NCBI GenBank assembly: GCA_021813725.1
Contig: JAKAJN010000012.1
Coordinates: 1 to 41,622 of the forward strand
DNA from: a bacterium
GTDB taxonomy: Bacteria > Gemmatimonadota > Gemmatimonadetes > Gemmatimonadales > Gemmatimonadaceae
DNA length: 41,622 bases
Direction: 5' to 3'
The notes under the pieces were generated by a model, which saw only the letters and a list, made by a program, of their open reading frames with translations, was not told the origin of the DNA and searched no databases. The first letter of the stretch is position 1, and each line of letters begins with the position of its first letter. Both the position numbers and the translations under genes were made by a program. Shown here piece by piece: positions 1-41,622 of this stretch.

Positions 1-1296
1 GTGGCGCGCCACCACGTGCGTTTCGTCCGGCTGCAGTTCACCGACATCCTGGGCATCAACAAGAATGTCGAGATCCCGACCTCCCAGCTGAAGAAGGCGC
101 TCGAGGGCGACATTTTGTTTGACGGGTCCTCAATCGAAGGGTTCGTGCGGGTGGAAGAGAGCGACATGCTCCTGCGCCCGGACCTCGAGACGTTCCGGAT
201 CTTCCCGTGGAGCGATCCGCAGGCGCGCGTGGCGCGGCTCATCTGCGACATCACGACCCCCGAGGGGGAGCCGTTCGCCGGCGACCCGCGTGGCGTGCTC
301 AAGCGGCAGGTGGCCCGCGCGGCCAAGCGGGGCTTCACGATGTTCGCCGGCATGGAGGCGGAGTTCTTCCTCTTCCGCCTGGGCCCCGACAGCGCACCGA
401 GCACGACGACGCACGATGCGGGGTCGTACTTCGACCTCGGCCCGGTGGATCTGGGCGAGGATGCGCGGCGTGCCATCGTGGACGCGCTGGAACAGATGGG
501 GTTCGAGATCGAAGCGGCGCACCACGAAGTGGCGCACGGCCAGCACGAGATTGACTTCCGCTACGCCGACGCGCTGACCACCGCCGATGCGCTCGCCACG
601 TTCCGATTTGTCGTGCGCAACGTCGCGCAGCAGTTCGGCATGCACGCCTCCTTCATGCCGAAGCCCATCTACGGGCAGAACGGCAGCGGCATGCACACGC
701 ACCAGTCGCTGTTCAAGGACGGGCAGAACGCCTTTTTCGACGCGAAGGGCGAGTTTGAACTTTCCGAAATCGCGCACCACTACATTGGCGGGTTGCTCCG
801 GCATGCGCGCGGCATGAGCGCCATCACGAACCCACTGGTGAACTCGTACAAGCGGTTGGTGCCGGGCTTCGAGGCGCCGGTGAACGTGGCGTGGTCCATG
901 CGCAACCGCTCGCCGTTAATCCGGGTGCCGGCACGCCGCGGCACCGGAACGCGCGTGGAGTTGCGCTCGCCCGACCCGAGTGCGAACCCGTACCTCGCGC
1001 TGGCGGTGATGCTGGCGGCGGGACTGGATGGCCTCGAGACCAAGGCCACCAGCCGCGAACCGGTGGACGAGAACATCTGGGAGATGAGCTTCCGTGAGAA
1101 GCGTCGCCTGCGGATCGACGACCTGCCGCACGACCTCAACGAGGCGTGCGACGAACTTGAGAAGGACCGGGAGATGTGCGACGCCCTTGGCGAACACGTC
1201 ACCCGGCATTTCCTCGACGCCAAGCGGCAGGAATGGCGTGACTATGTGACGCAGGTGAGTGAGTGGGAGTTGGAGCAATATTTGGCGAAATACTAA
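1..1296 (+). CDS. glnA: Glutamine synthetase, type I (alpha-like), probably missing a few N-terminal codons
   Basis: Cytoplasmic enzyme making glutamine from glutamate, ammonia and ATP. The 431 residues align closely with GSI enzymes throughout: N-terminal RLQFTDILG and FDGSSIEGF, the EAEFFLF metal-ligand segment, the NGSGMH ATP/glutamate motif, and the NRSPLIRVP and RVELRSPDPSANPYLAL segments near the C-terminus. The NLYDLPPEE-type tyrosine adenylylation site and the GSI-beta insertion are absent, so this looks like the GSI-alpha form known from Bacillus, normally not adenylylated. Family members usually carry about 12 more N-terminal residues. The GTG at position 1 coincides with the window edge, so the true start is probably just outside. 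The reading frame ends at TAA 1294-1296, eight bases before the likely start of the next gene. A second, unrelated glutamine synthetase (type III) lies 5 kb away on the other strand. Confidence 0.95.
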   Translation: MARHHVRFVRLQFTDILGINKNVEIPTSQLKKALEGDILFDGSSIEGFVRVEESDMLLRPDLETFRIFPWSDPQARVARLICDITTPEGEPFAGDPRGVLKRQVARAAKRGFTMFAGMEAEFFLFRLGPDSAPSTTTHDAGSYFDLGPVDLGEDARRAIVDALEQMGFEIEAAHHEVAHGQHEIDFRYADALTTADALATFRFVVRNVAQQFGMHASFMPKPIYGQNGSGMHTHQSLFKDGQNAFFDAKGEFELSEIAHHYIGGLLRHARGMSAITNPLVNSYKRLVPGFEAPVNVAWSMRNRSPLIRVPARRGTGTRVELRSPDPSANPYLALAVMLAAGLDGLETKATSREPVDENIWEMSFREKRRLRIDDLPHDLNEACDELEKDREMCDALGEHVTRHFLDAKRQEWRDYVTQVSEWELEQYLAKY

Positions 1297-1303
1297 ACAA
1301 GCC

Positions 1304-2881
1304 GTGAGACTGTCCCGAACCCTCGTCAACTGGGTGATGGCCATCGCGCTGGGCGGAAGCTTGGCGACGTATCAGATGGCGCCACAATGGAGGGCGTGGT
1401 GGGGACTGATGGATGATGCCGAATTCCTGAGTTGGGCGCCGCCAGGCCGTTCGCTCGACGTCAGCGAGTACCTGGCCACACTCGAACACACGGAGATCGG
1501 CGCCATCGGGAGCACGACGCGCTTTCGGCCCGCGTACTACATGGTGCGAGTGGGCGAACGCGTACTATGGCCCTCGTCCCCCGCATTCTACTACGGCGCG
1601 CGCACCGTGATGTTTGCCGTGGCACTCAGCCTGACCGCTTGGGCGCTGTTTGCGACGCTGGGGAGAATGGTCGGGCTGGGAGTTTTCGCCCTCGTGAGCA
1701 TGGAATGGTACTGGCGAGACATCTGGGCGCACGGCGGGCCAGCGGAACAGTATGCGTTCGTGGGCACCAGCATGCTGGCCGTGGCGGGCGCGTTGGCATG
1801 GGGCGACCAACGTCCAGCACGCGCCGGCGGCATTGCGCTGCTGGCGAGCGCCGGCACCCTGCTGGCGATGGGAAGCAAGGAAAATTTCATCATCCTGCTC
1901 ATCCCGTGTGCCCTCGTGCTGCTGCGACTGGCGAGAGCGCCCGCGCGCTGTCGCACGGCCAAAGCGCTCCTCGTCGTCGTAGCAGCGAGCGCGGCCGCGA
2001 TTATCGCGGCCCTGCTTCCGGGCCTGCATGCTGCGCGCGCGGACATATACGGAACCCGTTTCGGGATAGGGACGCGATTTGCTTGGCTCAGCGATGGCAC
2101 CGGGCGCTGGATCCCGGCCGGTATCGTCATAATCGCTGCCGTCCTGCCTGTCGTGTCGTGGCTCGCGCTCCCGCGTGCGCACCGGACGCCAGAGACTCGC
2201 ATACGTCACGCTTCACTCGTCCGGCAATTGCACGTGAACGCGGGACTCTTGCTGCTGCTGGCCATCTCGCAACTTTCGTTCTACGCGGCAAAGTGGCCAA
2301 CATTCGGCGGGCGGTACGACTTTCCCGGAATGCTGGTCTTTCCGCTCGGGTTCGCAATTATCACGGTGTACGCGCTGCGCGTGCTTGAGCTGGCCGGTGC
2401 CGGCGGGCGCGCCACGAGATACGCGGCCCTCGCCGCGACACTGTTGGCGGGAGCAGCGGCGAGCCGCCACCGCATATTCCCGGTACGTGATGCCGCCGAG
2501 TCAAACACGCGTTACACGCAGGCGTTGCACGCCCAGCTCGCGACGGTGGCGCGGCAGTCGGGTCGCCCCGGCACGCCGGTGCCGATCATCGTCGAATGGA
2601 CGGTGGGGGATGAGCTGGAACCGGCGGTGTCCGTGATGCGGCTCCTTTACGAGGTGGGGAGCAACGGACCATTCTTTCTACGTCCAGCGGTAGGTGCGCC
2701 GTCGAAAGGTCCACTGGCAGAATCCGCACGAACAGGCGCCACGAGTGCCGTGTGGAGAGGAGTGACTGTTCAACCTTCGGACGCATTGCGTGCCGCGCTG
2801 GTGGCGAGTGGAGGAACGGCGATGATTGTCACGTTGGACGGATATGGGGTACCGCGCATCCGGCGGGAGCGCGGACCGTGA
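1304..2881 (+). CDS. Polytopic membrane protein, GT-C glycosyltransferase-like
   Basis: About 525 residues with roughly nine or ten hydrophobic segments and a soluble C-terminal part (last ~130 residues). A loop after the first membrane helix carries the acidic motif LMDDAEFL, the place where GT-C enzymes (ArnT/PMT-like, polyprenyl-phosphate-sugar dependent) keep a catalytic Asp/Glu. A loop with EWYWRDIWAHGG follows. I do not recognise a named family. The GT-C assignment rests on topology, the acidic loop and the neighbouring polyprenyl-phosphate GT2. An ATG at 1259 would overlap glnA by 38 bases; I prefer the GTG at 1304, eight bases after the glnA stop, but there is no strong Shine-Dalgarno sequence to decide it. 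The stop overlaps the next start (GTGA at 2878-2881), so the two genes are probably translationally coupled. Confidence 0.7.
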   Translation: MRLSRTLVNWVMAIALGGSLATYQMAPQWRAWWGLMDDAEFLSWAPPGRSLDVSEYLATLEHTEIGAIGSTTRFRPAYYMVRVGERVLWPSSPAFYYGARTVMFAVALSLTAWALFATLGRMVGLGVFALVSMEWYWRDIWAHGGPAEQYAFVGTSMLAVAGALAWGDQRPARAGGIALLASAGTLLAMGSKENFIILLIPCALVLLRLARAPARCRTAKALLVVVAASAAAIIAALLPGLHAARADIYGTRFGIGTRFAWLSDGTGRWIPAGIVIIAAVLPVVSWLALPRAHRTPETRIRHASLVRQLHVNAGLLLLLAISQLSFYAAKWPTFGGRYDFPGMLVFPLGFAIITVYALRVLELAGAGGRATRYAALAATLLAGAAASRHRIFPVRDAAESNTRYTQALHAQLATVARQSGRPGTPVPIIVEWTVGDELEPAVSVMRLLYEVGSNGPFFLRPAVGAPSKGPLAESARTGATSAVWRGVTVQPSDALRAALVASGGTAMIVTLDGYGVPRIRRERGP

Positions 2882-3846
2882 CGACGCCCGACGTTCGCCC
2901 GTCGCCCGGCGCATCGCGGCCGGAGATCAGCATCGTGGTGCCAGCGTACAACGAAGCCAAGGTGCTGCCCGAACTCCTCGAGCGCCTCACGCGCGCGCTC
3001 GAGGGCAACCCCGACTATGAGATCCTAGTCGTGGATGACGGCAGCACCGACGGCACGCTGGAGTTCCTACGCGTAGCCGGCGAGCGGTGGCCGCGCCTTC
3101 GGTACGTGTCGCTATCGCGGAACTTCGGACACCAGAATGCGCTTCGCGCTGGGATGGACGTTGCCCGCGGCGCGTGCGTCATCAGCATCGACGCCGATCT
3201 GCAGCATCCGCCGGAGCTGATCCCGGAGCTGATCGCTCGGTGGAGGGCGGGGGTACAGGTCGTCTTGACACTGCGCTCGAGTCAGGGCGTGCCCTGGTTC
3301 AAACGACAGACCGCCACGGCTTTCTACCAGGTCCTGTCGTGGCTCACCGACCGTCCGCCGGCGGACGGGAGCGCCGATTTTCGACTGCTTGATCGAACGG
3401 TCGTGGATTTGCTACGGGGATTTCCTGAGCGATCGCTGTTCCTGCGCGGACTCGTTCCGTGGGTGGGCTTCCGGCAGGAGTCCGTGCCGTACGAACCCGC
3501 TGCACGCTCCGCCGGCACGTCGAAATACTCGGTGCGCCGCATGCTCTCGTTGGCAATCCACGGGATCACCGCCACCAGTACGCGGCCGCTGCTCTTGGCG
3601 AGCGTTCTTGGCGTCCTCGTTTCGCTCTTCGCCGTGCTCTTTGCGGGATACGCCGTTTACATGCGGGTGGTGCGAGGCACGGCCATCACGGGATGGGCCT
3701 CGGTGATCGTGTTCACGGGACTGCTTGCTGGCGCGCAACTGTTTGTGACCGGCATCGTCGGTGCCTACCTTGGCCAAGTGCTCCAGGAAGTGCAGCGGCG
3801 TCCACCATATCTGGTCAAGGAACGATCCGGCGAGGGCCTCTCATGA
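2878..3846 (+). CDS. GT2 glycosyltransferase, polyprenyl-phosphate sugar synthase type (GtrB/DPM1-like)
   Basis: 322 residues. An N-terminal GT-A domain begins with ISIVVPAYNE, followed by LVVDDGSTDGT, SRNFGHQNALRAGMD and the metal-binding ISIDADLQHPPELIP. The tail contains two strong membrane helices (about residues 235-265 and 275-300). This is the architecture of GtrB and dolichol-phosphate-mannose-synthase-like enzymes, which move a sugar from a nucleotide donor to undecaprenyl phosphate on the cytoplasmic face of the inner membrane. The GTG start at 2878 overlaps the preceding stop by four bases and has GGGAG nine bases upstream. With the upstream GT-C-like protein it fits a two-step system: load the lipid carrier, flip it, then transfer the sugar outside. 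Sugar identity cannot be read from the sequence. Confidence 0.9.
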   Translation: MTTPDVRPSPGASRPEISIVVPAYNEAKVLPELLERLTRALEGNPDYEILVVDDGSTDGTLEFLRVAGERWPRLRYVSLSRNFGHQNALRAGMDVARGACVISIDADLQHPPELIPELIARWRAGVQVVLTLRSSQGVPWFKRQTATAFYQVLSWLTDRPPADGSADFRLLDRTVVDLLRGFPERSLFLRGLVPWVGFRQESVPYEPAARSAGTSKYSVRRMLSLAIHGITATSTRPLLLASVLGVLVSLFAVLFAGYAVYMRVVRGTAITGWASVIVFTGLLAGAQLFVTGIVGAYLGQVLQEVQRRPPYLVKERSGEGLS

Positions 3847-3881
3847 GCGACTCCGATTCAGTTCGGCCGGGGGGGCGATGA
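3843..3881 (+). CDS. 12-residue mini-ORF bridging the GT2 and methyltransferase genes
   Basis: ATG at 3843 overlaps the GT2 stop (ATGA 3843-3846), and its own TGA (3879-3881) overlaps the methyltransferase ATG at 3878 (ATGA again). The peptide would be MSDSDSVRPGGR. A GGCGAGGG stretch sits just upstream of the ATG. Immediately before its stop is a run of seven G (3869-3875). Inserting one G would fuse this ORF in frame to the methyltransferase. It may be a coupling mini-ORF, a slippage site, a sequencing error hiding the true methyltransferase start, or chance. The G run may also simply act as the methyltransferase ribosome-binding site. Confidence 0.3.
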   Translation: MSDSDSVRPGGR

Positions 3882-4591
3882 ACGGGACTGCGGAGCGACT
3901 GGACCCGACGATCAACGCGATGACATCGGCGTACGATCAGGCTACCGTGGTGCTGCACCTCGAACGCTATCGGTTGGCGGCGGAGTATGTGAGCGGGGCC
4001 GACGTGGTGGATTGTGCGTGCGGTACCGGCTACGGTAGTGAGATACTGGCGCAAGCGGGGGCGCGGTCAGTGCAGGGAGTGGACCTCGATCGCGATGCCT
4101 TGGCATTCGCGCGCCTGCAGCACGCGCACCCGGCCGTGACCTACTACGAAGCGGACGCAATTCGGTACGTGCCGAAACCGATGCCGTCCGTATGGGTGAG
4201 CCTCGAGACGCTGGAGCACCTGCCGCGCCCGGTGGAATACGTGGCGCACGTGGCCAGTGTACTTCCGCCCGGCGGGAGGTTCATCGTGTCGGTGCCGGTG
4301 ACGGTGAGCACAGACGGCAACCGGCATCACCTGACGGACTTCACGCGTGAATCGCTCCGGGGATTGCTGAAGCGTTACGGCTTCGCGGAGGAGAGGAAGC
4401 TCGAGCAGTCGCATCACTTTGCACTGAGCGATGTGATGGGCGTTTCGCGCGGCCCGCGGCAGCGCGACCGGCGGCGCGGGCTGATTCGCTGGTACGTGCG
4501 GCATCCACAGGTGCTCTGGCAGCGGATAAAGCTGACGCTGACCAAGGGGTTCGTGAACGAATACCTGACGGTCGTGGCGGTGAAGGCGTAG
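3878..4591 (+). CDS. Class I SAM-dependent methyltransferase
   Basis: 237 residues with a Rossmann methyltransferase fold. Motif I is VVDCACGTGYGSEIL (SAM binding), followed by the acidic end of strand 2 in GVDLDRDAL. Next come YEADAIRYVP (motif II region) and WVSLETLEHLPRP, with the PPGGRFIVSVP loop typical of Methyltransf_11/23 proteins acting on small molecules or glycans. The C-terminal third is basic (PRQRDRRRG) and ends with a hydrophobic strand. It is the third gene of the glycosyltransferase set, so methylation of a surface sugar is a reasonable guess. The ATG at 3878 was chosen because it overlaps the mini-ORF stop and follows a G-rich stretch. A longer product starting at 3843 would require a +1 base correction at the G7 run. 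Confidence 0.85.
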   Translation: MNGTAERLDPTINAMTSAYDQATVVLHLERYRLAAEYVSGADVVDCACGTGYGSEILAQAGARSVQGVDLDRDALAFARLQHAHPAVTYYEADAIRYVPKPMPSVWVSLETLEHLPRPVEYVAHVASVLPPGGRFIVSVPVTVSTDGNRHHLTDFTRESLRGLLKRYGFAEERKLEQSHHFALSDVMGVSRGPRQRDRRRGLIRWYVRHPQVLWQRIKLTLTKGFVNEYLTVVAVKA

Positions 4592-4606
4592 CAGACTTCG
4601 CCAGCG

Positions 4607-5503
4607 CTACTCTTCCCTGCCGAGTGCCACGAGCCCTAGCGGCACGCGACGAACGCCCCGCCACGCACGCATGCTGCCCCGTGCCTCGCGCACGAGCATC
4701 TGCGCCGAGATGCCGCCGTCGAGCAGCATCGCCTGGCGCGCGCCGAGGGCACCCATCAGTGCTGCCATTTCTGGCACAGTCAGGCCAAGTGGCAGGAACC
4801 CGAGTGCCTCGCCCGCTGCATCAAAGCGGGTGAGCGCAACGAGCACACGCCCGGTGGCATCGACGCCGAGCGCGAGTCGCGCGTCGCGGTGCGTGCAGTC
4901 GATGATGCACGGCGCGCGGATCGCTTCGGGTATCATGCCGCCGGCACGCAGCAGCGTGGGATACGACTGAAACGCGGCGGCCACATTGGACGAGGCACGC
5001 AACGCGGCCAGCGTGTCGCCATCGACGATGTAGACGCGGCCATCGCGTTCGGCCACGAACACCGAGGAGAGCGGCCCGTGCCCCGGCGCCAGCCGTTCGC
5101 GACCGCCCGAGACCACCCAGCCCCACGGCAGGGCCGCGGTGAACTGCCCGGCATTCACGGCAAAGCGCGTGCCCGCCGGCACGTCGGCAATGGACCAGAC
5201 CGGGCGCGCGGTGCTGTCCACTCCCCATGCGACATCGAACCGCACACGCTGCGGATCGAGCCGCGCGACAATCACGCGCGTGCGCCACGCCTCGCCGCCG
5301 GCTTCGAGCGCGAGTTCACTCCATTCCACGCCGGGCGCGGCACGCCGCCAATGCAGCGCACGCGACACGGCGGGATGGGGCTGCTCCCATCGCACCGGCG
5401 CCTGATCGGCGCGCCACCAGATGACGCTCCCTGTTGCGCCGCGCACCGCCAGCGTGGCGGGATCGCCGGCGAGCAGCACACCCAGCGCGAGCGCGCGAAT
5501 CAC
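4607..5503 (-). CDS. Exported phosphodiester glycosidase-domain (NAGPA/DUF2233) protein
   Basis: 298 residues from a GTG start. A short hydrophobic N-terminus (IRALALGVLLAG) suggests export. The core matches the phosphodiester glycosidase family: FAVNAGQF, FQSYPTLLRAGG, ARLALGVDATGRVLVAL, LTVPEMAALMGALGA and LLDGGISAQM. Known relatives are mammalian NAGPA, which removes GlcNAc from a phosphodiester, and bacterial relatives that act on cell-wall phosphodiester-linked sugars. The substrate here is unknown. The start overlaps the stop of the upstream helical protein (GTGA, 5500-5503), so the two form an operon. The 3' end faces the methyltransferase gene with only 15 bases between them. Confidence 0.85.
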   Translation of the reverse strand: MIRALALGVLLAGDPATLAVRGATGSVIWWRADQAPVRWEQPHPAVSRALHWRRAAPGVEWSELALEAGGEAWRTRVIVARLDPQRVRFDVAWGVDSTARPVWSIADVPAGTRFAVNAGQFTAALPWGWVVSGGRERLAPGHGPLSSVFVAERDGRVYIVDGDTLAALRASSNVAAAFQSYPTLLRAGGMIPEAIRAPCIIDCTHRDARLALGVDATGRVLVALTRFDAAGEALGFLPLGLTVPEMAALMGALGARQAMLLDGGISAQMLVREARGSMRAWRGVRRVPLGLVALGREE

Positions 5504-6396
5504 GGCTTCAGGTAGCCCAGCAACTCCGCCTTCCTGGCGTCAATGGCGGCCAGCTCACCCTTGGAGAAGCGCGTGCGTGTGCCGGTGACCGCCATCTGCG
5601 CACGCTCCCGCGCCATTGCGAACTGCTGCTCGGTGAGCCCGGAGGCCTTGCTCCCCTCGAGCACGGCGCGATTCTCGATGGCACGCGCCTGCACATCGAG
5701 CGAGTCGCGACGCGCGGACACGCGGTCGAGTTCGACCATCGCCGACGGCTTGGCCGGCGCGTCGCCGCACTTGGCTTTCACGGCGGCATCGTCCTTGGTG
5801 AGATCGACTCCCCAGATCTTGTAATACTCGGCGGTCGCCTTCTTGATGCCGAGCGTGTCGTTGTCGGCAATGGCCTTGGCGATGGCCTGCTGCCAGCCGG
5901 CCGCCCGCTGGGCTCGATCGCCCGCGGCGGCAGGGTTGGCGACCATGTTCGCCACCATCTTCCGCGCCTCGTCCTCGTGCACCTTCTCGAGCGCGCGCCG
6001 GGTGTCGCTGTTGCACTCGGACCAGCGATTCCGCGCGTTCTCGTAGCCGCCGCTCACGGCATTGGCGCGCTCGCTGAGCGACGGAAGCTGTGCCTCGATG
6101 GCCTCGCGCTGCTTGAGGATGGCGGGAATGCCGCCGTCGGCGGTCAGCACGCGCTGCTGCGCCTCAAGTCCGCGCAGGAGCGCGTCGACGCGCGGCGAGG
6201 TGAGCTCCACAATCACGTCGTCGTATGTGGGCGGCTTGGCGGCGTTGTCGCCGGTTGCCTTGTCGAGCCCCGCCTTCTCGGCCGCTGCCTGCGCGGCCTT
6301 CTCCTTCAACTTCTTGGCGAGGCCGCCGAGCTGGGCGTCGGCGGGGAGTGCGGTGGCGGCGAGCAGCAACAACGCAAGGAAGGGGCGGAGAGACAT
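5500..6396 (-). CDS. Exported alpha-helical protein of unknown function
   Basis: 298 residues. A clear Sec signal peptide (MSLRPFLALLLLAATALPADAQ, about 22 residues) is followed by LGGLAKKLKEKAAQAAAEKAG and long charged helices rich in Ala, Glu, Lys and Arg, consistent with coiled-coil structure. Two cysteines (in WSECNSD and AKCGDAP) could form a disulfide in the periplasm. I recognise no family. It precedes the phosphodiester glycosidase gene with a 4-base overlap, so the two are probably co-expressed envelope proteins. ATG at 6396 follows a short intergenic space without an obvious Shine-Dalgarno sequence. Confidence 0.75.
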   Translation of the reverse strand: MSLRPFLALLLLAATALPADAQLGGLAKKLKEKAAQAAAEKAGLDKATGDNAAKPPTYDDVIVELTSPRVDALLRGLEAQQRVLTADGGIPAILKQREAIEAQLPSLSERANAVSGGYENARNRWSECNSDTRRALEKVHEDEARKMVANMVANPAAAGDRAQRAAGWQQAIAKAIADNDTLGIKKATAEYYKIWGVDLTKDDAAVKAKCGDAPAKPSAMVELDRVSARRDSLDVQARAIENRAVLEGSKASGLTEQQFAMARERAQMAVTGTRTRFSKGELAAIDARKAELLGYLKP

Positions 6397-6464
6397 GGAG
6401 TGCTCGAAGTGAGGGCTGTCGCTAAGAGTATCACGGAGAAGGATGAAGTACCACAGAGAAAGAC

Positions 6465-6496
6465 GGAGGCCCCGCGCAGTGTCGCGCGAGGCCTCT
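6465..6496 (-). terminator. Hairpin terminator downstream of the type III glutamine synthetase
   Basis: GAGGCC (6466-6471) pairs with GGCCTC (6490-6495), and an inner GCGC/GCGC stem (6474-6477 with 6484-6487) closes a six-base loop. The left flank is A-rich (agagaaaga) and the right flank T-rich (tgttttctctct), so it could terminate in either direction. It lies 32 bases beyond the stop of the leftward glnN gene. Confidence 0.6.
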
Positions 6497-6527
6497 GTTT
6501 TCTCTCTGCTTCTTCTCCGCTTCTTCT

Positions 6528-8735
6528 CTAGACCGGAAAAACCATCTCCCTATAGCGCGGCAACGCCCAGTACTCATCACCCACCGTCAGCTCAATCGCA
6601 TCCGACACCGCGCGCACGGCGGCCATCGCGTCAGCGCCGGTGCTGGTGAGGAACTGCGCGCACTTGGCGGGCGCGTCGTGCATGGTCTCCGCCTTCTCGA
6701 CCGCGCCGTGCAGTGCGGCGACGCGCTTCTGCAGGTCGGCGACCTGGCGGGCAAGCGCCGTCGCGGCCGTGGCGGCCGGGTTGATCTTGAGGCCGGCGGC
6801 CTTGGACTTCTGCGCCGCGTCGGCGATGACACCGAGGTACTTCAGCGCCGCCGGGAGTACCATCGTGTCCACCATTTCGCGCATCGTGTGCATCTCGATG
6901 AGCATGTCCTTGATGTAGCGCTCGAGCCGCACGTGATAGCGGCTTTCCAGCTCGACGGCGGAGAGAATGCCGAGGGTCGCGAACAACTTCTTGGCATTCG
7001 GGGCGTTGAGCTGATCGAGCGCTTCGGGGGTGCGGCGCAGGTTGAGCAGGCCGCGCTTCTTGGCCTCCTTCACCCACTCCTCGGAATAGCCGTTCCCCTC
7101 GAAACGAATGGCCGTGGTGTCCTTGAAGGCGATGCGCACCACCCGCAACACGGCATCGTCGATGCTCTTGGTCTTCTTCATCTCGGCCTTGACGTCGTCG
7201 ATCAGTTCGCCGATCGCCTCGGCGACCACCGCATTGAGCAGCATCACTGGGAAGGCGATGGACTGCGACGAGCCTACGGCGCGGAACTCGAACTTGGCAC
7301 CGGTGAAGGCGAACGGCGACGTGCGGTTGCGATCGGTGTTGTCCTGCGCAATCTCAGGGAGTTTTGCGACGCCAAGCTTGATCATCGCGGCATCGGCCGA
7401 CGCGCCGGTGCGTCCGGCCACAATGTCCTCGATCATGTTGGTGAGCATCGCGCCAAGGAAGACAGAAATGATGGCCGGCGGCGCTTCGTTGGCGCCGAGT
7501 CGGTGCTCGTTGCCGGAAGTGGCGATGCCCGCGCGCAGCAAGCCCTGGTGCTTGTAGACCGCCTTGAGCACCGCGGCGAGGAAGAGGAGGAAGCGCAGGT
7601 TCTGGTGCGGGGTCTTGCCCGGCTTGAGCAGGTTGACGCCGTCGAGTTCGTTGTCGGCAGCGATGGACATCGACCAGTTGCAGTGCTTGCCCGAGCCATT
7701 GATGCCGGCGAAGGGCTTCTCGTGCAGCAACGCAGCGAGACCGTGGCGCGAGGCGACCTTGCGGAGGATCGCCATCACCAACTGGTTGTGGTCGGTGGCG
7801 AGATCGGTCTCCTCGAAGACGGGGGCCATTTCGAACTGACACGGCGCGACTTCGTTGTGGCGCGTGACGATGGGCACGCCCAGGCGATAGAGTTCGTACT
7901 CCACCTCGGCGATGCAGGCCTGTACGCGTTCCGGAATGCCGCCGAAGTAGTGGTCTTCGAGCTGCTGGCCGCGCGGCGGCGGCGCGCCGATGAGGGTGCG
8001 CCCGCCCATCACGAGATCGGGGCGTGTGGCAAAGTGGCCGCGGTCAATCAGGAAGTACTCCTGCTCCGCGCCGAGCGTCGTGTAGACGCGCAGGGCGCCC
8101 TTGTCGCCGAGCAGTTCGAGCAACTCCATCGCCTTGTTGGAGAGCACGTCGGACGAGCGGAGGAGCGGCGTGACTTCGTCGAGCGCCTCGCCGTTGTAGC
8201 CGATGAACACCGACGGGATGCAGAGCGTGCGCGTGCCGGCGCTCTCCATGATGAAGACCGGCGACGCCGGGTTCCACGCCGTGTAGCCGCGCGCTTCCCA
8301 CGTGGCGCGCAGGCCGCCGGACGGGAACGACGACGCATCGGGTTCGCTCTGGATGAGCTGTTCGCCGGTGAACGACTCCATCGGGAGCTTGTTCTCGTCG
8401 AACGTGAAGAACGCATCGTGCTTTTCCGCGGTGAGTCCCGTCTGCGGCTGGAACCAGTGGCAGAAATGGGTGACGCCGTGCGAGAGCGCCCACTCCTTGA
8501 TGACCTGGGCGACGGTGGGGGCGATTTCGATGTCGAGCTTTTTGCCGTGGCGGATGGCCGAGTGGAGCTTGGCGAAGACTTCCTTCGGGAGTTTGTCGCG
8601 CATCTGGCGCGCGCCGAAGGTGAGGGAGCCGAAGTAGTGGGAGATCGGCTCGCCGCCTTCCTTGGTGGAGGGGATGTCGGGGGGGGAGACCACGCGCGAG
8701 GCGATGGCCTTGAGGGCGGCGGCGCGAGAGTTCAT
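6528..8735 (-). CDS. glnN: Glutamine synthetase, type III
   Basis: 735 residues, the size of GSIII enzymes (about 700-730) and far longer than GSI. Diagnostic blocks are present: PISHYFGSLTFG near the N-terminus, ATWEARGYTAWNPASPVFI, TLGAEQEYFLID (metal ligands), RHNEVAPCQFEMAP, FAGINGSGKHCNWSM (ATP/glutamate loop), NEHRLGANEAPPA and NRTSPFAFTG. GSIII is known from Bacteroidota, cyanobacteria and some other phyla, where it assimilates ammonium as a dodecamer. The ATG at 8735 gives MNSRAAALKAIASR. An in-frame TTG at 8795 would give 755 residues but lies inside the promoter-like region, so I reject it. It is monocistronic, with a hairpin terminator behind it. Confidence 0.95.
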   Translation of the reverse strand: MNSRAAALKAIASRVVSPPDIPSTKEGGEPISHYFGSLTFGARQMRDKLPKEVFAKLHSAIRHGKKLDIEIAPTVAQVIKEWALSHGVTHFCHWFQPQTGLTAEKHDAFFTFDENKLPMESFTGEQLIQSEPDASSFPSGGLRATWEARGYTAWNPASPVFIMESAGTRTLCIPSVFIGYNGEALDEVTPLLRSSDVLSNKAMELLELLGDKGALRVYTTLGAEQEYFLIDRGHFATRPDLVMGGRTLIGAPPPRGQQLEDHYFGGIPERVQACIAEVEYELYRLGVPIVTRHNEVAPCQFEMAPVFEETDLATDHNQLVMAILRKVASRHGLAALLHEKPFAGINGSGKHCNWSMSIAADNELDGVNLLKPGKTPHQNLRFLLFLAAVLKAVYKHQGLLRAGIATSGNEHRLGANEAPPAIISVFLGAMLTNMIEDIVAGRTGASADAAMIKLGVAKLPEIAQDNTDRNRTSPFAFTGAKFEFRAVGSSQSIAFPVMLLNAVVAEAIGELIDDVKAEMKKTKSIDDAVLRVVRIAFKDTTAIRFEGNGYSEEWVKEAKKRGLLNLRRTPEALDQLNAPNAKKLFATLGILSAVELESRYHVRLERYIKDMLIEMHTMREMVDTMVLPAALKYLGVIADAAQKSKAAGLKINPAATAATALARQVADLQKRVAALHGAVEKAETMHDAPAKCAQFLTSTGADAMAAVRAVSDAIELTVGDEYWALPRYREMVFPV

Positions 8736-8780
8736 GGGAGCGTTATCCGGGCGAGGGATTGGCGTGGTGTTCTGCGCAAA

Positions 8781-8813
8781 TTGCAGAATATGCAAAACTA
8801 CAGCGACAGTTAA
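8781..8813 (-). promoter_or_regulatory. Putative glnN promoter with an inverted repeat over the -10
   Basis: On the minus strand, TTAACT (8808-8813) and TATTCT (8785-8790) are separated by 17 bases and resemble sigma-70 -35 and -10 boxes (four of six matches each). A perfect inverted repeat TTGCA-N5-TGCAA (8781-8795) covers the -10, a natural place for a repressor. It ends about 46 bases upstream of the glnN ATG. Not experimentally supported. Confidence 0.4.
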
Positions 8814-9060
8814 GCGATTTCAAGGCCGATATTGTCAAAACTAGCTGTCCAGTGTGCAACTGATGAAAGAATTGTGTTGCGGTGTGACACAGCCGGGGTT
8901 GGGTTTGAGGCTTCTCTATAGTAGAGGAGGAGCGGCTGATTTCTCCAGGCACACCTACGATGTACGTTCAGCGCCGCGCCGGCCACCCATTAGTCGACGG
9001 GACGGCGCAGTGGTACGAGCGTTCGCTGGCGTAACGCCACGGGACATCAGATATTGATTG

Positions 9061-9086
9061 GTGACGTGGTGTGATATACGGTGTGG
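9061..9086 (+). repeat. Imperfect 26-bp direct repeat, copy 1
   Basis: GTGACGTGGTGTGATATACG plus GTGTGG matches 22 of 26 positions with 9734-9759 (GTGACGTG-N2-GTGATA-N-ACGGTG-N-GG). It lies 47 bases upstream of the lipoprotein start, the expected place for a promoter or operator. Confidence 0.45.
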
Positions 9087-9132
9087 ATTTGTCCATCCAC
9101 CGCTCGTTCGGCCACCAATCTCCGGAGGTGTT

Positions 9133-9504
9133 ATGCGCATCGCTTCGCTGGCGTGCCTATTGGTGCTCACGATTGCGTGCTCTGAGGGTGACGCTCCCGC
9201 CGTCAATGCGCCCGAGAGCGGAAGACTCCGAACTGGACAGTTCCGCAGCGCGAACGGGCCACCGGCGACGCTGCCCGGTCAGGCGCAACACCCGGTCACA
9301 GGGGCGGGAACTCCTGGGCAACTGGCGCTGTGGTTTGGCAACTCGACGCTGACGGACGCGCCGATTCGCGTGGACGCCAGTGGCAATCTGATTCTCAAGC
9401 CCGGCACGGCGATCTACGTGATCAGCGCTGACGGCACGCGGTGCTTCGAGATTCGCGGAGAGTTCATCCGGAACAACAGGGAGGGGTGTCCGGTGGCGTG
9501 GTAG
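9133..9504 (+). CDS. Small lipoprotein of unknown function
   Basis: 123 residues. The start at 9133 is fixed by GGAGG five bases upstream and by a type II signal peptide (MRIASLACLLVLTIAC) with lipobox LTIAC, giving a lipidated Cys16. The mature part begins with a Ser/Gly/Pro-rich linker, then GQLALWFGNSTLTDAPIRVDASGNLILKPGTAIYV, a beta-rich stretch, and ends with two cysteines (TRCFEIRG and EGCPVAW) that could form a disulfide. I recognise no family. The gene stands alone in a gene-poor stretch. Confidence 0.65.
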   Translation: MRIASLACLLVLTIACSEGDAPAVNAPESGRLRTGQFRSANGPPATLPGQAQHPVTGAGTPGQLALWFGNSTLTDAPIRVDASGNLILKPGTAIYVISADGTRCFEIRGEFIRNNREGCPVAW

Positions 9505-9733
9505 GGTCTGGCGAGTCGAGGACGACTGGGGACGAACCTGATGTAGCGCCTGTTCACGGTACGTTTGCGGTTCGGTGGAATCCACGTGATGGCGCGAGTG
9601 CGTGTCGTTGGTTCTGAGAGAAGTGGAACACGCGATAGGCCGAGTGACGCGCGGCCCAGTGAGTTGTCGACGGCACGGCCCCTAGGCGCCGAAGGTCCAT
9701 GGGTGCAATCGGTTGACGTTCTCGTATTATGGT
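9505..9733. other. Non-coding spacer downstream of the lipoprotein gene
   Basis: No gene I can support. It contains only short inverted repeats such as GTGG-AAT-CCAC. ORFs on both strands have compositions unlike the real genes nearby. With the following remnant it may be decayed coding sequence. Confidence 0.4.
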
Positions 9734-9759
9734 GTGACGTGTCGTGATAAACGGTGGGG
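9734..9759 (+). repeat. Imperfect 26-bp direct repeat, copy 2
   Basis: GTGACGTGTCGTGATAAACG plus GTGGGG, matching the copy at 9061-9086 at 22 of 26 positions. It lies at the 5' edge of the gene remnant at 9744-10067. The pair suggests a duplicated promoter or operator, or a repeat that copied with a small gene. Confidence 0.45.
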
Positions 9760-10067
9760 TGAGCTTCCCCGCGGGACAGACAGTGGAATGGGTGACTCGC
9801 CCTCGCCAAGTCCGCCTGGATCCACATCACCGGCCCCACGATCATCGGCTTCCACCCGGTCGTGTCCAACGAGCAACTGGAGAGGGACGAAGGACTCTCT
9901 ACCGCGCGCGCCTCATCCGCGCCGCCGACAGTTCCACCGTCGGCTACCTCCTTGCCGACACGTTGCTTCACCATGTCTTCGTGTACGGCGTGCGCGGCAA
10001 CTCTGACTTGGTGGCATTCGCCCACGCGTTCAAACGCACAGAAGCTTTGAAACCGGAGAGCCGGTAG
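9744..10067 (+). pseudogene. Frame-disturbed remnant of a small protein gene
   Basis: Protein-like sequence switches frame. From about 9796 to 9900 the frame starting at 9796 reads KSAWIHITGPTIIGFHPVV and then SNEQLERDEGL with good codon use. From about 9893 to the stop at 10065-10067 a different frame reads YRARLIRAADSSTVGYLLA and then HVFVYGVRGNSDLVAF. Each loses its protein-like character in the other's region. An uninterrupted 107-codon ORF runs through in the second frame, but its middle (about 9800-9895) looks like out-of-frame translation. The simplest reading is a decayed gene with one or two small indels. Sequencing error is possible. Family not recognised. Confidence 0.45.
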
Positions 10068-10099
10068 CAAGTCGAATCACGACTCGCCACCGGCTCTCC
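10055..10099 (-). terminator. Large hairpin at the end of the HEAT-repeat operon
   Basis: GGAGAGCCGGT (10055-10065) is perfectly complementary to ACCGGCTCTCC (10089-10099). Inside it AGTCG (10070-10074) pairs with CGACT (10080-10084). It lies 22 bases beyond the stop of the leftward operon and overlaps the stop of the rightward gene remnant. There is no long T tract, so termination is inferred from position and stem strength. Confidence 0.55.
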
Positions 10100-10120
10100 A
10101 CGCGTCGCCCAACGCGATCA

Positions 10121-10906
10121 CTACCGCTTCACCAGCACCGCCTCAAAATAGTCGAGCGCCCGCGGATCCTTGCTCTGCCCAAGCCAAAAGATGGCTTGCT
10201 TGCGGATCTCCTTGTCCTTGTTCTCGCGCGCGATGCGCAACAGCGACTCGACGCCGCTGGACTTCTGCTGACTGAGCGCGAACACGGCGGCCTTGCGCAC
10301 CTCGCGGTCGCCGCTCTCGTCCTCCACCACGTCAGCCAACCCCTTGGTAGCCTCATCGCTCGCGGCTTGCCCGACCCAGAACACCGCGCGCGACCGGACC
10401 TCGCGCGGACGCGACTCATCACGCGCTAACCGCAGCAGCCGCGGCCACGGCGTCACGCTGTCGGCCAGCGTCGCGGGAAGGATGGCCTGCTCCGCGACCT
10501 TGGCGCTCCCGCTCTCGGCGACACCGAGCAGATACTCCACGGCATCGCGCGTGCCGACGGTGCCAAGCTGGGTCACGTCGGCACCGCCGACCTTCCACTT
10601 GGCTCCGACATAGGTGCGCAGCGACGACACCGTACCACCCACCTTGGTGAGCGCAACCATCACGGGACCGCTCTCGCAATCCCATTCGACATCCTGACTG
10701 CGGTCGCTGCGCGTGCTGATGCCGTTGTGGCCGTTGCCGCAGACGCCCTCGCGCGCGGCAAAGCTGAACCGCACCGAACCATCGCTGGCTTGGCGCACAC
10801 GCGCGGCAAGGTTCTGCGCGCGTGCGTCGCGTGGCGCGGCGCTCACCGCGAGCACGATGGCGGCGCCCAGCGTGCCGGCAGTGCGTGAGAGTGAATGAAT
10901 GCGCAT
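10121..10906 (-). CDS. Secreted HEAT-repeat protein (short paralogue)
   Basis: 261 residues. The start at ATG 10906 gives a signal peptide ending near RDARAQ (about residue 31). A unique region follows (about 32-125) with two cysteines (VCGNGHN and DCESGP). The C-terminal half has HEAT-like helical repeats carrying the recurring motif R-x-x-A-V/I-F-W-x-G-Q, alternating with A-V-F-A-L-S-Q. It ends with AIFWLGQSKDPRALDYFEAV, nearly identical to the end of the neighbouring larger protein, so the repeat module was duplicated within the operon. HEAT repeats form protein-binding solenoids. An export signal and the sigma/anti-sigma context suggest a periplasmic partner role. It follows the larger HEAT gene by seven bases and is the last gene of the operon. 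Confidence 0.85.
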   Translation of the reverse strand: MRIHSLSRTAGTLGAAIVLAVSAAPRDARAQNLAARVRQASDGSVRFSFAAREGVCGNGHNGISTRSDRSQDVEWDCESGPVMVALTKVGGTVSSLRTYVGAKWKVGGADVTQLGTVGTRDAVEYLLGVAESGSAKVAEQAILPATLADSVTPWPRLLRLARDESRPREVRSRAVFWVGQAASDEATKGLADVVEDESGDREVRKAAVFALSQQKSSGVESLLRIARENKDKEIRKQAIFWLGQSKDPRALDYFEAVLVKR

Positions 10907-10913
10907 CGTGCCC

Positions 10914-12320
10914 TCAGCGTTCGATGAGTTCCTGCAGCAGCTTGGCGGCGCGCGGATCCTTGCTCTGGCCGAGCCAGAAAATGGTCTTCTTGCGGAGATC
11001 GGCGTTCTTCTCGGTCTTGGCGATCTCGAGCAGCTTGTCCACCGCGCCCGGGTCCTTGTTGCCGCGCTGGGCGAGGGCGAAGACGACCTGCTCACGCATC
11101 TCGTTGTCGGTGTTCTTGTCGTAGATGGATGCAAGCTGGGCCGTGCTCACCATCCCCTGCTGGGAGGCCCAGAAGAGCGCCCGCTTGCGGATGTCGATGG
11201 AGAGCTTGGGGTTGGTCGACTGATCCAGAATAAAAGTGTCGTTGCCCATCCCCTTCATCTGCGCCAGCGAGAACAGAATGCGCTCGCGTACGTCGTCGTT
11301 GTCGGACTTGGCGAACGCGTCGCGCAGGAACTTGGCATTCTCCTCGGTGCGGCGTTGGCCGATCCAGAAGATGGCGCGCTCGCGAAGCTGCGGCGCGGCG
11401 TCAGTGCGGGAGGCAAAATCGCGCAGGGCCTGCTGGGCGCGCTCCGATTTGCGCTGCGACAGACTGAACAGCGCGCGCTCCTGCACCTCCTCGTCCTTCG
11501 AGTCGCGGATGATGCCGAGCAGGAACTCCTCGGCCTTGTCCCCCGGAACCTGCGAGAGCCAGAAGACGGCCTGGCTCCGCGTTTCTGTGTCGGGGTCGGT
11601 CTTCGCGGCCTTGAGCAGGATGTCGGCCGACTCCTCAGTGCGCTTCTGCGAAATCAGGAAGACCGCCTTGCGGCGCAGGAGTTCGCTGCACGGATCGCGG
11701 CGCTCGAGCACCTTCTTGAGAATGGGCATCGCCTGGTCGGCGTTCATCTGCATCAGGGCGTTGAGCGCCTCGATGCGATCGTCATCGTCCTCGTCCTTGC
11801 AGCCGGGGGGCGTGTCGGCATTGCGACGGCCGCCAGCGACGGCACGCTCGGCGGCGCGCTCCGCACGGGCCGCGCGTTCCGCCACATCGGCTGCCGCATC
11901 GGCGTCACCGCTTCGCGCGAGCTGGCCCTTGAGGCGCGTGGCCAGCGTGCGTGCCTCGCCGGATTTCACCGTGCCCGCCGAGGCGTATGCCTTGGCTTGT
12001 TCGTCGAGCAAGGAGACGGCACGGCGCAGGCGTGCGCTCGAGCCATCGCGCGACAAGGCGAAGGCCTGCCAATAGTAGGTGTCGCCCGCGTAGGCGGACT
12101 TGGGGTAGGTGGCGCGCATCTGCGCGAAGAGTTCGGCGGCGCGCTCGTACTCGCCCTCGCTCAGGGATGCGCGTGCGCGGCGGTACATTGCTTCGCCGCT
12201 GTCGCGGGGAACGGTGGTTGCCTGCGCGACGAGGATGCCGTGGGTCGTCGCCGGCGCCAGCGCAACTTCGCCAGCGATGACGGCGGCGACGATGGAGAGA
12301 ATGCGAGCGAGCTTCTGCAT
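10914..12320 (-). CDS. Secreted TPR/HEAT-repeat protein (long paralogue)
   Basis: 468 residues. A hydrophobic N-terminus (LARILSIVAAVIAGEVALA) suggests export. Residues about 40-110 (AMYRRARASLSEGEYERAA, then YPKSAYAGDTYYWQAFAL) look like TPR helices as in YbgF-type proteins. A charged linker (CKDEDDDDR) leads to seven or eight HEAT-like repeats of about 36 residues. They alternate FW-x-x-Q (VFWLSQ, IFWIGQ, LFWASQ, IFWLGQ) with F-S/A-L-x-Q (LFSLSQ, LFSLAQ, VFALAQ), implying a two-repeat superhelical period. It is the third gene of an operon after the ECF sigma and anti-sigma-like genes, 15 bases from the latter. It probably binds proteins in the envelope; no enzymatic motif is seen. Confidence 0.88.
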   Translation of the reverse strand: MQKLARILSIVAAVIAGEVALAPATTHGILVAQATTVPRDSGEAMYRRARASLSEGEYERAAELFAQMRATYPKSAYAGDTYYWQAFALSRDGSSARLRRAVSLLDEQAKAYASAGTVKSGEARTLATRLKGQLARSGDADAAADVAERAARAERAAERAVAGGRRNADTPPGCKDEDDDDRIEALNALMQMNADQAMPILKKVLERRDPCSELLRRKAVFLISQKRTEESADILLKAAKTDPDTETRSQAVFWLSQVPGDKAEEFLLGIIRDSKDEEVQERALFSLSQRKSERAQQALRDFASRTDAAPQLRERAIFWIGQRRTEENAKFLRDAFAKSDNDDVRERILFSLAQMKGMGNDTFILDQSTNPKLSIDIRKRALFWASQQGMVSTAQLASIYDKNTDNEMREQVVFALAQRGNKDPGAVDKLLEIAKTEKNADLRKKTIFWLGQSKDPRAAKLLQELIER

Positions 12321-12335
12321 GATGAATCTCCTGGG

Positions 12336-13061
12336 TCAGTCGGTGCCGCTGGGCAGGCCGGTGGGGAGTGCGCTGCGCAGACGGGGGATGATCTGGGTCT
12401 TTTCCATGGTGCGTTCGACGTCCGAACGGTCCGCGGCCAAGGCGCCGGGCGACCGCTGCACGAGCTGGACGAGAATGACTTCGAGGTCCTGCAGCAGCCG
12501 TGCGCGCTGCGGATCGCGCGCGGCGGGTGAATCGAGCAGGAGGCGGGTGTTGGTGAGGAGCCCGCGGGCCCACGCGGCGACCAGCGAGTCACTGTGCGTA
12601 TCGACGGTCTCGGTGCTATACGACGTGAGCAACACCTGCACCGCCTGCAGGTGACGCGCCGAGGCGACGGCGTAGGCACCGTTGGTGGAGGACGGGGTGG
12701 TGCTGACGGGTGCCGACGGTGATTCGGGGACTACCGGCTTCGGTGCATCGAGTGGCGTGGCCGGCGGATTGTCGCTCGGCGACGTGGGTGACAATGTGGC
12801 GGCGATAACGGCCGGCGCCGGCGTCGGCTGACTGCGATAGACATAGCGGCCGATGCCCACGCCGAGCAGCAGCGTGGCGGCCATGCCGATCCACGTCCAT
12901 CGCCGCATTGTGGTGCGGGCGAGGACAGGCGATGTCGCCGGCGCGATGCGCTGGGCGCAGATGGCGTTCCACATCTCCTCGCGCGGCACGTCGCCACGCG
13001 GGGCCTCGTAGTCGGCGGCGCCCTCGCGCAGGAACTGTTCGAACCGTTCGTCGTCGGTCAT
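12336..13061 (-). CDS. Single-pass membrane protein, probable anti-sigma factor
   Basis: 241 residues from ATG 13061. A cytoplasmic N-terminal part (DERFEQFLREGAADYE, REEMWNAICAQR) precedes one membrane helix at about residues 58-76 (WIGMAATLLLGVGIGRYVY). A Pro/Thr/Ser-rich linker follows, then a helical periplasmic domain. There is no zinc HxxxCxxC motif, so this is not a ZAS-type anti-sigma factor. The role is inferred from topology and from its start overlapping the ECF sigma stop (ATGA, 13058-13061). An ATG nine bases further upstream (13070) is equally possible. It may tether the sigma factor and sense envelope state, perhaps through the HEAT proteins downstream. Confidence 0.7.
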   Translation of the reverse strand: MTDDERFEQFLREGAADYEAPRGDVPREEMWNAICAQRIAPATSPVLARTTMRRWTWIGMAATLLLGVGIGRYVYRSQPTPAPAVIAATLSPTSPSDNPPATPLDAPKPVVPESPSAPVSTTPSSTNGAYAVASARHLQAVQVLLTSYSTETVDTHSDSLVAAWARGLLTNTRLLLDSPAARDPQRARLLQDLEVILVQLVQRSPGALAADRSDVERTMEKTQIIPRLRSALPTGLPSGTD

Positions 13062-13600
13062 GATGCCCATTCTCCCGCAAAGTCCGACAATGCCTCGCGC
13101 AACTTGCCGCGGGCCCGCGACAACTGCGCCTTGGACGTGCCGGGCTGGATACCCAGCGACGCCGCGATCTCCTCGTGCGTGAACCCTTCGACATCGTGCA
13201 TCACGAAGACCATCCGATATCCGTCCGGCAGGGCCGCGATGGCGGCGCGGAGCCGGTGCTTGAGGTCGGGTTCCGCCTCCCGCCGCGTGACGGGGGTGTC
13301 GGGGAGTTCATCGACGCCCACCTCGCGCGAATGAATGCGGCGCACCTTGCGCAAGCCGTTGAGAATCACGTTCACCGCGATGGCCTGCAGCCAGGTGGCC
13401 AGGGCGGCGTCGCCGCGGAAATCCACGATTCGCGAGAAGGCGCGGACAAACGTGTCCTGCGTGAAATCGCGGGCGAGCGTTTCATCGCCGGTCATCCGAT
13501 GCGCCAGCCGGTAGACACGGTCGACATGCCGATCGTAGAGCAGTCGCTCTGCGCGCGGGTCGCCGTTGCGTAGGCCAGCGATCAGATCAGTGTCGGTCAC
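13058..13600 (-). CDS. ECF-type RNA polymerase sigma factor
   Basis: 180 residues from GTG 13600. Region 2 is complete: ERLLYDRHVDRVYRLAHRM, then ARDFTQDTFVRAF and FRGDAALATWLQAIAVN (core binding and -10 recognition). Region 4 has LPDGYRMVFVMHDVEGFTHE followed by EIAASLGIQPGTSKAQLSRA, the helix-turn-helix for -35 recognition. There is no extra C-terminal domain. A longer ORF would add 31 unrelated residues, so the GTG beginning VTDTDLIAG was chosen. The gene heads a four-gene operon (sigma, anti-sigma-like, two HEAT proteins), and such operons are usually autoregulated. Confidence 0.93.
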   Translation of the reverse strand: MTDTDLIAGLRNGDPRAERLLYDRHVDRVYRLAHRMTGDETLARDFTQDTFVRAFSRIVDFRGDAALATWLQAIAVNVILNGLRKVRRIHSREVGVDELPDTPVTRREAEPDLKHRLRAAIAALPDGYRMVFVMHDVEGFTHEEIAASLGIQPGTSKAQLSRARGKLREALSDFAGEWAS

Positions 13601-13624
13601 GCACCTTCGGGCGGGGGGTGGATT

Positions 13625-13684
13625 GCCGTTGCTGGGCAGTAGACAACGGCTGGCGCGGAATGGTTGCGCGGCGGGCCAACCCGC
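13625..13684. promoter_or_regulatory. Inverted repeats in the sigma/epimerase divergent region
   Basis: GCCGTTG (13625-13631) pairs with CAACGGC (13644-13650) across 12 bases. A second hairpin, GCGGG-CCAA-CCCGC, lies at 13671-13684. Both sit between the divergent starts of the ECF sigma gene (13600) and the epimerase-like gene (13744). They may be an operator or leader structure. No ECF promoter consensus was convincing. Confidence 0.35.
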
Positions 13685-13743
13685 TGGTGACACCCGGTAA
13701 GCTCCGTATCATTAGGGGGTCCTGCAACCGCCAGACCGTCAGC

Positions 13744-14685
13744 ATGCGCATCGTGATCATCGGAGCCACCGGACACATCGGCACCTGGCTGGTGCCACGG
13801 CTGGTGGGCGCGGGACACACCGTGACGGCGGTGTCGCGCGCCAGTCGCCAGCCGTATCACGAGGCCATCGAATGGGACGCGGTGGAGCGCGTCACGCTGG
13901 ACCGCACGGCGATGGAAGCGGATGGCACCTTCGGCCAGGCGATTGCGGCGTTGCGCGGCGACGTCGTCGTAGACCTGATCTGCTTCACGCGCTCGTCGGC
14001 GGAGCACTTGGTCTCCGCGCTGCACGACCGTGTGGAGCTCTTCGCACACTGCGGAACGCTGTGGGTACACGGTGTGCCCCGCTCGCGCCCGTACGACGAG
14101 ACGGCGCCGCGCGAGCCGTTTGGCGAGTACGGCATTCGCAAAGCCGAGATCGAGCGGTTCCTGCTTGAGGCGGCCGCCGGCGGCTTTCCGGCAACGATTC
14201 TGCATCCCGGGCACATCACGGGTCCCGGGTGGGCGCCCATCAATCCGGCGGGACATCTCGACGTGGGGGTCTTCGACGCGCTGGCGCGCGGCGACGTGGT
14301 GCGGCTCCCCGACGACGGACTTGCCACCCTGCAGCACGTGCACGCCGACGACGTGGCGCAGGCATTCGAGTGCGCCATCAGCACCCCGGGCGCGTCCATT
14401 GGCGAAGCGTTTCACGTCGCAGCGGACGAGCCGGTGACCATGCGCGCCTACGCGGAGGCGGCGGCGCAATGGTTCGGCCGAGCGGCGCGCTTGGAGTATT
14501 CGCCGTGGGACGACTGGCGGACCGGGGTGAGCGAGCGGGACGCCGCCATCACCCGTGACCACGTGCTGCATTCGCCGCACGCCAGTATTGCCAAGGCGCG
14601 TCGCCGGTTGGGTTTTGCCCCGCGGTACACGGCAATCGAAGCCGCGCGCGAGGCTGTCGCCGCGCTACGCCATATTCGTTACTAG
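13744..14685 (+). CDS. NAD-dependent epimerase/dehydratase-like protein
   Basis: 313 residues. The Rossmann start MRIVIIGATGHIGTWLVPRL has the GxxGxxG nucleotide motif at residues 7-13. Extended-SDR features follow: DVVVDLICF, FAHCGTLWVHG, and a Tyr-x-x-x-Lys-like pair in EYGIRKAEIE. The C-terminal half has GDVVRLPDDGLATLQHVHAD and LGFAPRYTAIEA, as in UDP-sugar epimerase relatives. Substrate unknown. The start at ATG 13744 coincides with the Rossmann strand; upstream in-frame sequence is non-coding. The 3' end overlaps mqnD on the opposite strand by 21 bases. Confidence 0.85.
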   Translation: MRIVIIGATGHIGTWLVPRLVGAGHTVTAVSRASRQPYHEAIEWDAVERVTLDRTAMEADGTFGQAIAALRGDVVVDLICFTRSSAEHLVSALHDRVELFAHCGTLWVHGVPRSRPYDETAPREPFGEYGIRKAEIERFLLEAAAGGFPATILHPGHITGPGWAPINPAGHLDVGVFDALARGDVVRLPDDGLATLQHVHADDVAQAFECAISTPGASIGEAFHVAADEPVTMRAYAEAAAQWFGRAARLEYSPWDDWRTGVSERDAAITRDHVLHSPHASIAKARRRLGFAPRYTAIEAAREAVAALRHIRY

Positions 14686-15450
14686 GCGTGATATCGCGCG
14701 CATTCCTTCGTCGCCCACGTCGAGAGAATGCGCGTTGACGTAGAGCGCGATGTGCGCGTCGCAGACGGCATCGGACATCTCCTGTGCGTGCTCGCGCACG
14801 TAGGCACGGCTCGCGTCGGGATGGTCGAAGGCGTACAGCACGGAGGCGCGAATGGCGGCCTCCGCCGCGCGCACGGTGGCGTCGTCGAGGTCGCTGCGCG
14901 CGCAGATGCCGGCGAGCGGCACGGGCAATCCGGTCTCGCCCTCCCACCACTCGCCGAGGTCGACCACCTTCACCAGGCCATGGTCGGCATAAGTGAATCG
15001 CGACTCGTGGATGATGAGACCCGCGTCCACGTCGCCGTCGCTGACGGCGCGCAGGATGCGATCGTAGCGCATCTCGACGACGTCACCAAGAGCCGGGGCC
15101 GCCAGGCGCAGAAGGCGGAACGCCGTGGTTTCACGCCCCGGGATGGCGATGCGTCCCCGCGTGGCGTCGGCGAGCGGAATGGGCGAGCGCGCCACCACGA
15201 GCGGGCCGACGCCGTGGCCGAGTGCCGCGCCGCTCCGCAGCATCCTGTAGCGGTCTCCCACGGCCGCGAATGCGCCAACGCTGAGTTTGGTGAGGTCAAA
15301 CTCGCCGCGATGGGCGCGCCGGTTGAGCTCTTCAATGTCGAGCAGGACGGGTTCGACGCGAAATGGCGCGTCAACTAGGCCGTGCACGAGAGCGTGAAAG
15401 GCGAAGGTGTCGTTGGGGCACGGCGAGTAGCCGAACGTCAGGGGACGCAT
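14665..15450 (-). CDS. mqnD: 1,4-dihydroxy-6-naphthoate synthase of the futalosine menaquinone pathway
   Basis: 261 residues. MRPLTFGYSPCPNDTFAFHA is the signature N-terminus of MqnD. Next come DIEELNRRAHRGEFDLTKLS, IAIPGRETTAFRLLRL and VDAGLIIHESRFTYADHGL, all typical of this periplasmic-binding-protein-fold enzyme. It converts cyclic dehypoxanthine futalosine to 1,4-dihydroxy-6-naphthoate in the cytoplasm. It overlaps mqnB by 13 bases, so the two are one unit. The presence of mqnD implies that menaquinone is made by the futalosine rather than the MenFDHCEB route. mqnA, mqnC and mqnE are not in this window. Confidence 0.93.
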   Translation of the reverse strand: MRPLTFGYSPCPNDTFAFHALVHGLVDAPFRVEPVLLDIEELNRRAHRGEFDLTKLSVGAFAAVGDRYRMLRSGAALGHGVGPLVVARSPIPLADATRGRIAIPGRETTAFRLLRLAAPALGDVVEMRYDRILRAVSDGDVDAGLIIHESRFTYADHGLVKVVDLGEWWEGETGLPVPLAGICARSDLDDATVRAAEAAIRASVLYAFDHPDASRAYVREHAQEMSDAVCDAHIALYVNAHSLDVGDEGMRAISRLVTNMA

Positions 15451-16010
15451 CGCTGGCACTCGGCAACGAGGAGCGGCGTCGCGGCCGTGATGGCGGCGAA
15501 GGCTTGGGCAAACTGCCACTGGGCGCGATCGGTTTCCTCGATGGCGTTGGAGATCGCGCGCACCTCGAGGGCAGGGATTCCCGCGAGCTGAGCCGCGCGC
15601 AGGACGCCGAAACCCTCCATGGCCTCCACGTCACAGCCCGATGTGCCGCCAACGCGCGCACTGGTGCCAATAACGCGCACTACGGCTGACGGAAGCGCTC
15701 GTTGCGCCGCGGCGATCAGGACCGGATCTGCCGGCACCTCGCGCGGAGCAAGTGACGACGCGGTGTTGAGGTCGCAGTAGAGCGATGAGCGGCCAATGAC
15801 CAGCGCCGGCGGCGCGAGCGATGCGGCACGGCGCGCCCCAGCAATGCCGACATGGAGCACGATGGCGGGGTGCCAGGCGAGGATGGCCGCCGCCGTGGCC
15901 GCCGCCGCTTCCACCGGGCCAACGCCGCACTGCACCGTGCGCCATCCATTGGCGGGGGCGAGTTCGTGGGACGTTGCCGCCACGACGAGAATGCGATCCG
16001 GAGTGGCCAT
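15438..16010 (-). CDS. mqnB: Futalosine hydrolase
   Basis: 190 residues, nucleoside-phosphorylase/MTAN fold. Seen: ILVVAATSHEL, QCGVGPVEAAAATAA, VLHVGIAGARR, DVEAMEGFGVLRAAQLAGIP (the catalytic/ribose-binding Glu-Met-Glu type segment) and VRAISNAIEE (Asn in place of the usual purine-contacting Asp). MqnB removes hypoxanthine from futalosine to give dehypoxanthine futalosine. The linked mqnD makes this assignment safer than for a lone nucleosidase. ATG start at 16010. Confidence 0.9.
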   Translation of the reverse strand: MATPDRILVVAATSHELAPANGWRTVQCGVGPVEAAAATAAAILAWHPAIVLHVGIAGARRAASLAPPALVIGRSSLYCDLNTASSLAPREVPADPVLIAAAQRALPSAVVRVIGTSARVGGTSGCDVEAMEGFGVLRAAQLAGIPALEVRAISNAIEETDRAQWQFAQAFAAITAATPLLVAECQRCVP

Positions 16011-16033
16011 GGGTGATTCTGAATCTAAGACGG

Positions 16034-16051
16034 CACACCGCGAGCGGTGTG
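16034..16051. promoter_or_regulatory. Tight inverted repeat upstream of mqnB
   Basis: CACACCGC-GA-GCGGTGTG, eight-base perfect arms, 24 bases upstream of the mqnB ATG in a 129-base divergent space. It could be an operator or a hairpin in the mqnBD leader. No established motif matches. Confidence 0.35.
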
Positions 16052-16139
16052 GGATCCGATCTATCCGGCTGGCGCGTTTCGCCCACCCGCCCCATCTTGG
16101 GGCGCGCGCCGTCCCCCCTCGACCCCCCGGAGTGCGCTT

Positions 16140-16571
16140 GTGACGATCTGGTACGTGGACATCATGTGGGCCATGATGCTGTTCGGCATTACGCTGTTCC
16201 TGGGCTGCTTCATCGTCTCGAACCGGGCGATGCGCAGCATGCGGATGCTTGGCGTCGTCACGTCGTACGCCATAGGTCTATGGATGGCGATTGCCCTGCC
16301 GTGGCGCGTGGCCGCTGCCACGTGGGGCGTGATCGCTGCGTCGTGCGGCCTCGTCGTCTTTGCCTACGAGCTTTGGGCGCGCTACCGTTACGCCGGAACC
16401 GGCCGGAAGCCCCGTCCGCTGATCCTGCTGCAGGGGTTCCTGCTCTTCCCGGCGCTGCTCCCCGACGCGATGGAAGGGATGTGCGTGGACTTCGGTCTTC
16501 TGCCGCCCAGTCCGGATGTCGTCGGCGCCGAGGCACTGCCTCAAGCTAGAACTTCGCAAGCAGTTCCCTGA
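16140..16571 (+). CDS. Small polytopic membrane protein
   Basis: 143 residues from GTG 16140, with GGAG eight bases upstream. Four hydrophobic stretches: IMWAMMLFGITLFLGCFIV, a second at about residues 35-55, AATWGVIAASCGLVVFAYEL, and a short LLQGFLLFPALLPDA. A basic loop (RYRYAGTGRKPRP) probably faces the cytoplasm. Function and family not recognised. The end overlaps the DUF4954 gene on the other strand by 26 bases. Confidence 0.65.
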   Translation: MTIWYVDIMWAMMLFGITLFLGCFIVSNRAMRSMRMLGVVTSYAIGLWMAIALPWRVAAATWGVIAASCGLVVFAYELWARYRYAGTGRKPRPLILLQGFLLFPALLPDAMEGMCVDFGLLPPSPDVVGAEALPQARTSQAVP

Positions 16572-18519
16572 GGTGTGCGAGGCGCCCGACGAGGGCGTCC
16601 TGCTCCTGCCTGAGTTTCTGCACGACGGCGTTGGTATCAACGCTTCCGCGCACGGCAGTGAAGTCGGCCATCCGTTCCTCATCCGTCATGCCAAGGCCGA
16701 AGCTCACGTGCGCGAATGCGTCGAATTCCTTGCGTGAATCATCCGCGACCTTCGCGTGCAGGCCATTGGCGGCCGTCTCGTACGCGGCGAGGATTTCAAG
16801 CGCACGGTCCCGTGTGAGGGCGTGCGGTGCCGCGCCGTACTCCTGCGCGAAGGCGGCGCAGACGTACTCCCACTCGTCCTGCTCGTAGGCGGCAGCGATT
16901 GCCGCGAATCGCTGGTCCACTTCGGCGACCGATTTCAACGTGCCCGATTCGATGTCCGCTTCCACCGCGCGAAGCCGCTCGACGGGGAGGAGCAGTCCTC
17001 CGACGTCGGTCCACACAAGCGGATCGCGCAGGACCGCAGATGCGCGCAGCGCTTCTTGCACCGCGGGCCAGGAACTGGCGCGCGTCGCTTCGATGCGATC
17101 AAGCACACGCCCGGTGAGATAGCGTGTCACACCCTGCGCGTAGTATTTGCCACAGTTCTTGAACAGCAGGCGCTTGATGGCCACGCCGCCGTAGTGCACG
17201 ACCGCCTTGTCCTTGGGCGTCGTGTCCTGCAGGCGCTGCAGCACCGCGCGACCGGCGCGCATCTTCTCCACCGCGTACGGAGTGAAGATGCCGAACGAGA
17301 TGAGGTCGCGTCGCACCGGCGCCCGGCGTCCGTCGCGCTTGGGCCATTTCTCGCCGTCGCGCACCAGGCCGACGGACAGAAGGTTCATCCCCGGCACGAT
17401 CTCCGATCCGCTCTCGGATTCGTGGATGTACGAAAACGGAAGATCGGGCGTGTTGATGTTCGTGTAGTGCTTGCCGATGATGACGCTGAATGCACCGACG
17501 TGCGTCTCGTGCAGTACATAGGCAAACGACCCGGTCTTGGTGCCGCGCTCGAACAGGCCCTGATGCACGGGCCCGAGCTTGTACATATGGTTGCTCATGT
17601 TCGTGCCGGAGCCGGCATTGTAGAACGACAGCCCGGCGGCGATGAGCAGAGTCCCCTTGTGGTGCGTCACCGCGTACGGACCGCCGAAGACGGCCACGGC
17701 CTCGCCGTGGAAGAGTTCGGCGTTGGCAAAGAAGATCGAGTTCTCCGCCGAGAACTGCTTGCCGACCTTGCTTGCTTGCCCGATGTACACTTTCTCGAGC
17801 AGGGCGCCGCCGGTGACGGTGGCCCCCTCGGCGATGACAAAATTCCTGGCCTGCACGCCCTCGCCGACGAGCGTGGGATGCTCGGCCGCGCTGAGAATCG
17901 TGCCGTGCGCCAGGAGAGCCACACCACGCAGCACCGCATGCGGGCCGACGTTGACGTTGCACAGCTTGCCGCAGTGCAGAATGCGCGCGTGCGCCTCCAC
18001 CGTGCCACGCTCACGCCGCGCCCCGTTCACCTCGGCGTCAATCAGTCTTGCAAACGTGCGGTGCAGGCCCGCAGAATGCCGGCGGAAGGCCTGCAGATAG
18101 GCGGTCTGTGCGGAGAGCGTCGGGTAGAGACGCACCACGCGCCCGCCCGCCTCGTTGACCGTTTCGACTTCCGTGCCGGCGCCGAAGGTTGCCCCCGCCT
18201 CTGCGGTCATCGCCGCGACGTCCTGGATGACCGCGCCGTCGCCGATGTCGTAGCGCGCAATGGCGGACCCGATGCGGGCGATGCGCACGTTGGCGCCGAC
18301 GCTGCAGTCGGCGAGTGTCGCATCGTAGATACCACAGGGGAGCGAAACGCCGTCGACGGTGGCGTCACCGGCGGTGGAGCCGACGCGCACCGTGCCGAGG
18401 AAATGCGTGCGCTGGATGCGCGACAGGTCGGTTGTCGCGTCCAGCACAACCGTCGACCAGTCCTGCGCGGTGCATCCCTGCGCGGTCAGGCGCTCAATCT
18501 GGGACTGCGACACTGACAT
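16546..18519 (-). CDS. DUF4954 family protein with left-handed beta-helix (hexapeptide) region
   Basis: 657 residues from ATG 18519. The N-terminus (QIERLTAQGCTAQDWSTV) and the following DLSRIQRTHFLGTVRVGS are typical of DUF4954 proteins known from Bacteroidota and spirochaetes. Residues about 45-330 contain many hexapeptide-like turns (VGANVRIARIGSAIARYDIG, IGQASKVGKQFSAENSIFFA), the repeat of left-handed beta-helix acyltransferases and sugar-nucleotide enzymes. Conserved HMYKLGPVHQGLFERGTKTG and SYIHESESGSEIVPGMNLL follow. The C-terminal 250 residues are helical. It lies 23 bases after nagB, the same association I recall in other phyla, suggesting a role in amino-sugar metabolism. No activity is established to my knowledge. 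Confidence 0.85.
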   Translation of the reverse strand: MSVSQSQIERLTAQGCTAQDWSTVVLDATTDLSRIQRTHFLGTVRVGSTAGDATVDGVSLPCGIYDATLADCSVGANVRIARIGSAIARYDIGDGAVIQDVAAMTAEAGATFGAGTEVETVNEAGGRVVRLYPTLSAQTAYLQAFRRHSAGLHRTFARLIDAEVNGARRERGTVEAHARILHCGKLCNVNVGPHAVLRGVALLAHGTILSAAEHPTLVGEGVQARNFVIAEGATVTGGALLEKVYIGQASKVGKQFSAENSIFFANAELFHGEAVAVFGGPYAVTHHKGTLLIAAGLSFYNAGSGTNMSNHMYKLGPVHQGLFERGTKTGSFAYVLHETHVGAFSVIIGKHYTNINTPDLPFSYIHESESGSEIVPGMNLLSVGLVRDGEKWPKRDGRRAPVRRDLISFGIFTPYAVEKMRAGRAVLQRLQDTTPKDKAVVHYGGVAIKRLLFKNCGKYYAQGVTRYLTGRVLDRIEATRASSWPAVQEALRASAVLRDPLVWTDVGGLLLPVERLRAVEADIESGTLKSVAEVDQRFAAIAAAYEQDEWEYVCAAFAQEYGAAPHALTRDRALEILAAYETAANGLHAKVADDSRKEFDAFAHVSFGLGMTDEERMADFTAVRGSVDTNAVVQKLRQEQDALVGRLAHLRELLAKF

Positions 18520-18542
18520 GACGATTCCCCGGAGAGGTGCGC

Positions 18543-19349
18543 TCAGAGCGGCGGCAGCGCCAGATGCTCGGCTTCGATGTCCTTGAAGTACTTCACGGTG
18601 CCCACCTTGAGCTCGTAGGTGGATGCATCGTCGCACACGATCATACCGTGCCGGTGCAATTGCAACTGTGACACCGTCCACATGTGATTGACGCCCTCTT
18701 CCACCACCTTCTGCAGGGCGCGCGCCTTGCCGAGCCCGGTGACGATGATGATCACCTCCTGCGCATCCATCACCGTGCCCACGCCAACGGTCAGCGCGGT
18801 CTTGGGCACCTTATTGGGGTCGTTGCCGAAGAAGCGCGAATTGGCGACGCGGGTGTCATACGTGAGCGTCTTGATACGCGTGCGCGACGAGAGCGACGAG
18901 CCGGGCTCATTGAAGGCGATGTGGCCGTCGGGGCCGATGCCGCCGAGGAAGAGCTGGATGCCTCCCGCCTTCTGGATGCGCGCCTCGTAGTCGAGGCATT
19001 CCTGCTCGAGATCCTTGGCGTTGCCGTTGAGGATGTTGACGTTCTCGTGCGGAATGTCCACGTGGCTGAACAGATGATGCCACATGAAGTGGTGGTAGCT
19101 CTCCGGGTGCGTCTCGGGGAGCCCCACGTACTCATCCATGTTGAAGGTGACGACGTGCTTGAACGAGACTTTGCCCTGCTGATGCAGCGACACGAGGTTC
19201 TGGTACGTGCCGATCGGCGACGACCCCGTGGGCAAGCCGAGCACAAATGGCCGGTCCTTGGTGGGCTTCGCGGCGTTGATCTTGGAGGCGATGGTATAGG
19301 CGGTCCATTTGGACATGGACTCGTAGGTGTCGTGGATGATGATGCGCAT
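18543..19349 (-). CDS. nagB: Glucosamine-6-phosphate deaminase
   Basis: 268 residues, the usual length. Seen: [15 protein letters not shown] (phosphate loop), [18 protein letters not shown] (catalytic Asp), [19 protein letters not shown] (catalytic His and Glu), [17 protein letters not shown] and FKDIEAEHL. It converts glucosamine-6-phosphate to fructose-6-phosphate and ammonia, linking amino-sugar catabolism to glycolysis. It precedes the DUF4954 gene and is probably co-transcribed with it. The leader is unusual: no Shine-Dalgarno sequence but a pyrimidine-rich repeat and TCCTCCT directly before the ATG. Confidence 0.95.
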
Positions 19350-19356
19350 AGGAGGA

Positions 19357-19400
19357 CAGAGAGAAAGCAGAGAGAAAACAGAGAGAAAACAGAGAGAAAA
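19357..19400 (-). repeat. Four tandem 11-bp units in the nagB leader
   Basis: On the + strand CAGAGAGAAAR occurs four times head to tail (19357-19367 ending in G; 19368-19378, 19379-19389 and 19390-19400 ending in A). In the nagB mRNA this reads as repeated UUUUCUCUCUG, starting seven bases upstream of the ATG. The same 11-mer TTTTCTCTCTG occurs once at 6498-6508. Confidence 0.8.
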
Positions 19401-19417
19401 CAGACACTACCACTTCA

Positions 19418-21571
19418 TCACATTGAGCGTTGGGGGGAGGCGGTTAGGATGCGGGCGTCGGCAACGGCGCAGCCGCTGCCTTGATCGCGCACAATTAGTG
19501 GATTGATGTCCAGCTCCTGGATCTGCGGACAGTCGAGTGCCAGCTGCGAGAGGCGCAGGAGACATTCCTCCAGCGCGGCGATGTCGCGATGGGGCCGGCC
19601 GCGGGCACCGGTGAGCATCGGGAAGGCCTTCACCTCCTGCATCATCGCCCGCACGTGTTCCACCGGAATGGGGGCGATGCGGAAGGCGACGTCCTTGAAG
19701 ATCTCGACGAAAATGCCGCCAAGCCCGAACATCACCACCGGCCCGAAGGCCGGATCGCGCTTAACGCCAAGGATAACCTCTTCGCCCGGGCCGGCCATCT
19801 GCTGAATGAAGACGCCATCAATGCGTGCCTCGGGCTGGTGCCGGCGAACGTTCGCGACGATCGTCTCGTACGCGGCGGTGGCCGATGCGGGTGAGTCGAT
19901 GCCGAGGAGCACGGCGCCGACGTCGAACTTGTGCACGACGTCCTCGGACTCGACTTTCATCGCCACGGGAAAGCCGACCTGCGCTGCGATGGCGGATGCA
20001 TCGCGGGGCGAACGGGCGACGCCGGTGCGCAGCACGGGAAGACGATACGCCTCGAGCACCTTCATCGCATCCGAGGGCGACAGATACCCACGCGCCAAGT
20101 CCACCGCGCCATCGAGCACGGCCCGGGCGGCGGCGGTGTCCACGTCGGTGTAGGTCGGCGCGGGCGTGAGGCGCCGTGCCTGCTCCACCGAGAAGTCGTG
20201 AGCGCGGGCAAATGCGCGGCACATCGACTCGGGGAGGATGTAGTGCGGAATGTTCCGGCGCTGCAGGATGGCGATGCCCGACGCCACGTCGGTCTCGCCC
20301 ATGAATGACGTGTACGTCGGCTTGGAGTGCGCCGACGCGACATTGCACACCTCTTCCGCGATCGTCTCAATGTCGGTCATCGACTGCGGGGTGAGGATGA
20401 CCAGGGCCCCGTCCACGTTGTTGTCTTCGAGCGCGGCGCTCATCGCCACCCGGTACCGATCGGCGCGGGCGTCGCCAATGACGTCCACCGGGTTCTTGAT
20501 GTTCGCGGTGACGGGCAACGACCGCTTGAATAGGTCGCGCGTGGCGTCGGAGAATTGCGCAAGCTCGAGCCGTTCGTGCACCGCGGCGTCGGTGGTGAGC
20601 ACGCCCGGTCCGCCGGCGTTCGTGATGATGGCCACGCGGCGTCCCCGGGGAAGGGGCTGGTAGGTGAGCGCGATGGCGTTGTTGAACATCTCCTCAATGG
20701 TCTGACAACGGATCACGCCCGCCTGCCGCAGCGCGGCGTCCACAATCTCGTCGCTCGCGGCCAGCGAGCCCGTGTGCGAGGCCGCGGCGGACGCCCCCTG
20801 CGTCGTGCGCCCCGACTTGAGCACGAGCACCGGCTTGCCGGCCTCGTGGATGATGCGGCGCGCCGCGTCGACGAACGCCGCCCCCTGGGTCAGTTCCTCC
20901 AGGTACATCAGGATGACCCGGGTGGCGGGGTCATCCTTGAGCGAGAGCATCAGGTCGATGTCGCTGATGTCGGCCTTGTTGCCGAACGAGACGAACTTGG
21001 AGAAGCCGATGTTCTTGGCGTGCGCATAGTCGAGCACCGCCGTGCAAAGCGCCCCGCTCTGCGACAGGAACCCAATGGCGCCTTCCGCCGGCATGCGGCG
21101 CGCAAAGGAGGCATTGAGATGGACCGCCGGGTCGGTGTTGATGACGCCTAGGCAGTTGGGGCCGATGAACGACATGCCATACTTGCGGGCGATCTGCAGG
21201 ATCTCGTCCTCCCGCTGCACGCCCGCGCCGCCGACTTCGCGAAACCCGGCGCTGATGATGACGAGACTCTTGATGCCCTTCTGGCCGCACTGCTCGAGGG
21301 CCAGCTTCACCACGCTGCTGGGAAAGACGATGACGGCCAGATCCACCGGATCGGGAATGTCGAGCACGTACTTGTATGCCTTGACTCCGGCAATCGACTT
21401 CGCGCTCGGACTGACGGGATAGATGGTTCCCTGAAAGTCGTCCTTGAGAATGTTGCTGAAGATGTCGAACGGCACCGTGCCGGGAACGCGTGTAGCGCCG
21501 ACGACGGCGACGGACCGCGGAGCAAAAATGGACGCAAGCTTGTCGGTACTCGCGTCGGCAAAGTCGGGCAT
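19418..21571 (-). CDS. ADP-forming acyl-CoA synthetase (acetate-CoA ligase type)
   Basis: 717 residues, with the alpha and beta parts fused. A CoA-binding domain (about 10-230) has FAPRSVAVVGATRVPGTV, IGPNCLGVIN and FLSQSGALCTAVLDYA. A ligase domain (about 240-470) carries the phospho-histidine loop SHTGSLAASD with His266. A C-terminal ATP-grasp domain (about 490-700) has GFPVAMKVESEDVVHKFDVG and LDINPLIV. Known members interconvert an acyl-CoA, ADP and phosphate with the acid, CoA and ATP. Some related proteins with an extra GNAT domain are protein acetyltransferases; no GNAT domain is visible here. Substrate cannot be told. An ACP gene lies 33 bases upstream on the same strand, an unusual partner. 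Confidence 0.9.
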   Translation of the reverse strand: MPDFADASTDKLASIFAPRSVAVVGATRVPGTVPFDIFSNILKDDFQGTIYPVSPSAKSIAGVKAYKYVLDIPDPVDLAVIVFPSSVVKLALEQCGQKGIKSLVIISAGFREVGGAGVQREDEILQIARKYGMSFIGPNCLGVINTDPAVHLNASFARRMPAEGAIGFLSQSGALCTAVLDYAHAKNIGFSKFVSFGNKADISDIDLMLSLKDDPATRVILMYLEELTQGAAFVDAARRIIHEAGKPVLVLKSGRTTQGASAAASHTGSLAASDEIVDAALRQAGVIRCQTIEEMFNNAIALTYQPLPRGRRVAIITNAGGPGVLTTDAAVHERLELAQFSDATRDLFKRSLPVTANIKNPVDVIGDARADRYRVAMSAALEDNNVDGALVILTPQSMTDIETIAEEVCNVASAHSKPTYTSFMGETDVASGIAILQRRNIPHYILPESMCRAFARAHDFSVEQARRLTPAPTYTDVDTAAARAVLDGAVDLARGYLSPSDAMKVLEAYRLPVLRTGVARSPRDASAIAAQVGFPVAMKVESEDVVHKFDVGAVLLGIDSPASATAAYETIVANVRRHQPEARIDGVFIQQMAGPGEEVILGVKRDPAFGPVVMFGLGGIFVEIFKDVAFRIAPIPVEHVRAMMQEVKAFPMLTGARGRPHRDIAALEECLLRLSQLALDCPQIQELDINPLIVRDQGSGCAVADARILTASPQRSM

Positions 21572-21604
21572 GGCGCCTCCAGCGCGGGGCTGCCGAGTGC
21601 GAGT

Positions 21605-21847
21605 CTACTGCACGAGCTGCGCAATGAAGTCCACGGCCCCATCGACCGTCTGGACCTCACGGGCCCGATCCTCGTCCATCTCGATGCTGAACTCCTCCTC
21701 GAAGCCGGCGATGAGCTCGATGCTCTTCATCGAGTCCGCGCCCAGGTCGAAGACGAAATTCGAGGCGGGAAGCACCTCGGCGGGGTCAATGGCCAGCACG
21801 CGGGCGACCACCTTCGTGACACGCTGTGCAATCTCGCTGCGTTCCAT
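21605..21847 (-). CDS. Acyl carrier protein
   Basis: 80 residues from ATG 21847; the longer ORF upstream adds a low-complexity Ala/Ser stretch. The phosphopantetheine site is DLGADSMKSIEL with Ser39, followed by FEEEFSIEMDEDRA and VDGAVDFIAQLV, the normal four-helix ACP pattern. DSMKSIEL rather than DSLDTVEL and a lone position next to an acyl-CoA synthetase suggest a specialised ACP rather than fatty-acid AcpP, which normally sits beside fabF. It is probably co-transcribed with the synthetase. Confidence 0.93.
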   Translation of the reverse strand: MERSEIAQRVTKVVARVLAIDPAEVLPASNFVFDLGADSMKSIELIAGFEEEFSIEMDEDRAREVQTVDGAVDFIAQLVQ

Positions 21848-21935
21848 CGGGAGTTCCAGCGCATTCGCGGCGGACAGCGCTGCCGAAGGCGCAGTAGAGG
21901 GAGACAAGGATGCGAATCCGACAGGGGCAGATTCA

Positions 21936-21964
21936 ATTTTGTACTCAACGGCGTGATGCGGCAA
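21936..21964 (-). promoter_or_regulatory. Putative promoter of the ACP-acyl-CoA synthetase unit
   Basis: On the minus strand TTGCCG (21959-21964) and CAAAAT (21936-21941) are 17 bases apart, each matching the sigma-70 consensus at four of six positions, about 88 bases upstream of the ACP ATG. The 174-base gap from the permease gene supports a separate promoter. Confidence 0.3.
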
Positions 21965-22021
21965 CCGACATTTGCCCGACGCGCGTGTACGCGGTTGCCT
22001 CCGTCACGCGGCCAGCCGGGC

Positions 22022-23461
22022 CTATCGCCGCGCGGATCGCAGGATGCCGTACCCCACCAGATTCAGGAGCACCACAACGGCAGCGATCTTGAGGCCGAAC
22101 AGGAGCGGGCTGGCGACCTGGATGATGGGGAACATCGCGAAACCGACGTAGGCCAGCGTCATGAACAGCCCCGACCACGAGGCGACCTTGAGCCAGGCCG
22201 GCGGGCGCGGCGTGATGCCGCGCAGGCCGAAGAGCGGGATGGCGAACATCACCACATACGCCAATGCGTAGAACATGCCGCTCGCGTTGAAGAGGAGCTG
22301 GAACGCCTCGGCCTGCCCGACGCCAATCAGACTCACCAGCGCGATGAGAAAGGAACTCGCTCCGACGACGAGAATCGAGTTGACGGGCGTGCGATACCGA
22401 TCGTGGAGCTTGCTGAACCAGGGCGGGAGCAACCGATCCCACCCGGCGACCATCGGCAGGCGCGTGACAGCGGTGAAGCTGACGCTCGCCTGCGCTACGC
22501 GCATCGCCAGCGTCATCAGGATGGCAATGGTGACGAGCGGTCCGGCAATGCCGAACGGCCCGAACCCGATTCGCAGGATCTGCGGCAACGGACCGATGAG
22601 GTCGATGTCCTCGGTGGGGATGTACGCGACGACGGTGCTGGTGCCGAGCACGAACATCAGCACGATGATCGGCGCCGCGATGAAGACCGACCGGGCCACC
22701 GACCGCGCCGGCGACCGCGTCTCACCGGCGAGGATGGCCATGTACTCGAAGCCGCTGAACGCGCCAAAGCCCATCTTGGCGAGGAGGTTCAGGTTGAGCA
22801 GCGTCAGCGCCGGCGCCGCCGTGCGCAGGGGGTGATACTCCTTGAGGTGCCCGCTCGAGAGGCCAATCCAGGGCAAGACGAACAGCGCGCCGAAAATCAG
22901 GAGCATCATCACGCCGCCGGCATTGTGCACCCACTTGCTGAGTGACAGCCCGATGGTCGACGCGACGACCATCAGCGACAGGATCACGAACGATGCGAGC
23001 GCCACGAACCAGCCGTTCTCGGTCATCCAGGAGGCACTCGGCCCGAGGGCGTACGACAGATACGTCGCCACCTGCAGGCCAATCTCGGACGTGAAGACAA
23101 TCACGTAGAGCCAGAGATTCCAGGCGAGCATGAAACCGACGGTCTGGTTGAAGCCGAGCTTGGCCCACTGATACAGCCCGCCCTCGAGCGGCATCAGGCG
23201 ATTGAGGTACAACACCACGGCGGCAGACGGGAGATAGAACAGCGCCAGCGCCGACAGCCACATCACCACGTGCGATGGCCCGAGCTTGCCGGCGACGCCG
23301 ATCCACGTCAGCCCAACGACAAAGAGGATCTGCGTGAGCGCGAGGTCCACCACCCCCAGCTCCTTCTTGAGGGTGGCGCTGTGCTCCTCCACCTGCGCCT
23401 CGGCGGCCGCAAGTTCGGCCGCCGAGGCCGGATGATGGCCGTGCCGCTCGTGCTCCGTCAT
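22022..23461 (-). CDS. APC-family amino acid permease
   Basis: 479 residues with about 12 membrane helices. A charged, His-rich cytoplasmic N-terminus (about 35 residues) precedes ELGVVDLALTQILFVVGLTW, the unwound first helix where APC transporters bind the substrate amine and carboxylate. MPLEGGLYQWAKLGFNQTVG and FGAFSGFEYMAILAGETRSP are conserved APC segments. It is the last gene of the operon; its ATG overlaps the M20 peptidase stop (ATGA, 23458-23461). Likely import of an amino acid or related amine whose breakdown uses the upstream enzymes. Substrate unknown. Confidence 0.9.
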   Translation of the reverse strand: MTEHERHGHHPASAAELAAAEAQVEEHSATLKKELGVVDLALTQILFVVGLTWIGVAGKLGPSHVVMWLSALALFYLPSAAVVLYLNRLMPLEGGLYQWAKLGFNQTVGFMLAWNLWLYVIVFTSEIGLQVATYLSYALGPSASWMTENGWFVALASFVILSLMVVASTIGLSLSKWVHNAGGVMMLLIFGALFVLPWIGLSSGHLKEYHPLRTAAPALTLLNLNLLAKMGFGAFSGFEYMAILAGETRSPARSVARSVFIAAPIIVLMFVLGTSTVVAYIPTEDIDLIGPLPQILRIGFGPFGIAGPLVTIAILMTLAMRVAQASVSFTAVTRLPMVAGWDRLLPPWFSKLHDRYRTPVNSILVVGASSFLIALVSLIGVGQAEAFQLLFNASGMFYALAYVVMFAIPLFGLRGITPRPPAWLKVASWSGLFMTLAYVGFAMFPIIQVASPLLFGLKIAAVVVLLNLVGYGILRSARR

Positions 23462-24843
23462 GCCAGCTCCCGTGCGAGGAGGTCCCAGAAACGTGCCCAG
23501 GCCGCGAGCCCTTCGCGCAGGCGAATCACCCGGAAGAACTCATTGGGGGCGTGATAATCTTCGTCGGACGTGGAGAAGGAGAAATAGACCGTGTCCATGT
23601 TCATGTGCCGCTTGAACAATTCCATGATCGGCACGGTGGCCCCCATCCGGACGATGAGCGGGTCCACGCCGTAGACCGCGCGCAGTGCCGCGGCGGCGGC
23701 GCGCAGGGCGGGATGCCCGGTGTCGATGTGCGCGGCCGGTGTGCCGTGATCGCCCGGGGTGATGGTGAGGCGTGTCCCCGGCGGCTGGTGGTGTTCGAGG
23801 TGCCGAGTGATGAGGCGCACGACCTCATCGGGATCCTGATCGGGGACCAACCGACAGGTGACCTTGGCGTGAGCCTCGCAGGGGATCACTGTCTTCTGCC
23901 CCGGTCCCTCGTATCCGCCCCACATGCCGTTCACTTCAAGCGTCGGGCGCGTCCACTGGCGCTCGAGAAGCGTGTATCCGGCCTCGCCATAACCCGGCGG
24001 CGCACCGACCTGCGCCAGGTAGTCGGCTTCGTTGAACGGAATGGCGGCAATGGCGGCGCGATCGGCGGCGCTCAGCTCACGCACGGTGTCGTAGAAGCCC
24101 TCCACGGCAATCCGTCCATCCGGATGATGGAATGATGCGACGAGCCGAGCCATCGCATGCAACGGATTGGCGACGCTGCCGCCATGCCGTCCCGAATGCA
24201 GGTCCTTGGATGCGGCAGTGAGCGTGAAGTTGAGGCCGGCCAAGCCGCGACTGGCCACCGTGATGGACGGTTCGGTCGGACGCCACATCGCGCCATCGGC
24301 CGAAATCACGAGGTCGGCGCGGAGCAATTCCTTGTTGGCCTCGATGAACGACTCGAGACTCGGACTGCCGATCTCCTCCTCGCCTTCGATGAGAAACTTG
24401 AGGTTCAGCGGCGGCGCACCGGCCGCGGCGAAGAACGACTCGGCGACCTTCATCGGGATGAGCACCGGTCCCTTGTCGTCGCTGACGCCGCGCGCGTAGA
24501 GCCGGCCATCGCGCACCGTGGGCGAGAATGGCGGCGAGGTCCACTTGTCGAGTGGATCGGGCGGTTGCACATCGTAGTGGCCGTAGATGAGCACCGTGGG
24601 CTTGCCTGGCGCACCCAGCCACTCGGCATAGACGACGGGATTCCGCGCCGTCGGCATCGTGCGGACCGTGATCGGGCCGACGGCGGCCAGTGTGCGCGCC
24701 ACCCACTGCGCCGCGACGGTCATATCCGCGGCGTGTGCGGGGTCGGTGCTGACGCTCGGTATGGAGGCAAACTCGACGAGTTGTGCCAGCGCACGCTCGG
24801 CGCCGGATTCGAGATGCGAGAGCACGGCATCGAGCGGTGTCAC
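23458..24843 (-). CDS. M20 family metallopeptidase (dipeptidase-like)
   Basis: 461 residues from GTG 24843. Two-zinc site residues are visible: His in LIYGHYDVQPPDP, Asp in RGVSDDKGP, Glu-Glu in LIEGEEEIGSPS, Asp in VISADGAMW and His near the end in STSDEDYHAPNEFF. The dimerisation domain insert carries DLHSGRHGGSVANPLHAMA. This matches the M20 carboxypeptidase/dipeptidase (CNDP/PepV-like) group, with no signal peptide, so cytoplasmic cleavage of dipeptides or N-acyl amino acids is likely. The start overlaps the SDR stop (GTGA, 24840-24843), which decides it over an ATG at 24882. Confidence 0.92.
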   Translation of the reverse strand: MTPLDAVLSHLESGAERALAQLVEFASIPSVSTDPAHAADMTVAAQWVARTLAAVGPITVRTMPTARNPVVYAEWLGAPGKPTVLIYGHYDVQPPDPLDKWTSPPFSPTVRDGRLYARGVSDDKGPVLIPMKVAESFFAAAGAPPLNLKFLIEGEEEIGSPSLESFIEANKELLRADLVISADGAMWRPTEPSITVASRGLAGLNFTLTAASKDLHSGRHGGSVANPLHAMARLVASFHHPDGRIAVEGFYDTVRELSAADRAAIAAIPFNEADYLAQVGAPPGYGEAGYTLLERQWTRPTLEVNGMWGGYEGPGQKTVIPCEAHAKVTCRLVPDQDPDEVVRLITRHLEHHQPPGTRLTITPGDHGTPAAHIDTGHPALRAAAAALRAVYGVDPLIVRMGATVPIMELFKRHMNMDTVYFSFSTSDEDYHAPNEFFRVIRLREGLAAWARFWDLLARELA

Positions 24844-25607
24844 TTGCCACCGTCCACACTGAGCACCTGCCCCGTGATCCAATTTGCGGCATCGGAGGCG
24901 AAAAAGAGCACCGCGTTGGCAATGTCGTCGGGGGTGCCGAGTCGCTTGAGGGCAATGCGCTCAACAAGCTCCCGCTGCCCGTCGGCGCCGTACGACTCCC
25001 ACTGCCGTTCGGTGCTCGGGTTGGAGCGCACGAAGCCAGGCGCGATGTTGTTGACCGTGATGCCCCACGGTCCCAACTCGTGCGCGAGCTGGCGTGTGAG
25101 TCCAATCTGTGCCGCCTTGGCGGAGGCATACGCCTGGATGCCCGTGAGCGAAATGCCAAGCCCGGCGCCGCTCGAGATGTTGATGATGCGTCCGCTGCGT
25201 TGCTCCTTCATGCCCGGAGCGACGGCCTGCGCACAGTAAAATGCGCCGGTGCAGTTGACATCGAAAATTGCCTGCCATTGCTCGGGGGCAATGTCCTCGA
25301 GTGGGCGCCCCACCTGGCCCAGCACGCCGCCGGCGTTGTTGACGAGCACGTGCACGGCCCCCGACGCCGCGCGGATTTCCGTGACGAGGCCGTCCACGGC
25401 CGGTTTGTGCCGCACGTCCACCGTGCGCACCTCACACAGCGCGCCGGCCTCGCGACAGAGGCGGCGCGTCTCCTGGAGTTCATCGTCGAGCACGTCACCG
25501 CCCCAGACGCGGGCGCCGTTACGGGCGAAGGCCAGTGCAATGGCGCGTCCAAAGCCATGCGCCGCGCCGGTAACGAGGACGGTCTTGTCGCGGAAGTCGA
25601 AGAACAC
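24840..25607 (-). CDS. Short-chain dehydrogenase/reductase
   Basis: 255 residues, classical SDR. Seen: TGAAHGFGRA (TGxxxGxG cofactor loop), VLVNNAGG, catalytic Ser in INISSGAGLG, and Tyr160/Lys164 in YASAK. It ends with WITGQVLSVDGGK, as in FabG-like enzymes. Asp38 in GGDVLDD at the end of strand 2 favours NAD(H) over NADP(H). GTG start at 25607, eight bases after the PanE-like stop. Substrate unknown; the operon suggests oxidation or reduction of a catabolic intermediate. Confidence 0.92.
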   Translation of the reverse strand: MFFDFRDKTVLVTGAAHGFGRAIALAFARNGARVWGGDVLDDELQETRRLCREAGALCEVRTVDVRHKPAVDGLVTEIRAASGAVHVLVNNAGGVLGQVGRPLEDIAPEQWQAIFDVNCTGAFYCAQAVAPGMKEQRSGRIINISSGAGLGISLTGIQAYASAKAAQIGLTRQLAHELGPWGITVNNIAPGFVRSNPSTERQWESYGADGQRELVERIALKRLGTPDDIANAVLFFASDAANWITGQVLSVDGGK

Positions 25608-25615
25608 GGATTCCC

Positions 25616-26632
25616 TCAGTGCGGCAACGAGGCCGCGAGCAAGTCGAGCGTGGCGAGCGACTGCTCCCGCACGCCGTTCTCAAGGTCGTGAACAAGGGCC
25701 ACCAGCCGCGTCAACACCGGGGTTGGCACACCCGCTTGTGCGCCGAGCGTCACGACGATGCCAAGTTGTGCGTCCACCTCGGTGCGACGCTTTCGCACCG
25801 CGAGATCGCGCCAGATGCCGCTGTGCGTCTTGGCGGAGGTGCGATTATGCGCGACCAGCCCGTCCAGCGATTGCTCTGCCGCGCCGGGAGGCGCGGAGGG
25901 GAGATAGGCGCTGGGTGAGAACCCGTCGAACCCCTCGGGTGACACGCCGCGCGCCGCGGCAACGGCGAGGATCTCACGAGCGAGCGCAATGTATACCGGC
26001 CGATAGCGCGGCATGGCGAGCGCATCGGCGATGGACTCGTTGGTGAGCGCGGTGGCGAACAGCATTGCCCCATACGCTTCCTTTCCCCAGAGATAGCCGA
26101 AGATGTTGTCGGTCACGACGGCGCGTTCCTCGAAATCGCGCCACGCCTGATGCAGCGCCTTGAGGCGCGGCGTGTGACGGCCGTCAAGTTCGCCGAGCAC
26201 GTTGGCGGCACGCCCGCCATAGTGGATCAGCCCCGGCTCGAGGTAATCGGCGCCGAAGTTCACGAAGCATCCCATCGTGCGCTCGGCGCCGACGATCTTC
26301 GCGATGGCCAGTTCATTGAGGCCATTCTGCGCGGAGACCACGAAGCCGGTGGCGCTGAGATGTGGCGCCAAATCGCGCACGGCGCCCTCGGTGTGGTGCG
26401 CCTTGGTGGCGAGAATGATGGTATCCCACTCGCCTTCGACGTCTTGCGGCGTGTAGGCCGGCAGGAGCTGCGTGAAGTCGGCGATCGGGCCGGTGATGTG
26501 AAGCCCGTGCGCGTTGATGGCATCCACGTGGGCGGCCACGCTATCCACCAGCGAGACTTCGTGTCCGGCGTGCGCGAGGGACGCGCCGAGGGTGCCGCCA
26601 ATGGCCCCGGCTCCCCAGATCAGGCATTGCAT
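25616..26632 (-). CDS. Ketopantoate reductase (ApbA/PanE) family oxidoreductase
   Basis: 338 residues. MQCLIWGAGAIGGTLGASLA is the PanE-type Rossmann start (GxGxxG). Others are LATKAHHTEGAV, VSAQNGLNE, the Lys in IFGYLWGKEAYGAM (equivalent to the catalytic lysine) and IWRDLAVRKRRTEVD, corresponding to the family's QD-x5-R-TEID region. It is longer than PanE (about 300) and sits in a catabolic operon rather than with pantothenate genes, so I do not call it panE. Likely an NAD(P)-dependent 2-keto/2-hydroxy acid oxidoreductase of unknown substrate. Confidence 0.85.
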   Translation of the reverse strand: MQCLIWGAGAIGGTLGASLAHAGHEVSLVDSVAAHVDAINAHGLHITGPIADFTQLLPAYTPQDVEGEWDTIILATKAHHTEGAVRDLAPHLSATGFVVSAQNGLNELAIAKIVGAERTMGCFVNFGADYLEPGLIHYGGRAANVLGELDGRHTPRLKALHQAWRDFEERAVVTDNIFGYLWGKEAYGAMLFATALTNESIADALAMPRYRPVYIALAREILAVAAARGVSPEGFDGFSPSAYLPSAPPGAAEQSLDGLVAHNRTSAKTHSGIWRDLAVRKRRTEVDAQLGIVVTLGAQAGVPTPVLTRLVALVHDLENGVREQSLATLDLLAASLPH

Positions 26633-26644
26633 GGTTGGCGTCCG

Positions 26645-27355
<711 letters not shown>

Positions 27356-27471
27356 GCGGGAGTCCGTGGACGAGGGAAATGCGGGGGCGGACAAAACATG
27401 CGCCGCAGGCCGGCGGGACGCCACGGATAAGGGGCGATGACGCCTCCGCGCCGCCGGGACGGTTGCCGGCC

Positions 27472-27504
27472 TCGCGTGGATGACGCAGACTCGTCATCAC
27501 GCGA
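27472..27504. promoter_or_regulatory. Long hairpin in the creatininase/membrane-protein divergent region
   Basis: CGCGTGGATGACG (27473-27485) pairs with CGTCATCACGCG (27492-27503) around a six-base loop, with one bulged G and an extra closing T-A pair. It sits 47 bases upstream of the small membrane gene and 117 bases upstream of the creatininase start. No T tract follows. Likely an operator or 5'-leader structure. Confidence 0.45.
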
Positions 27505-27551
27505 AGGCGCGATCTACGACGCCGTTCCTCTTGTTCAAGGCAACTCGCACC

Positions 27552-27965
27552 ATGAATCAGGTTACGCAGGTCACGTTCCGCTTCGACCCCGAACGCGCCG
27601 CCGCCGTTGTCGCGGTCGTATTCGGCATTGCGACCATCCTGGCCGGCGGCTCCGTGCTACTCGGTCGCGATCCAGGGTACCTCGTCTACCGCCCGCTGTT
27701 GATCTTCAACACGGCGATGGGATTCGTCTATGCGGGGACGGGGCTCGCCGCCTGGCGACGAGACGGCGCCGCAGTCACCGCGGCCATGGCGATTCTCGTG
27801 GTGAACATCGCGGTGCTGGTGCGGGTGGTCTATCTCTTCCTGACCACGCGTGATATGGTGGCCGAAGACAGCGTGCGCGCGATGACCCTGCGCACGATGG
27901 TCTGGCTCATACTCTGGGCCCTGCTCGGGTGGGTGCAGCGAAAGAAGGCGTCAGCGACCGACTAG
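27552..27965 (+). CDS. Small four-helix membrane protein
   Basis: 137 residues from ATG 27552. Four hydrophobic stretches: AAAVVAVVFGIATILAGGSV, YLVYRPLLIFNTAMGFVYAG, an Ala/Val-rich third (TAAMAILVVNIAVLVRVVYL) and MVWLILWALLGWV, with a basic end (RKKASATD). I recognise no family. It is oriented against both flanking operons and its stop overlaps the hypD stop by four bases on the other strand. It separates the creatininase operon from hypED. Confidence 0.7.
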   Translation: MNQVTQVTFRFDPERAAAVVAVVFGIATILAGGSVLLGRDPGYLVYRPLLIFNTAMGFVYAGTGLAAWRRDGAAVTAAMAILVVNIAVLVRVVYLFLTTRDMVAEDSVRAMTLRTMVWLILWALLGWVQRKKASATD

Positions 27966-30352
27966 AACTCCCCGTGCTCCGTGCGGGCGATGATCTCGTC
28001 CTGAAGTGCCTCGCTGAGGTCGCAGAAGTAGTCGCTGTACCCGGCCACGCGCACGATGAGATCCCGGTGCGCCGACGGGTCGGCCTTCGCTTCACGCAAC
28101 TGTTCGGCGGTGACGACGTTGAACTGCATATGGTGCCCGCCGAGCTTGAAATAGCCACGGACCAGGGCATGCAGGTTGTCGATGCCGTGCTCGCCGGCGA
28201 GCAGGGTGGGCGAGAACTTCATGTTCAGCAGGGTGCCGCCGGTCTTGACGTGGTCCATGCGCGCCGCCGACTGCAGGACAGCGGTCGGGCCGTGGCGATC
28301 GGCGCCCTGCACCGGCGAGATGCCTTCGGACAGCGGCAGGCCACTGCCGCGCCCGTCGGCTGACGCGAGGCAGACCTCGCCGAAGTACACGTGGCAGGTA
28401 GTGGGGAGCATCTCGAGCCGATATGCGCCGCCCTTGATGTTGGGGCGCCCGTCAATCGCATCGAACAGCATGTTGAAGGTGCGAGTCATCAGCGCGTCGG
28501 CATACGGATCGTCGTTGCCATACTTGTGCGTCTTGTGCACGAGGCGCTGGCGCAGCACCTCCTCGTGGTGGAAGTTCGCGTCGAGCGCCGCGACAAACTG
28601 CTTAAGCGAGCGCTCTCCCGTCTCGAAGACGAGTTCCTTGAGTGCGGAGAACGAATCGGTGACCGAGCCGATGCCCACCGCCTGGATGAACGTGTTGTTG
28701 TACCGCGCGCCGCCGGCGTTGTAGTCCTTGCCGCGCACAATACAGTCGTCGGTGATGACGCTCAGGAAGGTGTGCGGCATGCGCGTGGCGTAGAGCCGCT
28801 CGATGAGTTGGTTACCGCGCACCTTGATGTCCAGCACGTGGCGCACCTGCGCTTCGAATGCCGTGAAGAGATTCTCGAAGGTGTGAAACTGCGCCGGATC
28901 GCCGGTGCGCGCGCCAATGAACTTGCCTGTGCGCACGTCGAAGCCATCGTGCAGGGCCAACTCGAGCATCTTCATCAGGTTGAAGTAGCCGGTGAGGATG
29001 TACGCCTCCTTGCCGAAGGCGCCCACCTCCACACAGCCGGAGCATCCGCCCTCGCGCGCATCCTCGAGTGACTTCCCCTGACGAAGCTGCTCCTGAACCA
29101 CGACGTCGGCATTGAAGAGCGACGGGAAACCGTAGCCGTTGCGGATGACGCGCAGGGCGTGCTTGAGCACGGCGTCGGGCGTCAGCCGGGACACCTGCAT
29201 GTTGCTGGACGGCTGGAGGAGGTGGAAGTCGTCAATCACCTCGAGCAGGAGGTGCGTGACCTCGTTGGATCCGTCCCGTCCGTCGCGCAGCAACCCCGCC
29301 AGGTTGATGTTGGCAAAATCGGTATAGGTGCCGCTTTCGGCAGCAGTCACGCCGACCTTCGGCGGGGCGGTGTGGTTGTTGAACTTGATGAAGAAGCATT
29401 CGAGGAGTTCGCGTGCCTCCTCGCGCATGAGCGACCCGTCCGCGAGGCCGGCGTCGTAGAACGGCGCGAGATGCTGGTCGAGATGGCCGGGCGAGAACGC
29501 ATCCCACCCATTCAACTCGGTGATGACGGCGAGGTGCGCGAACCAGTACGTCTGCAATGCCTCGTGGAAGTTGCGTGGCGGATTGGCCGGTACGTGGCGG
29601 CAGACGGCGGCGATCTTGAGCAGCTCCATCCGGCGCTCGTCGTCGTCGGTCGTGAGTGCTTCGACGGCCGCCAGGTCGGCGTAACGCTCCGCATACCGCA
29701 TCACGGCATCGCAGGCGAGGCTCATCGCCCGCAGCTGCTCGCGCTTGTCGAGCGCCTCCGCGTCGTGCTCGAAATCGAGCGCGGCAATCGCCTCGGCGAT
29801 GTCGGCCTTGAAGCCGAGCATTCCCTTGTGGTAGAGCTTGCCGTCGGCGACGGTATGTCCCGGTGCGCGCTGCTCCATGAATTCGGTGAAGCAACCGGCG
29901 TCGTAGGCATCGTGCCACTCCGCCGGGAGCTCCGCCATCATCACGTCGCGCAAGGAGCGCCCGTGCCAGTAGGGGATGATGTCGCGTTCGTACTGTGCGA
30001 TGACGTCGGCGGCCACCTTATACCGCGTCTTCGGACGCGAGTCGAGGATGCGCAGGTCCTCGACGCTGTGGCAGGTCAGCTCGGGATAGGTGGGAACTTC
30101 CTTGGGGCGCGGGCCGCGTTCACCGACAATGAGCTCGCCGTCGCCGAGGTAAAGGACCTTCGTGTCGCAGAGTTCGTAGAAGGCCCTGGCGCGCATCATC
30201 GGCGGCGAGTACTTGCCGAGATTGGCCTTGTAGAACGCCGTGATGATGCTGGCACGCTCGCCGCTGATGCGCGGCACCGCATCGAGCGACTCGCGACGCA
30301 GGTGCTCGGTACGCGGCGTGGTCGCGGTGCTGGCGGCATGAACGGTGGTCAC
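27962..30352 (-). CDS. hypD: Glycyl radical enzyme, trans-4-hydroxy-L-proline dehydratase
   Basis: 796 residues. Full glycyl-radical architecture: active-site Cys440 in GCSGCVEVGAFGKEAYILTG and radical Gly771 in VRVAGYSDYF near the C-terminus. The active-site residues I recall for Clostridioides difficile HypD (F152, H160, D278, S334, F340, C434, E436, Y450, T645, G765) each appear here six positions later: F158, H166, D284, S340, F346, C440, E442, Y456, T651, G771. This constant offset separates it from pyruvate formate-lyase (Cys-Cys), CutC and the glycerol and diol dehydratases. HypD removes water from trans-4-hydroxy-L-proline to give pyrroline-5-carboxylate under anoxic conditions. The GTG start overlaps the activase stop (GTGA) and has GGAGGA eight bases upstream. 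I see no P5C reductase in the window. Confidence 0.9.
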   Translation of the reverse strand: MTTVHAASTATTPRTEHLRRESLDAVPRISGERASIITAFYKANLGKYSPPMMRARAFYELCDTKVLYLGDGELIVGERGPRPKEVPTYPELTCHSVEDLRILDSRPKTRYKVAADVIAQYERDIIPYWHGRSLRDVMMAELPAEWHDAYDAGCFTEFMEQRAPGHTVADGKLYHKGMLGFKADIAEAIAALDFEHDAEALDKREQLRAMSLACDAVMRYAERYADLAAVEALTTDDDERRMELLKIAAVCRHVPANPPRNFHEALQTYWFAHLAVITELNGWDAFSPGHLDQHLAPFYDAGLADGSLMREEARELLECFFIKFNNHTAPPKVGVTAAESGTYTDFANINLAGLLRDGRDGSNEVTHLLLEVIDDFHLLQPSSNMQVSRLTPDAVLKHALRVIRNGYGFPSLFNADVVVQEQLRQGKSLEDAREGGCSGCVEVGAFGKEAYILTGYFNLMKMLELALHDGFDVRTGKFIGARTGDPAQFHTFENLFTAFEAQVRHVLDIKVRGNQLIERLYATRMPHTFLSVITDDCIVRGKDYNAGGARYNNTFIQAVGIGSVTDSFSALKELVFETGERSLKQFVAALDANFHHEEVLRQRLVHKTHKYGNDDPYADALMTRTFNMLFDAIDGRPNIKGGAYRLEMLPTTCHVYFGEVCLASADGRGSGLPLSEGISPVQGADRHGPTAVLQSAARMDHVKTGGTLLNMKFSPTLLAGEHGIDNLHALVRGYFKLGGHHMQFNVVTAEQLREAKADPSAHRDLIVRVAGYSDYFCDLSEALQDEIIARTEHGEF

Positions 30353-31275
30353 GAGGAAAGTCCTCCAATGGTGGCCACGAGGTCGTGCGCGGCGAAGCGC
30401 GCGACGATGGCCTCGAGCTGGGCGGTCGACGGGGAGACGGTGCCGTGCAGGGTGTAATGCTTGCCGAGCCGGGCGAACTTCGGTTCGGCGCTCGGGTGGT
30501 ACGGCAGCAGATTCACCGGGAGTGCACGGTTCAGGGAACGGAGAAAGCGGGCGGTGGCGTCGATGTTGGCGTCATCGGCGTTGACACCCGGAATCACGGG
30601 CACGCGAATGTGGACATTCGCGTGCCAGGCACAGAGCGCCGTGAGGTTAAACAGAATCCGCTCGTTCGAGGCGCCGGTGGCGGCCTCATGGCGCACGGGA
30701 TCCATCAACTTCAAGTCATAGAGCACGAGGTCCGCGACGGCGGCGGCGTCCCGTAGATTCTCCCAGGGGGCAAAACCGCAGGTGTCGAGGGCCGTGTGGA
30801 TGCCCGCGCCTCGAAGTCGACGCAGCACGTCAGTGACGAATGGCGCCTGCACCAGCGGCTCGCCGCCGCTGATGGTCACGCCGCCGCCCGATTCGTCAAA
30901 GAAGGTCCGGTCCCGGAGCGCGCGCTCCACCAGTCGCGCCGCGTCAATGCGCTCGCCGACGAGTTGCAACGCGCCGGTCGGGCAGAGGTCAACGTCACAT
31001 TCGGTCTTGTTGACGACGGTGGGAAGCGCGAGTTCGTCGTCGGAACAGCGCCCGCAACGCATGCACCGATGCTGCAGGCGCACGAACGTCGGAGCTAGTT
31101 CCTGGCTCTCCGGGTTGTGGCACCACGAACAGGCAAGCGGGCACCCCTTCATGAAGATGGTGGTGCGCACGCCAGGGCCGTCGTGCACGGAAAAGCGCTG
31201 GACGTTGAAGATGAGGCCACTCGGGACGGCCGTGGCCGTGGAGCACACGGGGGCGTCTACGACTGCGGCGGACAT
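30349..31275 (-). CDS. hypE: Glycyl radical enzyme activase (radical SAM), HypE-type
   Basis: 308 residues from ATG 31275. Radical-SAM cluster Cys45-x3-Cys49-x2-Cys52 in KGCPLACSWCHNPES, preceded by FSVHDGPGVRTTIF as in PflA-like activases. A ferredoxin-like insert has Cys71, Cys74, Cys77, Cys93 and Cys98 (CMRCGRC and CDVDLCP), as in activases of CutC/HypD-type enzymes, though with fewer cysteines than needed for two full CX2CX2CX3C clusters. SAM contacts follow in GVTISGGEPL. It generates the glycyl radical on the enzyme encoded immediately downstream (4-base overlap). The start overlaps the gntR end by 19 bases, so gntR-hypE-hypD form one operon. Confidence 0.93.
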   Translation of the reverse strand: MSAAVVDAPVCSTATAVPSGLIFNVQRFSVHDGPGVRTTIFMKGCPLACSWCHNPESQELAPTFVRLQHRCMRCGRCSDDELALPTVVNKTECDVDLCPTGALQLVGERIDAARLVERALRDRTFFDESGGGVTISGGEPLVQAPFVTDVLRRLRGAGIHTALDTCGFAPWENLRDAAAVADLVLYDLKLMDPVRHEAATGASNERILFNLTALCAWHANVHIRVPVIPGVNADDANIDATARFLRSLNRALPVNLLPYHPSAEPKFARLGKHYTLHGTVSPSTAQLEAIVARFAAHDLVATIGGLSS

Positions 31276-32012
31276 TCCGCGAAGTAGTAGGCGTGAATGA
31301 ACGGCTCCTGCACGGTGAACGACCAATGGACGTGCTGGAGGTGGTCGGCGGCCGCGTCAATGTCGCCGAGCGCGAGGAGGGCCAGCAGATCTTCGTGTTC
31401 GGTGACCGAGTGTTGTTCCCACGCCTGGACCATCGCTGCGCGACGCGGCCAGTCATAGAGGCGCTGCTTGAGCAGGTGCACCTGGGCGACGAGGCGCGCG
31501 TTGGTCGAGCGGCGCAGGTAGGTGTCGTGGAAGGCCAGGTTGGCGACGTAGTAGCGGTCGAAGTCGCGCGCGGCGACGGCGACGTTCATTTCTACGTCGA
31601 GGGCGCGCATCTGGGCGAAGTCCTCATCGGTCAGCGAGTAGCCGACATCGCGAAGCGCCGCGGCCTCGAGTGCACCGATGATTTCGTAGAAGTGACGAAT
31701 GTCGTCGAGCGTGAGCTCGTTGAGCCGAAAGCCGCGGCGCGGAAGGATGGTGACGAATCCCTGGCTCTCGAGGTTGAGCAGGGCCTCGCGCAGCGGTGTC
31801 CGGCTGACGCCGAGTCGGCTGGCGAGTTCGTTGAGGTCAATGAAGACGCCCGGCTTGAGACCGCCGCTGGCCATTTCGGCGCGGAGGTAGTCGTAGACTT
31901 GCTCGCGGAGCGAGCGAGTCGGGTTCGCCGGATCGGTCAGCCGGGGGGGCTGGTGCTTCTTATGGATGCGGCGTGGCGGTTTCCGGCGCGCGGGGGTCTT
32001 GGGGCGCGCCAT
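31257..32012 (-). CDS. GntR-family transcriptional regulator (FCD subfamily)
   Basis: 251 residues. A basic tail (MARPKTPARRKPPRRIHKK) precedes a winged helix-turn-helix: LREQVYDYLRAEMASGGLKP, LNELASRLGVSRTPLREALL and LESQGFVTILPRRGFRL (about residues 34-100). The C-terminal FCD effector domain (about 105-235) has all-helical character with the metal-binding Asp/His pattern (FDRYYVANLAFHDTYL, then EQHSVTEHEDLLALLALGD). FCD regulators usually sense carboxylic acids or amino acids and repress the adjacent genes. It heads the hypED operon and diverges from the GH127 operon, so it is the natural candidate regulator of both. Confidence 0.93.
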   Translation of the reverse strand: MARPKTPARRKPPRRIHKKHQPPRLTDPANPTRSLREQVYDYLRAEMASGGLKPGVFIDLNELASRLGVSRTPLREALLNLESQGFVTILPRRGFRLNELTLDDIRHFYEIIGALEAAALRDVGYSLTDEDFAQMRALDVEMNVAVAARDFDRYYVANLAFHDTYLRRSTNARLVAQVHLLKQRLYDWPRRAAMVQAWEQHSVTEHEDLLALLALGDIDAAADHLQHVHWSFTVQEPFIHAYYFAECPPQS

Positions 32013-32019
32013 ACGTCAT

Positions 32020-32031
32020 CTAATATATCAG
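32020..32031. promoter_or_regulatory. AT-rich palindrome upstream of gntR (candidate operator)
   Basis: CTAATATATCAG differs from its own reverse complement only at the third position and its partner. It lies eight bases upstream of the gntR ATG in an AT-rich patch of an otherwise GC-rich region. Its minus strand contains TATATT, a possible -10 box, so binding here would block gntR-hypED transcription. Confidence 0.4.
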
Positions 32032-32074
32032 TTCATTGGCCCTGACGCTAGTTCGGTAAGTTGTTGATATAGTT

Positions 32075-32094
32075 GCACATAGAGAACACATACG
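32075..32094 (+). promoter_or_regulatory. Repeated motif in the gntR/GH127 divergent region, copy 1
   Basis: GCACATAGAGAACACATACG resembles GCACTTAGAACACACGC at 32196-32212 (shared GCAC-W-TAG and AACACA). The two copies are 121 bases apart between the divergent gntR and GH127 starts. A shared regulator site is possible. Confidence 0.35.
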
Positions 32095-32195
32095 CGAAGA
32101 TGCATCGTGCTACGAAGAACCGGGGTGACCCTTTGCGCCGGCCCTCTACGACGCAGCGATGGTGGCCCTGATCCCGCCGGCGCGTTCAATTCTCT

Positions 32196-32212
32196 GCACT
32201 TAGAACACACGC
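32196..32212 (+). promoter_or_regulatory. Repeated motif in the gntR/GH127 divergent region, copy 2
   Basis: GCACTTAGAACACACGC, second copy of the motif at 32075-32094, ending 40 bases upstream of the GH127 ATG. Confidence 0.35.
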
Positions 32213-32252
32213 AGTCGACCGTGGGCGGCCGACACTCGTCCTCGAGACCACA

Positions 32253-34286
32253 ATGAGCAATGTTGACCGCCGCGGATTCCTCGCGGGCGTCGCCGCGACT
32301 GTGGCGGCGACGACGGCATTTGACCCGCTGCACGCCGGCGAAACAGAGCAAGTCGCGGAACGCGAACGCACCGATCGCGCCGCGGGGCTCGCTCCACTCG
32401 CCTTCACGCCACTGCCACTCGGGGCCCTACGTCCGCGCGGGTGGTTGCTCAACCAACTGCGCATTCAGCTGAACGGTCTGAGCGGGCATCTCGACGAGTT
32501 CTGGCCTGACGTGGCCCAGTCGCAGTGGTTTGGTGGAAGCGCCGAGGGCTGGGAGCGAGCGCCGTACTGGCTGGATGGCGCGATTCCGCTGGCGTGGATT
32601 CTGGACGATGCGACGCTGAAGGGACGCATCACGCGGTACGTGAACTTCATCGTGGACCATCAGCGAGCGGACGGATGGTATCACGTGTATCCAGAAGACG
32701 CGGTGGCCAAGCGCTATGACATGTGGGCCATCCTGCTGGTGAACAAGGTGCTGGTGCAGTATCACGAGGCAACCAATGATGCCCGCGTGCTCGATGCGGT
32801 GACGAAGAGTCTGCGCGCACTCTCCACCGGACTCGACCGCACACCGCTGTACGACTGGGGACGCACGCGGTGGTTCGAGGGACTGATCAGCATCTACTAT
32901 GTCTATCAGCGGCGGCCGGAGCCGTGGCTGCTCGACCTGGCACGCAAGCTGCGCGCCCAAGGTGTGGATTTCGAAACGCTCTACACCACCAACGAAGACA
33001 TGAAGGTTCCCACGCCGCGCCGCGGCCTGTGGAAATGGACCAAGCACGTGGTGAACGCGGGCATGTCGCCCAAGGCGGCAGCGCTGAGCTGGCGACTGGA
33101 CCAGCGCGCCAACGACCGCGCCTGGCCGCGCCAGATGATTGAGTTCCTTGACCGCTACCACGGACAGGTGAACGGCATGTTCACCGGCGACGAGACGCTC
33201 AGCGGCAAGAACCCACTGCAGGGGACGGAACTCTGTTCGGTTGTCGAGTTCATGTACTCACTCGAGACTCTCGTCGCGGTATTTGGCGACGCGTATTTCG
33301 CTGACCGGCTGGAACGCGTGGCGTTCAACGCGTTGCCGGCCACGCTCTCGCCTGACATGTGGGCGCACCAATACGATCAGCAGGTGAATCAGGTGCAGTG
33401 CACCATCAATCCGAACCACGGGTGGAGTTCGAACGGCGGCGAGGCGAACCTGTTCGGTCTCGAGCCGAACTACGGGTGCTGCACGAGCAACATGCATCAG
33501 GGGTGGCCGAAGTTTGCGGCATCGCAATGGATGCGCACCGCGGACAGCGGGTTCGCCGCGATCTCCTACGCGCCGAGCCAATTGGCGGTCGACGGTGGAG
33601 GGCAGACGGTGGAGATTGTGTGCGATTCGGCGTATCCGTTTCGCGAGACAATTGGCATCACGGTGCGCACGGAGCGGCCGACGCGATTCCCGGTGCTGCT
33701 GCGCATCCCGGCGTGGAGCGAGGGCGCCACCGTGCAGATCGGAGATGGCGCGACAGTGCCCGCGCGAGCGGGCACGTGGCACCGCGTGGACCGCGAATGG
33801 CGCGGGAGCACCTCGGTGACGCTGCGGTTCCCGATGAAAGCCAGGGTCACGACGCGCTACAATGACAATGTGGCCATCGAACGGGGGCCGCTGGTCTTTT
33901 CGCTGCGAATCGCCGAAGACTGGAAGCGGGTGAATGCGGACAAGCCGCATCGCGAGATGCCGCATGCGGACTACGAAGTGCGACCGACATCACCGTGGAA
34001 CTACGGCATCGTGATGGCAAAGGGCCAGGCGCAAGGATTGACGTTCGAGGAACAACCCATCGGCGACCAACCGTTCTCACCGAGTGGCGCTGGGGTGGTG
34101 GCGAACGTGCAGGCGCGACGCGTGCCGAGTTGGGGGATCGTGCGCGACTGGGCGGGCGAGATCAGCTCGTCCGATGCGGCCTGGGCCGACGCGTCGAAGG
34201 TCGTCTCGCGAGAACCCATCGAAACCGTGGAATTGATTCCGTACGGTTGCACGAACATTCGAATCACGGAGTTTCCCCGCGTATGA
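32253..34286 (+). CDS. GH127-type glycoside hydrolase (beta-L-arabinofuranosidase family), Tat-exported
   Basis: 677 residues. The N-terminus has a twin-arginine signal (DRRGFLAGVAATVAATTAF). The (alpha/alpha)-barrel has the zinc-cysteine catalytic site of GH127: Glu326-x-Cys328 in GTELCSVVEF and Cys409-Cys410 in NYGCCTSNMHQGWPKF. In the Bifidobacterium longum enzyme HypBA1 the matching residues are Glu338, Cys340, Cys417 and Cys418, with Cys417 as nucleophile. That enzyme releases L-arabinose from beta-Ara2 linked to hydroxyproline in extensin glycopeptides. GH127 also has members of unknown or different specificity, so the substrate is inferred. The stop overlaps the GH2 start (ATGA), and the gene diverges from gntR-hypED. 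Confidence 0.9.
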   Translation: MSNVDRRGFLAGVAATVAATTAFDPLHAGETEQVAERERTDRAAGLAPLAFTPLPLGALRPRGWLLNQLRIQLNGLSGHLDEFWPDVAQSQWFGGSAEGWERAPYWLDGAIPLAWILDDATLKGRITRYVNFIVDHQRADGWYHVYPEDAVAKRYDMWAILLVNKVLVQYHEATNDARVLDAVTKSLRALSTGLDRTPLYDWGRTRWFEGLISIYYVYQRRPEPWLLDLARKLRAQGVDFETLYTTNEDMKVPTPRRGLWKWTKHVVNAGMSPKAAALSWRLDQRANDRAWPRQMIEFLDRYHGQVNGMFTGDETLSGKNPLQGTELCSVVEFMYSLETLVAVFGDAYFADRLERVAFNALPATLSPDMWAHQYDQQVNQVQCTINPNHGWSSNGGEANLFGLEPNYGCCTSNMHQGWPKFAASQWMRTADSGFAAISYAPSQLAVDGGGQTVEIVCDSAYPFRETIGITVRTERPTRFPVLLRIPAWSEGATVQIGDGATVPARAGTWHRVDREWRGSTSVTLRFPMKARVTTRYNDNVAIERGPLVFSLRIAEDWKRVNADKPHREMPHADYEVRPTSPWNYGIVMAKGQAQGLTFEEQPIGDQPFSPSGAGVVANVQARRVPSWGIVRDWAGEISSSDAAWADASKVVSREPIETVELIPYGCTNIRITEFPRV

Positions 34287-37132
34287 GCTTCACGGTGCAG
34301 GGTGCAGGGAACAACAGAGGGTGCCTGGTGCAGGCGCGGTGGAATACGACGGCTGTTCTGCTGCTCCTCTTCAGCACGATTGGCGGGGCACAGAAATCAC
34401 CCGCAGACGCGATACCGCTCCCCGAGCATCCACGCCCGGATTTCGCGCGCGCGGACTGGATGAACCTGAACGGCCGTTGGCGCTTTGCCTTCGACCCGGC
34501 CGACACCGGTGTGCAGGCGGGGTGGCCGCAAAACGGTTTGCCGGGCAACCGCGAGATCGTGGTGCCCTTCTCGTGGGGATCGAAGCTGAGCGGCGTGCCA
34601 GACAGCGCGGACATCGGCTGGTACGCGCTTCGCGTCGACGTGCCGCCAACCTGGCGCGGAAAGCGGATGTTCCTGGTCTTCGGTGCGAGCGACTGGAAGA
34701 CGACCGCCTGGCTGGACGGCGTGAAACTCGGCGAGCATCAGGGCGGGTACACGCCGTTCTCGTTCGAACTCACGTCCTCGGTGCGGTCCGGCGCCGCACA
34801 GCGACTCGTGGTGCGCGTGGACGACACGAATCACGCGTTCAAGCTTGAAGGCAAGCAGGGATACGGCAAGGCGCGCGGGATGTGGCAGACGGTGTATCTC
34901 GAGGCGCGCGGCAGCGACCCGATTGAAGCGGTGCACTTCACGCCACGGGCAACGCTGGACGGTGTGGGGGTCGAGCTGCGACTGCGCGATCCGGCACCGA
35001 GCGAGCTGGTTGCGTCACTCGCGTTCACCAACCGCGACAGCCAGCCCGTGGCGACGATGCGCATAGCGAAGGGTGCGCGCACGGCGCGGCTCGATGTCGC
35101 CATGCCCGGCGCGCGAACGTGGACGCTTGACGACCCATTCCTGCACGAGTGCGCCGTCACGGTGACCGGTACCGGCCTCGTGGACGATCGCGTGAAGACG
35201 TACTTCGGGATGCGCACCATCGGCGTGACGACGCTCCCTGGCACGAGCATTCCCTACGTCGCGCTGAACGGCGAACCAGTCTACCTGCAACTCGCGCTCG
35301 ACCAGGCGTATCACCCGGACGGTTTCTACACCTTCCCGACGGACAGCGCGCTGAAGCACGAGATCCTGCTGGCGCGGCAGATTGGCCTCAATGGGCTGCG
35401 CGAACACATCAAGATCGAGGCGCCGCGCAAGCTGTACTGGGCCGACCGGCTGGGTGTGCTGATCATGGCCGACGTGCCGAACTGGTGGGGACCGCCGGAC
35501 TCAGCGGCGTTCGCCGAGCACGAGTACGCGCTGCGTGCGATGATTGACCGCGACTACAATCACCCGGCGGTCTTTTCGTACGTGATGTTCAATGAGACGT
35601 GGGGATTGCACACGAAAGTCGGAGACCGCAATCCGTACCTTCCCGAGACGCAGCGCAAGGTGGCGAGCGTCTACCGGTTGGCGAAGTCACTCGACCCCAC
35701 GCGACTGGTGGAGGACAACTCCATCTGCTGCGGGATGGGGCACACGGAGACGGACCTGAACAGCTGGCACGATTACCTCCCAGGTTGGCGCTGGCAGTCG
35801 CACGTGCAGCGAGTGAGCGACAGCACCTTCGCCGGGTCGCCGTTCCACTTCATGCCCGGGTACCAGCAAGGCAATCAGCCGATGCTGAACTCCGAGTTCG
35901 GCAACGTGTGGGGGTACAGCGGCAGCACGGGCGACGTCGATTGGAGCTGGGACTATCGTCGCGCGATTGATGCGTTTCGCCGGCAACCGAAAGTGAGCGG
36001 GTGGCTGTACACCGAGCACCACGACGTGATCAATGAGTGGAACGGCTACTGGCGCTTCGACCGCACGTGGAAGGAGACGGGGTTTGGCGATATCGTGCCG
36101 GCGATGACGCTGCGCGACCTGCACGCGCCATTCTACATCGCGGTGGGCGACTCGGTGTTGAGCCACGATGTTGCCGCCGGGGCGCACGTGACGGTGCCGC
36201 TGTACGCATCGTTCCTCAGCGGGAGCCAGACGCCCGGTGATTCGCTGACTGTCAGAGCCGAGTTGGGTGGCTGGAACGCGATTGGTGAGCGGAAGACCTA
36301 TGGCACCTACGCGATGCGCATTCCGTATCGGCCGTGGATGTCGACGCCGCTCACCCCGCTGACGATTACGGTGCCGGACGAACCGAGCTTGAGCGTGCTG
36401 GCCGTGCGGGTGGAAGACGGCGCCGGCAACGTGCTGGCGAGGAATTTCAGCGCGTTCGTTGTATCGGGGGCAACGCCGGCCAGTGGTAAGACGGCGGACG
36501 GGCGCGCCGTTCGAACGACCAGCGTTGCCGCCACGTCAACGACGGATGGGCGCTGGTCGCTCAGGCAGTGGACCGTGCTGGACAAGAAGTACGACGGTGC
36601 GGGAAGCGGATTCGTGGAGTACCGGCTTCCGTGGCCGAAGGATCTTTCGGCAAGCCAGGTGGAGAACGCGACGTTTCTGGTGGAGGCGTCGGCCAAACGC
36701 CTGAACGGAAAGGACCGCGACACGACGCGCTCGCAGGGCGACTATATGCGAGGCGGTGGCTATCACGACCGCAGTGCGAACAAGAACAGCTATCCGATGA
36801 CGAGCAGCACGTACAAATACCCGAGTGCGGTGACGGTCCGCATCAACGGTGTGCTCGCGGGCCAGTACGGGTTGAGCGACGACCCGGCTGACTCGCGCGG
36901 CATCCTGAGTTGGCATGCGCAGTTGTACGACGGACTGCTGCGTGAAGCGGGATCGTACGGCGAGTTACTGCGTGTGGCACTGACGCCGGGGATGATCGCT
37001 GATGGCGAACGGTCGGGTTTCGTGACGGTGCGGCTCGAAGTGTCCGATGCGCTGCCCGGCGGACTTGCCATCTATGGACGGCAGTTTGGACGATACCCGG
37101 TGGACCCGACGGTAGTATTCGTGCTCAAGTAG
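34283..37132 (+). CDS. GH2 family glycoside hydrolase, exported
   Basis: 949 residues from ATG 34283, overlapping the GH127 stop. A hydrophobic stretch (TTAVLLLLFSTIGGAQ) suggests export. A sugar-binding jelly roll (about 50-210) has WMNLNGRWRFAFDP and GIGWYALRVD-like sequence. An Ig-like domain follows (about 212-315), then the TIM barrel with acid/base Glu438 in VMFNETWG and nucleophile Glu538 in LNSEFGNVWG. YTEHHDVINEWNGYWRF is also typical. A beta-rich C-terminal region (about 640-949) is probably carbohydrate-binding. GH2 includes beta-galactosidases, beta-mannosidases, beta-glucuronidases and alpha-L-arabinopyranosidases, and I cannot choose from sequence alone. The next gene, a mutarotase, follows after 28 bases. 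Confidence 0.9.
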   Translation: MSFTVQGAGNNRGCLVQARWNTTAVLLLLFSTIGGAQKSPADAIPLPEHPRPDFARADWMNLNGRWRFAFDPADTGVQAGWPQNGLPGNREIVVPFSWGSKLSGVPDSADIGWYALRVDVPPTWRGKRMFLVFGASDWKTTAWLDGVKLGEHQGGYTPFSFELTSSVRSGAAQRLVVRVDDTNHAFKLEGKQGYGKARGMWQTVYLEARGSDPIEAVHFTPRATLDGVGVELRLRDPAPSELVASLAFTNRDSQPVATMRIAKGARTARLDVAMPGARTWTLDDPFLHECAVTVTGTGLVDDRVKTYFGMRTIGVTTLPGTSIPYVALNGEPVYLQLALDQAYHPDGFYTFPTDSALKHEILLARQIGLNGLREHIKIEAPRKLYWADRLGVLIMADVPNWWGPPDSAAFAEHEYALRAMIDRDYNHPAVFSYVMFNETWGLHTKVGDRNPYLPETQRKVASVYRLAKSLDPTRLVEDNSICCGMGHTETDLNSWHDYLPGWRWQSHVQRVSDSTFAGSPFHFMPGYQQGNQPMLNSEFGNVWGYSGSTGDVDWSWDYRRAIDAFRRQPKVSGWLYTEHHDVINEWNGYWRFDRTWKETGFGDIVPAMTLRDLHAPFYIAVGDSVLSHDVAAGAHVTVPLYASFLSGSQTPGDSLTVRAELGGWNAIGERKTYGTYAMRIPYRPWMSTPLTPLTITVPDEPSLSVLAVRVEDGAGNVLARNFSAFVVSGATPASGKTADGRAVRTTSVAATSTTDGRWSLRQWTVLDKKYDGAGSGFVEYRLPWPKDLSASQVENATFLVEASAKRLNGKDRDTTRSQGDYMRGGGYHDRSANKNSYPMTSSTYKYPSAVTVRINGVLAGQYGLSDDPADSRGILSWHAQLYDGLLREAGSYGELLRVALTPGMIADGERSGFVTVRLEVSDALPGGLAIYGRQFGRYPVDPTVVFVLK

Positions 37133-37160
37133 GGGGCAGGGAACGGAGACAGGGGAGAGA

Positions 37161-38288
37161 ATGAGACGCTTTGTGACATTGGTGCTGGCCGGTGTGTTCA
37201 CGACGGGATGCGGTGCGGATGTGGCAACGATCGGAGCAAGCATGACGCGAACACCTTTCGGCACGGCGCCGGGCGGGCAGGGCGTTGAACTCATCACGCT
37301 GACCAATGCGCACGGCGTGGAACTGCGCGCGATGACCTATGGCGCGATCATCATCTCGCTGAAAGTCCCGGACAGGACGGGGAAACTGGGCGATGTGGTG
37401 CTCGGCTACGATTCGCTCGCCGGGTACGTGAAATCGTCGCCTTATTTCGGTGCGGTCGTCGGACGCTATGCCAATCGCATCGCCAAGGGGGAGTTCACTC
37501 TCGATGGCACGGCATACTCGCTGGCCATCAACAATGGCCCCAACGCCCTGCACGGCGGACTCAAGGGGTTCGACAAGGTGGTCTGGCAGGCCGAGTCGCT
37601 GCCAAGCCCCGACGGGACGGGCGTGCGCTTTCACTACGTGAGCACGGATGGCGAGGAAGGATACCCGGGCACGCTCGATGCGACGGTGACGTACACGCTC
37701 ACCGATTCAAATGAAGTGCGCATCTCATACGAGGCCACCACCGACAAGCCCACGCCGGTGAACCTGACGCAGCATTCGTACTTCAACTTGGCCGGGCGCG
37801 GCGACGTGCTGGAGCATATCCTCCAGATCAACGCCGATCGGATCGTGCCGGTCGATTCGACCTTGATCCCGACCGGTCAACTGATGCCGGTGAAGGGCAC
37901 GCCGTTCGACTTCACGACGCCTCATGCCGTCGGCGAGCGCATTGACGCCGCGGACCAGCAAATCACGTTTGGCAAGGGATACGACCACACGTTCGTGCTC
38001 ACGCGTGCCGATACGGGGCTCGTGCTCGCGGCGGTGCTGAAAGACCCGACCAGTGGCCGCGTGCTCGAAGTGCGCACGACAGAGCCGGGCGTGCAGTTCT
38101 ACACGGGAAACTTCCTCGACGGCACGCTGACGGGAAAAGGTGGCGTGGTCTATCAGCGCCGGACGGGGCTCTGTCTCGAAGCGCACCACTTTCCCGACTC
38201 GCCAAACCAGCCGCAGTTCCCGAACACGATCCTCAGGCCGGGAGAGACGTACCGGTCGCGGACGGTGTGGAAGTTCGGGGTGGAGTAA
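37161..38288 (+). CDS. galM: Aldose 1-epimerase (mutarotase), lipoprotein form
   Basis: 375 residues. A lipobox signal (MRRFVTLVLAGVFTTGC, Cys17) places it in the envelope, as in several mutarotases of polysaccharide-utilisation loci. Catalytic and substrate residues: His in PNALHGGLKGFD, the catalytic His in NLTQHSYFNLAG, Asp in GYDHTFVL and Glu in TTEPGVQFYTGN. It interconverts the alpha and beta anomers of galactose, glucose or arabinose. GGGGAG lies eight bases upstream of the ATG. It is last in the GH127-GH2-galM unit and would act on sugars released by the two hydrolases. Confidence 0.92.
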   Translation: MRRFVTLVLAGVFTTGCGADVATIGASMTRTPFGTAPGGQGVELITLTNAHGVELRAMTYGAIIISLKVPDRTGKLGDVVLGYDSLAGYVKSSPYFGAVVGRYANRIAKGEFTLDGTAYSLAINNGPNALHGGLKGFDKVVWQAESLPSPDGTGVRFHYVSTDGEEGYPGTLDATVTYTLTDSNEVRISYEATTDKPTPVNLTQHSYFNLAGRGDVLEHILQINADRIVPVDSTLIPTGQLMPVKGTPFDFTTPHAVGERIDAADQQITFGKGYDHTFVLTRADTGLVLAAVLKDPTSGRVLEVRTTEPGVQFYTGNFLDGTLTGKGGVVYQRRTGLCLEAHHFPDSPNQPQFPNTILRPGETYRSRTVWKFGVE

Positions 38289-38315
38289 GGGAAGCTGAGA
38301 GCACCGGAGCTCCGC

Positions 38316-39734
38316 CTACCACCACCCCAGCACCTTCCACCAGGCGAGGCCCACCGTCGCGAAAACAACAATCGCCAGGACAGACAGGATCAGCCCGTAC
38401 AGCCACCAGTCGCGCTGCGTGATGTAGTGGGAACCAAAATAGATGGGCGCCGGCGTCGTGCCGTAGTGCGTGAGCGCGGCGCTGAGATTGGCGGTATAGG
38501 CAAGCAGGGCGACCGACAGCATCACCGGCGCACCGGCGGCCAGCACGACCATCAGGAACGGTATGAACATGGCCGTGGCATGCGCGGTGATGCTCGCGAA
38601 TCCGTAATGCGCGTAGAAATAGATGAGCATGAGCACCGTCAGCGCCGCGCCCCAACTCCAGCCCACCGTCATTGACGCGGCGTACTCGGCGAACTGGCGC
38701 GTGATGCCGGTGTCGCCGAGCGCCTCGGCCATGCGCACCAACCCGCCGTACCAGATGAAGACGTCCCACGCCGCGCGCTCGCCGATGATGTCGTCCCAGG
38801 CAAGCACGCCGGTGAGAAAGAGCGTCGAGATGCCGAGCAGTGCGACCACCGCGTAGTTGATGTGATGAAGCGCGGTGGTCATCCACAATCCGGCGACGAG
38901 CGCAAACGCGGCGAGCATCAACCGTTCATCGCGCTTCATCGGTCCCAGGCGCATCAGCTCGTCGTGCGCGATCTGCGCGGCGGCCGGCGTGTGCTTCACC
39001 TCGGGCGGAAAAAGGCGATAGAGCACCAGAGGCATCAGCGCGAGCAGGACGAGCCCGGGCACCACCGCGCCGAGAATCCAGGTGCCGTACCCGAAATCGA
39101 TCTTCGTGGCGTCGGCAATGAACTTTGCCATCAGCGCATTGGAGGCCTGCCCCGTCCACCACATCGAGCAGGCGATGACGTCGCCCTGATAGATGGCGAA
39201 GAGCAGGAAGGCGCCAAGCCGACGGGCGGTTGCACCGGGACGCGACTCGTACGCCTCGGCGAGCGACGTTGCGACGGGATAGATGACACCGCCAGCGCGT
39301 GCGCCGTTGCTTGGCACGAAGGCAGCCAGCAGCGCGTCGGTGGAGATGAGCGCATACGACAATCCGAGCGACGACTTGCCGATGGCGCGAATGAACAGGA
39401 AGGCGATGCGGCGGCCAAGTCCCGTCTTGAGCACGCCGCGCGACATGAAGAAGGCGCAGAGCACCAGCCAGACAATGGGGTCAGCATAGCCGCCGAGCGC
39501 TTCCTTGGGCGTCAGGACATTGAAGAGTGCGATGGCGCCGACGCCAAGAAAGACCACAGCGCCGGCCGCAACGGGCCGTACGATGGAGCCGACGATCGTC
39601 GCGGCGAAGATCGCGAGCAATTCCCACGACTTGAGGGTGATGCCATCGGGGCGCGGCGCGGCCAGGATGATCGCGGCCGTGCCGACGACGGCCGCCCAGC
39701 GCCATCGGGTGTTGGTGATGGCGTGGGCGCTCAT
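38316..39734 (-). CDS. DASS-family di/tricarboxylate transporter (CitT/TtdT-like)
   Basis: 472 residues with about 12 membrane segments. The two DASS signature loops are visible: FVPSNGARAGGVIYPVATSL and LTHYGTTPAPIYFGS, both close to CitT, TtdT and plant 2-oxoglutarate/malate translocators. Members exchange or import succinate, malate, citrate, tartrate or 2-oxoglutarate. ATG 39734 follows GGAGGG at a good distance; the longer ORF upstream is rejected. It converges with galM, with a GGAGCTCC palindrome and GGGGTGG/CCACCCC complement nearby that may end both transcripts. Confidence 0.88.
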   Translation of the reverse strand: MSAHAITNTRWRWAAVVGTAAIILAAPRPDGITLKSWELLAIFAATIVGSIVRPVAAGAVVFLGVGAIALFNVLTPKEALGGYADPIVWLVLCAFFMSRGVLKTGLGRRIAFLFIRAIGKSSLGLSYALISTDALLAAFVPSNGARAGGVIYPVATSLAEAYESRPGATARRLGAFLLFAIYQGDVIACSMWWTGQASNALMAKFIADATKIDFGYGTWILGAVVPGLVLLALMPLVLYRLFPPEVKHTPAAAQIAHDELMRLGPMKRDERLMLAAFALVAGLWMTTALHHINYAVVALLGISTLFLTGVLAWDDIIGERAAWDVFIWYGGLVRMAEALGDTGITRQFAEYAASMTVGWSWGAALTVLMLIYFYAHYGFASITAHATAMFIPFLMVVLAAGAPVMLSVALLAYTANLSAALTHYGTTPAPIYFGSHYITQRDWWLYGLILSVLAIVVFATVGLAWWKVLGWW

Positions 39735-39756
39735 CTCGTGCCCTCCATGCGATGGC

Positions 39757-41622
39757 TCAAGGCACGACCTTGTCGCGGGCGAAGTTCGGGCCAAGCAGGG
39801 CGCGGGCCTTGGCCATCGTGGCGTCCAGTTCCTTGCGGAGCTGTGCGTAGCGCGTGGTCGCATCGCGGCCGATGCGCTGGTCGGCGCCGTTGGTCATGCC
39901 GTAGAGATACTGGATCTGCGACTGCAACTCCGGCTTGCTGTAGCGAATCGGCGGCATCACGACGGTGGCTCGAATGTCGCCAACGCCCTTGGCGGTGTCG
40001 GCGGCGGCACCGGTCGCCTTGGCGAGGCGCGTGCGCTGCTCATCGAGCGCGGCGACCAGTTTGTTCACCTCGCTCACGAGGTCGCGCACCTTGATGTTGT
40101 GATCGTACTGCGCCTGCAGGTCAGTGAGGGTGATGCCGTCGGCCGCCGAGCGTGGATCGATGCGCACGGTGAGTGGTTGTGTTTGCGCGGTGCCAGCGGT
40201 GAGACGCACCGTGTACTTGCCCGGCGTGGTGGTCGGCCCGCTGCCGCCGCGACCAAAGCCACTGGTGCCGCCTGACGTCCACGGGCCGTTGGTGGTGAGG
40301 TCCCAGATGAAGCGGTTCATCCCGGCGTTTCTGGTGAGGCGCGGTGCGCCGCCACCGAAGCGCCCGCCGCCCGCCGGGGCGGGCGCGGCGTCAGACGCCG
40401 TGTACGAACGCACTACATTTCCGTTGATGTCGAGAATGTCGAGCGTCACGGCGCCCGTGTATGACGCGGGGAGGTAGTAGTCGATCATCGCGCCGGCGGG
40501 CGGATACTGCGGGTCGGCGTTCGCGTCGCGTGTGCCCTCGACGCCGCCAAACGTACCAGCGTATCGCGCGCGAATCGCGTCGCGCGGTACGAAGAGTCGC
40601 GGAGCGGCCATCGAGCCATTGGTGAGCTGATGCAGCGCGGTGAGATCGTCGAGAATCCAGAAGGCACGTCCCTGCGTGGAGATCACCAGGTCATTCTGAT
40701 GCACCTTGAGATCGGTGATCGGCGTGTGCGGCAGGTTCTGCTGAAACGACGCCCACGTGGTGCCATTGTCGAACGAGACGTACATCCCGAACTCGGTGCC
40801 GGCGTACAGCAGCCCCTGGCGCTTGGGATCCTCGCGTACCACGCGCGTGGGTTCATTGGCAGCAATGCCGTTGGAACCATCGGTGAGCCGCTTCCACGTC
40901 ACGCCGTAGTCATCGGTGCGCCAGATAAAGGGGCGGAAATCGCCGAGGAGGTAGCAGTAGACTGCGTAATAGGCGGAGCCGCGGCGATGCGGCGAGGGGT
41001 CGATGTTCTGGACGCGGCATCCCTTGGGCTGTTCCTTGGGGGTGATGTTCTTCCAGGTCTTGCCGTCGTCACGGGAGATGTGGAACGGACCGTCGTTGGC
41101 GCCGGTCCAAATGACACCCTTTTCGAGCGGCGACTCGCGGATCGCGTAGAGCGTGGAATACATCTCCTCGCCCGTGCCGTCCACCGTGATTGGTTCGCCG
41201 CTGTAGTGCCCGCGCAGCTCCGGCGGATTGGCGGTGAGGTCGGGGGACAGCGTCTCCCACGTCACGCCCTCGTCGCGTGTGCGGTGCACGTGCTGCGAGC
41301 CGTAGTACAGGACGTGCGGATCGTGCGGCGAGAACTCCATCGGTGAGACGCGCTGGAAGCGGAAGATCAGGTCCTTCGACGCATTGCCGTAGAGCGACTG
41401 CGCACCCACCCAGTACTGCTTCTCGCTTCCGCTGCTGATGCGCAAGCGCGAGAATTGCCCTTTGCATGACCCATAGACTGTGTCGGGGTTGGTGGCATGC
41501 GGGAAGATCGGGCCCGTCTCGCAGCCCGGGCCGGTGCGCCACTCCTGCATCGGTGAATCCGGGCGCCCCGACGACAGCGGCAGCGACGAGACGATGAGCG
41601 TGCTGTTGTCCTGCTGCGCACC
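39757..41622 (-). CDS. Exported Asp-box (sortilin/VPS10-like, BNR-repeat) protein, N-terminus outside the window
   Basis: At least 621 residues; the frame stays open to the right edge (reading GAQQDNSTLIVSSLPLSSG before the first internal Met), so the start is missing. Four Asp-box turns are visible: TRDEGVTWETLSP, SRDDGKTWKNITP, TDDYGVTWKRLTDG and SFDNGTTWASFQQ, the bladed beta-propeller signature. FPHATNPDTVYGSCKGQFSR and FSPHDPHVLYYGSQ are family-typical. The C-terminal part has NAGMNRFIWDLTTNGPW, a beta-sandwich (YTVRLTAGTAQTQPLTVRID) and a helical tail (about 100 residues). Such proteins are common and often duplicated in Gemmatimonadota and Acidobacteriota. Function unknown; the propeller suggests glycan or peptide binding. 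No catalytic site is evident. Confidence 0.85.
   Translation of the reverse strand, partial: GAQQDNSTLIVSSLPLSSGRPDSPMQEWRTGPGCETGPIFPHATNPDTVYGSCKGQFSRLRISSGSEKQYWVGAQSLYGNASKDLIFRFQRVSPMEFSPHDPHVLYYGSQHVHRTRDEGVTWETLSPDLTANPPELRGHYSGEPITVDGTGEEMYSTLYAIRESPLEKGVIWTGANDGPFHISRDDGKTWKNITPKEQPKGCRVQNIDPSPHRRGSAYYAVYCYLLGDFRPFIWRTDDYGVTWKRLTDGSNGIAANEPTRVVREDPKRQGLLYAGTEFGMYVSFDNGTTWASFQQNLPHTPITDLKVHQNDLVISTQGRAFWILDDLTALHQLTNGSMAAPRLFVPRDAIRARYAGTFGGVEGTRDANADPQYPPAGAMIDYYLPASYTGAVTLDILDINGNVVRSYTASDAAPAPAGGGRFGGGAPRLTRNAGMNRFIWDLTTNGPWTSGGTSGFGRGGSGPTTTPGKYTVRLTAGTAQTQPLTVRIDPRSAADGITLTDLQAQYDHNIKVRDLVSEVNKLVAALDEQRTRLAKATGAAADTAKGVGDIRATVVMPPIRYSKPELQSQIQYLYGMTNGADQRIGRDATTRYAQLRKELDATMAKARALLGPNFARDKVVP

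What the first reader, a model, noticed from the sequence alone, without database searches (positions are those of the whole stretch)
22022..38288. Possible plant hydroxyproline-rich glycoprotein utilisation locus
A HypD-type dehydratase operon (gntR-hypE-hypD) diverges from a GH127-GH2-galM operon. Characterised GH127 beta-L-arabinofuranosidases release L-arabinose from hydroxyproline-linked arabinosides of extensins, whose hydroxyproline is trans-4-hydroxy-L-proline, the HypD substrate. Downstream lie an M20 dipeptidase and an APC permease. The set could strip sugars outside the cell, import the peptide or amino acid, and ferment the hydroxyproline. I know of no described locus that joins GH127 and HypD. 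A P5C reductase or dehydrogenase must lie elsewhere.
Basis: partly seen in the sequence, partly recalled or inferred. Interest (0 to 1): 0.85.

Follow-up and report, generated by a model that had tools for sequence, protein, structure and literature searches.

The report
Hydroxyproline operon beside separate sugar operon
An uncultured Gemmatimonadota genome carries a genuine hydroxyproline-fermenting operon, with a conserved control site and an unusual activator enzyme, lying beside a secreted sugar-cleaving operon; the proposed joint plant-glycoprotein locus is not supported as one unit.

Summary
HypD scores 1171 bits against a 1100 cut-off, with 12 of 12 checked active-site residues conserved. 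The GH127-like protein has the clan's fold and conserved Cys/Glu residues, but is a remote branch whose substrate sequence does not reveal.

(1) Close GH127 near HypD was seen only in the own genus and one close relative (G295), and each gene also occurs without the other (G075; G275, G296). (2) A palindromic site lies 5' of hyp operons in 31 of 116 loci, four phyla by record titles. At 52 distinct GH127 genes it appears only where the hyp operon is next door (2). M20 and permease form a separate unit, seen beside HypD otherwise only in G127.

In Acidobacteriota the link is no stronger with HypD than with other glycyl radical enzymes (small numbers), suggesting shared anaerobic life.

Two by-products look new: the operator, and a HypE clade with one auxiliary four-cysteine set instead of two (19 of 19 close relatives, 0 of 80 others).

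The parts
27962..30352 (-). [quoted passage not shown]
   Evidence: NF043068 1171.4 bits over cut-off 1100; PDB 6vxc/6vxe 921 bits; 12 of 12 checked active-site residues conserved (residues from PMC7077986)
30349..31326 (-). hypE, HypD activase with a shortened ferredoxin insert (one four-Cys set)
   Evidence: TIGR02494 306.8 bits over cut-off 174; NF043069 306 bits below cut-off 425; Cys pattern
31257..32012 (-). gntR, FCD-type GntR regulator, proposed repressor of hypE-hypD (HypR-like)
   Evidence: PF00392 and PF07729 over cut-off; adjacent to hypE in several relatives
32014..32032 (-). proposed operator of gntR-hypE-hypD (core CTGATATATTAG at 32020-32031), possibly over the -10 region
   Evidence: conserved 5' of hyp operons in 31 of 116 loci; single place in the window
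32253..34286 (+). GH127-like cysteine glycosidase (clan GH-P fold), Tat-like signal, substrate unknown
   Evidence: PF07944/PF20736 over cut-off; invariant E314, E326, C328, C409, C410 in 27 sequences; fold match to GH127/GH146
34283..37132 (+). GH2 glycosidase, start overlaps the GH127 stop
   Evidence: PF02837 and PF02836 over cut-off; ATG at 34283; best solved relatives a beta-glucuronidase and a beta-D-galactofuranosidase
37161..38288 (+). aldose 1-epimerase (galM-like), lipoprotein-like N-terminus
   Evidence: PF01263 344 bits; N-terminus read from the translation
27480..27965 (+). 161-aa ORF without Pfam match between hypD and the creatininase-like gene
26645..27424 (-). creatininase-family amidohydrolase, first gene of a separate unit
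   Evidence: PF02633 138 bits
25616..26632 (-). ketopantoate-reductase-like (PanE/ApbA) protein
   Evidence: PF02558; TIGR00745 158 bits over cut-off 141
24840..25607 (-). short-chain dehydrogenase
   Evidence: PF13561 203 bits
23458..24882 (-). M20 dipeptidase
   Evidence: NF006053 541 bits over cut-off 441
22022..23461 (-). APC-superfamily amino acid permease
   Evidence: PF13520 89 bits

Best explanation
Three separate units lie side by side. Unit 1, gntR-hypE-hypD, is an autoregulated operon for anaerobic hydroxyproline breakdown. The activase puts a glycyl radical on HypD; HypD dehydrates trans-4-hydroxy-L-proline to P5C; an unlinked P5C dehydrogenase oxidises P5C to glutamate; and the GntR protein, bound to a palindrome at its own promoter, keeps the operon off until hydroxyproline or a derivative is present. 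Unit 2, GH127-GH2-galM, exports enzymes that cleave a glycan, perhaps one with furanosides; GH127-galM is found with or without HypD. Unit 3, creatininase-PanE-SDR-M20-APC, handles peptides or amides and may feed hydroxyproline in. Shown by sequence: gene identities, HypD active site, conservation of the site 5' of a part of the hyp operons, occurrence of each half without the other. Inferred: transcription units, repression, inducer, flux to glutamate, and all substrates of units 2 and 3.
For: HypD over its cut-off and all 12 checked residues kept. P5C dehydrogenase over its cut-off on another contig; P5C reductase dimer domain not found. Operator at 18 bits or more 5' of hyp operons in 31 of 116 HypD loci examined, 20 of the 105 not used to build the matrix, against 1 of 116 Markov-resampled controls; with gntR between, it lies 1.57-1.71 kb before hypD, otherwise 0.95-1.03 kb, with one exception at 0.83 kb (L256). 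At GH127 genes it was found in 2 of 81 loci (52 distinct genes), both next to the hyp operon. GH127-galM is syntenic with HypD absent (G075/L167). HypD without GH127 in G275 and G296. In L114 other genes (SCO1, heme-copper oxidase) follow hypD in place of unit 3.
Against: In the class sample, genomes with this GH127 branch mostly carry HypD (14 of 17; 25 of 295 overall; Fisher 8.5e-15; genus-within-family test p = 0.0012), more than two unrelated units would predict unless lifestyle or ancestry explains it. Divergent linkage within about 10 kb is kept in the four genomes where both lie on one stretch (G000, G127, G197, and the close relative G295). 85 of 116 HypD loci lack the site at this score, and in the window the outer arms do not match each other (GAACT/AGATG), unlike in L114, L033 and L035. 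A site 221 bp away could still act on GH127. P5C reductases lacking the dimer domain cannot be excluded. Absences rest on draft genomes.
Confidence: 0.75

Rival explanations
1. One reading: GH127-GH2 strip arabinose and other sugars from hydroxyproline-rich glycoproteins outside the cell, peptides enter through the APC permease, M20 releases hydroxyproline and HypD ferments it; one functional locus.
For: Genome-level co-occurrence of this GH127 branch with HypD in the class sample (14 of 17) and of close relatives (at least 59% identity) in Acidobacteriota (8 of 12). Signal-bearing GH127 with conserved Glu/Cys residues. Algal hydroxyproline-rich glycoproteins are a proposed substrate of lake bacteria (PMC4454575).
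Against: No shared operator seen. Linkage limited to one genus and a close relative among the stretches seen. Each half occurs without the other. In Acidobacteriota the GH127 branch is in 2 of 25 genomes with only other HypD-model hits and 8 of 70 with HypD, no difference (p = 1, small numbers). The 42-50% identity group shows no enrichment (4 of 22). GH127 covers several activities, and this one is 13-17% identical to the GH127/GH146 structures it matches.
Confidence: 0.15
2. The GH127/HypD co-occurrence reflects a shared niche: anaerobic or low-oxygen degraders of plant, algal or animal detritus gain both kinds of gene independently.
For: Acidobacteriota: GH127 of at least 59% identity in 10 of 95 genomes with any HypD-model hit against 2 of 300 without (p = 1.9e-5), but no difference between HypD and other hits. 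Canonical GH127 proteins (PF07944 at 200 bits or more) also show a mild excess of HypD in the class sample (9 of 52, p = 0.017). GH127 neighbours in other families are mixed: LacZ-type GH2, PFK, GDSL esterase, GH123, BNR, serpin, M16.
Against: In the class sample, genomes holding only other GH127-family proteins show no HypD excess (2 of 54), so the strong effect is specific to one branch there.
Confidence: 0.6
3. Hydroxyproline reaches HypD from peptides such as collagen fragments through unit 3 (M20, APC) and, in one relative, an S15-family hydrolase; the glycosidases are irrelevant.
For: Unit 3 follows hypD in the same order in G127, with an S15-family hydrolase gene between.
Against: Apart from G127, unit 3 was not seen beside HypD in the 100 stretches, single weak SDR or PanE hits aside; many are cut by contig ends. 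No operator copy lies before unit 3 in the window. The S15 protein matches the CocE/NonD subfamily (369 bits) far better than X-Pro peptidase models (75 bits, below cut-off).
Confidence: 0.3

Closest known systems
[quoted passage not shown] difficile type, PDB 6vxc/6vxe)
   Same: HypD over the family cut-off, all 12 checked catalytic and binding residues kept, adjacent activase
   Different: Activase below the equivalog cut-off with one four-Cys set in its insert. Product P5C probably goes to glutamate by a P5C dehydrogenase; no P5C reductase dimer domain found. Own FCD-GntR and palindrome.
HypR, GntR-family regulators of aerobic hydroxyproline catabolism (S. meliloti and other Proteobacteria, PMC5343134; Streptomyces, PMC6608401; passages read)
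   Same: GntR-family regulator (FCD type in Streptomyces) of hydroxyproline catabolic genes, autoregulated; in Streptomyces the site covers its own -10 region, about 200 bp from a divergent gene
   Different: Here beside a glycyl radical enzyme; palindrome CTGATATATTAGATATCAG-like, unlike the Streptomyces motif CTNTGC(A/C)ATGTCAC. The Proteobacterial motifs were not compared.
GH127/GH146 cysteine glycosidases (HypBA1, Ara127N, BT1003, BT3674, Bll3HypBA1)
   Same: Fold (TM 0.59-0.67) and conserved Glu/Cys residues
   Different: 13-17% identity, no nearest activity: BT1003 and Ara127N come first, others close behind. In Bifidobacterium a GH146 is the enzyme described for Araf-beta1-Hyp on the backbone, the GH127 HypBA1 acting on released Araf-beta1,2-Ara (PMC10850190, passages).
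GH127-based hydroxyproline-rich glycoprotein degradation proposed for Latescibacteria (PMC4454575)
   Same: Same inference from GH127 in bacteria of anoxic lake water
   Different: HypD is not mentioned in the passages I read

Membership tests
[quoted passage not shown]
   1171.4 against 1100 bits
[quoted passage not shown]
   12 of 12 identical (residues from PMC7077986)
[quoted passage not shown]
   needs anaerobic enzyme assay
Glycyl radical enzyme activase | Radical-SAM CxxxCxxC motif and subfamily score | tested here: met
   TIGR02494 306.8 against 174 bits; motif found
HypD activase equivalog NF043069 | Score over cut-off 425 | tested here: not met
   306 bits
Ferredoxin-domain activases with two auxiliary clusters | Two CxxCxxCxxxC sets | tested here: not met
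   one set C-x2-C-x2-C-x18-26-CP
GH127 | Pfam GH127 domains over cut-off | tested here: met
   PF07944 50.9 (cut-off 24.9), PF20736 52.7 (cut-off 24.2)
GH127 | Cys3-Glu zinc site and Cys nucleophile | tested here: met
   E326, C328, C409, C410 and E314 invariant in 27 sequences; assignment to HypBA1 numbering is inference
GH127 beta-L-arabinofuranosidase acting on Hyp-arabinosides | HypBA1 substrate-site residues and activity | not tested
   the N-terminal half was barely aligned by phmmer; the fold search gives no residue map
HypR-type regulator | FCD-GntR next to hydroxyproline genes with a conserved site at its own promoter | tested here: met
HypR-type regulator | Binds the site and is released by hydroxyproline or a derivative | not testable with these tools
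   needs EMSA
   close GH127 seen near HypD only in the own genus and a close relative; 41 of 100 stretches have 5 kb or more on both sides
   no operator 5' of GH127 except where the hyp operon is adjacent; sequence test only, no expression data
   strong in the class sample, not HypD-specific in Acidobacteriota

The most novel reading that the evidence does not exclude
A dispersed, cross-phylum programme for hydroxyproline-rich glycoproteins: one branch of GH127-like enzymes, secreted, deglycosylates algal or plant hydroxyproline-rich proteins, and a HypR-like FCD-GntR controls a HypD whose activase has been cut to a single auxiliary cluster. The two genes travel in the same genomes (14 of 17 in the class sample) and in one genus have come to lie side by side.
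Probability: 0.15. Interest if true: 0.7.

Novelty: new variant of a known kind. Interest (0 to 1): 0.4.

Why it matters
It points to anaerobic hydroxyproline use in uncultured Gemmatimonadota and Acidobacteriota. It gives a specific, testable operator by which hyp regulons can be mapped. It also names a natural activase clade with half of the usual auxiliary cysteines, which bears on the open question of what the auxiliary clusters of glycyl radical enzyme activases do (called largely unknown in PMC10239695 and unknown in PMC11528403; passages). Showing that the GH127 neighbour is probably incidental avoids a false pathway annotation.

Tried and rejected
Rejected: a single operon from gntR to the permease (opposite-strand ORF 27480-27965; other genes in place of unit 3 in L114). 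PanE-like protein as a stand-in P5C reductase: it is a ketopantoate-reductase relative, is seen beside HypD otherwise only in G127 (weak PanE hits in L095 and L103), and the dimer domain is missing in 33 of 39 genomes of the family anyway. GH2 as an ordinary LacZ: the best solved relatives are a beta-glucuronidase and a beta-D-galactofuranosidase. Substrate of GH127 from fold: undecided. Clustering of ORFs around HypD: apart from HypD, HypE and the regulator (14 loci) two further clusters reached 13-14 of 99 loci at scattered positions; I did not annotate them. I did not fetch the rest of the genome to look for further operator copies.

Limits of the counts: the 300-bit limit and the identity groups (59% or more, 42-50%, 34-38%) were set after seeing the tables. 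The 295- and 396-genome samples are drawn by the tool; 'Acidobacteriota' for the second rests on the record title of its centre (L066, Vicinamibacterales). That centre, G320, was dropped because it was chosen for having both genes. G135 (117 bits over 188 positions) is probably not HypD; with it dropped the Fisher test gives 3.8e-15. Acidobacteriota HypD was counted as 66 over cut-off plus 5 fragments (my rule: about 1.2 bits per position or more), minus the centre. In the 100 stretches, L050 is probably another glycyl radical enzyme and L034 and L131 hold the same gene. In one search I gave 50 of 80 HypD loci, chosen by phylum: 40 have a GH127 match at E of 0.001 or less, 23 above 300 bits; without HypD-free controls this says little. 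In one search I fetched 20 of the 32 listed HypD places. The strata use genera printed only. One search counts 99 distinct inserts; HypE without both flanking motifs or with short inserts were dropped. Kinship of G295 and G296 is not told by the tool; I call them close relatives from 83-86% HypD identity.


Full report
What is there. The window is contig C32 of a 3.0-Mb, 94%-complete genome. HypD relatives at 83-86% identity are labelled Gemmatimonadota/Gemmatimonadetes MAGs (L053, L114), so I take the phylum to be Gemmatimonadota (inference). HypD scores 1171.4 bits over a cut-off of 1100, is closest to PDB 6vxc/6vxe (921 bits), and keeps all 12 residues checked against the HypD structure paper (PMC7077986, outline and passages).

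Fate of the product. P5C reductase (dimer domain PF14748) was not found in the own genome, while the same search rings in 12 of 14 control genomes. It was found in 6 of 39 genomes of the family, 5 over cut-off. A P5C dehydrogenase does exist on contig C152: TIGR01236, 748 bits against a cut-off of 613.6. Glutamate is therefore the more likely product than proline (inference).

The sugar operon. The GH2 ATG (34283) overlaps the GH127 stop (34286), and galM follows. The GH127 protein begins with a twin-arginine-like signal and galM with a lipobox-like signal (read from the translations). Pfam scores for GH127 are low but over cut-off. In an alignment of 27 relatives E314, E326, C328, C409 and C410 are invariant. 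The AlphaFold model (mean pLDDT 85) matches GH127 and GH146 structures with TM-scores of 0.59-0.67 and 13-17% identity, BT1003 and Ara127N first. The substrate is not decided. The GH2 is nearest to a beta-glucuronidase and a beta-D-galactofuranosidase among solved chains.

Is GH127-HypD a conserved neighbourhood? In 100 stretches brought in by HypD searches (L033-L132) close GH127 relatives appear only in L035 (own genus, G197) and L114 (close relative, G295). Weak GH127-like hits (51-66 bits) appear in L065, L071 and L077. Only 41 of the 100 have 5 kb or more on both sides of HypD, and 31 have 8 kb or more, so misses are possible. Of six same-genus genomes in the class sample, five have HypD and five have the GH127 orthologue at 76-80% identity or the window's own. 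G000 has them adjacent, as does L114. In G127 and G197 an operon of MacB-, HlyD- and NtrC-type genes lies between. G190 has them on separate contigs with a HypD only 66% identical. G075 has GH127-galM-DASS-Vps10 without HypD. G275, and G296 reached through L053, have HypD without GH127. The genes are therefore separable, with the caution that these are drafts.

Is control shared? Comparing the region 5' of gntR in relatives revealed a palindromic site. The window and L114, L035 and L033 carry CTGATATATTAG 7 bp before the gntR ATG. The outer arms match each other in L114 and L035 (CATCT...AGATG) and, with other letters, in L033 (CAACT...AGTTG), but not in the window (GAACT...AGATG). Loci labelled Acidobacteria, Eisenbacteria and other genomes of the class carry CTGATATATTAGATATCAG-like sites. 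A matrix from 12 sites finds 31 of 116 HypD loci at 18 bits or more in the 2.2 kb before hypD: 11 were used for training, 20 are among the other 105. Markov-resampled controls give 1 of 116. Hits include two Synergistota-labelled loci (L106, L109), with no gntR seen beside hypE. The other 85 loci, among them the Verrucomicrobia- and Planctomycetes-labelled ones, have no site at this score. At GH127 genes the site occurs in 2 of 81 loci (52 distinct genes): the window and L114, where the hyp operon is the neighbour. The window holds one place only, so unit 3 lacks it too. In Streptomyces, HypR, an FCD-type GntR, has a site over its own -10 region about 200 bp from a divergent gene, and the authors considered an indirect effect on that gene more likely (PMC6608401, passages). 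The geometry here is similar (221 bp to the GH127 ATG).

Co-occurrence by genome. In 295 genomes of the class, HypD-model matches occur in 25 and GH127 relatives above 300 bits in 17; 14 have both (Fisher 8.5e-15). Leaving out the own genus, 10 of 12 (1.2e-11); for the closest branch alone (60% identity or more), 7 of 9 (4.3e-7), or 3 of 4 without the own genus (0.0011); by genus, 7 of 9 against 14 of 121 (1.8e-6). A within-family genus shuffle, limited to printed genera, gives 7 observed against 3.8 expected, p = 0.0012. Genomes with only other PF07944 proteins show no excess, 2 of 54; all genomes with a canonical GH127 (200 bits or more) show a mild one, 9 of 52, p = 0.017. In 395 Acidobacteriota (centre dropped) HypD occurs in 70. 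The group at 59% identity or more has 8 of 12 with HypD (p = 1.8e-4), the 42-50% group 4 of 22 (no excess), the 34-38% group 16 of 19, perhaps one lineage. The control that matters: the 59% group is in 8 of 70 HypD genomes, 2 of 25 genomes with only other hits of the HypD model, taken as other glycyl radical enzymes, and 2 of 300 with none. The link there is with glycyl radical enzymes in general, on small numbers. Shared anaerobic life is the simplest reading; a functional link is not excluded.

A variant activase. HypE misses its equivalog cut-off (306 against 425). Its ferredoxin-type insert holds one set C-x2-C-x2-C-x18-26-CP rather than two CxxCxxCxxxC sets. All 19 distinct HypE at 54% identity or more share this, and none of the 80 below does (58 match the two-set pattern; 22 fit neither pattern strictly). 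The HypD partners of the 19 are at least 75.9% identical to the window's. The records are labelled Gemmatimonadota, Acidobacteria/Holophagaceae/Vicinamibacterales, and one each Bacteroidetes and Planctomycetota. Two auxiliary sets are common in these activases and their function is largely unknown (PMC10239695, PMC11528403; passages). Apart I made no search for prior reports of one-set activases.

Literature. Four papers held both HypD and its enzyme name (listing). GH127 plus hydroxyproline plus extensin gave eight (listing). One proposes hydroxyproline-rich glycoprotein degradation by Latescibacteria from GH127 (PMC4454575, passages); another links GH127 of sponge symbionts to algal extensins (PMC8163846, passages). 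Searches for glycyl radical enzymes with hydroxyproline and metagenome, HypD with gene cluster or glycoside hydrolase, Gemmatimonadota with hydroxyproline, and GntR with hydroxyproline showed no described GH127-HypD locus or hypD operator in the listings. Only open-licence papers are held, and the 2017 discovery paper was not readable.

Verdict. The hydroxyproline operon is a new member of a known kind with two variant features, the operator and the activase. The joint glycoprotein locus is not supported as a unit. The genome-level link deserves one proper phylogenetic test.

Noticed in passing
window 30349-31326: HypE activase has one auxiliary four-Cys set instead of two; 19 of 19 distinct HypE at 54% identity or more share this, 0 of 80 others.
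   Followed up: partly
window 32014-32032: Palindromic site 5' of gntR, found before hyp operons in 31 of 116 loci labelled Gemmatimonadota, Acidobacteria, Eisenbacteria and Synergistota; it contains TGATATATT, which could be an extended -10, so the message may be nearly leaderless (the promoter reading is inference).
   Followed up: partly
L033:11139-13304: An S15-family hydrolase (CocE/NonD type by NCBIfam) lies on the opposite strand between hypD and the creatininase unit in G127.
   Followed up: no
own genome and family: P5C reductase dimer domain PF14748 not found in 33 of 39 genomes of the family; how these bacteria make proline is unclear.
   Followed up: no
G190/L034 and G275/L036: Two same-genus genomes carry a HypD only 66-67% identical to the window's, with a two-set activase at 46-47% identity, suggesting replacement or independent acquisition.
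   Followed up: no
L114:8905-16034: In L114 the genes after hypD include SCO1, heme-copper oxidase subunit I and cytochrome b types instead of unit 3.
   Followed up: no
window 38316-41622: A DASS symporter gene and a sortilin/Vps10-BNR gene follow galM; both are kept beside galM-GH127 in G127 and G075.
   Followed up: no
L175:3136-4428: A serpin gene lies next to the GH127 relative in a family f4 genome, with a homologue beside GH127 in L150.
   Followed up: no
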